Both the position numbers and the translations under genes were made by a program. From the NCBI GenBank assembly GCA_026874595.1, contig CM049317.1:78073415-78137414 (forward strand): a DNA stretch of 64,000 nucleotides. Reading direction: 5' to 3'. This stretch comes from Sipunculus nudus (lineage: Eukaryota; Annelida; Sipuncula; Golfingiida; Sipunculidae). The notes under the pieces were generated by a model. It was not told the DNA's origin and made no database searches. It saw nothing but the letters and a program-made list of their open reading frames with translations. The first letter of the stretch is position 1. Each line of letters opens with the position of its first letter. Shown piece by piece: positions 1-64,000 of this stretch.

Positions 1-2355
1 GGTTTCCTGTGGTTTTACCTGATGGTGGAGACAGTTAGTGGATTTGTATTAAACCATGTTTGATTGATCTAGTGGTTTCCTGTGGTTTTACCTGATGGTG
101 GAGACAGTTGGTGTATTTGTATTTAACCATGTTTGATTGATCCAGTGGTTTCCTGTGGTTTTACCTGATGGTGGAGACAGTTAGTGGATTTGTATTAAAC
201 CATGTTTGATTGGTCCAGTGGTTTCCTGTGGTTTTACCTGATGGCGGAGACAATTAGTGGATTTGTATTAAACCATGTTTGATTGGTCCAGTGGTTTCCT
301 GTGGTTTTACCTGATGGTGGAGACAGTTAGTGGATTTGTATTAAACCATGTTTGATTGATCTAGTGGTTTCCTGTGGTTTTACCTGATGGTGGAGACAGT
401 TGGTGTATTTGTATTTAACCATGTTTGATTGATCCAGTGGTTTCCTGTGGTTTTACCTGATGGTGGAGACAGTTAGTGGATTTGTATTAAACCATGTTTG
501 ATTGATCCAGTGGTTTCCTGTGGTTTTACCTGATGGTGGAGACAGTTAGTGTATTTGTATTTAACCATGTTTGATTGATCCAGTGGTTTCCTGTGGTTTT
601 ACCTGATGGTGGAGACAGTTAGTGTATTTGTATTTAACCATGTTTGATTGATCCAGTGGTTTCCTGTGGTTTTACCTGATGGTGGAGACAGTTAGTGGAT
701 TTGTATTAAACCATGTTTGATTGATCCAGTGGTTTCCTGTGGTTTAACCTGATGGTGGAGACAGTTAGTGTATTTGTATTTAACCATGTTTGATTGATCC
801 AGTGGTTTCCTGTGGTTTTACCTGATGGTGGAGACAGTTAGTGGATTTGTATTAAACCATGTTTGATTGATCCAGTGGTTTCCTGTGGTTTTACCTGATG
901 GTGGAGACAGTTAGTGGATTTGTATTAAACCATGTTTGATTGATCCAGTGGTTTCCTGTGGTTTTACCTGATGGTGGAGACAGTTAGTGGATTTGTATTA
1001 AACCATGTTTGATTGGTCCAGTGGTTTCCTGTGGTTTTACCTGATGGCGGAGACAATTAGTGGATTTGTATTAAACCATGTTTGATTGGTCCAGTGGTTT
1101 CCTGTGGTTTTACCTGATGGTGGAGACAGTTAGTGGATTTGTATTAAACCATGTTTGATTGATCCAGTGGTTTCCTGTGGTTTTACCTGATGGTGGAGAC
1201 AGTTAGTGGATTTGTATTTAACCATGTTTGATTGATCTAGTGGTTTCCTGTGGTTTTACCTGATGGTGGAGACAGTTAGTGGATTTGTATTAAACCATGT
1301 TTGATTGGTCCAGTGGTTTCCTGTGGTTTCACCTGATGGTGGAGACAGTTAGTGGATTTGTATTAAACCATGTTTGATTGGTCCAGTGGTTTCCTGTGGT
1401 TTTACCTGATGGTGGAGACAGTTAGTGGATTTGTATTAAACCATGTTTGATTGGTCCAGTGGTTTCCTGTGGTTTTACCTGATGGTGGAGACAGTTAGAG
1501 TATTTGTATTAAACCATGTTTGATTGGTCCAGTGGTTTCCTGTGGTTTTACCTGATGGTGGAGACAGTTAGTGTATTTGTATTTAACCATGTTTGATTGG
1601 TCCAGTGGTTTCCTGTGGTTTTACCTGATGGTGGAGACAATTAGTGGATTTGTATTAAACCATGTTTGATTGATCCAGTGGTTTCCTGTGGTTTTACCTG
1701 ATGGTGGAGACAGTTAGTGGATTTGTATTAAACCATGTTTGATTGGTCCAGTGTTTTCCTGTGGTTTTACCTGATGGTGGAGACAGTTAGTGGATTTGCA
1801 TTAAACCATGTTTGATTGGTCCAGTGGTTTCCTGTGGTTTTACCTGATGGCGGAGACATTTAGTGGATTTGTATTAAACCATGTTTGATTGGTCCAGTGG
1901 TTTCCTGTGGTTTTACCTGATGGTGGAGACAGTTAGTGGATTTGTATTAAACCATGTTTGATTGATCCAGTGGTTTCCTGTGGTTTTACCTGATGGTGGA
2001 GACAGTTAGTGGATTTGTATTAAACCATGTTTGATTGGTCCAGTGGTTTCCTGTGGTTTTACCTGATGGTGGAGACAGTTAGTGGATTTGCATTAAACCA
2101 TGTTTGATTGGTCCAGTGGTTTCCTGTGGTTTTACCTGATGGTGGAGACAGTTAGTGGATTTGCATTAAACCATGTTTGATTGGTCCAGTGGTTTCCTGT
2201 GGTTTTACTTGATGGTGGAGACAGTTAGTGGATTTGTATTAAACCATGTTTGATTGGTCCAGTGGTTTCCTGTGGTTTTACCTGATGGTGGAGACAGTTA
2301 GTGGATTTGTATTCAACCATGTTTGATTGGTCCGGTGGTTTACTGTGGTTTTACC
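1..2355. repeat. 73-bp tandem satellite array, about 32 copies
   Basis: Head-to-tail units beginning GGTTTCCTGTGGTTTTACC recur at 1, 74, 147 and onward every 73 bp, with few substitutions. The array runs off the left edge and ends inside a partial unit at about 2355. Two main variants alternate: one has GGATTTGTATTAAACC, the other GTATTTGTATTTAACC. A rarer variant has GGCGGAGACAATTAG. The variant TTGGTGTATTTG recurs 292 bp apart (four units), and the GGCGG variant about 11 units apart, which hints at block amplification. No open frame or known family was recognised. It stops about 70 bp from the 3' end of the IgSF pseudogene. Confidence 0.97.
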
Positions 2356-2427
2356 GGCGACCTTTGTCATTCAACAAAATACCACATACATTTCCAGGTT
2401 CAGACAGTTCTTTCATTTGTCTTCGGC

Positions 2428-2552
2428 TTAGGTTGTCGCCTTGCGGTAAATGAAATATCCTGTAGCGGGAGTTATCGCCACTGCAAGGAATATTAGGGCT
2501 GCCATGCCATAAAACCAAGCTCTCTGTTGACCTAAAAGGCCAAATCGGTCTG
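2428..2552 (-). pseudogene. Transmembrane/terminal exon of the left IgSF pseudogene (or small membrane ORF)
   Basis: The minus-strand frame ends in a hydrophobic helix, WFYGMAALIFLAVAITPATG, followed by YFIYRKATT and TAA at 2428-2430. This is a membrane helix with a short basic tail. Two acceptors give phase 1 and so fit the stalk exon donor at 4489: TATTACAG before 2552 and GCCTTTTAG before 2531. An unspliced reading also exists, a 90-codon ORF from ATG at 2700 (MTNEPVEII...). I favour the exon reading because phase, order and topology fit the gene to its right. No AATAAA is seen between the stop and the 73-bp array. The exon does not resemble the intact gene's transmembrane exon in sequence. 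Confidence 0.5.
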
Positions 2553-4488
2553 CTGTAATAATATTATTTGTAATTACGACTAGCAAGGGGCTTAAAATAC
2601 TATTCGTTACAATGTTAACGCAATGGTTGCAATAACGACTCAAATAGGGACCTCGTCCTAAGTTATTGCTTAAGATAATTTCAACAGGTTCGTTAGTCAT
2701 ATTGTGACCACAAATTCAAAAGATGGAATATAAGCATTTTACCAGCCTTTATATATATTTCAATAACACGTTGAAATATACATAAAACCAGATGTTAAGT
2801 ACATGTGGCTGAATAACCGAAGTAAAAGACCGTATACCTAAGCAGAGACAGACAAAAATCCTACTGATTTGTCCTCAACAATCATTAAGTTGCGGTCTCA
2901 TTACATTAACTCTAGCTAATTCTACTTAATCACTGCTTGCACCAAAAAGGTCGTTGGTTAAGAGCGAGGGGGAGGGTGGTGGTGGTGGTGGTGGTTGGGG
3001 GTCTGATCCCAAAAAAACCGTCATGCATAGATTTGTCTAAAAAAGGTCGTGGGTTAGGGGGAGGGGAGAGGGCCTGGATCCGCGCCTGGCGGTGCGTTCT
3101 GGATATTAGCCAAGTTGACCTTTTCATTCTCATTTCTTGTGTATGACCTAGCGCCATATCGACCCTCTGACATTACGACCAAATTACTGACTGTCAGAGT
3201 GCCTTTACATCTAGGTCTGAGGTACGCTTTATAAGGCCCCATGAGGATGCAACGCTTGATGGCCTACAGATACACTCTCAATTGACATAAACCAGACCAA
3301 TCGTTAGCAATTTAAGTGTACTTTTTAACAAAACTAAACATTGGTGAGAAAAGTTCGGTTTTTACTCAGCATATTGTTAAATCCTCCGCATATTTGTTGA
3401 ATTCTGACCGCATGAGTACAGGCAGGGCTGACACGGGTTACTGGACCGAGCCAACCTGTAAGCGATACAGGAAATGACTCGATACCATAGAGAAGAAGTT
3501 TCAGTTTGGGTTGTGGCTTCTCATGAATTTCCTTGTATCAATGCATCATTCGTAGAATATTATTAAGATTACGGACTGGTTACCACAATATGAATGTTTG
3601 AAAAGTTTCATATGTTAAACATGTTTGAAGACCACTGCGATGCATTCCTCGAGAATGATTGTAACACAACTCAAGTAGGTTTACCAGCCCAATTATCACT
3701 GAATCAGTTTGTTACGGCTAATGTATGACCTAAACGCTCAGGAAAATATGGCGGCCCCCATGGATTCATTGTGGACTTGACGAGATAACGTAAATATGGG
3801 AGACAGTTAAGTTGTGAAAAAACACCACGATACGGATGTTAGTCTAAAAGACAACTGTATGATTTTGGTCCCATCTTTGTGCTTTTGTGAAGCTATTGTG
3901 AAGGTAAATACGGTGTTCATTATGCAAACAGTGGTAAAGTGGAATAAGTAAGATGAAATGTAATGAGACTACCGCGAGGTAAAGACAGATCATCAATTAG
4001 TGTCCCACCCCGAAAGTCTCTTACAAGCACTTATTCTTAAGGTTTCGTTTAGCAATGCTTTTATATTATTTCGTAAGTTATTATAATTTGACTAATTCAA
4101 ATCCCGTGGCACCGTAAATAGAAAATAGTAAAAGATTTAAAAAAAAAACCAAAAAACGAATAACATTTATGAAAAATAGGAGAGAGTGGCTGCATGGGCT
4201 GCAAATGAAATTCTTTAAAAAAGTGCACGTCCTGGTTTAACTTACTTGATTCAGCATGACCCTTCAAGGTTTCCTTCCGGCTTCCTCTCTGCTTCTGATT
4301 TTCGACGGTATGAACCTCTTTAGGTGATAGGTCGGTTTAGTGATAAGAAAACATCATTGTTCAAATAAAGTATTAACTAGCCTGAACGATTCGATATAAT
4401 AAACACAAGGAAAGATTGTTTACTGATATGCTGGTTCGGCCGCGTCGACTTTTTAGCCTGTTAAAATCTACCTTTTTCTTTTTCTTAC
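2553..4488. other. Putative intron of the left pseudogene; no gene seen
   Basis: Apart from the GGT-rich tract at 2966-3072 this is AT-rich DNA without long open frames or recognisable elements. The overlapping ORFs at 2930-3242 on both strands come from the low-complexity GGT/GGGGA tract. An A-rich stretch lies near 4138-4160. Confidence 0.5.
2966..3072 (+). repeat. GGT microsatellite and duplicated G-rich tracts
   Basis: (GGT)n at about 2975-2995 is flanked by runs of G (2967-2972, 2996-3001). A second G-rich tract (GGGTTAGGGGGAGGGGAGAG) lies at about 3053-3072. Both follow a related lead-in (AAAAAGGTCGTTGGTTA and AAAAAAGGTCGTGGGTTA) about 98 bp apart, so the tract appears duplicated. Several G-runs of three or more on the plus strand could form G-quadruplexes. 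Confidence 0.75.
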
Positions 4489-4596
4489 CTTGGCTGGTCT
4501 TCGTTTGCCATGGCAGAGTACACGCCGTTTTCTTATGAGTTGTTTTTTCCGTGGTATGTATGTCCATGTTATCAATACTGGCGGGAGGTTTCGGCA
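4489..4596 (-). pseudogene. Stalk exon of the left IgSF pseudogene
   Basis: A 108-bp exon (36 codons), phase 1 at both ends, lies between the acceptor GTGCTCCCAG and the donor CAAG|GTAAGAAA. It follows directly after the Ig exon and reads PKPPASIDNMD, then a Thr/Lys-rich stretch ending KTSQ. This is the composition expected of an extracellular stalk. The paralogue has a 105-bp stalk exon in the same position with the same phases but little sequence identity. The TTG-initiated ORF at 4373-4615 is this exon plus read-through into the intron. Confidence 0.6.
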
Positions 4597-4714
4597 CTGG
4601 GAGCACGAACTCCAATATTGAATTTATATAGAAAATAAGTGATATATCATTGTGTTGTGGTTAGGATATCTTTTAGAATATTTACATCTTGTTTTCCAGT
4701 TTGAACACACTTAC

Positions 4715-5031
4715 CTGCGACTGTAAACTCTACAAGCTGTGATATCAGTTGCTGTTCTCCTGTCACTTCACATTCGTAAAAACCTGCATCTTCTTTCTGG
4801 GTGTCATGTGTGAACAGAGTGGAGACTCCCGGAGACATCTGCTGTGAGAATGTAACACCTCTTGATCAGCGGCTTGCAGGAACCCGTGCTGTAAATCTGT
4901 TTGCGGCTTCCGTTCCTCAGTTTTTCCCATATTACGACCTGTACTTTGACGGTCGGCTCCGGATACTTGTAGGTTAGAGCTCCTATTTCTCCGACACTGA
5001 GGACTACTGTAACAAACCATTTCCTCTCTAC
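4715..5031 (-). pseudogene. Frameshifted Ig-domain exon of the left pseudogene
   Basis: The exon is bounded by a CCTAG acceptor (exon from 5031) and a CAG|GTAAGTG donor (exon end 4715), both phase 1. It opens with GREEMVCYSSPQ, matching EMTCYSSPQ in the intact Ig2 exon. Where the paralogue has CAGTACGTGGGAGAGG this copy has CAGTGTCGGAGAAATAGG, two bases shorter. The frame then reads ALTYKYP where the paralogue has ALTCMYP, so the conserved disulfide Cys is lost. A further frame change near 4850-4870 is needed to reach the end, which reads KEDAGFYECEV and QLVEFTVAG. The separate ORFs visible at 4647-4838 and 4763-5041 are pieces of this one exon. Confidence 0.85.
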
Positions 5032-5525
5032 CTAGGTACAAATGAAAACGCCTTTAATGTTACTAGCTTGGTTTTTTAACAAATGCAGAATATCTAGTCA
5101 GGCAATATTTACAGAGATTGTAATACATTATCAGGACTGATATGCTGTACCAGGTATCAGACAATAAATGTCTTACATAATCCTTTGCTTTAAAACTATC
5201 AGACCCGAATGTGGGAAAGTTATTGACTCCTTAACGTCCATCAGGACATTTAATTAAATTCTATTTTCCACATAATTATAAAAAAGGAAAAGATATTTAA
5301 TACCGGCCTGCTGTGATAAGCGAATGTTTTCCACTTCCCGGTACACAGTATCAACTAATCAGTGTCTGTTCTATGAAGGGTTAAAGTTTTATGGTTCTAA
5401 TTGCCCTACCTTTGTACCACCCGTAATTTCTATACTGTATACATTATAGCGATGACTCATGTAAGAAAACAGTATTACTTGATCAGTTGGAGAAGCGTTT
5501 CTATATATTTAGAATCTCTGCCATA
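5032..5525. other. No gene seen
   Basis: AT-rich DNA upstream (minus sense) of the broken Ig exon. I looked for a signal-peptide exon or a first Ig exon with the FYEC motif and found neither. Confidence 0.4.
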
Positions 5526-5622
5526 CAGGTACTCACCGAGAACACTGTACTGTACACTCAGGTACTCACTAAGAACACTGTACTGTACATGCATGTACTC
5601 AGAGAACACTGTTCTGTACATT
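5526..5622. repeat. Short tandem repeat, 3 x 33 bp
   Basis: Units beginning CAGGTACTCACCGAGAACAC start at 5526, 5559 and 5592, with the third unit degenerate. Because 33 is divisible by three, it produces the repeated peptide pattern YS..TLYCT inside the ORF at 5401-5679, which is not otherwise gene-like. Confidence 0.85.
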
Positions 5623-5686
5623 CCTAAACATCGTTTTGTTTTTTATATGTCAATTCCCATTCATAGAACCCTGAAATGAAGCAGAT

Positions 5687-6085
5687 ATGTTAACTCCTTC
5701 TATGCTTTGGACAGTAGCAGGAGACATACCTTCCTCGTTGGGGGTATTTTCTTATACCGTGCAATTACTTTTAAATTATGGAGTGTTAGAAAGACTTTTT
5801 GTGGCAAAAATGTTCACAAATGCTATACGTCATGTGACAGGTTCGTGTGATAAGACATTAATAGAACGAGAACAACTTTGGGATTTCATAAACGATAAAG
5901 TCTCAGTAGAGTTCAGTGTTTGTATGCACATGTTTCAAGAAGATCAGTACATAGCTGTTCATTTTGGAGCACCAGTATTTTGTTTAAAATATCAAGAACA
6001 AGCTATGTTTTTGTACAGATCAGTATTTTTCTTCAAATGTGTAAAACCACTATGGCCGTCGGAAGTATATGCTAACATTATCTAA
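5687..6085 (+). CDS. Unrecognised 132-codon ORF, doubtful
   Basis: This is the longest plus-strand frame in the non-repetitive part of the window, starting MLTPSMLWTVAGDIP and ending WPSEVYANII. Its composition is protein-like (Trp, Cys, mixed charged and hydrophobic residues), and it has no obvious membrane helix, signal peptide or repeat. An in-frame stop lies about 18 nt upstream, and a possible acceptor (GAAGCAG) directly precedes the start, so it could be an exon. It lies just upstream of a likely LINE 3' tail (6247-6262), so it may be the C-terminal remnant of a retroelement protein. I recognise no domain. Confidence 0.25.
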   Translation: MLTPSMLWTVAGDIPSSLGVFSYTVQLLLNYGVLERLFVAKMFTNAIRHVTGSCDKTLIEREQLWDFINDKVSVEFSVCMHMFQEDQYIAVHFGAPVFCLKYQEQAMFLYRSVFFFKCVKPLWPSEVYANII

Positions 6086-6089
6086 AAGA

Positions 6090-6262
6090 TTCAGAATATC
6101 AGGTATAACTTTATTAAGAAAGTTAACGTCCTACTCAAACGTGAAATGTATAATTCATACTATTTGTGATTATTTGCATAATTTGTATTATTGTATTGCT
6201 CAATTAATTGTGATTGTACTCTTCGTTACACGGAAGAAATTAAGAAAATCAATCAATCAATC
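6090..6262 (+). mobile_element. Probable 3' tail of a non-LTR retrotransposon ending in (AATC)4
   Basis: AT-rich sequence ends in TTCGTTACACGGAAGAAATT followed by four AATC units at 6247-6262. Simple-repeat tails of this kind are typical of CR1/RTE-like LINEs in invertebrates. No reverse-transcriptase motif was found upstream, so at most a heavily truncated copy is present. The small ORF at 6069-6266 is this tail read in frame. Confidence 0.35.
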
Positions 6263-6975
6263 TTAATTACACATTCACTGAAGGAGATATCTAATTAACG
6301 TTGTGTTTAATTGACAAGTCGCCCATCCAATCTTTCTCTTTTGCAGAAACCAGATTCATCTGCCTTGCCAGCAAGAATGAAAATGAAAAAAAAAGACATC
6401 ATTTTTCGTTTGAAAAGGGCTCTTGATTATTATATGGTTAGTTATTCAATAGCTATTCCTAAATTTTAGAAAGTGTTAAGAATGCACATGAAATTCTGAA
6501 TCACAACCAAAAAAATCCAAGATTGTTTTGTCTGTATTTACCACCTGATTATAAGAACGAAACAACTATTTTTTTAAAGAATAAGATAAGATTACTTATT
6601 CAATATTATTGACATATCGTTGTAATTGAATACACACACGCGCGCATATACACTAAATTGATGATATTCTGAATGTGGTATGAAATGTTTGTATTTGGTT
6701 TTCAAAACATATGGGCATTCTGGAATCAGCGGGGTCTTATTGTTTGGTCACGCTTAATAACACATTATCTGCAGCTGTTCTCTAATTAACCTGGCGTTAT
6801 ATTGACTTATTGTGACTAAGTTAAGACTAGACTTGATTAAGTTACCCATCCTTTCTTTTTCTGTGCATTAAAAGTGCAAATATATAATTGTTTTGGATTG
6901 TTTTGTTTGTATTTACCACTTGAGTATAAAGGTGATGATGAATAATTTGTAAGACCGGTAATAAATATAATAAGG
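6263..6975. repeat. Diverged direct duplication
   Basis: The segment 6263-6560 is echoed at about 6757-6930. TCTAATTAACG at 6289 corresponds to TCTAATTAACC at 6780. CCCATCCAATCTTTCTCTTT corresponds to CCCATCCTTTCTTTTTCTG. GATTGTTTTGTCTGTATTTA at 6521 corresponds to GATTGTTTTGTTTGTATTTA at 6896. The second copy is about 120 bp shorter. A third echo (TTAATTAGCGTTGTG) lies near 7251. No coding content was seen. Confidence 0.5.
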
Positions 6976-8425
6976 TAAATCAAGTCTATGTAGATTTATC
7001 GTTGTAAAAAGCACACGCATACACAGTGTATTATGTGTGTAATATTTAATGTATTAACTGTACGGTTCATGTGATTTAACTTGTTAATGATATTTCGGGA
7101 TTCTTGAAAAACAATGATATTCTGGGAATCTTGCAAAATCCGTCATTTACATTCCAAATATAACCCCTCTCTCTGAGAGGGGGTGGGGGCTCTTTCTCGA
7201 AAGGTGCAATTGGAAGCCTCAAAGAACAGGGACGTATGCTAATTAGTTCTTAATTAGCGTTGTGAAAATAATAGGCACCCCCGCTATCACACGGTTTGCA
7301 AACTCTCCAAACACAACGCATATATTACCTGCAGAATGCACCACTACATACGTGTATGTGTGTATATTAATATATATTTTATTTATTTATCTCCTCTCTT
7401 ATTTTCCAGATATATATGCAGACAGATCGTTTTGTCCTGTATACATAGAAACAATACATTTGCCGAGAGCCTTGTGTTCGTTCCACTGAGGCGTATCAGC
7501 TGTACCTCTTAGGGTTCCCCAAAGAACCACCGGACAGGCTTCCCCAAAGAACCCTTACTAGAGGGATCTACCTCGATCCTCTAAGGGTTCCCCGTTGGAT
7601 CCACTGTGAGGATCACTTAAGTGTTTTACAAGCTGCCTTTCTTTCTTAGGGTGTACGTATAAGGATACCCTGCGAAACCAGACAAAAAGACAGCCAGACC
7701 AGAGCGCAAGCCTTTAAAAAGACCACACAATGTAGAATCCTGTGTAAGCAGTTTAATATCAGTGTTTTTGTGACTTATACATTTTAGTTCGTCAGTCAAT
7801 GTATCTTACTACGCGGGAATATAAATCAGTACAATGTTGATCTGGTCGTAATAAAAATGCCATTATCAATTCATCATTTGCAGGATATAATTATAAGCAT
7901 TTTCTTAGGGCGGGTCCAATAAAGTGGTCTGTCTAATTCAGTAGGTGATCCATGATTGTGACGGGAAGGGCTGTTCCGGGTATGCCCATACTGGGGCGGG
8001 TCTTGGACCCCCCCCCCCCGGAAATATTAGTCATCTAGAAGGCAGTAGTTTTTTCCGCATTAAAATGAAAAAGTATACCCAGGGGTGCCCACTTTTTTCT
8101 CAAAAAATATAGTTTAAACATATTGATAAATAACACATTAAATTAAAAGAAAAAGAAAATTGCATGATTGAGGCTTTTTTAACCTCCATGCTTTATTCAA
8201 ACAATCCAAAATATTTAACTACTTAATGTCTGCGATGCCTAATCATTATTCCGGAAGATAAAATTGATTTGATAATTGTACATTTAGTAATGGAAAGAAT
8301 AATCAAGTTACTGTCCAATGTGGTGGACCACTTAAACAGCCAGAGTAACAATTGGTCAGGTCCTATTCCCCTTAAAATAAAGTGAATGGGAAACCACAGA
8401 ACTGTTTCTATCTACACCATTCAAA
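6976..8425. other. No gene seen; hairpins and poly-C
   Basis: AT-rich DNA with a small inverted repeat at 7165-7182 (CCCCTCTC...GAGAGGGG), a longer hairpin at 7549-7590, a short direct repeat (TTCCCCAAAGAACC, near 7515 and 7541) and C-runs at 8008-8019 and 8426-8439. The 75-codon ORF at 7262-7489 is AT-rich and resembles nothing recognised. Confidence 0.5.
7549..7590. repeat. Near-perfect 42-nt hairpin
   Basis: The right arm GATCCTCTAAGGGTTC (7575-7590) is the reverse complement of the left arm GAACCCTTA..AGAGG.ATC (7549-7568), apart from a few extra left-arm bases, around a TACCTC loop. TTAGGGTTCCCC also occurs at about 7510, and the motif TTCCCCAAAGAACC occurs twice just before it. This may be the core of a foldback element or a structured RNA. 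Nothing shows transcription. Confidence 0.6.
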
Positions 8426-8607
8426 CCCCCCCCCCCCCCATCACAGTAAGCAAAGAGGTGCATCTCACCGAAACATCTCACTGTAAAATCTCACAGAAAC
8501 ATCTCACTGTAACATCTCACGTAACATCTCACTGTAACATCTCACTCACACATCTCACTGTAACATTTCACTGTAATATCTCACTGTAACATCTTGCTCA
8601 TACATCT
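8426..8607. repeat. Poly-C followed by degenerate 13-16-bp tandem repeat
   Basis: A run of 14 C (8426-8439) precedes imperfect repeats of ACATCTCACTGTA with spacer changes up to about 8607. The ORF at 8386-8589 is an artefact of this repeat. Confidence 0.8.
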
Positions 8608-9049
8608 GCTATTGTAAGAACAATACAGGAAACAAGAAAGACTTGTCAAATTAAGTATCTTCGACAGTTTTGTAAGGAAATATATTGGTTTTAATAAAGT
8701 ACATTTTAATTGTACATACTCTTTTGATTGTACTTCCTTTATTGTGCTTTCCTTTCCTATTAAAATATTTTGGGAGCTAGTGGGGTAGGAAGCCTCAACC
8801 CCCTCGTCCTTGGACCTATCTCTGTCTTTTATGACATGAGCGTTTAATTGAAATTTGGATTAGGCAGAAATCAGTTATCTGTGCTATTCATTGATACATG
8901 TAAAACTTAAATGTTACATTATCCGAGATACGAAGCTCGACCTACCTAAAAACATAAGTGTCACACCAGTCAGACGGAATCCGAGAGCGAATGACTGGGT
9001 TTGTCTACAACATGTTTGAATAATAATGGTTTAGGTGGGTTTTTTCCCT
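8608..9049. other. No gene seen
   Basis: AT-rich sequence without open frames, repeats or splice-bounded exons that I could support. Confidence 0.4.
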
Positions 9050-11305
9050 CTGAGTACTCCTTAAAACAATCCAAATGACGTCACCGGGTTATCAGACCAC
9101 ATAGTGCTAGTTGATCAGTCGTAAGCCTGTGTTCCTTGTGACCTCAAAATGACGTACTACACTAGTTTCTTACAATTACTCACTGTGGCGCTCCAGAACG
9201 CCCCGTGGCGAGTCCGTGGAAGAGGCTGTGACCACATAAGATGATGAAATCCTTTCATAATACTTTATGAGTAAGATTCGGTGAGTAAAGGGGAATATAG
9301 GTACGTTCCCGGGCGGTCCCAGGAGCACCACATGTTTAAACCCCACTCAGCTGCAAAATGTTAACTCCAAAACAAACGACTATGTAACTTCTTACAATCA
9401 TTCACCAATATATTTTATATAAGACCCTGAGTTCTTTCAGGCCCTGCCTCTTAAAAGTCAATACTTCTTTATTTTTAAACTAGATCTTTTATATCAGATC
9501 CTTTAATTATTGATTGCACCAGAAAGCTGGTGCATTATTGTCATAAATGTTTATGAGATAACATTATTTATCACAGTGAAAGATTTAAGTTCTTGTGGTT
9601 CTTTGCTATCTAGCGCTGTGTATATGCAATTAATACAAAATAAACATTTATTACAAGACACGATATGAATACAGACAATAAAGCTGGCGAACTGTATATT
9701 AATCAAACCTCGTGTATACTCCTTTAAGATAAATACATACTTGAAGACGACATTGCGTGTACAACCCGTGGATTTATGCTGTTTCTACCTTTGAGATCGA
9801 AGTCCATCATCCAGGCCGTTTACAGATATGAAGTTGGAGATAGGCAGAAAGGTATTTCATTACATAGAGTTCATCGGTTCTATAAACAAGGGATATTTTT
9901 TTGTTGGGTGATTATTTAAATCTGTTTTAGCCTCTCACTCTTCTGTAGAATTCGAAGTCTTGTGAATCTCATCTGATGATGATGTCGGTAGTTTAATAAA
10001 TATGAGCCTCTTATCTGCTTGTGTTATAAGAGGAAGTGTATACGATTAACACAGGTCTATTATAGACAAAATCTGGTAACAATTATACTATATTTGAGGT
10101 TGAGTGACAATGCGTAGATTTTAAATAAGATCATATGGGTGGTATGCCGCTCTCTTTGTAATACCAGTTGAAAATATTTTTGCTGTTTAGGAGGTTGATG
10201 TTGTGCTTTTAATCACTTTGATTAATTTTCATATCATTATACCTGAGAGTCGGACACCTTCATAAGAACTAGAAATCTCTTCCAAATTCCATCAGATCTG
10301 GCTCCTAAAAAAAAATCTTGCCTGGAGAAAACAAACTGTATTTAGGCTTCAAAATGAAAGCGTGCTCTCGTTACATCATGAAGTTTTCCCTACTAAATAA
10401 AAACTTACGTGTGACATGTTGACAACTAGAAAATGGTAGGGCTTAGTTATGAATTTCAGTGGATTTGACAATTTGTTCTTGGATATCCATGTGTTTTTAT
10501 GTTTGTATTATGTTAAGTAACATTTACGTTGTGCCTTTTCCGTTTCCCCATAAGTCGTTTATGCCCTACGAAAAGATGACATGAGCAAGGCTTGAAATAA
10601 TGACATGAAAATTATGTCAGTCAAAAATTTGTTAGTACATTAGCTAGACATTAATTCAGCCACCGGTAAATAATCACCTTTTGATCGCCCCTCCTTCATA
10701 AACAGTTGGATATAGACATCAAATTGAAAGAAAAATCATCTGTCTGTTTTATAGAGTTGAATACAGCCTAAAATTAATGTTATATAATAATCAGAATTAA
10801 AGAAAAGCTAAGTCAGTGTTTCCTCTTAAATTGTCGCTCGTGAAATATTAGGTATGGATCCTTGCCACATGTGTAATATCTAAGGTAAATTTTGTCTCAC
10901 AAGGATTAAACGGATCTATTCACAGGTATTTGATTTTCTGTAAAACAAACACTATTTGGTGTTTTCCCAAGGGAACTATGTTTTTAGAAAAACCAAATAT
11001 TAGTTAGCCCAAGATCCCATCTTTAGTACGACCCTGTAGTTCTCACGCGTTTCATTACTTATGTTGATAAAAACTTTTTATCCAGATCGATTATTTTCAG
11101 AACACGAAACAGTGCCTACTTCAAATTAGGTAAAGGGCGTAAAACTCATTTAGGTATATAATGTGTCCTGTGTCAAATATTTATATTTCATACTCATGAC
11201 AACGAAACTAAGGCTGTGCCTACCTGTCAGGTATATTTCCTTGGTATCACAACATACGTGTAATCCCCTAATCAAGTGAATATGTATACGCAAGCCTGAC
11301 CTTAC

Positions 11306-11475
11306 CGTGGGCATAGGTAGTGGTTTTACCTTTGAGCCAGTGTCCTTCGAGAGAGAGCTTTGCTGACAGCATTGAGCTTTGACGGTTCCCTTAAATAAAT
11401 GTACTTTACTGTACATAGATTGCTGAAATGACGGGAATATACTGATTCGGTTTGGAGTTTCCACAGGATCATGTT
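11306..11475 (-). promoter_or_regulatory. Conserved segment with paired splice-donor sites, candidate 5' exon for the left gene
   Basis: Read on the minus strand the segment begins ATGATCCTGTGGAAACTCC and ends with CAAAG|GTAAAACCACTAC and then CCCACG|GTAAGG. Both donor-like sites and the start are preserved in the block B copy (22447-22625), while the middle differs and the reading frames do not match. That pattern suggests a non-coding first exon or other regulatory segment placed upstream of each IgSF gene. The ORF at 11150-11464 (METPNRISIF...) is one frame through it and is not conserved as protein. Confidence 0.3.
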
Positions 11476-13675
11476 TCTTCTAGGAAAACGGTATTTTTAG
11501 AAGAAAGCTAATTATTGTTGTCTTTTTCTATGATTGTATTCAGTGGTCAATCCGATTAGTATCGTTCATTGGAGAAGATTGGCAATAATAGTTTTAATTT
11601 TCGCTTTTGGCGGTAAAATGTTCTTTTCATTCTCTGGATAACATGCTTTCTGTCTAATGCCCTAATACATTAGAGAGAAAATATGAATTAAATTAATTTT
11701 TTGTTATCTAAGATTATAAATTAACATCACTTGGAAGAAACAAACGTTATGTTACGTCAAGATTATGTCAAGGACATATAAGATTAAAAACTCTAAAATT
11801 GTAAATTGCCTCGATCCCTGAATTTTAAAACCTCGCCAAGAACTTTATATTCTAAATACAAAGTAAACTTCTTCCTAGACTCAGTTTAAATGCAGGTAAA
11901 TCAGTATATATAGCTAATGTGTAAACAGCTCAGACTATCTTCAAGTTACCATTAGCTGCTATGCGCATTATTTACAAGCAAGGTATAAATTCAGAACATA
12001 ATGACCTATAGGTCTTGTGCCTTATATTGCACTATGAAAAATGAATGTACAATCGACTGGGTCCACTGTACGTATCATCCATTCAATCTAATCTTAACTT
12101 GTTACAGATAAATAATATGTCATATATATATAATACACGACAGTCTTGTATTAATTCTAAAGGACACATACACTATGAATGATATCTGAACTACCAACCG
12201 GATCTTATGCTGAGCACGTTAATCTATAGGATAAGCGTACTGATAAATGAGACGTTCATTTAGATAAATATATATTTATTATACCATTTTACCACTGTTC
12301 AAATCGTTCAGGGCTAATACATGCTGGTCCATATATTTGACATTATGATATATCGAAGACTTGTTCATTAAACGTGTAAGTGTGATCTATCAAACGTACA
12401 TATGTGTAACAGTTATATAAACGACAGCACTGTGATACTCAAGTGCGATTTAGATACCAATTCTCGGAGTCACATTACTATCTATATATTTTTCTTGCAA
12501 AATAGAACCAGTTTCGACGAGCTCAGACCTTTGAAGACCTGAATCAAGGGTCACTGTAAAGCAAAAACCCCTACTCACTTGGTTTAAAAGACTCATGTGT
12601 GCATTTCTGTGCGCTGAGTCACAGTTTGAATATATATTTGCAAGTACTATATAAATGCAGCAGTGCCAGTATTTTGAATCATAAAAAAAAAACAATTGAA
12701 TTGTTCATATTCAGTGCAAGTGACTAGTGCTTAAATCTAGGCCCAAGCTGCAAATGTTATTATATTCATATTTGTGTCAATTAAACTTTTCATGGTTGCA
12801 GATTATACAAAACTTCACCCTATACGTCTGGCAACATGAAACACGGATACATTTAATAAGTAACGACCGAGCCTGAACCTTTCAGGCAGTAAAAAGGACT
12901 CATTAACTGTACAATTAAAGATAAGATAGACAAGTTTTCCGCTTGCAACTTTTTTAAGAGCGAAGTCTAGACAAACGTTTTCTCCAAAATTCTATTTTAT
13001 CTGATTGTACACTGCACATATATCAATACTCAACTGCTTGTATATCTGAACCAGGTTGCATTATTTATTAGCTCGACTGGTATACGAATATCAGCTTTAA
13101 CCGGTACAACAGAAATTGGTGCTGATTTGTTTTTGGATTATTCTTGTTTTACGTATACTTTTCGACGTTCTTGGGAGCTAGCATATCTATTCTTAATAGT
13201 AACGAACAAAAGGCAACAATTAACGGAAAGCAAGACACTAATATTTGCTTTGTATTTTGCACATGTTAATGTAGATGTACATTTTTAAACATCCCTCACT
13301 TAACACCTGGAACCTTAGAACTCAACCTGTACCCAAACATATTGAATTTATATTTTTTTATTCATTTATTGAAATTGAAGGGTTGCATGAGAAATAAAAC
13401 TAAAATAAAAAACTAAAAAATGCTCCCTTATATAAGTTGATACATTTTTACACATGTGTACGTAAAGAAATATTCTTTTTGAATCTCAAGGATACTTTTA
13501 CATACTTTCGTTCTGATAAAATGTGTGCCTTTCATATAATGAATTTCCTTTCGACTATTTATGAGTGTACATGTCACCATTCAATACAAACCACATAATG
13601 ATATAACAAAACGGTAAGAAACTAGGACATCTACATATTATAGGGTATCCCTGAGCGTGCCTGGTTCCCGGTTCC

Positions 13676-13681
13676 TTTATT
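13676..13681 (-). terminator. Poly(A) signal AATAAA of the IgSF gene
   Basis: AATAAA on the minus strand lies 19 nt past the TGA, giving a very short 3' UTR. The aligned position in block B reads AATATA (25551-25556), one base changed. Confidence 0.65.
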
Positions 13682-13699
13682 TAAGCCGACATATTAAGA

Positions 13700-13811
13700 T
13701 CACGTGTTTTTTCCATCGCTGGTGGCTGTACTTTCTAAAGGGACACTTTCTTGTGGTTCACGCCCCTCGTCGGGACCCGGCGATCTTGACCTTCCGTTTT
13801 TACAGCTATTC
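13700..13811 (-). CDS. Exon 6: cytoplasmic tail and stop
   Basis: The acceptor ACATTTATTCAG opens the exon at 13811 in phase 2, matching exon 5. It encodes a hydrophilic tail (NSCKNGRSRSPGPDEG... ending TATSDGKNT) and stops at TGA 13702-13700. It has no ITIM, ITAM or other Tyr motif; RSRSP could be a phosphorylation site. The same segment, with a premature stop and a frameshift, recurs at 25575-25685. Confidence 0.75.
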
Positions 13812-16800
13812 CTGAATAAATGTTTATCAGAAGAGTAAGTCCTAGTTTTGGACCAATTACTTTTTTTAATTATACAAGAACCATTCTATTCATCATTTTG
13901 AAATTAAATAAAAGCACATTGTTTTATATTAGTAAATACGACATGGATTCAGCATTTAACTTTATTTTTAAAAAATATGTCTCATATAAATAAATACAAT
14001 TGTCAAATGCAGTTAGGATTTGCTTGTATTATGCATGTACAAGATAGACAGCACTTGTAAGAGTAGTTTATAAGAAATAAAAGAATGATAATTTTCGTTG
14101 ATAAAAATTATCTGTGAACCATGGACAGTCATATGGACAACTCAGACAAATGGTATATCAGGTGCATATGAACGTACCCTCTCGGTGTCCTCAGTAATAC
14201 GAAATACACCACGAAACCTGCCGCTAAAACCAATACTATAACCGTTGATATAATAGCCACAGTCCTCACGTCGAGTAAAACTAAAGCACAGACAATAAGA
14301 TAAATAATGACATTGTGGTTTCCAATGGATAACATAAAATACACATCCGTTGTGGAATAAGCAACTATGCCTTTACTTAGCTAACAGAACTGCATGCTTC
14401 TCATCTCTTTCTTATGGTATGCACGAACATATTTTAAACATATAATTCAATTGAATCGAAACATGTTATCGCCTCGAACTTATAAGCCCCACTAATGAGC
14501 CAAGATTTAGTCTATAAATATATTCATTTTCCCATTTCTGAAGAACGGTGGCTGATTTAGGACACAGAAAAAAATATTCATCTCGAGATCTCGAGTGGTT
14601 AAGTCGATATCTCGAGATGTTAAGTCGAGATCGATCTCGAGATGTTAAGTCGAGATCTCGAGATAAAAATTTCAATGAAAAAATCCACGTGTGCGTTGAA
14701 CGGACCATTCGATGCTTAATTGACTTAAAGCAAAACAAAGTTAAAGGGACCGCTTCTATATCTGACGTCTGTCAAATAAACATAATTTATTGAACCTTTC
14801 ATAAAAATGAGTCAAGCCCACGGGGTAAAGGCGGTGGTTTTTGTTTGTATCCACGTGTTTATAACATGGGTCGGGGGGGGGGGCTGTGCAAACATGGCCA
14901 CCGATAGTAATAGAAAGACTTCCGGCAGAAACATCCCGCTTCAATTCAGAGAGTACAGAGTTCTGTAAATGACAAATATTACATTGCTTCACATGCTCTA
15001 ACGAACATCAACTAGGGATCTTTCTATAACTCGGTAACATGTTTTTATCTTTATGTGAACACTGGCTTAAGTACCTTGTGTACAAGTAGCCTGTAGATAA
15101 AAATGTTTATACGTCAAAGTGGCGTTATAATACCCTTTCCCAGCAAGAATTACCTTCACTTCTTTAATATATATATGCAGAGTTAGCCGGTATTACAAAA
15201 ATTATATAAATTAGACAGGTGAATAGTGACTTTAAGACCATAGCAGAGCATATTGCTGAAGGAAAATCATGATGACAGATGATCGCAATATTAAAACCGT
15301 TTATTTATGAATATAAATAATTTATGAAGATAGGTTGACTAAAGGTACTTAACATCTCGAGATTTCGACTTAACATCTCGAGATCTCGTGATAATATTTT
15401 TTTTCTGCAGCAAATTTTGTTTGTGAAATATTTTGTCGAGATCTAGAGATAAATATTATTTTTCTGTGTCCTAAATCAGCCACCCTACTGACAGGACTAG
15501 TTTTCACAAGTAAATCAGCTATAAGATTAAAAGACATATCTCTTTTGCTCAATTTATGGAAAATAAAACCCTAAAATATAGCTCCTATGAACGACTTTCT
15601 AATTTGTGTGATGTCTCTTTTTAAAAGTGAAAAAACATCATGTGAAACAAGATCTTTCAATATATTTTTTAAAATATATCAGAAACGTATTATACAAAAA
15701 TTCGCATTTACTTATTGGCTTAACGTACCTGAGCTCTCCATGTTTGCTACAGATTTCTCTCGATTACTTATTGTTCTTGTTACTGCCGCAAGAGTTCCTT
15801 CAGTCTGTGAGTGAAAATGTTCTTTGCTGCTCCCTGTAAACAAACAGACTTAATTGAAATAATTAGAAGAATCTATCAAATGTCTCGTGTGTAGTCATAC
15901 TCATTTTATTTTAAAACTTACCTATCGTTTTGGATGGTATATATTATTTATAGTAACAGTCTCGTTGCGTAACATTTAAGGTTTACCCCAAGAAAATAGA
16001 ACAGAAAAATACGAGTATATTATAAAAGAATTTATGCGTTTGGTGACATTCGTCATATGTTAGAGCTTGTTTAATAAATATCATTTGTGTGTCATTAATT
16101 GGGGTAGAAATCGTTAAAAGTTTGGCTTAATTCAGGGAACATTAAAATGTCTCAAATAGCAGTTAAGATGGTGAATGCGCATCACATGTTACAAAATATT
16201 ATAATTAATTATCTTGCCTGTTTTTGATTTCATATTCCAACTATGAGTGGTCGAAAAGCTGTTCGTTTTAGCATCCAGATTACGTGTAATATTCGGTAAA
16301 GGAGTTCCTGAAGCTTCTTGTCTTCCCTTGTCTTTATTAATTAAAACACGATTGCATGTTGTTAAACATATTCACTTGTTTTAAAACTATTTTAATCATG
16401 CTGTCGAGATATCAACAATTAACAATACCGCATGGTATGGAAATGGCTTGGGGTGAATACAGGAACGACAAAAATTAAAGAACCGTGCAACATTTTTCAG
16501 ATAGTTTGAGCGTGACAAAGCATATTGTTAGAATCTGTCAAGCATCTGTATTTCGATAATTACATAGAATATAAAAATGATTTTTTAAATTTAAATATAT
16601 ACCACAACAACTTAAGACGGTCGTTCATGGATACAATATTGAGATGGACAGTTGTAGTTACTTACCTATGACTATATATTGTACCAGTTGTTTAATTTGT
16701 ATTTGTTGCCCAATTATTTCACACTCATAAAAACCTGCATCTGTCCATACTGTATTATGTATGAACAGAGTGAACAAACCAGTTGATAACTGGTGGGAGA

Positions 16801-17751
16801 ATTTATCAATTGAAAAACCATTATCTGGCGGCCGGCATGATCCTGTACTGTTACAGGTGTAGATTTGTCTTCGACGTCCATTTTTAAGTTTTTCCCACAC
16901 TACCAGCTCCAGCGTGACGGTAGATGGAGGGTACATGCAGGTTAGAGCTCCTACCTCTCCCACGTACTGAGGACTACTGTAGCAAGTCATTTCTACTGTC
17001 CCTACAATATGTCGATGATACTCAGAAATATAATGCCTATTGGCAGATGAGTTTATTTTCTACTGCATAATTATGATGAGCACTTGCATAAATGGCAAAT
17101 GAACAAACCTGACTTGCTTATCATTATGATATATCCGTTTGTATTGATGTATAAATTCTCTCACCTAGAACGTTGTATTCAACATTGCCGACCATGTTTT
17201 CAGATTTCATTGAAACGTCACATTCGTAGAACCCGGAATCCTTGTATGAAGAGTTGTGTATGAAGAGTGTCACAGTATCGGCACCAATAGCATGTGAATA
17301 TTTTATTGACGATACACTCCGGCTTTCATCAGAGCTAAATGTGTAAATATGGTCCGTTTGTCTAAAGGGGTACTTCTTCCAGTGTACAATCAGTGTGAAA
17401 CCTTTCCACGATGGGATCTGACATGTCAGGTTACCAACAGCTTCCAATACCCCACGCCTGCTGGTGCATTGTAACCTCCCAGTGACTCGAGAGAGAGAGA
17501 GAGAGAGAGAGACCAGTAAATGTCGACCAAGTATAGCGTGGTTGTTAGGCTTATACATGAGACAAAAACAGTGTGATCCGTATTTATTAAAAATATCCGG
17601 GGTATTTCCTTAAGAATAATTAGTAAATGCATATGCTTACTTATAAATACTAGCAATATAGAAATGTATATACCGTACCTGTATTTGAGGAATGTGTAAA
17701 CTGGAAAATTGTTAGAACGACAAAGCCAATGGGTGCTTTCTGGAAAAACAT
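13700..17751 (-). CDS. Two-Ig-domain type I membrane receptor, six exons, 349 aa
   Basis: I assembled the gene by eye from exons 17751-17679, 17485-17165, 17001-16666, 15833-15729, 14280-14178 and 13811-13700. Their lengths (73, 321, 336, 105, 103, 112) sum to 1050 nt, exactly 350 codons with the TGA. Every junction has GT/AG borders and matching phase (1,1,1,1,2). The protein has a signal peptide (about 1-22), Ig domain 1 (25-131), Ig domain 2 (132-243), a Ser/Thr-rich stalk (244-278), a membrane helix (about 285-308) and a 41-residue tail with no tyrosine motif. Both Ig domains keep the B-strand Cys, the C-strand Trp and the F-strand motif SGFYEC or AGFYEC. AATAAA lies 19 nt past the stop. 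Symmetrical phase-1 Ig exons are typical of animal IgSF receptors. The ligand is unknown; an immune or cell-recognition role is inference. Closely related copies lie on both sides. Confidence 0.87.
14178..14280 (-). CDS. Exon 5: transmembrane helix
   Basis: The acceptor is GTCTGTGCTTTAG and the donor GAGG|GTACGT. Phase 1 in, phase 2 out. It reads LLDVR, then the helix TVAIISTVIVLVLAAGFVVY, then FVLLRTPR, consistent with a type I stop-transfer segment with basic residues on the inner side. The 71-codon ORF at 14129-14344 is this exon with intron on both sides. Confidence 0.85.
14547..15484. mobile_element. MITE-like inverted-repeat element with CTCGAGAT subterminal repeats
   Basis: The left end reads GGTGGCTGATTTAGGACACA from 14547, and the reverse complement of the same sequence ends at 15484, giving terminal inverted repeats of about 28 bp. 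Inside both ends are palindrome-rich repeats of ATCTCGAGATGTTAAGTCGA, three or more on the left (14580-14665) and two in inverted orientation on the right (15353-15388). The ~670-bp centre holds a G11 run (14873-14883) and no transposase motif. No clear target-site duplication was seen. It sits in the intron between the stalk and transmembrane exons. ORFs at 14466-14992 and 15370-15552 are by-products. Confidence 0.7.
15729..15833 (-). CDS. Exon 4: Ser/Thr-rich stalk
   Basis: The acceptor TTTGTTTACAG and donor CTCAG|GTACGT bound 35 codons, phase 1 at both ends. The exon starts GSSKEHFHSQTEG and ends NREKSVANMESS. Hydrophilic and Cys-free, it fits a stalk between Ig2 and the membrane. It has no long ORF of its own because of its length; phase agreement with both neighbours is the main support. 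Confidence 0.75.
15834..16665. other. Intron between Ig2 and stalk exons; no further exon seen
   Basis: AT-rich, with no Ig motif or splice-bounded open stretch on the minus strand, and no recognisable mobile element. Confidence 0.5.
16666..17001 (-). CDS. Exon 3: second Ig domain
   Basis: The acceptor is ATTGTAG|GG and the donor ATAG|GTAAGT. The exon has 112 codons, phase 1 at both ends. Conserved residues are Cys in GALTCMYP, Trp in LVVWEKL and TDAGFYECEI. Additional cysteines (MTCYSS; CNSTGSC) suggest extra disulfides, and NST is a potential glycosylation site. This exon is the close homologue of the broken exon at 4715-5031. Confidence 0.87.
17165..17485 (-). CDS. Exon 2: first Ig domain (V-like)
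   Basis: The acceptor lies in a long CT tract (CTCTCTCTCGAG) and the donor is CTAG|GTGAGA. The exon has 107 codons with phase 1 at both ends. Key residues are Cys in GNLTCQIP (B strand), Trp in IVHWKK (C strand) and KDSGFYECDV (F strand). An extra Cys occurs early (RLQCTS). Potential N-glycosylation sites are NLT and NSS. The polypyrimidine tract is a (GA)n microsatellite on the plus strand (about 17488-17512), so length change there could affect splicing. Confidence 0.87.
17679..17751 (-). CDS. Exon 1 (coding): signal peptide
   Basis: The ATG at 17751 has A at -3 (ACACCATG). It opens MFFQKAPIG followed by the hydrophobic run FVVLTIFQF and small/polar residues THSSNT, a classic signal peptide with likely cleavage near THS-S. 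The exon ends ACAG|GTACGG in phase 1. A good acceptor (TTTGTTTCAG) lies 26 nt upstream of the ATG, so the exon may begin at 17777 with a short 5' UTR joined to an upstream non-coding exon. Confidence 0.8.
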
Positions 17752-19164
17752 GGTGTTCAATGTTCCCGGAGGAGAAACTGAAACAAACGCAATAGAGTGG
17801 TCAAGGGCTCCTTTAATTAAGTGAAAACGTTTGGATTTCTCTGTCGTGCTTTCATATAAGCTTGTATTTATTGCGTTAATACATTCCGCCTTACTCCACA
17901 GTGAACTGTAGGCCAGTTAAAATATAGGCCATATAGACGTTCGTCTCGTCGGCATAATTAATAGGGAGGTCAATTGTCGTGTCATACCTTGAACTAGAAA
18001 CATAAGGAGCTAGAATCGATCAGTACTTTGATATTCGGGTTTTCCAAAGAATAAGTTAAAAGAACAAGGAGGAGTCAGTAAAACAAGAGCATTTTTCCTA
18101 CCTGTACAAGGGTTTAGGTGACGCCTCAAAACGCGAAAGTGTAAAGTCAGGGAGATCCTCAAGCTCGTCACATTTATAACTATGGTTAAATCGTGTTCTA
18201 CCTTTTAATCTCGGAGTCCATTGTGCGCCCGTTTTCTTCCAATTAGCTTATACAAACAGTTTTTATAAGACTGATATATCACTAAGAGATCAAAAAAGGT
18301 AAATAAGCCATATGCATTTAGATAAGGGCTTTGCCTCGAGAACTAAAAAAAATATTTTTAGGTCCTCTTCCTTGTACACCACACACAACTCTCTTCATTA
18401 ATCAAGCGATTATTCTATTCATGGTTAACTACGTCTCCTGTACTCAGCAAGGTGGCGCATGGCGTATTTAATACTTTAAATTACGAATATAAGAAAATAG
18501 GTAAGTTGTATAATTTGAAGCTACGTGGTATTATCTTCAAATGCGACCACCGCCGACCCTTCAGAACGATAAGACAGAATAACAAGTGAGCAAGTTCCTA
18601 ACTCGTTATGACTATCCAGGCATTGAACTTCGTTTTCTGACACACGTATTTGATCTTTAAATACAATTTGAATTGGTAAATATATTGCGCTTCCAATATT
18701 GCAGTTTCATATAAGCTTGGATGTTTTATTTAAATTGTTATTGTATTATTTGTATTATAGATCATAATTATAATTATAATTATAATGTAAAGGGAACGTC
18801 TCATGTGTTAAAATATAGGAATAAGGTGAACGATCAGTGATATATTCTTTTATACTTAACCCAAATGAAAACTTAATTTAAATGCAGAGTGCAAGTAGTT
18901 TACAGTTGGTGCCACAGGTACAATTAACTTAGATCCAGTTTGATTAATGTTATCTTGCCAAATATAAGACAATCTGAGACCTTTATAAGTATGATTCACA
19001 GCATGGCATGTACGATAATACATTATAAAACTGTACTCTGACGATGACGTATATCATTGACTGAGTTATATGAACAATGAATGGTGTTTTTTTTATTAAG
19101 TATGCCGCTTGAAGAGTGCACGTAATACAAGTGTACACTGCCTATTCTAAGTAATTCTTTTAAA
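17752..19164. other. Upstream region of the IgSF gene; no gene seen
   Basis: Contains the acceptor just upstream of the signal-peptide exon (exon from 17777) and a short ATAATT repeat (about 18764-18786). No open frames or recognisable elements. If the first exon lies in block B this is part of a long 5' intron. Confidence 0.45.
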
Positions 19165-19447
19165 AAATCACCTCCTAACAAAATCAAAATGGGTTCAATA
19201 GGTTATCAAACCAGCAAGTGTAATTTGATCAGTCCTAGACCTATGTGTCTCTTTTGACCTCTGAATGAAAACATAATATATGAAATCGTGCTATACTACT
19301 TGTGAATACGATTCTGCGCAGAGGAGGAGAGTTAAGTACCGGAAACCATAGATACGCTCCCACGCCGTCTTAAAACAGCACATGGTTAAACTCAACCCAA
19401 CTGCCACATGTTAATCCATAACAAATGACACACGACTCCTTCAACCA

Positions 19448-19852
19448 CCCCCCCCCCCCCCCAGTTATATTTAAGCCCCGCAGTCCTTTTACATCTTAAA
19501 AGTTAACTCCTTATTTTTTTTTACTTAAGATGGAGTGATTTTTTAATTAACTTTACTAGTACCTATTCGCCTCGAATGCTTGCTTATCCTTGTCCTAAAC
19601 GCTGTTTTAAGTAATATGACTGTTTTCAGTGCTAGATTTAAGTGTTTTTCTTAACGATACTCCTTGCGCAGCGGTACCCATGCAGGCTATCTACCTCTCT
19701 GTATATGCAGTAGGGCCCTGCTCGTGGCTGGTTGCCACAACCCCCCCCCCCCCCCCTTATTGGATTCTGTGCGGGCGGAGCGGATTACATTCCAGAATTT
19801 GCGGGGCGTGGCGGGCCGTAATAAAGTCTGTGCGGGGCGGTCTGCGGGTTGA
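19448..19852. repeat. Poly-C runs and a GC-rich patch
   Basis: C15 at 19448-19462 and C16 at 19741-19756. A G+C-rich patch at about 19768-19852 contains repeated GCGGGGCG-like words, out of keeping with its AT-rich surroundings. The first run lies where block A has ordinary sequence. The ORFs at 19629-19883 are shadows of these tracts. Confidence 0.75.
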
Positions 19853-20548
19853 CAAGCTAATCTGGCAGTTCAGTAAGACATGAATATAAAATTTAAAAAA
19901 AAATTTAAAACAAAATCCTTTAAATACACTGATATTTAGATATAAAATGTTTCCAGGCGCTTTACAAGTTTTACCTTGAAAATATAAATGTGAAAACAAA
20001 TTTAATTTATTCCTTTTACACTTTACAATGTTAACTCTTATTGATTGTTGTAACAAACACTATGCAAATGTTTCCTTCATAGGTATCAAGTCATTAATAT
20101 AAGATAGATGATGTATTTTTAATGTTAGATCTAAGTTTAAGATGACCACCCGTTGTAGTGGCAGCTGGGCACAGCTTTGAACAAGGTTACCTGACCTTAT
20201 ATTGTGTACAGACTGTAATCCTTGTACTTATGACACGTATTATATATCATGGCTGGAAGTGACTATATGGGCATGATTACATTTGATCTTGTTATAGACA
20301 CGCCATGGTAAAGCTGGCTCTTTAGGCGACTAAAATGACATTGAGCGACAAAAAGCCTATGGTAGACTCTTTATGGATGGGTCATAAAGACCTAGACATA
20401 ATGACCTTGACCTCTGGGAGGTCAAATGGTTTACTTGGGCTAATCAGAATGGGATGATGACTGCTCTCTCCATGTTTATCACAGCATATATCTTGGAGCT
20501 GGGGCCATATCAATTAGATACACTCTCACTGGTCTGATTTTTGAACTA

Positions 20549-20969
20549 TTTAGAAGATTATGAGTGACCAGAATGAACATAGCACCAGTATTTAGAAGAT
20601 TATGAGTGACCAGAATGAACATAGCACCAGTATGTAGAAGATTATGAGTGACCAGAATGAACATAGCACCAGTATTTAGAAGATTATGAGTGACCAGAAT
20701 GAACAAAGCACCAGTATTTAGAAGATTATGAGTGACCAGAATGAACATAGCACCAGTATTTAGAAGATTATGAGTGACCAGAATGAACATAGCACCAGTA
20801 TGTAGAAGATTATGAGTGACCAGAATGAACATAGCACCAGTATTTAGAAGATTATGAGTGACCAGAATGAACATAGCACCAGTATTTAGAAGATTATGAG
20901 TGACCAGAATGAACAAAGCACCAGTATTTAGAAGATTATGAGTGACCAGAATGAACAAAGCACCAGTAT
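20549..20969. repeat. 42-bp minisatellite, 10 copies
   Basis: Units TTTAGAAGATTATGAGTGAC... (42 bp) repeat from 20549, with variants TTTAG/TGTAG and AACAT/AACAA. As 42 is divisible by three, the minus strand has a 184-codon frame with a 14-residue repeat (LLNTGAMFILVTHN). The hydrophobic repeat is almost certainly not a protein: it has no signal of selection or gene structure around it. Confidence 0.95.
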
Positions 20970-21834
20970 GGGTCTCAGCAGCTGTGTGAATGTGGTTGGC
21001 CAACACTCTTCTCAAGAGTAACTTAAGGTTCATATACCATGAAGAAATCTGATATTTTTTTCTTAATTTTTTTTATTTAATTCAGTAAAAGCATTCACAT
21101 GTAAACAACAGTCCTGCTTATTTTCCGGGTAACGTTTAAAAACATGTATAAGGTAGGCTTCATAGTAAATTCGAAGTGGATTAAATATGGACAGACTCCG
21201 AAACCGAGAAAGATTTGACAATATGTTCCCGGATTATCCAGGTGTTCAAGTTTATATTAAGTTAACTTTTATGTTGTGCCTTTTCCGTTACCCATAGGTC
21301 GTTTTGACCCAACAAGAAAGACACGAGAATGACCTGAAACATTGCCAAGTTCATAATCCTTGTGTCAGTGATAAGTTTGTTCGTTTACTAGCTAGACTTT
21401 AATGGGGCTATAGACAACTTGCCACTTGAAGTCCGACCCTCCTTCATGAAGCGTCCGATAAAGATTTCAGGTTTATAGGCAAATCAACTGTCTGTCAAAC
21501 AGAAATAAATATAACCCATAGCAAACGTTATATAACGATCTATGATATTAGGTAAACATCCAAGCCATGTATGAATTATCTAAGGCAAATGTTGTCTCAC
21601 AAGGTTTAAACAGGTCTATTAACAGAAACTTGTTTTTCTGTAAAAAATACTTTTGCTTCATATTTGGTGTTTTAGGAATAAAAATTTGTTTATAGAAATT
21701 CCAAATATTAGTTAACCTAAGATCCAATCTTCAGTACCCCCCGTAGAGCTCACGCGTTACGTTACTCATTTTGATAAGAACTGAACTCCGGATTGAGCAT
21801 TTGCAAAACAGTGCATTTTATAAAACAGGATTTT

Positions 21835-22330
21835 AAAAATCAGGATCAGTGATGAGCCGTATATAATATGTCCTGTATTCATACGCAATATATGTAAAAA
21901 TCAGGATCAGTGATGAGCCGTATATAATATGTCCTGTATTCATACGCAATATATGTAAAAATCAGGATCAGTGATGAGCCGTATATAATATGTCCTGTAT
22001 TCATACGCAATATACGTAAAAATCAGGATCAGTGATGAGCCGTATATAATATGTCCTGTATTCATACGCAATATACGTAAAAATCAGGATCAGTGATGAG
22101 CCGTATATAATATGTCCTGTATTCATACGCAATATACGTAAAAATCAGGATCAGTGATGAGCCGTATATAATATGTCCTGTATTCATACGCAATATACGT
22201 AAAAATCAGGATCAGTGATGAGCCGTATATAATATGTCCTGTATTCATATGCAATATACGTAAAAATCAGGATCAGTGATGAGCCGTATATAATATGTCC
22301 TGTATTCATACGCAATATACGTAAAAATCA
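21835..22330. repeat. 61-bp minisatellite, 8 copies
   Basis: The motif CAGGATCAGTGATGAGCCG starts at 21841, 21902, 21963, 22024, 22085, 22146, 22207 and 22268. Copies are almost identical (only TATATG/TATACG and ATACG/ATATG changes), implying recent expansion. The piece GTATATAATATGTCCTGT has a single-copy counterpart in block A near 11154 (GTATATAATGTGTCCTGT). Confidence 0.97.
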
Positions 22331-22446
22331 TGCTCATGACTACCAAACAAAACCTGTACCTACCTATAAAGTATATGTCCTTAGTATCACGACATACGTG
22401 TAAATCCCCTAAACAAGTGACACCGTATACACAAGCCGGTCCTTAC

Positions 22447-22625
22447 CGTGGGTGTAAGTAGTGGTTTTACCTTTGTTCTAATGCTAACAATGCTACCAAG
22501 CGAGATCTTTGCTAACACATAGATACGTCCTTTAAATAGATTTCCTAAAACTGCACAGTGCACAGATTGATAACGTACAAGGAATTTTCTGATTCGCCCT
22601 GGAGTTTCCACAGGATCATGATTCT
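22447..22625 (-). promoter_or_regulatory. Conserved segment with paired splice-donor sites, candidate 5' exon of the intact IgSF gene
   Basis: Block B counterpart of 11306-11475. On the minus strand it begins ATGATCCTGTGGAAACTCC and ends ACAAAG|GTAAAACCACTAC and CCCACG|GTAAGG. It lies 4.7 kb upstream of the signal-peptide exon, which has an acceptor 26 nt before its ATG. It may be a non-coding first exon. The ORF at 22387-22611 (METPGRIRKF...) is not conserved as protein with its block A counterpart. Confidence 0.3.
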
Positions 22626-22859
22626 CCTGTCATTTTTTAGTGTATTTGATTATAAGAAAGATAATCATTTTGTGTTTTCATATGATATTAAATGGAGTAA
22701 GTGAACAATGATAGTTTTAGTATAAAGTAAAAATATTATACTCATACACGCTGTCAGTATTAAAAAAAATATTAAATTCTCTGGATAACATAAAACATGT
22801 TTTTTTGTTCAGTGACCCTTCTCAATCACTTTCATGTATATTAAATGTATTCAAATGAG

Positions 22860-24907
22860 CCCTTATCATAACAAAGATCGATGATGGTACTTGGTACCTT
22901 GTCACGACATAGATCGACGATGGTACTTGTTGCTTTTTCATGAACTTGATCGACGATGGTACTTGGTACCTTTTCATGACATAGATCGATGATGGTACTT
23001 GGTACCTTATCATGACATTGATCGACGATGGCACTTGGTACCTTATCATGACATAGATCGACGATGGTACTTGGTACCTTTTCATGACACAGATCGACGA
23101 TGGTACTTGGTACCTTATCATGACATTGATCGACGATGGCACTTGGTACCTTATCATGACATAGATCGACGATGGTACTTGGTACCTTATCATGACATAG
23201 ATCGACGATGGTACTTGGTACCTTATCATGACATAGATCGACGATGGTACTTGGTACCTTATCATGACATAGATCGACGATGGTACTTGGTACCTTTTCA
23301 TGACATAGATCGACGATGGTACTTGGTACCTTATCATGACATAGATCGACGATGGTACTTGGTACCTTTTCATGACATAGATCGCTGATGGTACTTGGTA
23401 CCTTATCATGACATAGATCGACGATGGCACTTGGTACCTTATCATGACATAGATCGACGATGGCACTTGGTACCTTATCATGACATAGATCGACGATGGT
23501 ACTTGGTTCCTTATCATGACATAGATCGACGATGGTACTTGGTACTTTATAAGGACATTGATCAAAGATGGTACTTGGTACGTTATCGTGGAATAGATCG
23601 ATGATTCTTCTTGGTACCTTATCATGGCATTGATCGAAGATGGTACTTGGTACCTTATCGTGGCATAGATCGATAATGGTACTTGGTACTTTATCATGAC
23701 ATAGATCGACGATAGTACTCGGCATCTTATCAAGACACAGATGGTACTTGGTACCTTATCATTTCATATATCGATACTGGTACTTGGTACACTATAGTGA
23801 CATAGATCGGCGATGGTACTTGGCACCTTGTGATGACATAGATCGATGATGGTACTTGGCACCTTGTGATGACATAGATCGATGATGGTACTTGGTAACT
23901 TGTCAAAACATATATCGAAGATGGTTCTTGGTACCTTATCGTGGCATAGATCGATGATTGTACTTGGTACCATGTCATGATATATATCGATGATGTTACT
24001 TGGTACCTTTTCATGACATAGACCGACGATGGTACTTGGTACCTTGTCATGACATTGATCGACGATGTTTCTTAGTACCTTATCGTGACATAGATCGATG
24101 ATGGTACTTGGTACCTTGTCAAGACATAGATCGACGATGTAACATGATGCCTTGTCATGGCATAGATCGACGATAGTACTTGGTACCTTATCATGACATA
24201 GATCGACAATGGAACTCGTTACGTTATCATGACACAGATCGATGTAGGTATTTCCTACCTTATCATGAAATAGATCGATGATGGCACTTGGTACTTTATC
24301 ATGACATAAATCGATGATGGTACTTGGTACCTGATCATGGCATTTATCTATGCTGGTAATTTGTACCTTTTCATGACAAAGATCGACGATGGTACTTGGT
24401 TCCTTATCGTGGCTAAGATCGATGATGGTACTTGGTTCCTTATCATGACATAGATCGTCAATGGTACTCGTTACGTTATCATGACACAAATCGATGAAGG
24501 TATTTGCTACCTTATCATGAAATAGATCGATGATGGCACTTGGTACTTTATCATGACATAAATCGATGATAGTACTTAGTACCTTATCGTGGCATAGATC
24601 GATGATGGTACTTGCATGATACCTTAACATGACATAGATTGACGATAATACTCGGTACCTTATCATGACAAGATCGATAATGCTATTTGGTACCTTATCA
24701 CGACATAGATCGGTGATGGTACTTTGGACCTTATCATGACATAGATCGATGATGGCACTTGCTACCTTATCATGACATAGAGCGATGATGGTACTTGGTA
24801 CCTTATCATTACATAGATCGCTGATGGTACTTGGTACCTTATCATGACGTCATAGATCGACGATTGTTCTTGGTACCTTATCATGACATAGAACGATGAT
24901 GGTATTG
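22860..24907. repeat. 36-bp minisatellite, about 57 copies
   Basis: The unit ATAGATCGACGATGGTACTT... recurs every 36 bp. The left half (to about 23600) is more homogeneous, and the right half (23700-24900) is more diverged with GATGATGG variants. Each unit has the palindrome GGTACC and near-palindromic GATCGACGAT. Because 36 is divisible by three, most frames on both strands are open, giving 12-residue repeats such as MIRYQVPSSIYV, CHDKVPSTIVDL and VPYHDIDRRWYL. These ORFs of up to 303 codons overlap each other and are not supported as genes. Confidence 0.96.
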
Positions 24908-25574
24908 GTCCACAAAATACGTGTTATTGATGACAAATAAATAGCCTTAAATTATTAAATACTCCCTATCTAGATTTAATTTTTCATTTGAAGATGTAGC
25001 TAGTTAAAATATGTTTAAAAAATACGTTTCCCCTATTGAAAGAATATTTTGACTAAAATGAGCTTGTCTCTCCTTCCTGTGCGCCTCCTATCACTAAATA
25101 TGAGATGGAAATATAAACTATTTTAAAGTCACAGAATTGACTAATAATTTATATTCAGGCTGATTTGGCCTTGAAAATAAAAGTCAAGGTTCCGGTTTCA
25201 AAACACGTTCTAGATTTTGGTAGAGACATTCACGACTCGAATTTCATGAAAACAAATTTAGTGGTTCAAAAGTTATGTGTTCACAAAAATAATCTGTTTC
25301 GGCCTATAAGACCTTGATGATGACGGTCAAGCTCATCGGTTTTCCGATTACGGACGACGCAAGCGACAGACCATACTCTGTATGTCTCCTCTATTGGAGG
25401 GGAAACAAATATGTATGATAATGCATTTAAAGTTTTTTATTATGCATTTTATTATCATTAATAGGGTTTATTAATATATAGCAATACATATAAAACACAA
25501 GCAACTCTACATATATAGGGTATCCTTTAGCTTGCCTGGTGCCCGGTTCCTATATTTAGGCCGACATAATAAGA

Positions 25575-25685
25575 TCACGTGGTTTTTCCATCGCTGGTAG
25601 CTTTACTTTCTAAAGGGACACTTTCTTGTGGTTCAGGTCCCTTGTTTGAACCCAGCAATATAGACCCTCTGTTTTTTAGCTAATC
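25575..25685 (-). pseudogene. Decayed terminal exon of a third IgSF gene copy
   Basis: Homologous to exon 6 of the intact gene (13700-13811). The same acceptor (ACATTTATTCAG) is followed by G ATT AGC TAA, an immediate in-frame stop (25678-25676). The exon is 1 nt shorter before the conserved GAACCACAAGAAAGTGTCCC, so the frame is also shifted. The poly(A) hexamer has become AATATA (25551-25556). No transmembrane, stalk or Ig exons were found to its right before the satellite. Confidence 0.7.
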
Positions 25686-25930
25686 CTGAATAAATGTTTA
25701 TTAAAAGAGTTAATCCTATATTATGATCATTTATTTTTTTTATTCTACACGAAACATTCTATTCAGCATTCTATTATTAAATAAAAGCACATTGTTTTAT
25801 ATAATTTAATACGACAAGGTGCAGCATTGCATTTTAGATTCAAAAAATGTCTCATATAAATCAATACAAACGTCAAATGCAGTCAGGATTTACTTTAATA
25901 CACCAGCTCAAGAAAGACAATGTAATATAT

Positions 25931-27790
25931 CTTTTCCTAAACGAATATGAATTAAGATTTAGTATTATTGAGGGGTGCACGATATTTGGAGAGGTTGTGA
26001 CTTTCCTATGGCCAATCAACTATTAACACAGTGTTACGGAACCTAATATCAACAGATCACGTACACAAATTTTGTCAAGGAGATAAAAAAAAATAAGATT
26101 CTGTAAAACGAGTTAGTAATAGTAGAATCCCTGAAAATACTGAAAAATCGGATAGGTCCCACACGTCTGTGTCCGCTGGAATATTCTCTCAACTCTTTCT
26201 GCTTTAAAACAAAGCCTACTATTTATAACTTCTTGCCGCAAGCCGAGAATTTTCCACTTCTCGAACAGTCTAAAGTATCTAACATAATACACAGTAAATA
26301 CGCCTCACAGGAATCATTTAGAAGAACATCGCTGTGTCTCTACATACCAGGGTTCACACGTGAGCCCAACCAGACTCGGCCAGGCGAGAAAGCCCCAAGC
26401 TAGCATGACAACGAGAGTTCAACCAGTACAGACTAAGCTGAGAGTGAAACTACAATACGAGTTAAGCCCGTGTCACACAATAAAAATAGCACCTGTAACA
26501 ACAGTTTAAATAACACAGTTGAACAGTACATATTAGGTTGGATTTCACGCTCAACCTGGATGGGAATATCGTGGTCCTTAAAAAGTTAACATGAACATTA
26601 TGACAAATGCGATAACATAATTCTATAAACCAGCTTCAGCTGGAATTACCATATCTCTGTTCTCATGTGATGAATATATCGCAATCATTGTGAAGTATTT
26701 TGCCATATTTGGGATTATTGTGTCATGCAAATTAAATGCATGGTAATAAATTTTTACCATTCGGCAGGATGGTTAATGAAACCTTTGGCCCATACTGTCT
26801 ATCTTGTATAAAATAATATCACACAAAACATGCAGACAGGGGAAATGGTACATACTACACGTGTTCGTTTGGGACAGTTACCAAAACTGTGCAAATTTTG
26901 TGCTTGCCTGGTGATTGACTGTTTACATTGCCATTGCACTTGATTGGTTGCTCACAACTGCACTGCTTTCTTTTCCAATGTCCGCAGATGTCCAGGATCT
27001 ACATTGGAAGTTAAGACTACATATATCTTAATTATCAAACAAGGAAAAGGAAATACAGGTAAAAAGAATTGTGTAACATGAAGTTAATCGATGTAGATTT
27101 GCATGTACTTGAGAGTAACATTTACTAAAATTATATTGAAAACGATATGTATTACATTTGGTTATCATCTGGCCTAAACATTGTGCGATAACGATATCGG
27201 GCATTTGCAGATTTATTGCATATGCCTTGGTTTAAGGATATGAAGTAACCTGAATATTATTATCATTCCTCATAAAGTACTGTTTACCTGGGTTTTAAAA
27301 AAGCGGAGGCAACAAAAAAATATCATATGTAAAATGTGAACATAGCCGACCATTATTTTTAAGTCGAATAAGTTGCATTTAATATGAATATGTTACTTTA
27401 AGTCTTTTGTGTACTACCAACATGTACCCGCCTGCATTTTATAGGTAATTTTCATGAAAGCGTTAGATTTTGTAAAATTTCATAGACATACTTCCGAGTT
27501 GAATACCTGTATGAAATAAAAAAAAAAAGTTTTTTTTTTCTCACAAAACAAAAGTTACAACAAATACAGAGTATATGACATTTACAAAGGCACAACACAC
27601 ATATACTAAAACTTGTTGTTTTATAATTTTTAGAATCATAACATATACCGAGGTCGGCCTGTCCACTCAGCCTGATGATAAAAAACATCAGTAAAGCTCT
27701 TCGCCCCTAAGCACCACTACAGGCCGTGAGAGAGCAAGGCGCCCTCGTAAACAGCATCTTTATCATGTTCAAGTACTAGTGAAAGCAGAA
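25931..27790. other. No gene seen between block B and the satellite
   Basis: AT-rich unique-looking DNA. The minus-strand ORF at 27452-27688 includes a poly-K/F tract and no recognisable domain. A GC-richer stretch at 27696-27750, just before the array, resembles nothing I know. Confidence 0.45.
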
Positions 27791-30700
27791 CCTCCATCTG
27801 GAACTTCATTTTTGATCAAATTCCCTTCACAGTTGGCCCTGCACTTAGTATTCTGGATGAACTTCATATTAGACAAACTTTCCTTCACAGTTGGCGCTGC
27901 ACTTAGTATTCTGGATGAACTTCATATTAGACGAACTTCCCTTCACAGTTGGCGCTGCACTTAGTATTCTGGATGAACTTCATATTAGACAAACTTCCCT
28001 TCACAGTTGGCGCTGCACTTAGTATTCTGGATGAACTTCATATTAGATAAACTTCCCTTCACAGTGAGCACTGCACTTAGCATTCTGGATGAACTTCATA
28101 TTAGATAACTTCCCTTCACAGTAAGCACTGCACTTAGTATCCTGGATGAACTTCATATTAGATAACTTCCCTTCACAGTTGGCACTGCACTTAGTATTCT
28201 GGATGAACTTAATATTAGACAAACTTCCCTTCACAGTTGGCGCTGTACTTAGTATTCTGGATGAAATTCATATTAGACAAACTTCCCTTCACAGTTGGCG
28301 CCGCACCTAGTATTCTGGATGAACTTCATATTAGACAAACTTCCCTTCACAGTTGGCGCCGCACTTATTATTCTGGATGAACTTCATATTAGACAAACTT
28401 CCCTTCACAGTTGGCGCTGCACTTAGCATTCTGGGTGAAACATATATTAGACAAACTTCCCTTCACATTTTGCGCTGCACTTAGCATTCTGGATGAACTT
28501 CATATTAGATAAACTTCCCTTCACAGTTGGCGCTGTACTTAGTATTCTGGATGAACTTCATATTAGATAAACTTCCCTTCACAGTTAGCGCTGCACTTAG
28601 TATTCTGGATGAACTTCATATTAGACAAACTTCACTTCACAGTTAGCGCTGCACTTAGTATTCTGGATGAACTTCATATTAGACAAACTTCCCTTCACGG
28701 TTGGAGCTGCACTTAGTATTCTAGATGAACTTCATATTAGACAAACTTCCCTTAACAGCTGGCGCTGCACTTAGTATTCTAGATGAACTTCATATCAGAT
28801 AAACTTCCCTTCACAGCTGGCGCTGAACTTAGTATTCTGGATGAACTTCAGATCAGATGAGCTTCCCTTCACAGCTGGCGCTGCACTTAGTATTCTGGAT
28901 GAACTCCATATTAGACAAACTTCCCTTCACGGTTGGCGCTGCACTTAGCATTCTGGATGAACTTCATATAAGACAAACTTCCCTTCACAGCTGGCGCTGC
29001 ACTTAGTATTCTAAATGAACTTCATATTAGATAACTTCCCTTCACAGTTAGCACTGCACTTAGCATTCTGGATGAACTTCATATTAGACAAACTTCCCTT
29101 CACAGTTGGCGCTGCACTTAGCATTCTCGGTGAAACTCATATTAGACAAACTTCCATTCACAGTTTGCGCTGCACTTAGCATTCTGGATGAACTTCATAT
29201 TAGATAAACTTCCCTTCACAGTTGGCGCTGTACTTAGTATTCTAGATGAATTTCATATCAGATAAACTTCCCTTCACAGCTGGCGCTGAACTTAGTATTC
29301 TGGATGAACTTCATATCAGATAAACTTCCCTTCACAGCTGGCGCTGCACTTAGTATTCTGGATGAACTTTATATTAGACAAACTTCCCTTAACGGTTGGC
29401 GCTGCACTTAGCATTCTGGATGAACTTCATATTAGACAAACTTCCTTTCACAGTTGGCGCTGCACTTAGTATTCTAAATGAACTTCATATTAGATAACTT
29501 CCCTTCACAGTTAGCACTGCACTTAGTATTCTGGATGAACTTCATATTAGACAAACTTCCCTTCACAGTTGGCGCCGCACTTTGCATTCTGGATGAACTT
29601 CATATTAGATAAACTTCCATTCACAGCTGGCGCTGCACTTAGCATTCTGGATGAACTTCATATAAGATAAACTTCCCTTCACAGTTAGCGCTGCACTTAG
29701 TATTCTGGATGAACTTCATATTAGACAAACTTCCCTTCACAGTTAGCGCTGCACTTAGTATTCTGGATGAACAATCAAATTAGACAAACTTCCCTTCACA
29801 GTTGGCGCTGCACTTAGCATTCTGGATGAACTTCATATTAGACAAATTTCCCTTCACAGTTGGCGCTGCACTTAGCATTCTGGATGAAGTTCATATTAGA
29901 TAAACTTCCCTTCACAGTTAGCACTGCACTTAGTATTCTGGATGAACTTCATATTAGATAAACTTCCATTCACAGCTGGCGCTGCACTTAGCATTCTGGA
30001 TGAACTTCATATAAGATAAACTTCCCTTCACAGTTAGCGCTGCACTTAGTATTCTGGATGAACTTCATATTAGACAAACTTCCCTTCACAGTTAGCGCTG
30101 CACTTAGTATTCTGGATGAACAATCAAATTAGACAAACTTCCCTTCACAGTTGGCGCTGCACTTAGCATTCTGGATGAACTTCATATTAGACAAACTTCC
30201 CTTCACAGTTGGCGCTGCACTTAGCATTCTGGATAAAGTTCATATTAGATAAACTTCCCTTCACAGTTAGCACTGCACTTAGTATTCTGGATGAACTTCA
30301 TATTAGATAACTTCCCTTCACAGTTAGCGCTGCACTTAGTATTCTGGATGAACTTCATACTAGACAAATTTCCCTTCACAGTTGGCGCCGCACTTAGCAT
30401 TCTGGATGAACTTCATATTAAATAAACTTCCATTCACAGTTGGCGCTGCACTTAGCATTCTGGATGTACTTCATATAAGATAAACTTCCCTTCACAGTTA
30501 GCGCTGCACTTTGTATTCTGGATGAACTTCATATTAGACAAACTTCCCTTCACAGTTGGCGCTGCACTTAGTATTCTGGATGAACTTCATATTAGACAAA
30601 CTTCCCTTCACAGTTCGCGCTGCACTTAGTATTCTGGATGAACTTAATATTAGACAAACTTCCCTTCACAGTAGGCGCTGCACTTAGTATTCTGGATGAA

Positions 30701-31559
30701 CTTCATATTAGACAAACTTCCCTTCACAGCTGGCGCCGCACTTAGTATTCTGGATGAATTTCATATTAGACAAACTTCCCTTCACAGTTGGCGCCGCACC
30801 TAGTATTCTGGATGAACTTAATATTAGACAAACTTCCCTTCACAGTTGGCGCTGCACTTAGTATTCTGGATGAACTTCATATTAGACAAACTTCCCTTCA
30901 CAGCTGGCGCTGCACTTAGTATTCTGGATGAACTTCATATTAGACAAACTTCCCTTCACAGCTGGCGCTATACTTAGTATTCTGGATGAAATTCATATTA
31001 GACAAACTTCCCTTCACAGTTGGCGCCGCACCTAGTATTCTGGATGAACTTCATATTGGACAAACTTCCCTTCACAGTTGGAGCCGCACTTATTATTCTG
31101 GATGAACTTCATATTAGACAAACTTCCCTTCACAGTAGGCGCTGCACTTAGCATTCTGGGTGAAACTCATATTAGACAAACTTCCCTTCACAGTTTGCGC
31201 TGCACTTAGCAATTTTAATGAACTTCATATTAGACAAACTTCCCTTCACAGTTAACGCTGCACTTAGTATTCTGGATGAACAATCAAATTAGACAAACTT
31301 CCCTTCACAGTTGGCGCTGCACTTAGCATTCTGGATGAACTTCATATTAGACAAACTTCCCTTCACAGTTGGCGCTGCACTTAGCATTCTGGATGAAGTT
31401 CATATTAGACAAACTTCCCTTCACAGTTGGCGCTGCACTTAGCATTCTGGATAAAGTTCATATTAGATAAACTTCCCTTCACAGTTAGCACTGCACTTAG
31501 TATTCTGGATGAACTTCATATTAGATAACTTCCCTTCACAGTTAGCGCTGCACTTAGTA

Positions 31560-34500
31560 TTCTGGATGAACTTCATACTAGACAAACTTCCCTTCACAGT
31601 TGGCGCCGCACTTAGCATTCTGGATGAACTTCATATTAGATAAACTTCCATTCACAGTTGGCGCTGCACTTAGCATTCTGAATGTACTTCATATAAGATA
31701 AACTTCCCTTCACAGTTAGCGCTGCACTTAGTATTCTGGATGAACTTCATATTGGACAAACTTCCCTTCACAGTTAGCACTGCACTTAGTATTCTGGATG
31801 AACTTCATATTAGACAAACTTCCCTTCACAGTTGGCGCTGCACTTAGCATTCTGGATGAACTTAATATAAGACAAACTTCCCTTCACAGTTGGCGCTGTA
31901 CTTAGTATTCTGGATGAACTTAATATTAGACAAACTTCCCTTCACAGTTGGCGCTGCACTTAGTATTCTGGATGAACATCATATTAGACAAACTTCCCTT
32001 CACAGCTGGCGCTGCACTTAGTATTCTGGATGAATTTCATATTAGACAAACTTCCCTTCACAGTTGGCGCCGCACCTAGTATTCTGGATGAACTTAATAT
32101 TAGACAAACTTCCCTTCACAGTTGGCGCTGCACTTAGTATTCTGGATGAACTTCATATTAGACAAACTTCCCTTCACAGTTGGCGCCGCACCTAGTATTC
32201 TGGATGAACTTAATATTAGACAAACTTCCCTTCACAGTTGGCGCTGCACTTAGTATTCTGGATGAACTTCATATTAGACAAACTTCCCTTCACAGCTGGC
32301 GCTGCACTTAGTATTCTGGATGAACTTCATATTAGACAAACTTCCCTTCACAGCTGGCGCTGCACTTAGTATTCTGGATGAAATTCATATTAGACAAACT
32401 TCCCTTCACAGTTGGCGCCGCGCCTAGTATTCTGGATGAACTTCATATTGGACAAACTTCCATTCACAGTTGGCGCCGCACTTATTATTCTGGATGAACT
32501 TCATATTAGACAAACTTCCCTTCACAGTTGGCGCTGCACTTAGCATTCTGGGTGAAACTCATATTAGACAAACTTCCCTTCCCAGCTGGCGCTGCACTTA
32601 GTATTCTGGATGAACTTCATATTAGATAACTTCCCTTCACAGTTAGCGCTGCACTTAGTATTCTGGATGAACTTCATATTAGACAAACTTCCCTTCACAG
32701 TTAGCGCTGCACTTAGTATTCTGGATGAACTTCATATTAGATAAACTTCCCTTCACGGTTGGCGCTGCACTTAGTATTCTAGATGAAATTCATATTAGAC
32801 AAACTTCCCTTCCCAGCTGGCGCTGCACTTAGTATTCTGGATGAACTTCATATTAGATAACTTCCCTTCACAGTTAGCGCTGCACTTAGTATTCTGGATG
32901 AACTTCATATTAGATAAACTTCCCTTCACGGTTGGCGCTGCACTTAGTATTCTAGATGAAATTCATATTAGACAAACTTCCCTTCCCAGCTGGCGCTGCA
33001 CTTAGTATTCTGGATGAACTTCATATTAGATAACTTCCCTTCACAGTTAGCGCTGCACTTAGTATTCTGGATGAACTTCATATTAGACAAACTTCCCTTC
33101 ACGGTTGGCGCTGCACTTAGTATTCTAGATGAACTTCATATTAGATAAACTTCCCTTCACAGTTAGCACTGCACTTAGTATTCTGGATGAACTTCATATT
33201 AGATAACTTCCTTTCACAGTTAGCGCTGCACTTAGTATTCTGGATGAACTTCATACTAGACAAACTTCCCTTCACAGTTGGCGCCGCACTTAGCATTCTG
33301 GATGAACTTCATATTAGATAAACTTCCATTCACAGTTGGCGCTGCACTTAGCATTCTGAATGTACTTCATATAAGATAAACTTCCCTTCACAGTTAGCGC
33401 TGCACTTAGTATTCTGGATGAACTTCATATTGGACAAACTTCCCTTCACAGTTAGCACTGCACTTAGTATTCTGGATGAACTTCATATTAGACAAACTTC
33501 CCTTCACAGTTGGCGCTGCACTTAGCATTCTGGATGAACTTAATATAAGACAAACTTCCCTTCACAGTTGGCGCTGTACTTAGTATTCTGGATGAACTTC
33601 ATATTAGACAAACTTCCCTTCACAGTTGGCGCTGCACTTAGTATTCTGGATGAACTTCATATTAGACAAACTTCCCTTCACAGCTGGCGCTGCACTTAGT
33701 ATTCTGGATGAATTTCATATTAGACAAACTTCCCTTCCCAGCTGGCGCTGCACTTAGTATTCTGGATGAACTTCATATTAGATAACTTACCTTCACAGTT
33801 GGCGCTGCACTTAGTATTCTGGATGAACTTCATATCAGATAAACTTCCCTTCATAGTTGGCGCTGCACTAAGCATTCTGGATGAACTTCATATTAAATAA
33901 ACTTCCCTTCACAGTTAGCGCTGCACTTAGTATTCTGGATGAACTTCATATTAGACAAACTTCCCTTCACAGTTAGCGCTGCACTTAGTATTCTGGATGA
34001 ACTTCATATTAGACAAACTTCCCTTCACGGTTGGCGCTGCACTTAGTATTCTAGATGAACTTCATATCAGATAAACTTCCCTTCACAGCTGGCGCTGAAC
34101 TTAGTATTCTGGATGAAATTCATATTAGACAAAGTTCCCTTCACAGTTGGCGCTGCACTTAGCATTCTGGATGAAGTTCATATTGGACAAACTTTCCTTC
34201 ACAGTTGGCGCTGCACTTAGTATTCTGGATAAAGTTCATATTAGATAAACTTCCCTTCACAGTTAGCACTGCACTTAGTATTCTGGATGAACTTCATATT
34301 AGATAACTTCCCTTCACAGTTAGCGCTGCACTTAGTATTCTGGATGAACTTCATATTAGAAAAACTTCCCTTCACAGTTGGCGCTGCACTTAGTATTCTA
34401 GATGAACTTCATATTAGACAAACTTCCCTTCACAGCTGGCGCTGCACTTAGTATTCTGGATGAACTTCACATCAGACAAACTTTCCTTCACAGCTGGCGC

Positions 34501-37500
34501 TGCACTTAGCATTCTGGATGAACTTCACATTAGACAAACTTCCCTTCACAGTTGGCGCTGCACTTAGCATTCTGGATGAACTTCATATTAGACAAACTTC
34601 CCTTCACAGTTGGCGCTGCACTTAGCATTCTCGGTGAAACTCATATTAGACAAACTTCCATTCACAGTTTGCGCTGCACTTAGCATTCTGGATGAACTTC
34701 ATATTAGATAAACTTCCCTTCACAGTTGGCGCTGTACTTAGTATTCTAGATGAATTTCATATCAGATAAACTTCCCTTCACAGCTGGCGCTGAACTTAGT
34801 ATTCTGGATGAACTTCATATCAGATAAACTTCCCTTCACAGCTGGCGCTGCACTTAGTATTCTGGATGAACTTTATATTAGACAAACTTCCCTTAACGGT
34901 TGGCGCTGCACTTAGCATTCTGGATGAACTTCATATAAGACAAACTTCCTTTCACAGTTGGCGCTGCACTTAGTATTCTAAATGAACTTCATATTAGATA
35001 ACTTCCCTTCACAGTTAGCACTGCACTTAGTATTCTGGATGAACTTCATATTAGACAAACTTCCCTTCACAGTTGGCGCCGCACTTTGCATTCTGGATGA
35101 ACTTCATATTAGATAAACTTCCATTCACAGCTGGCGCTGCACTTAGCATTCTGGATGAACTTCATATAAGATAAACTTCCCTTCACAGTTAGCGCTGCAC
35201 TTAGTATTCTGGATGAACTTCATATTAGACAAACTTCCCTTCACAGTTAGCGCTGCACTTAGTATTCTGGATGAACAATCAAATTAGACAAACTTCCCTT
35301 CACAGTTGGCGCTGCACTTAGCATTCTGGATGAACTTCATATTAGACAAATTTCCCTTCACAGTTGGCGCTGCACTTAGCATTCTGGATGAAGTTCATAT
35401 TAGATAAACTTCCCTTCACAGTTAGCACTGCACTTAGTATTCTGGATGAACTTCATATTAGATAACTTCCCTTCACAGTTAGCGCTGCACTTAGTATTCT
35501 GGATGAACTTCATACTAGACAAACTTCCCTTCACAGTTGGCGCCGCACTTAGCATTCTGGATGAACTTCATATTAGATAAACTTCCATTCACAGTTGGCG
35601 CTGCACTTAGCATTCTGAATGTACTTCATATAAGATAAACTTCCCTTCACAGTTAGCGCTGCACTTAGTATTCTGGATGAACTTCATATTGGACAAACTT
35701 CCCTTCACAGTTAGCACTGCACTTAGTATTCTGGATGAACTTCATATTAGACAAACTTCCCTTCACAGTTGGCGCTGCACTTAGCATTCTGGATGAACTT
35801 AATATAAGACAAACTTCCCTTCACAGTTGGCGCTGTACTTAGTATTCTGGATGAACTTAATATTAGACAAACTTCCCTTCACAGTTGGCGCTGCACTTAG
35901 TATTCTGGATGAACATCATATTAGACAAACTTCCCTTCACAGCTGGCGCTGCACTTAGTATTCTGGATGAATTTCATATTAGACAAACTTCCCTTCACAG
36001 TTGGCGCCGCACCTAGTATTCTGGATGAACTTAATATTAGACAAACTTCCCTTCACAGTTGGCGCTGCACTTAGTATTCTGGATGAACTTCATATTAGAC
36101 AAACTTCCCTTCACAGTTGGCGCCGCACCTAGTATTCTGGATGAACTTAATATTAGACAAACTTCCCTTCACAGTTGGCGCTGCACTTAGTATTCTGGAT
36201 GAACTTCATATTAGACAAACTTCCCTTCACAGCTGGCGCTGCACTTAGCATTCTGGATGAACTTCATATTAGACAAACTTCCCTTCACAGCTGGCGCTGC
36301 ACTTAGTATTCTGGATGAAATTCATATTAGACAAACTTCCCTTCACAGTTGGCGCCGCACCTAGTATTCTGGATGAACTTCATATTGGACAAACTTCCAT
36401 TCACAGTTGGCGCCGCACTTATTATTCTGGATGAACTTCATATTAGACAAACTTCCCTTCACAGTTGGCGCTGCACTTAGCATTCTGGGTGAAACTCATA
36501 TTAGACAAACTTCCCTTCCCAGCTGGCGCTGCACTTAGTATTCTGGATGAACTTCATATTAGATAACTTCCCTTCACAGTTAGCGCTGCACTTAGTATTC
36601 TGGATGAACTTCATATTAGACAAACTTCCCTTCACAGTTAGCGCTGCACTTAGTATTCTGGATGAACTTCATATTAGATAAACTTCCCTTCACGGTTGGC
36701 GCTGCACTTAGTATTCTAGATGAAATTCATATTAGACAAACTTCCCTTCCCAGCTGGCGCTGCACTTAGTATTCTGGATGAACTTCATATTAGATAACTT
36801 CCCTTCACAGTTAGCGCTGCACTTAGTATTCTGGATGAACTTCATATCAGATAAACTTCCCTTCATAGTTGGCGCTGCACTAAGCATTCTGGATGAACTT
36901 CATATTAAATAAACTTCCCTTCACAGTTAGCGCTGCACTTAGTATTCTGGATGAACTTCATATTAGACAAACTTCCCTTCACAGTTAGCGCTGCACTTAG
37001 TATTCTGGATGAACTTCATATTAGACAAACTTCCCTTCACGGTTGGCGCTGCACTTAGTATTCTAGATGAACTTCATATTAGATAAACTTCCCTTCACAG
37101 TTAGCACTGCACTTAGTATTCTGGATGAACTTCATATTAGATAACTTCCTTTCACAGTTAGCGCTGCACTTAGTATTCTGGATGAACTTCATACTAGACA
37201 AACTTCCCTTCACAGTTGGCGCCGCACTTAGCATTCTGGATGAACTTCATATTAGATAAACTTCCATTCACAGTTGGCGCTGCACTTAGCATTCTGAATG
37301 TACTTCATATAAGATAAACTTCCCTTCACAGTTAGCGCTGCACTTAGTATTCTGGATGAACTTCATATTGGACAAACTTCCCTTCACAGTTAGCACTGCA
37401 CTTAGTATTCTGGATGAACTTCATATTAGACAAACTTCCCTTCACAGTTGGCGCTGCACTTAGCATTCTGGATGAACTTAATATAAGACAAACTTCCCTT

Positions 37501-39100
37501 CACAGTTGGCGCTGTACTTAGTATTCTGGATGAACTTCATATTAGACAAACTTCCCTTCACAGTTGGCGCTGCACTTAGTATTCTGGATGAACTTCATAT
37601 TAGACAAACTTCCCTTCACAGCTGGCGCTGCACTTAGTATTCTGGATGAATTTCATATTAGACAAACTTCCCTTCCCAGCTGGCGCTGCACTTAGTATTC
37701 TGGATGAACTTCATATTAGATAACTTCCCTTCACAGTTGGCGCTGCACTTAGTATTCTGGATGAACTTCATATCAGATAAACTTCCCTTCATAGTTGGCG
37801 CTGCACTAAGCATTCTGGATGAACTTCATATTAAATAAACTTCCCTTCACAGTTAGCGCTGCACTTAGTATTCTGGATGAACTTCATATTAGACAAACTT
37901 CCCTTCACAGTTAGCGCTGCACTTAGTATTCTGGATGAACTTCATATTAGACAAACTTCCCTTCACGGTTGGTGCTGCACTTAGTATTCTAGATGAACTT
38001 CATATCAGATAAACTTCCCTTCACAGCTGGCGCTGAACTTAGTATTCTGGATGAAATTCATATTAGACAAAGTTCCCTTCACAGTTGGCGCTGCACTTAG
38101 CATTCTGGATGAAGTTCATATTGGACAAACTTTCCTTCACAGTTGGCGCTGCACTTAGTATTCTGGATAAAGTTCATATTAGATAAACTTCCCTTCACAG
38201 TTAGCACTGCACTTAGTATTCTGGATGAACTTCATATTAGATAACTTCCCTTCACAGTTAGCGCTGCACTTAGTATTCTGGATGAACTTCATATTAGACA
38301 AACTTCCCTTCACAGTTGGCGCTGCACTTAGTATTCTAGATGAACTTCATATTAGACAAACTTCCCTTCACAGCTGGCGCTGCACTTAGTATTCTGGATG
38401 AACTTCACATCAGACAAACTTTCCTTCACAGCTGGCGCTGCACTTAGCATTCTGGATGAACTTCACATTAGACAAACTTCCCTTCACAGTTGGCGCTGCA
38501 CTTAGCATTCTGGATGAACTTCATATTAGACAAACTTCCCTTCACAGTTGGCGCTGCACTTAGCATTCTCGGTGAAACTCATATTAGACAAACTTCCATT
38601 CACAGTTTGCGCTGCACTTAGCATTCTGGATGAACTTCATATTAGATAAACTTCCCTTCACAGTTGGCGCTGTACTTAGTATTCTAGATGAATTTCATAT
38701 CAGATAAACTTCCCTTCACAGCTGGCGCTGCACTTAGTATTCTGGATGAACTTTATATTAGACAAACTTCCCTTAACGGTTGGCGCTGCACTTAGCATTC
38801 TGGATGAACTTCATATTAGACAAACTTCCTTTCACAGTTGGCGCTGCACTTAGTATTCTAAATGAACTTCATATTAGATAACTTCCCTTCACAGTTAGCA
38901 CTGCACTTAGTATTCTGGATGAACTTCATATTAGACAAACTTCCCTTCACAGTTGGCGCCGCACTTTGCATTCTGGATGAACTTCATATTAGATAAACTT
39001 CCATTCACAGCTGGCGCTGCACTTAGCATTCTGGATGAACTTCATATAAGATAAACTTCCCTTCACAGTTAGCGCTGCACTTAGTATTCTGGATGAACTT
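31560..39100. repeat. Higher-order repeat of about 3.94 kb (two adjoining copies)
   Basis: The rare monomer with CTGAATGTACTTC at 31681 and 33358 recurs at 35618 and 37295, offset 3937 (about 68 monomers). The CCTTCCCAGC monomer at 32578 recurs at 36515. The GACAAAGTTCCC monomer at 34130 recurs at 38067. The second copy differs locally (near 32900/36840), so it is mosaic. Further diverged copies follow to about 45 kb. Confidence 0.75.
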
Positions 39101-42100
39101 CATATTAGACAAACTTCCCTTCACAGTTAGCGCTGCACTTAGTATTCTGGATGAACAATCAAATTAGACAAACTTCCCTTCACAGTTAGCGCTGCACTTA
39201 GTATTCTGGATGAACTTCATATTAGACAAACTTCCCTTCACAGTTAGCGCTGCACTTAGTATTCTGGATGAACAATCAAATTAGACAAACTTCCCTTCAC
39301 AGTTGGCGCTGCACTTAGCATTCTGGATGAACTTCATATTAGACAAATTTCCCTTCACAGTTGGCGCTGCACTTAGCATTCTGGATGAAGTTCATATTAG
39401 ATAAACTTCCCTTCACAGTTGGCGCTGCACTTAGTATTCTGGATGAACTTCATATTAGACAAACTTCCCTTCACAGCTGGCGCTGCACTTAGTATTCTGG
39501 ATGAACTTCATATTAGACAAACTTCCCTTCACAGCTGGCGCTGCACTTAGTATTCTGGATGAAATTCATATTAGACAAACTTCCCTTCACAGTTGGCGCC
39601 GCACCTAGTATTCTGGATGAACTTCATATTGGACAAACTTCCATTCACAGTTGGCGCCGCACTTATTATTCTGGATGAACTTCATATTAGACAAACTTCC
39701 CTTCACAGTTGGCGCTGCACTTAGCATTCTGGGTGAAACTCATATTAGACAAACTTCCCTTCCCAGCTGGCGCTGCACTTAGTATTCTGGATGAACTTCA
39801 TATTAGATAACTTCCCTTCACAGTTAGCGCTGCACTTAGTATTCTGGATGAACTTCATATTAGACAAACTTCCCTTCACAGTTAGCGCTGCACTTAGTAT
39901 TCTGGATGAACTTCATATTAGATAAACTTCCCTTCACGGTTGGCGCTGCACTTAGTATTCTAGATGAAATTCATATTAGACAAACTTCCCTTCCCAGCTG
40001 GCGCTGCACTTAGTATTCTGGATGAACTTCATATTAGATAACTTCCCTTCACAGTTAGCGCTGCACTTAGTATTCTGGATGAACTTCATATCAGATAAAC
40101 TTCCCTTCATAGTTGGCGCTGCACTAAGCATTCTGGATGAACTTCATATTAAATAAACTTCCCTTCACAGTTAGCGCTGCACTTAGTATTCTGGATGAAC
40201 TTCATATTAGACAAACTTCCCTTCACAGTTAGCGCTGCACTTAGTATTCTGGATGAACTTCATATTAGACAAACTTCCCTTCACGGTTGGCGCTGCACTT
40301 AGTATTCTAGATGAACTTCATATTAGATAAACTTCCCTTCACAGTTAGCACTGCACTTAGTATTCTGGATGAACTTCATATTAGATAACTTCCTTTCACA
40401 GTTAGCGCTGCACTTAGTATTCTGGATGAACTTCATACTAGACAAACTTCCCTTCACAGTTGGCGCCGCACTTAGCATTCTGGATGAACTTCATATTAGA
40501 TAAACTTCCATTCACAGTTGGCGCTGCACTTAGCATTCTGAATGTACTTCATATAAGATAAACTTCCCTTCACAGTTAGCGCTGCACTTAGTATTCTGGA
40601 TGAACTTCATATTGGACAAACTTCCCTTCACAGTTAGCACTGCACTTAGTATTCTGGATGAACTTCATATTAGACAAACTTCCCTTCACAGTTGGCGCTG
40701 CACTTAGCATTCTGGATGAACTTAATATAAGACAAACTTCCCTTCACAGTTGGCGCTGTACTTAGTATTCTGGATGAACTTCATATTAGACAAACTTCCC
40801 TTCACAGTTGGCGCTGCACTTAGTATTCTGGATGAACTTCATATTAGACAAACTTCCCTTCACAGCTGGCGCTGCACTTAGTATTCTGGATGAATTTCAT
40901 ATTAGACAAACTTCCCTTCCCAGCTGGCGCTGCACTTAGTATTCTGGATGAACTTCATATCAGATAAACTTCCCTTCATTGTTGGCGCTGCACTAAGCAT
41001 TCTGGATGAACTTCATATTAAATAAACTTCCCTTCACAGTTAGCGCTGCACTTAGTATTCTGGATGAACTTCATATTAGACAAACTTCCCTTCACAGTTA
41101 GCGCTGCACTTAGTATTCTGGATGAACTTCATATTAGACAAACTTCCCTTCACGGTTGGTGCTGCACTTAGTATTCTAGATGAACTTCATATCAGATAAA
41201 CTTCCCTTCACAGCTGGCGCTGAACTTAGTATTCTGGATGAAATTCATATTAGACAAAGTTCCCTTCACAGTTGGCGCTGCACTTAGCATTCTGGATGAA
41301 GTTCATATTGGACAAACTTTCCTTCACAGTTGGCGCTGCACTTAGTATTCTGGATAAAGTTCATATTAGATAAACTTCCCTTCACAGTTAGCACTGCACT
41401 TAGTATTCTGGATGAACTTCATATTAGATAACTTCCCTTCACAGTTAGCGCTGCACTTAGTATTCTGGATGAACTTCATATTAGACAAACTTCCCTTCAC
41501 AGTTGGCGCTGCACTTAGTATTCTAGATGAACTTCATATTAGACAAACTTCCCTTCACAGCTGGCGCTGCACTTAGTATTCTGGATGAACTTCACATCAG
41601 ACAAACTTTCCTTCACAGCTGGCGCTGCACTTAGCATTCTGGATGAACTTCACATTAGACAAACTTCCCTTCACAGTTGGCGCTGCACTTAGCATTCTGG
41701 ATGAACTTCATATTAGACAAACTTCCCTTCACAGTTGGCGCTGCACTTAGCATTCTCGGTGAAACTCATATTAGACAAACTTCCATTCACAGTTTGCGCT
41801 GCACTTAGCATTCTGGATGAACTTCATATTAGATAAACTTCCCTTCACAGTTGGCGCTGTACTTAGTATTCTAGATGAATTTCATATCAGATAAACTTCC
41901 CTTCACAGCTGGCGCTGCACTTAGTATTCTGGATGAACTTTATATTAGACAAACTTCCCTTAACGGTTGGCGCTGCACTTAGCATTCTGGATGAATTCAT
42001 ATTAGACAAACTTCCTTTCACAGTTGGCGCTGCACTTAGTATTCTAAATGAACTTCATATTAGATAACTTCCCTTCACAGTTAGCACTGCACTTAGTATT

Positions 42101-45100
42101 CTGGATGAACTTCATATTAGACAAACTTCCCTTCACAGTTGGCGCCGCACTTTGCATTCTGGATGAACTTCATATTAGATAAACTTCCATTCACAGCTGG
42201 CGCTGCACTTAGCATTCTGGATGAACTTCATATAAGATAAACTTCCCTTCACAGTTAGCGCTGCACTTAGTATTCTGGATGAACTTCATATTAGACAAAC
42301 TTCCCTTCACAGTTAGCGCTGCACTTAGTATTCTGGATGAACAATCAAATTAGACAAACTTCCCTTCACAGTTGGCGCTGCACTTAGCATTCTGGATGAA
42401 CTTCATATTAGACAAATTTCCCTTCACAGTTAGCGCTGCACTTAGTATTCTGGATGAACTTCATATTAGACAAACTTCCCTTCACGGTTGGCGCTGCACT
42501 TAGTATTCTAGATGAACTTCATATTAGATAAACTTCCCTTCACAGTTAGCGCTGCACTTAGTATTCTGGATGAACTTCATATTAGACAAACTTCCCTTCA
42601 CAGTTAGCGCTGCACTTAGTATTCTGGATGAACTTCATATTAGATAAACTTCCCTTCACGGTTGGCGCTGCACTTAGTATTCTAGATGAAATTCATATTA
42701 GACAAACTTCCCTTCCCAGCTGGCGCTGCACTTAGTATTCTGGATGAACTTCATATTAGATAACTTCCCTTCACAGTTAGCGCTGCACTTAGTATTCTGG
42801 ATGAACTTCATATCAGATAAACTTCCCTTCATAGTTGGCGCTGCACTAAGCATTCTGGATGAACTTCATATTAAATAAACTTCCCTTCACAGTTAGCGCT
42901 GCACTTAGTATTCTGGATGAACTTCATATTAGACAAACTTCCCTTCACAGTTAGCGCTGCACTTAGTATTCTGGATGAACTTCATATTAGACAAACTTCC
43001 CTTCACGGTTGGCGCTGCACTTAGTATTCTAGATGAACTTCATATTAGATAAACTTCCCTTCACAGTTAGCACTGCACTTAGTATTCTGGATGAACTTCA
43101 TATTAGATAACTTCCTTTCACAGTTAGCGCTGCACTTAGTATTCTGGATGAACTTCATACTAGACAAACTTCCCTTCACAGTTGGCGCCGCACTTAGCAT
43201 TCTGGATGAACTTCATATTAGATAAACTTCCATTCACAGTTGGCGCTGCACTTAGCATTCTGAATGTACTTCATATAAGATAAACTTCCCTTCACAGTTA
43301 GCGCTGCACTTAGTATTCTGGATGAACTTCATATTGGACAAACTTCCCTTCACAGTTAGCACTGCACTTAGTATTCTGGATGAACTTCATATTAGACAAA
43401 CTTCCCTTCACAGTTGGCGCTGCACTTAGCATTCTGGATGAACTTAATATAAGACAAACTTCCCTTCACAGTTGGCGCTGTACTTAGTATTCTGGATGAA
43501 CTTCATATTAGACAAACTTCCCTTCACAGTTGGCGCTGCACTTAGTATTCTGGATGAACTTCATATTAGACAAACTTCCCTTCACAGCTGGCGCTGCACT
43601 TAGTATTCTGGATGAATTTCATATTAGACAAACTTCCCTTCCCAGCTGGCGCTGCACTTAGTATTCTGGATGAACTTCATATTAGATAACTTCCCTTCAC
43701 AGTTGGCGCTGCACTTAGTATTCTGGATGAACTTCATATCAGATAAACTTCCCTTCATAGTTGGCGCTGCACTAAGCATTCTGGATGAACTTCATATTAA
43801 ATAAACTTCCCTTCACAGTTAGCGCTGCACTTAGTATTCTGGATGAACTTCATATTAGACAAACTTCCCTTCACAGTTAGCGCTGCACTTAGTATTCTGG
43901 ATGAACTTCATATTAGACAAACTTCCCTTCACGGTTGGTGCTGCACTTAGTATTCTAGATGAACTTCATATCAGATAAACTTCCCTTCACAGCTGGCGCT
44001 GAACTTAGTATTCTGGATGAAATTCATATTAGACAAAGTTCCCTTCACAGTTGGCGCTGCACTTAGCATTCTGGATGAAGTTCATATTGGACAAACTTTC
44101 CTTCACAGTTGGCGCTGCACTTAGTATTCTGGATAAAGTTCATATTAGATAAACTTCCCTTCACAGTTAGCACTGCACTTAGTATTCTGGATGAACTTCA
44201 TATTAGATAACTTCCCTTCACAGTTAGCGCTGCACTTAGTATTCTGGATGAACTTCATATTAGACAAACTTCCCTTCACAGTTGGCGCTGCACTTAGTAT
44301 TCTAGATGAACTTCATATTAGACAAACTTCCCTTCACAGCTGGCGCTGCACTTAGTATTCTGGATGAACTTCACATCAGACAAACTTTCCTTCACAGCTG
44401 GCGCTGCACTTAGCATTCTGGATGAACTTCACATTAGACAAACTTCCCTTCACAGTTGGCGCTGCACTTAGCATTCTGGATGAACTTCATATTAGACAAA
44501 CTTCCCTTCACAGTTGGCGCTGCACTTAGCATTCTCGGTGAAACTCATATTAGACAAACTTCCATTCACAGTTTGCGCTGCACTTAGCATTCTGGATGAA
44601 CTTCATATTAGATAAACTTCCCTTCACAGTTGGCGCTGTACTTAGTATTCTAGATGAATTTCATATCAGATAAACTTCCCTTCACAGCTGGCGCTGCACT
44701 TAGTATTCTGGATGAACTTTATATTAGACAAACTTCCCTTAACGGTTGGCGCTGCACTTAGCATTCTGGATGAACTTCATATTAGACAAACTTCCTTTCA
44801 CAGTTGGCGCTGCACTTAGTATTCTAAATGAACTTCATATTAGATAACTTCCCTTCACAGTTAGCACTGCACTTAGTATTCTGGATGAACTTCATATTAG
44901 ACAAACTTCCCTTCACAGTTGGCGCCGCACTTTGCATTCTGGATGAACTTCATATTAGATAAACTTCCATTCACAGCTGGCGCTGCACTTAGCATTCTGG
45001 ATGAACTTCATATAAGATAAACTTCCCTTCACAGTTAGCGCTGCACTTAGTATTCTGGATGAACTTCATATTAGACAAACTTCCCTTCACAGTTAGCGCT

Positions 45101-48100
45101 GCACTTAGTATTCTGGATGAACAATCAAATTAGACAAACTTCCCTTCACAGTTGGCGCTGCACTTAGCATTCTGGATGAACTTCATATTAGACAAATTTC
45201 CCTTCACAGTTGGCGCTGCACTTAGCATTCTGGATGAAGTTCATATTAGATAAACTTCCCTTCACAGTTAGCACTGCACTTAGTATTCTGGATGAACTTC
45301 ATATTAGATAAACTTCCATTCACAGCTGGCGCTGCACTTAGCATTCTGGATGAACTTCATATAAGATAAACTTCCCTTCACAGTTAGCGCTGCACTTAGT
45401 ATTCTGGATGAACTTCATATTAGACAAACTTCCCTTCACAGTTAGCGCTGCACTTAGTATTCTGGATGAACAATCAAATTAGACAAACTTCCCTTCACAG
45501 TTGGCGCTGCACTTAGCATTCTGGATGAACTTCATATTAGACAAACTTCCCTTCACAGTTGGCGCCGCACTTAGCATTCTGGATGAACTTCATATTAGAC
45601 AAACTTCCCTTCACAGTTCGCGCTGCACTTAGTATTCTGGATGAACTTAATATTAGACAAACTTCCCTTCACAGTAGGCGCTGCACTTAGTATTCTGGAT
45701 GAACTTCATATTAGACAAACTTCCCTTCACAGCTGGCGCCGCACTTAGTATTCTGGATGAATTTCATATTAGACAAACTTCCCTTCACAGTTGGCGCCGC
45801 ACCTAGTATTCTGGATGAACTTAATATTAGACAAACTTCCCTTCACAGTTGGCGCTGCACTTAGTATTCTGGATGAACTTCATATTAGACAAACTTCCCT
45901 TCACAGCTGGCGCTGCACTTAGTATTCTGGATGAAATTCATATTAGACAAACTTCCCTTCACAGTTGGCGCCGCACCTAGTATTCTGGATGAACTTCATA
46001 TTGGACAAACTTCCCTTCACAGTTGGAGCCGCACTTATTATTCTGGATGAACTTCATATTAGACAAACTTCCCTTCACAGTTGGCGCTGCACTTAGCATT
46101 CTGGGTGAAACTCATATTAGACAAACTTCCCTTCACAGTTTGCGCTGCACTTAGCAATTTTAATGAACTTCATATTAGACAAACTTCCCTTCACAGTTAG
46201 CGCTGCACTTAGTATTCTGGATGAACAATCAAATTAGACAAACTTCCCTTCACAGTTGGCGCTGCACTTAGCATTCTGGATGAACTTCATATTAGACAAA
46301 CTTCCCTTCACAGTTGGCGCTGCACTTAGCATTCTGGATGAAGTTCATATTAGACAAACTTCCCTTCACAGTTGGCGCTGCACTTAGCATTCTGGATAAA
46401 GTTCATATTAGATAAACTTCCCTTCACAGTTAGCACTGCACTTAGTATTCTGGATGAACTTCATATTAGATAACTTCCCTTCACAGTTAGCGCTGCACTT
46501 AGTATTCTGGATGAACTTCATACTAGACAAACTTCCCTTCACAGTTGGCGCCGCACTTAGCATTCTGGATGAACTTCATATTAGATAAACTTCCATTCAC
46601 AGTTGGCGCTGCACTTAGCATTCTGAATGTACTTCATATAAGATAAACTTCCCTTCACAGTTAGCGCTGCACTTAGTATTCTGGATGAACTTCATATTGG
46701 ACAAACTTCCCTTCACAGTTAGCACTGCACTTAGTATTCTGGATGAACTTCATATTAGACAAACTTCCCTTCACAGTTGGCGCTGCACTTAGCATTCTGG
46801 ATGAACTTCATATTAGACAAACTTCCCTTCACAGTTAGCGCTGCACTTAGTATTCTGGATGAACAATCAAATTAGACAAACTTCCCTTCACAGTTGGCGC
46901 TGCACTTAGCATTCTGGATAAAGTTCATATTAGATAAACTTCCCTTCACAGTTAGCACTGCACTTAGTATTCTGGATGAACTTCATATTAGATAACTTCC
47001 CTTCACAGTTAGCGCTGCACTTAGTATTCTGGATGAACTTCATACTAGACAAACTTCCCTTCACAGTTGGCGCCGCACTTAGCATTCTGGATGAACTTCA
47101 TATTAGACAAACTTCCCTTCACAGTTGGCGCTGCACTTAGCATTCTGGGTGAAACTCATATTAGACAAACTTCCCTTCCCAGCTGGCGCTGCACTTAGTA
47201 TTCTGGGTGAACTTCATATTAGATAACTTCCCTTCACAGTTAGCGCTGCACTTAGTATTCTGGATGAACTTCATATTAGACAAACTTCCCTTCACAGTTA
47301 GCGCTGCACTTAGTATTCTGGATGAACTTCATATTAGATAAACTTCCCTTCACGGTTGGCGCTGCACTTAGTATTCTAGATGAAATTCATATTAGACAAA
47401 CTTCCCTTCCCAGCTGGCGCTGCACTTAGTATTCTGGATGAACTTCATATTAGATAACTTCCCTTCACAGTTAGCGCTGCACTTAGTATTCTGGATGAAC
47501 TTCATATTAGATAAACTTCCCTTCACGGTTGGCGCTGCACTTAGTATTCTAGATGAAATTCATATTAGACAAACTTCCCTTCCCAGCTGGCGCTGCACTT
47601 AGTATTCTGGATGAACTTCATATTAGATAACTTCCCTTCACAGTTAGCGCTGCACTTAGTATTCTGGATGAACTTCATATTAGACAAACTTCCCTTCACG
47701 GTTGGCGCTGCACTTAGCATTCTAGATGAACTTCATATTAGATAAACTTCCCTTCACAGTTAGCACTGCACTTAGTATTCTGGATGAACTTCATATTAGA
47801 TAACTTCCTTTCACAGTTAGCGCTGCACTTAGTATTCTGGATGAACTTCATACTAGACAAACTTCCCTTCACAGTTGGCGCCGCACTTAGCATTCTGGAT
47901 GAACTTCATATTAGATAAACTTCCATTCACAGTTGGCGCTGCACTTAGCATTCTGAATGTACTTCATATAAGATAAACTTCCCTTCACAGTTAGCGCTGC
48001 ACTTAGTATTCTGGATGAACTTCATATTGGACAAACTTCCCTTCACAGTTAGCACTGCACTTAGTATTCTGGATGAACTTCATATTAGACAAACTTCCCT

Positions 48101-49689
48101 TCACAGTTGGCGCTGCACTTAGCATTCTGGATGAACTTAATATAAGACAAACTTCCCTTCACAGTTGGCGCTGTACTTAGTATTCTGGATGAACTTCATA
48201 TTACACAAACTTCCCTTCACAGTTGGCGCTGCACTTAGTATTCTGGATGAACTTCATATTAGACAAACTTCCCTTCACAGCTGGCGCTGCACTTAGTATT
48301 CTGGATGAATTTCATATTAGACAAACTTCCCTTCCCAGCTGGCGCTGCACTTAGTATTCTGGATGAACTTCATATTAGATAACTTCCCTTCACAGTTGGC
48401 GCTGCACTTAGTATTCTGGATGAACTTCATATCAGATAAACTTCCCTTCATAGTTGGCGCTGCACTAAGCATTCTGGATGAACTTCATATTAAATAAACT
48501 TCCCTTCACAGTTAGCGCTGCACTTAGTATTCTGGATGAACTTCATATTAGACAAACTTCCCTTCACAGTTAGCGCTGCACTTAGTATTCTGGATGAACT
48601 TCATATTAGACAAACTTCCCTTCACGGTTGGCGCTGCACTTAGTATTCTAGATGAACTTCATATCAGATAAACTTCCCTTCACAGCTGGCGCTGAACTTA
48701 GTATTCTGGATGAAATTCATATTAGACAAACTTCCCTTCACAGTTAGCGCTGCACTTAGTATTCTGGATGAACTTCATATTAGACAAACTTCCCTTCACG
48801 GTTGGCGCTGCACTTAGTATTCTAGATGAACTTCATATCAGATAAACTTCCCTTCACAGCTGGCGCTGAACTTAGTATTCTGGATGAAATTCATATTAGA
48901 CAAAGTTCCCTTCACAGTTGGCGCTGCACTTAGCATTCTGGATGAAGTTCATATTGGACAAACTTTCCTTCACAGTTGGCGCTGCACTTAGTATTCTGGA
49001 TAAAGTTCATATTAGATAAACTTCCCTTCACAGTTAGCACTGCACTTAGTATTCTGGATGAACTTCATATTAGATAACTTCCCTTCACAGTTAGCGCTGC
49101 ACTTAGTATTCTGGATGAACTTCATATTAGAAAAACTTCCCTTCACAGTTGGCGCTGCACTTAGTATTCTAGATGAACTTCATATTAGACAAACTTCCCT
49201 TCACAGCTGGCGCTGCACTTAGTATTCTGGATGAACTTCACATCAGACAAACTTTCCTTCACAGCTGGCGCTGCACTTAGCATTCTGGATGAACTTCACA
49301 TTAGACAAACTTCCCTTCACAGTTGGCGCTGCACTTAGCATTCTGGATGAACTTCATATTAGACAAACTTCCCTTCACAGTTGGCGCTGCACTTAGCATT
49401 CTCGGTGAAACTCATATTAGACAAACTTCCATTCACAGTTTGCGCTGCACTTAGCATTCTGGATGAACTTCATATTAGATAAACTTCCCTTCACAGTTGG
49501 CGCTGCACTTAGCATTCTGGATGAACTTCATATTAGATAAACTTCCCTTCACAGTTGGCGCTGTACTTAGTATTCTAGATGAATTTCATATCAGATAAAC
49601 TTCCCTTCACAGCTGGCGCTGAACTTAGTATTCTGGATGAACTTCATATCAGATAAACTTCCCTTCACAGTTAGCGCTGCACTTAGTAT

Positions 49690-52600
49690 TCTGGATGAAC
49701 TTCATATTGGACAAACTTCCCTTCACAGTTGGAGCCGCACTTATTATTCTGGATGAACTTCATATTAGACAAACTTCCCTTCACAGTTGGCGCTGCACTT
49801 AGCATTCTGGGTGAAACTCATATTAGACAAACTTCCCTTCACAGTTTGCGCTGCACTTAGCAATTTTAATGAACTTCATATTAGACAAACTTCCCTTCAC
49901 AGTTAGCGCTGCACTTAGTATTCTGGATGAACAATCAAATTAGACAAACTTCCCTTCACAGTTGGCGCTGCACTTAGCATTCTGGATGAACTTCATATTA
50001 GACAAACTTCCCTTCACAGTTGGCGCTGCACTTAGCATTCTGGATGAAGTTCATATTAGACAAACTTCCCTTCACAGTTGGCGCTGCACTTAGCATTCTG
50101 GATAAAGTTCATATTAGATAAACTTCCCTTCACAGTTAGCACTGCACTTAGTATTCTGGATGAACTTCATATTAGATAACTTCCCTTCACAGTTAGCGCT
50201 GCACTTAGTATTCTGGATGAACTTCATACTAGACAAACTTCCCTTCACAGTTGGCGCCGCACTTAGCATTCTGGATGAACTTCATATTAGATAAACTTCC
50301 ATTCACAGTTGGCGCTGCACTTAGCATTCTGAATGTACTTCATATAAGATAAACTTCCCTTCACAGTTAGCGCTGCACTTAGTATTCTGGATGAACTTCA
50401 TATTGGACAAACTTCCCTTCACAGTTAGCACTGCACTTAGTATTCTGGATGAACTTCATATTAGACAAACTTCCCTTCACAGTTGGCGCTGCACTTAGCA
50501 TTCTGGATGAACTTAATATAAGACAAACTTCCCTTCACAGTTGGCGCTGTACTTAGTATTCTGGATGAACTTAATATTAGACAAACTTCCCTTCACAGCT
50601 GGCGCTGCACTTAGTATTCTGGATGAATTTCATATTAGACAAACTTCCCTTCACAGTTGGCGCCGCACCTAGTATTCTGGATGAACTTAATATTAGACAA
50701 ACTTCCCTTCACAGTTGGCGCTGCACTTAGCATTCTGGATGAACTTCATATTAGACAAATTTCCCTTCACAGTTGGCGCTGCACTTAGCATTCTGGATGA
50801 AGTTCATATTAGATAAACTTCCCTTCACAGTTAGCACTGCACTTAGTATTCTGGATGAACTTCATATTAGATAAACTTCCATTCACAGCTGGCGCTGCAC
50901 TTAGCATTCTGGATGAACTTCATATAAGATAAACTTCCCTTCACAGTTAGCGCTGCACTTAGTATTCTGGATGAACTTCATATTAGACAAACTTCCCTTC
51001 ACAGTTAGCGCTGCACTTAGTATTCTGGATGAACAATCAAATTAGACAAACTTCCCTTCACAGTTGGCGCTGCACTTAGCATTCTGGATGAACTTCATAT
51101 TAGACAAACTTCCCTTCACAGTTGGCGCTGCACTTAGCATTCTGGATAAAGTTCATATTAGATAAACTTCCCTTCACAGTTAGCACTGCACTTAGTATTC
51201 TGGATGAACTTCATATTAGATAACTTCCCTTCACAGTTAGCGCTGCACTTAGTATTCTGGATGAACTTCATACTAGACAAATTTCCCTTCACAGTTGGCG
51301 CCGCACTTAGCATTCTGGATGAACTTCATATTAAATAAACTTCCATTCACAGTTGGCGCTGCACTTAGCATTCTGGATGTACTTCATATAAGATAAACTT
51401 CCCTTCACAGTTAGCGCTGCACTTTGTATTCTGGATGAACTTCATATTAGACAAACTTCCCTTCACAGCTGGCGCTGCACTTAGTATTCTGGATGAAATT
51501 CATATTAGACAAACTTCCCTTCACAGTTGGCGCCGCACCTAGTATTCTGGATGAACTTCATATTGGACAAACTTCCCTTCACAGTTGGAGCCGCACTTAT
51601 TATTCTGGATGAACTTCATATTAGACAAACTTCCCTTCACAGTTGGCGCTGCACTTAGCATTCTGGGTGAAACTCATATTAGACAAACTTCCCTTCACAG
51701 TTTGCGCTGCACTTAGCAATTTTAATGAACTTCATATTAGACAAACTTCCCTTCACAGTTAGCGCTGCACTTAGTATTCTGGATGAACAATCAAATTAGA
51801 CAAACTTCCCTTCACAGTTGGCGCTGCACTTAGCATTCTGGATGAACTTCATATTAGACAAACTTCCCTTCACAGTTGGCGCTGCACTTAGCATTCTGGA
51901 TGAACTTCATATTAGACAAACTTCCCTTCACAGTTGGCGCTGCACTTAGCATTCTGGATAAAGTTCATATTAGATAAACTTCCCTTCACAGTTGGCACTG
52001 CACTTAGTATTCTGGATGAACTTCATATTAGATAACTTCCCTTCACAGTTAGCGCTGCACTTAGTATTCTGGATGAACTTCATACTAGACAAACTTCCCT
52101 TCACAGTTGGCGCCGCACTTAGCATTCTGGATGAACTTCATATTAGATAAACTTCCATTCACAGTTGGCGCTGCACTTAGCATTCTGAATGTACTTCATA
52201 TAAGATAAACTTCCCTTCACAGTTAGCGCTGCACTTAGTATTCTGGATGAACTTCATATTGGACAAACTTCCCTTCACAGTTAGCACTGCACTTAGTATT
52301 CTGGATGAACTTCATATTAGACAAACTTCCCTTCACAGTTGGCGCTGCACTTAGCATTCTGGATGAACTTAATATAAGACAAACTTCCCTTCACAGTTGG
52401 CGCTGTACTTAGTATTCTGGATGAACTTAATATTAGACAAACTTCCCTTCACAGTTGGCGCTGCACTTAGTATTCTGGATGAACATCATATTAGACAAAC
52501 TTCCCTTCACAGCTGGCGCTGCACTTAGTATTCTGGATGAATTTCATATTAGACAAACTTCCCTTCACAGTTGGCGCCGCACCTAGTATTCTGGATGAAC

Positions 52601-52784
52601 TTAATATTAGACAAACTTCCCTTCACAGTTGGCGCTGCACTTAGTATTCTGGATGAACTTCATATTAGACAAACTTCCCTTCACAGTTGGCGCCGCACCT
52701 AGTATTCTGGATGAACTTAATATTAGACAAACTTCCCTTCACAGTTGGCGCTGCACTTAGTATTCTGGATGAACTTCATATTAG
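49690..52784. repeat. Higher-order block 1 inside the 58-bp satellite
   Basis: This 3.1-kb block matches 56470-59564 at a constant offset of 6780 bp. Line-by-line comparison showed only three substitutions (near 51905, 51984 and 51994). Both edges end abruptly: the left near 49687/56467, the right near 52785/59565, where GATAAACTTCCATT replaces GACAAACTTCCCTT. The block contains two copies of the diagnostic CAATTTTAATGAACTT monomer, 1857 bp apart. Confidence 0.9.
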
Positions 52785-55700
52785 ATAAACTTCCATTCAC
52801 AGTTGGCGCTGCACTTAGCATTCTGAATGTACTTCATATAAGATAAACTTCCCTTCACAGTTAGCGCTGCACTTAGTATTCTGGATGAACTTCATATTGG
52901 ACAAACTTCCCTTCACAGTTAGCACTGCACTTAGTATTCTGGATGAACTTCATATTAGACAAACTTCCCTTCACAGTTGGCGCTGCACTTAGCATTCTGG
53001 ATGAACTTCATATTAGACAAACTTCCCTTCACAGTTAGCGCTGCACTTAGTATTCTGGATGAACAATCAAATTAGACAAACTTCCCTTCACAGTTGGCGC
53101 TGCACTTAGCATTCTGGATGAACTTCATATTAGACAAACTTCCCTTCACAGTTGGCGCTGCACTTAGCATTCTGGATGAAGTTCATATTAGACAAACTTC
53201 CCTTCACAGTTGGCGCTGCACTTAGCATTCTGGATAAAGTTCATATTAGATAAACTTCCCTTCACAGTTAGCACTGCACTTAGTATTCTGGATGAACTTC
53301 ATATTAGATAACTTCCCTTCACAGTTAGCGCTGCACTTAGTATTCTGGATGAACTTCATACTAGACAAACTTCCCTTCCCAGCTGGCGCTGCACTTAGTA
53401 TTCTGGGTGAACTTCATATTAGATAACTTCCCTTCACAGTTAGCGCTGCACTTAGTATTCTGGATGAACTTCATATTAGACAAACTTCCCTTCACAGTTA
53501 GCGCTGCACTTAGTATTCTGGATGAACTTCATATTAGATAAACTTCCCTTCACGGTTGGCGCTGCACTTAGTATTCTAGATGAAATTCATATTAGACAAA
53601 CTTCCCTTCCCAGCTGGCGCTGCACTTAGTATTCTGGATGAACTTCATATTAGATAACTTCCCTTCACAGTTAGCGCTGCACTTAGTATTCTGGATGAAC
53701 TTCATATTAGATAAACTTCCCTTCACGGTTGGCGCTGCACTTAGTATTCTAGATGAAATTCATATTAGACAAACTTCCCTTCCCAGCTGGCGCTGCACTT
53801 AGTATTCTGGATGAACTTCATATTAGATAACTTCCCTTCACAGTTAGCGCTGCACTTAGTATTCTGGATGAACTTCATATTAGACAAACTTCCCTTCACG
53901 GTTGGCGCTGCACTTAGTATTCTAGATGAACTTCATATTAGATAAACTTCCCTTCACAGTTAGCACTGCACTTAGTATTCTGGATGAACTTCATATTAGA
54001 TAACTTCCTTTCACAGTTAGCGCTGCACTTAGTATTCTGGATGAACTTCATACTAGACAAACTTCCCTTCACAGTTGGCGCCGCACTTAGCATTCTGGAT
54101 GAACTTCATATTAGATAAACTTCCATTCACAGTTGGCGCTGCACTTAGCATTCTGAATGTACTTCATATAAGATAAACTTCCCTTCACAGTTAGCGCTGC
54201 ACTTAGTATTCTGGATGAACTTCATATTGGACAAACTTCCCTTCACAGTTAGCACTGCACTTAGTATTCTGGATGAACTTCATATTAGACAAACTTCCCT
54301 TCACAGTTGGCGCTGCACTTAGCATTCTGGATGAACTTAATATAAGACAAACTTCCCTTCACAGTTGGCGCTGTACTTAGTATTCTGGATGAACTTCATA
54401 TTAGACAAACTTCCCTTCACAGTTGGCGCTGCACTTAGTATTCTGGATGAACTTCATATTAGACAAACTTCCCTTCACAGCTGGCGCTGCACTTAGTATT
54501 CTCGATGAATTTCATATTAGACAAACTTCCCTTCCCAGCTGGCGCTGCACTTAGTATTCTGGATGAACTTCATATTAGATAACTTCCCTTCACAGTTGGC
54601 GCTGCACTTAGTATTCTGGATGAACTTCATATCAGATAAACTTCCCTTCATAGTTGGCGCTGCACTAAGCATTCTGGATGAACTTCATATTAAATAAACT
54701 TCCCTTCACAGTTAGCGCTGCACTTAGTATTCTGGATGAACTTCATATTAGACAAACTTCCCTTCACAGTTAGCGCTGCACTTAGTATTCTGGATGAACT
54801 TCATATTAGACAAACTTCCCTTCACGGTTGGCGCTGCACTTAGTATTCTAGATGAACTTCATATCAGATAAACTTCCCTTCACAGCTGGCGCTGAACTTA
54901 GTATTCTGGATGAAATTCATATTAGACAAACTTCCCTTCACAGTTAGCGCTGCACTTAGTATTCTGGATGAACTTCATATTAGACAAACTTCCCTTCACG
55001 GTTGGCGCTGCACTTAGTATTCTAGATGAACTTCATATCAGATAAACTTCCCTTCACAGCTGGCGCTGAACTTAGTATTCTGGATGAAATTCATATTAGA
55101 CAAAGTTCCCTTCACAGTTGGCGCTGCACTTAGCATTCTGGATGAAGTTCATATTGGACAAACTTTCCTTCACAGTTGGCGCTGCACTTAGTATTCTGGA
55201 TAAAGTTCATATTAGATAAACTTCCCTTCACAGTTAGCACTGCACTTAGTATTCTGGATGAACTTCATATTAGATAACTTCCCTTCACAGTTAGCGCTGC
55301 ACTTAGTATTCTGGATGAACTTCATATTAGAAAAACTTCCCTTCACAGTTGGCGCTGCACTTAGTATTCTAGATGAACTTCATATTAGACAAACTTCCCT
55401 TCACAGCTGGCGCTGCACTTAGTATTCTGGATGAACTTCACATCAGACAAACTTTCCTTCACAGCTGGCGCTGCACTTAGCATTCTGGATGAACTTCACA
55501 TTAGACAAACTTCCCTTCACAGTTGGCGCTGCACTTAGCATTCTGGATGAACTTCATATTAGACAAACTTCCCTTCACAGTTGGCGCTGCACTTAGCATT
55601 CTCGGTGAAACTCATATTAGACAAACTTCCATTCACAGTTTGCGCTGCACTTAGCATTCTGGATGAACTTCATATTAGATAAACTTCCCTTCACAGTTGG

Positions 55701-56469
55701 CGCTGTACTTAGTATTCTAGATGAATTTCATATCAGATAAACTTCCCTTCACAGCTGGCGCTGAACTTAGTATTCTGGATGAACTTCATATCAGATAAAC
55801 TTCCCTTCACAGCTGGCGCTGCACTTAGTATTCTGGATGAACTTTACATTAGACAAACTTCCCTTAACGGTTGGCGCTGCACTTAGCATTCTGGATGAAC
55901 TTCATATAAGACAAACTTCCTTTCACAGTTGGCGCTGCACTTAGTATTCTAAATGAACTTCATATTAGATAACTTCCCTTCACAGTTAGCACTGCACTTA
56001 GTATTCTGGATGAACTTCATATTAGACAAACTTCCCTTCACAGTTGGCGCCGCACTTTGCATTCTGGATGAACTTCATATTAGATAAACTTCCATTCACA
56101 GCTGGCGCTGCACTTAGCATTCTGGATGAACTTCATATAAGATAAACTTCCCTTCACAGTTAGCGCTGCACTTAGTATTCTGGATGAACTTCATATTAGA
56201 CAAACTTCCCTTCACAGTTAGCGCTGCACTTAGTATTCTGGATGAACAATCAAATTAGACAAACTTCCCTTCACAGTTGGCGCTGCACTTAGTATTCTGG
56301 ATGAACTTCATATTAGACAAACTTCCCTTCACAGCTGGCGCTGCACTTAGTATTCTGGATGAACTTCATATTAGACAAACTTCCCTTCACAGCTGGCGCT
56401 GCACTTAGTATTCTGGATGAAATTCATATTAGACAAACTTCCCTTCACAGTTGGCGCCGCACCTAGTAT

Positions 56470-59400
56470 TCTGGATGAACTTCATATTGGACAAACTTCC
56501 CTTCACAGTTGGAGCCGCACTTATTATTCTGGATGAACTTCATATTAGACAAACTTCCCTTCACAGTTGGCGCTGCACTTAGCATTCTGGGTGAAACTCA
56601 TATTAGACAAACTTCCCTTCACAGTTTGCGCTGCACTTAGCAATTTTAATGAACTTCATATTAGACAAACTTCCCTTCACAGTTAGCGCTGCACTTAGTA
56701 TTCTGGATGAACAATCAAATTAGACAAACTTCCCTTCACAGTTGGCGCTGCACTTAGCATTCTGGATGAACTTCATATTAGACAAACTTCCCTTCACAGT
56801 TGGCGCTGCACTTAGCATTCTGGATGAAGTTCATATTAGACAAACTTCCCTTCACAGTTGGCGCTGCACTTAGCATTCTGGATAAAGTTCATATTAGATA
56901 AACTTCCCTTCACAGTTAGCACTGCACTTAGTATTCTGGATGAACTTCATATTAGATAACTTCCCTTCACAGTTAGCGCTGCACTTAGTATTCTGGATGA
57001 ACTTCATACTAGACAAACTTCCCTTCACAGTTGGCGCCGCACTTAGCATTCTGGATGAACTTCATATTAGATAAACTTCCATTCACAGTTGGCGCTGCAC
57101 TTAGCATTCTGAATGTACTTCATATAAGATAAACTTCCCTTCACAGTTAGCGCTGCACTTAGTATTCTGGATGAACTTCATATTGGACAAACTTCCCTTC
57201 ACAGTTAGCACTGCACTTAGTATTCTGGATGAACTTCATATTAGACAAACTTCCCTTCACAGTTGGCGCTGCACTTAGCATTCTGGATGAACTTAATATA
57301 AGACAAACTTCCCTTCACAGTTGGCGCTGTACTTAGTATTCTGGATGAACTTAATATTAGACAAACTTCCCTTCACAGCTGGCGCTGCACTTAGTATTCT
57401 GGATGAATTTCATATTAGACAAACTTCCCTTCACAGTTGGCGCCGCACCTAGTATTCTGGATGAACTTAATATTAGACAAACTTCCCTTCACAGTTGGCG
57501 CTGCACTTAGCATTCTGGATGAACTTCATATTAGACAAATTTCCCTTCACAGTTGGCGCTGCACTTAGCATTCTGGATGAAGTTCATATTAGATAAACTT
57601 CCCTTCACAGTTAGCACTGCACTTAGTATTCTGGATGAACTTCATATTAGATAAACTTCCATTCACAGCTGGCGCTGCACTTAGCATTCTGGATGAACTT
57701 CATATAAGATAAACTTCCCTTCACAGTTAGCGCTGCACTTAGTATTCTGGATGAACTTCATATTAGACAAACTTCCCTTCACAGTTAGCGCTGCACTTAG
57801 TATTCTGGATGAACAATCAAATTAGACAAACTTCCCTTCACAGTTGGCGCTGCACTTAGCATTCTGGATGAACTTCATATTAGACAAACTTCCCTTCACA
57901 GTTGGCGCTGCACTTAGCATTCTGGATAAAGTTCATATTAGATAAACTTCCCTTCACAGTTAGCACTGCACTTAGTATTCTGGATGAACTTCATATTAGA
58001 TAACTTCCCTTCACAGTTAGCGCTGCACTTAGTATTCTGGATGAACTTCATACTAGACAAATTTCCCTTCACAGTTGGCGCCGCACTTAGCATTCTGGAT
58101 GAACTTCATATTAAATAAACTTCCATTCACAGTTGGCGCTGCACTTAGCATTCTGGATGTACTTCATATAAGATAAACTTCCCTTCACAGTTAGCGCTGC
58201 ACTTTGTATTCTGGATGAACTTCATATTAGACAAACTTCCCTTCACAGCTGGCGCTGCACTTAGTATTCTGGATGAAATTCATATTAGACAAACTTCCCT
58301 TCACAGTTGGCGCCGCACCTAGTATTCTGGATGAACTTCATATTGGACAAACTTCCCTTCACAGTTGGAGCCGCACTTATTATTCTGGATGAACTTCATA
58401 TTAGACAAACTTCCCTTCACAGTTGGCGCTGCACTTAGCATTCTGGGTGAAACTCATATTAGACAAACTTCCCTTCACAGTTTGCGCTGCACTTAGCAAT
58501 TTTAATGAACTTCATATTAGACAAACTTCCCTTCACAGTTAGCGCTGCACTTAGTATTCTGGATGAACAATCAAATTAGACAAACTTCCCTTCACAGTTG
58601 GCGCTGCACTTAGCATTCTGGATGAACTTCATATTAGACAAACTTCCCTTCACAGTTGGCGCTGCACTTAGCATTCTGGATGAAGTTCATATTAGACAAA
58701 CTTCCCTTCACAGTTGGCGCTGCACTTAGCATTCTGGATAAAGTTCATATTAGATAAACTTCCTTTCACAGTTAGCACTGCACTTAGTATTCTGGATGAA
58801 CTTCATATTAGATAACTTCCCTTCACAGTTAGCGCTGCACTTAGTATTCTGGATGAACTTCATACTAGACAAACTTCCCTTCACAGTTGGCGCCGCACTT
58901 AGCATTCTGGATGAACTTCATATTAGATAAACTTCCATTCACAGTTGGCGCTGCACTTAGCATTCTGAATGTACTTCATATAAGATAAACTTCCCTTCAC
59001 AGTTAGCGCTGCACTTAGTATTCTGGATGAACTTCATATTGGACAAACTTCCCTTCACAGTTAGCACTGCACTTAGTATTCTGGATGAACTTCATATTAG
59101 ACAAACTTCCCTTCACAGTTGGCGCTGCACTTAGCATTCTGGATGAACTTAATATAAGACAAACTTCCCTTCACAGTTGGCGCTGTACTTAGTATTCTGG
59201 ATGAACTTAATATTAGACAAACTTCCCTTCACAGTTGGCGCTGCACTTAGTATTCTGGATGAACATCATATTAGACAAACTTCCCTTCACAGCTGGCGCT
59301 GCACTTAGTATTCTGGATGAATTTCATATTAGACAAACTTCCCTTCACAGTTGGCGCCGCACCTAGTATTCTGGATGAACTTAATATTAGACAAACTTCC

Positions 59401-59564
59401 CTTCACAGTTGGCGCTGCACTTAGTATTCTGGATGAACTTCATATTAGACAAACTTCCCTTCACAGTTGGCGCCGCACCTAGTATTCTGGATGAACTTAA
59501 TATTAGACAAACTTCCCTTCACAGTTGGCGCTGCACTTAGTATTCTGGATGAACTTCATATTAG
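56470..59564. repeat. Higher-order block 2 inside the 58-bp satellite
   Basis: Partner of 49690-52784 (offset 6780). The CAATTTTAATGAACTT markers at 56641 and 58498 keep the same 1857-bp spacing as those at 49861 and 51718. Confidence 0.9.
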
Positions 59565-62500
59565 ACAAACTTCCCTTCACAGCTGGCGCTGCACTTAGTA
59601 TTCTGGATGAACTTCATATTAGACAAACTTCCCTTCACAGCTGGCGCTGCACTTAGTATTCTGGATGAAATTCATATTAGACAAACTTCCCTTCACAGTT
59701 GGCGCCGCACCTAGTATTCTGGATGAACTTCATATTGGACAAACTTCCATTCACAGTTGGCGCCGCACATATTATTCTGGATGAACTTCATATTAGACAA
59801 ACTTCCCTTCACAGTTGGCGCTGCACTTAGCATTCTGGGTGAAACTCATATTAGACAAACTTCCCTTCCCAGCTGGCGCTGCACTTAGTATTCTGGATGA
59901 ACTTCATATTAGATAACTTCCCTTCACAGTTAGCGCTGCACTTAGTATTCTGGATGAACTTCATATTAGACAAACTTCCCTTCACAGTTAGCGCTGCACT
60001 TAGTATTCTGGATGAACTTCATATTAGATAAACTTCCCTTCACGGTTGGCGCTGCACTTAGTATTCTAGATGAAATTCATATTAGACAAACTTCCCTTCC
60101 CAGCTGGCGCTGCACTTAGTATTCTGGATGAACTTCATATTAGATAACTTCCCTTCACAGTTAGCGCTGCACTTAGTATTCTGGATGAACTTCATATCAG
60201 ATAAACTTCCCTTCATAGTTGGCGCTGCACTAAGCATTCTGGATGAACTTCATATTAAATAAACTTCCCTTCACAGTTAGCGCTGCACTTAGTATTCTGG
60301 ATGAACTTTATATTAGACAAACTTCCCTTCACAGTTAGCGCTGCACTTAGTATTCTGGATGAACTTCATATTAGACAAACTTCCCTTCACGGTTGGCGCT
60401 GCACTTAGTATTCTAGATGAACTTCATATTAGACAAACTTCCCTTCACAGCTGGCGCTGCACTTAGCATTCTGGATGAAGTTCATATTAGACAAACTTCC
60501 CTTCACAGTTGGCGCTGCACTTAGCATTCTGGATAAAGTTCATATTAGATAAACTTCCCTTCACAGTTAGCACTGCACTTAGTATTCTGGATGAACTTCA
60601 TATTAGATAACTTCCTTTCACAGTTAGCGCTGCACTTAGTATTCTGGATGAACTTCATACTAGACAAACTTCCCTTCACAGTTGGCGCCGCACTTAGCAT
60701 TCTGGATGAACTTCATATTAGATAAACTTCCATTCACAGTTGGCGCTGCACTTAGCATTCTGAATGTACTTCATATAAGATAAACTTCCCTTCACAGTTA
60801 GCGCTGCACTTAGTATTTTGGATGAACTTCATATTGGACAAACTTCCCTTCACAGTTAGCACTGCACTTAGTATTCTGGATGAACTTCATATTAGACAAA
60901 CTTCCCTTCACAGTTGGCGCTGCACTTAGCATTCTGGATGAACTTAATATAAGACAAACTTCCCTTCACAGTTGGCGCTGTACTTAGTATTCTGGATGAA
61001 CTTCATATTAGACAAACTTCCCTTCACAGTTGGCGCTGCACTTAGTATTCTGGATGAACTTCATATTAGACAAACTTCCCTTCACAGCTGGCGCTGCACT
61101 TAGTATTCTGGATGAATTTCATATTAGACAAACTTCCCTTCCCAGCTGGCGCTGCACTTAGTATTCTGGATGAACTTCATATTAGATAACTTCCCTTCAC
61201 AGTTGGCGCTGCACTTAGTATTCTGGATGAACTTCATATCAGATAAACTTCCCTTCATAGTTGGCGCTGCACTAAGCATTCTGGATGAACTTCATATTAA
61301 ATAAACTTCCCTTCACAGTTAGCGCTGCACTTAGTATTCTGGATGAACTTCATATTAGACAAACTTCCCTTCACAGTTAGCGCTGCACTTAGTATTCTGG
61401 ATGAACTTCATATTAGACAAACTTCCCTTCACGGTTGGCGCTGCACTTAGTATTCTAGATGAACTTCATATCAGATAAACTTCCCTTCACAGCTGGCGCT
61501 GAACTTAGTATTCTGGATGAAATTCATATTAGACAAAGTTCCCTTCACAGTTGGCGCTGCACTTAGCATTCTGGATGAAGTTCATATTGGACAAACTTTC
61601 CTTCACAGTTGGCGCTGCACTTAGTATTCTGGATAAAGTTCATATTAGATAAACTTCCCTTCACAGTTAGCACTGCACTTAGTATTCTGGATGAACTTCA
61701 TATTAGATAACTTCCCTTCACAGTTAGCGCTGCACTTAGTATTCTGGATGAACTTCATATTAGAAAAACTTCCCTTCACAGTTGGCGCTGCACTTAGTAT
61801 TCTAGATGAACTTCATATTAGACAAACTTCCCTTCACAGCTGGCGCTGCACTTAGTATTCTGGATGAACTTCACATCAGACAAACTTTCCTTCACAGCTG
61901 GCGCTGCACTTAGCATTCTGGATGAACTTCACATTAGACAAACTTCCCTTCACAGTTGGCGCTGCACTTAGCATTCTGGATGAACTTCATATTAGACAAA
62001 CTTCCCTTCACTGTTGGCGCTGCACTTAGTATTCTGAATGAACTTCATACTAGATAAACTTCCCTTCACAGTTAGCACTGCACTTAGTAATCTGGATAAA
62101 CTTCATATTAGATAACTTCCCTTCACAGTTAGCGCCGCACCTAGTATTCTAGGTAAACTTCATATTAGACAAACTTCCCTTCACAGTTAGCGCTGCACTT
62201 AGTATTCTAGATGAACTTCATATTAGACCAACTTCCCTTCACAGTTAGCGCTGCACTTAGTATTCTGGATGAACAATCAAATTAGACCAACTTCCCTTCA
62301 CGGTTGGCGCTGCACTTAGTATTCTAGATGAAATTCATATTAGACAAACTTTCCTTCCCAGCTGGCGCTGCACTTAGTATTCTGGATGAACTTCATATTA
62401 GATAACTTCCCTTCACAGTTAGCGCTGCACTTAGTATTCTGGATGAACTTCATATCAGATAAACTTCCCTTCATAGTTGGCGCTGCACTAAGCATTCTGG

Positions 62501-64000
62501 ATGAACTTCATATTAAATAAACTTCCCTTCACAGTTAGCGCTGCACTTAGTATTCTGGATGAACTTCATATTAGACAAACTTCCCTTCACAGTTAGCGCT
62601 GCACTTAGTATTCTGGATGAACTTCATATTAGACAAACTTCCCTTCACGGTTGGCGCTGCACTTAGTATTCTAGATGAACTTCATATTAGACAAACTTCT
62701 CTTCACAGCTGGCGCTGCACTTAGTATTCTAGATGAACTTCATATCAGATAAACTTCCCTTCACAGCTGGCGCTGAACTTAGTATTCTGGATAAAATTCG
62801 TATTAGACAAACTTCCCTTCACAGTTGGCGCTGCACTTAGCATTCTGGATGAAGTTCATATTAGACAAACTTTCCTTCACAGTTGGCGCTGCACTTAGTA
62901 TTCTGGATAAAGTTCATATTAGATAAACTTCCCTTCACAGTTAGCACTGCACTTAGTATTCTGGATGAACTTCATATTAGATAACTTCCCTTCACAGTTA
63001 GCGCTGCACTTAGTATTCTGGATGAACTTCATATTAGAAAAACTTCCCTTCACAGTTGGCGCTGCACTTAGTATTCTAGATGAACTTCATATTAGACAAA
63101 CTTCCCTTCACAGCTGGCGCTGCACTTAGTATTCTGTATGAACTTCACATCAGACAAACTTTCCTTCACAGCTGGCGCTGCACTTAGCATTCTGGATGAA
63201 CTTCATATTAGACAAACTTCCCTTCACAGTTGGCGCTGCACTTAGCATTCTGGATGAACTTCATATTAGACAAACTTCCCTTCACTCTTGGCGCTGCACT
63301 TAGTATTCTGAATGAACTTCATACTAGATAAACTTCCCTTCACAGTTAGCACTGCACTTAGTAATCTGGATGAACTTCATATTAGATAACTTCCCTTCAC
63401 AGTTAGCGCCGCACCTAGTATTCTAGGTAAACTTCATATTAGACAAACTTCCCTTCACAGTTAGCGCTGCACTTAGTATTCTAGATGAACTTCATATTAG
63501 ACCAACTTCCCTTCACAGTTAGCGCTGCACTTAGTATTCTAGATGAACTTCATATCAGATAAACTTCCCTTCACAGCTGGCGCTGCACTTAGCATTCTGG
63601 ATGAACTTCATATTAGACAAACTTCCCTCCACAGTTGGCGCTGCACTTAGTATTCTGGATGAACTTCATATTAGATAAACTTCCCTTCACAGTTAGCACT
63701 GCACTTAGTATTCTGGATGAACTTCATATTAGATAACTTCCCTTCACAGTTAGCGCTGCACTTAGTATTCTGGATGAACTTCATATCAGACAAACTTCCC
63801 TTCATAGTTGGCGCTGCACTTAGTATTCTAGGTGAACTTCATATTAGACAAACTTCCCTTCACAGTTAGCGCTGCACTTAGTATTCTAGATGAACTTCAT
63901 ATCAGATAAACTTCCCTTCACAGCTGGCGCTGCACTTAGTATTCTAGATGAACTTCGTATCAGATAAACTTCCCTTCACAGCTGGCGCTGCACTTAGTAT

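Follow-up and report, generated by a model that had tools for sequence, protein, structure and literature searches.

Several described receptor systems resemble the predicted immunoglobulin superfamily (IgSF) gene considered in this article, referred to as G. The vertebrate CD226/DNAM-1 and nectin-type receptors share with G two tandem Ig domains, a stalk, and one transmembrane (TM) helix; however, the identity is low, and the likeness is one of similarity to PDB sequences. Among molluscs, FREPs contain one or two V-type IgSF domains plus a fibrinogen domain (PMC7588048), and the FREP/VIgL group resembles G in its tandem V-type IgSF domains, whereas G possesses a TM helix and lacks a lectin domain. 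The oyster receptor CgIgIT2, a molluscan membrane IgSF receptor likened to G, has five Ig domains along with a tyrosine signalling motif (PMC11999971), in contrast to the two V domains and the short or uncertain tail of G. In Hydractinia, Alr represents a V-set-containing IgSF gene family of an invertebrate (PMC11999971); it is a cnidarian complex of 41 genes, likened to the family of G by description. No described match to the architecture of two Ig domains, stalk, and TM helix was found in the literature searched, from which absence elsewhere does not follow. The kind of receptor is already known, the family was not found described, and its record of gene movement and decay is unusually clear.

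The window, that is, the whole stretch of DNA analysed (64,000 nucleotides), corresponds to C12:78073415-78137414 in a genome of 1.43 Gb comprising 153 contigs, of which 17 seem to be of chromosome size. Relatives of G were sought by protein searches across the whole 1.43-Gb genome, and positions given without a contig name are those of the window.

Gene G and its 3′ end

The exons modelled for G are as follows.

17679..17751, minus strand: exon 1, start codon and signal peptide MFFQKAPIGFVVLTIFQFTHSSNT, donor CAG/GTACGG
17165..17485, minus strand: exon 2, first V-set domain, phase 1-1
16666..16995, minus strand: exon 3, second V-set domain, phase 1-1
15729..15833, minus strand: exon 4, stalk, phase 1-1
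14178..14280, minus strand: exon 5, TM helix, donor GAGAGG/GTACGT or read-through
13700..13811, minus strand: putative exon 6, a tail of 36 aa described earlier as tyrosine-free

Exons 1-5, read on the minus strand from 17751 to 14178, are all open, with GT-AG borders and phase-1 joins. A six-exon gene at 13700-17751 had been proposed by an earlier, sequence-only reading; its first five exons stand, whereas exon 6 is uncertain because the TM exon can also be read through, and the 349 aa then assigned to the model become 347 aa when exon 6 is included. The acceptor of exon 2 directly adjoins an (AG)n microsatellite.

The V-set profile PF07686 recognizes G with 62.5 bits (cut-off 26; 5e-17) in two stretches corresponding to both Ig exons, and the canonical B- and F-strand cysteines and the core Trp are present in both V domains. 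AlphaFold models of each Ig exon alone, built from a two-sequence alignment, adopt V-type folds with pLDDT values of 71.5 and 74.8, and a V-type fold is thus predicted for both exons with modest to moderate confidence. Compared with the PDB, both models match antibody V domains, the second also matching CD8; in the search of the sequence against solved structures, CD226 was the best match spanning both domains (6e-5).

Two paralogues carry both V exons, namely A at C12:45.76 Mb (68% to G in Ig2 and 49% in Ig1) and B at C10:73.76 Mb (62% and 47%, respectively). For the Ig2 exon, the dN of G against A or B is 0.24-0.26, the dS of G-A being saturated, while for the Ig1 exon dN is about 0.50 (G-A dN 0.50, dS 1.49), and the outer domain (Ig1) has changed at the protein level about twice as much as Ig2. 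Overall, dN/dS between G and A/B is well below 1 since their ancient split, and because dN is low while dS is >1.4 or saturated, G is regarded as an old, constrained gene, which, as judged from these rates, is under purifying selection. It is for the most part shown that G is a real, selected gene, predicted to encode a type I membrane protein with a signal peptide, two V domains, a short stalk, and one helix.

The 3′ end of G can be read in more than one way. If exon 6 is spliced, the tail contains no Tyr; if the TM exon remains unspliced, it reaches its own stop at 14129-14131 and yields the tail LLRTPRGYVHMHLIYHLSELSI, with tyrosines in YVHM and IYHL, neither of which is an ITIM. The splice signals and AATAAA motifs would permit a spliced exon 6, read-through, or both, each at about even odds. 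The reading in which the TM exon is the terminal exon of G, exon 6 is noncoding, and its copy to the right of the gene is duplicated 3′ flank could equally well be right or wrong. In A, B, and several single-V relatives (those that are readable), as well as in the pseudogene described below, TM helix and tail share one terminal exon, the 6-7 kb downstream of A and of B yielded no exon 6 homologue, and an AATAAA lies ~163 nt past the read-through stop; against this, exon 6 has a good donor and acceptor, the GTACG donor being as in G exons 1 and 4, and a further AATAAA on the minus strand (13676-13681) follows shortly after its stop. The tyrosine-free tail once attributed to G would require splicing to the putative exon 6, and it is doubtful given that in the relatives the membrane exon is the last one and the tail is short. 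A dispersed repeat was considered as a source of exon 6 and rejected, only two copies being present genome-wide.

G, A, and B have membrane helices free of charged residues, and tail length in the relatives is roughly 5-30 residues. Given the short tails and uncharged helices, the product would probably be an adhesion molecule, ligand, or co-receptor without its own signalling motif, and the uncharged helices offer no hint of pairing with an ITAM adaptor. G is likely to be a short-tailed surface recognition or adhesion receptor, a ligand, or a partner-dependent co-receptor; the outer domain of its V-V ectodomain, which evolves faster, may be the part that contacts a protein ligand, be it on a microbe or on another cell. 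Immune cells are guessed to be a site of expression from how IgSF receptors are generally used in molluscs (PMC11999971). Derivation from a FREP/VIgL immune lectin, with a membrane anchor replacing the lectin domain, is unlikely: FREPs do possess one or two domains of the same V type, and the FREP3.2 IgSF1 peptide YITLILHNPTQFDAR (PMC7588048) resembles VTLFIHNSSYKDSG here, by eye only, but Pfam scans of the G, A, and B models and of ORFs in the window revealed no fibrinogen or lectin domain.

A pseudogene, its C10 twin, and the probable direction of copying

To the left of G lies a decayed gene with its surrounding elements.

2428..5675, minus strand: pseudogene of the C10 (B) lineage, aligning with the C10 B locus
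5583-5675, minus strand: remnant of its Ig1 exon
about 4713-5031, minus strand: its Ig2 exon, with frameshifts and a lost Cys
about 4488-4597, minus strand: its first stalk exon
about 4244-4318, minus strand: its second stalk exon
about 2431-2553, minus strand: its TM and tail exon
2316..11570, minus strand: segment duplicated at C10:73754884-73763865 (blastn, 76-85%), with a break at about 5680-7610
5680..7500, no strand: dispersed repeats from two or more element families, for which 78 matching pieces were reported across the genome
1..2355, no strand: 73-bp satellite, about 2.8 kb in all, found only here

That a multi-exon pseudogene occupies this position on the same strand as G is confirmed. 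Its Ig2 exon has lost 2, 9, and 8 nt through deletions and shows TGC changed to TAC at the B-strand Cys; exon 1 and most of Ig1 are absent. The view that this pseudogene, G, and the relic exon on the right follow a common exon order is not confirmed. The pseudogene, its C10 twin, and A have two stalk exons and a TM exon carrying tail and stop, whereas G has one stalk exon and a modelled separate tail exon without counterpart in these three; the relic shares nothing with the pseudogene because it comprises the tail exon only.

Window positions 5556-2316 align with the C10 B locus at 85% (blastn; 90% of 3,167 gap-free columns) and positions 11570-7612 at 76-80% (blastn). The duplicated segment measures about 10 kb, introns included, with introns and flanks aligning over about 9 kb, and the homology runs on to the left of the window. 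Because introns and flanks align with the B locus, the pseudogene is assigned to the C10 lineage; on this alignment it is not a decayed G but one end, on C12, of a segmental duplication whose C10 partner is an intact six-exon gene. The dispersed repeats occupy the place expected for its exon 1 and most of Ig1, and they appear to have replaced the 5′ end of the C12 copy. A 136-aa ORF at 5675-6082 was rejected as a gene, since no Pfam family exceeds the cut-off and its DNA is widely repeated. The 73-bp satellite overlaps the 3′ flank of the pseudogene, and as a related stretch also lies 3′ of the C10 gene, it probably grew from that flank.

Three further segments bear on the order of events.

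25472..25919, minus strand: local duplicate of the G 3′ end (13596-14050), containing the relic exon 25575-25685
10462..11644, no strand: block W1, upstream of the pseudogene
21212..22791, no strand: block W2, an older local duplicate of W1, with order and orientation as in the relic duplication

The relic exon had been correctly recognized as homologous DNA: the two segments at the G 3′ end and around the relic are 81% identical over 456 bp, and a search of the 1.43-Gb genome found no third copy. The detectable duplication starts in G intron 5, short of the TM exon, so that, among coding exons, the doubtful exon 6 alone was found in the copy, and neither sensitive blastn nor tblastx revealed further G exons to the right of the relic. 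Further copies of W1 were found at just two places, W2 and C10:73754884-73755916, upstream of B; a transposon was considered for W1/W2 and rejected on the grounds that the matches comprise only the two copies of the window and the C10 copy. The W1-W2 pair and the relic look like parts of the same local duplication (21.2-25.9 kb). The G exon 6 region and the relic are 81% identical and W1 and W2 66-68%, a difference unexpected from a single duplication without rate differences or constraint.

In a three-copy comparison, the distances are 0.15 for W1-C10, 0.34 for W1-W2, and 0.37 for W2-C10, and W1-C10 is the closest pair in 1000 of 1000 bootstraps, which suggests that the local duplication on C12 predates that between C12 and C10. 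Since W2 adjoins the relic of G, the block would have been on C12 first and C10 would have received the copy, so that, barring gene conversion, C12 is the older site and the C10 gene the escaped copy. Gene conversion between W1 and C10 would imitate the same order. It is decidedly improbable that the C10 gene is the original and that the segment was pasted into C12 next to G by chance: the intact copy is that of C10, and the domain tree places A (C12:45.76) nearer B than G, yet W2, located on C12 by the G relic, branches outside the W1-C10 pair, and the block thus probably already resided on C12 when the C10 copy diverged.

The explanation as a whole, in which G is a selected V-V receptor with an adhesion, ligand, or co-receptor role and C10 acquired a B-like gene by copying from C12, where the original decayed, is considered reasonably probable. 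G and the B-like gene would initially have stood head to tail on C12, and a local duplication would then have carried the G 3′ end and the upstream flank of the B-like gene rightward (21.2-25.9 kb). At a later time, C10 would have received from C12 a copy of some 10 kb containing the B-like gene, which stayed intact there; in the C12 original, dispersed repeats would have taken the place of the 5′ end and frameshifts would have arisen. The locus would thereby offer a sequence-level case of a receptor gene leaving a decaying site by local duplication and subsequent copying to another chromosome, with the original lost to repeats and frameshifts and a satellite grown from the flank of the dead gene.

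The receptor family across the genome

The whole-genome protein searches identified about 14 related loci on C12 (at 11 and 46 Mb), C10, C5, and C2, with weaker matches on C17, C9, C15, and others belonging to wider Ig families. B assembles cleanly from six exons into a complete gene encoding 351 aa (signal peptide, V, V, stalk, stalk, and TM with a short tail), and A follows the same plan, both with phase-1 junctions; the TM exon of A reads in frame provided that a hand-derived TTTTCAG acceptor, located 25 nt downstream of another, is used. The other members are single-V relatives, a term denoting that one V exon was seen when the DNA lying up to about 1.5 kb from the Ig exon was read; a second V domain may lie farther out.

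C12, in Mb: 45.733, 45.747, 45.647 (disrupted), 11.144, 11.153, 11.203
C5, in Mb: 60.74, 60.80, 73.43
C2, in Mb: 12.147, 12.152 (disrupted)

Where a TM exon is readable near these relatives, the stop mostly lies a few residues past the helix, as exemplified by the tails MAFLRKSNA, LYRKCKRFVN, FWRWRKLSR, and CYIKRKKQRP.

Each of 15 aligned V domains contains the A-strand and B-strand cysteines, whereas the canonical F-strand Cys, kept in G, A, and B, is replaced in most single-V relatives (YKFD, YLFE, YRFE, etc.). The member at C12:11.203, outside this alignment, keeps the F-strand Cys and lacks the A-strand one. Relatives without the F-strand Cys may form an A-B disulfide, and V-set domains with such an altered cysteine plan are structurally testable. 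A broader proposal, namely that the family consists of lineage-specific, fast-turnover, short-tailed V receptors, many with a rebuilt A-B disulfide, serving variable recognition or self-recognition, is given little credence.

Birth-and-death evolution had been claimed from the window; it is supported at the genome scale, where about 14 loci include multiple duplicated members, several of them disabled (the window pseudogene, the relic, and at least two further disrupted loci, C12:45.647 with TGA and C2:12.152 with TAA), while the three pieces in the window are not one gene decaying in stages. The accompanying idea of a larger family past the right-hand satellite, which ends between C12:78145600 and 78160001, found no backing, the whole-genome protein searches having returned no member on C12 to the right of the window. 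A local tandem array, with copies of G decaying in place and a large variable family beyond that satellite, is consequently very unlikely, even though G, pseudogene, and relic lie on the same strand, one local duplication does exist, and G and the B-like gene were probably once tandem neighbours; the pseudogene, whose introns align with those of the C10 gene, is far nearer to that gene than to G.

That G itself is a recent pseudogene or unexpressed is highly improbable, for although an inverted-repeat element lies inside intron 4 (14547-15484) and G yielded a single stalk exon against two each in A and B, every exon is open, the splice sites are intact, and the low dN/dS extends back to the ancient split. 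The second V-set domain of G carries an additional CNSTGSC hairpin.

Cysteine pattern of related V-set domains

In seven V-set domains from related loci of the same genome (L016, L020, L014, L019, L021, L031 and L070), the canonical F-strand cysteine is absent, while the A- and B-strand cysteines are retained, a pattern also found in the more distant domains L023, L027 and L034; the closer members of this group also carry an extra CxC..C hairpin. Other V-type Ig exons are densely clustered on contig C17 at 14.99-15.18, 29.4-29.8 and 31.7-32.2 Mb, and these clusters likely represent a separate expanded IgSF family.

Tandem repeats

The tandem arrays of the window are as follows:
1-2355, 73-bp satellite
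20547-20969, 42-bp array
22861-24909, 36-bp array
27801-64000, 58-bp satellite, extending past the window

The 73-bp satellite was found only at this locus, and a related stretch trails the intact gene on contig C10 (C10:73763683-73763865); the satellite appears to have expanded out of the DNA that borders the receptor pseudogene on its 3' side. Within the pseudogene, the 3' end of the Ig1 exon and its donor have expanded into approximately three tandem 33-bp copies (5522-5621). The 58-bp satellite, at least 44 kb long, is present at C12:78145001-78145600 and absent by C12:78160001. The 36-bp and 42-bp arrays contain long open frames, such as repeats of CHDKVPSTIVDL, and are probably non-coding.

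Intronic features of the apparently intact receptor gene of the window (G)

Intron 4 of G houses an element (14547-15484) with inverted repeats:
14547-14650, first repeat
15347-15484, second repeat

At the acceptor of the Ig1 exon, an (AG)n microsatellite (17487-17514) serves as the polypyrimidine tract, and its length could therefore influence splicing.
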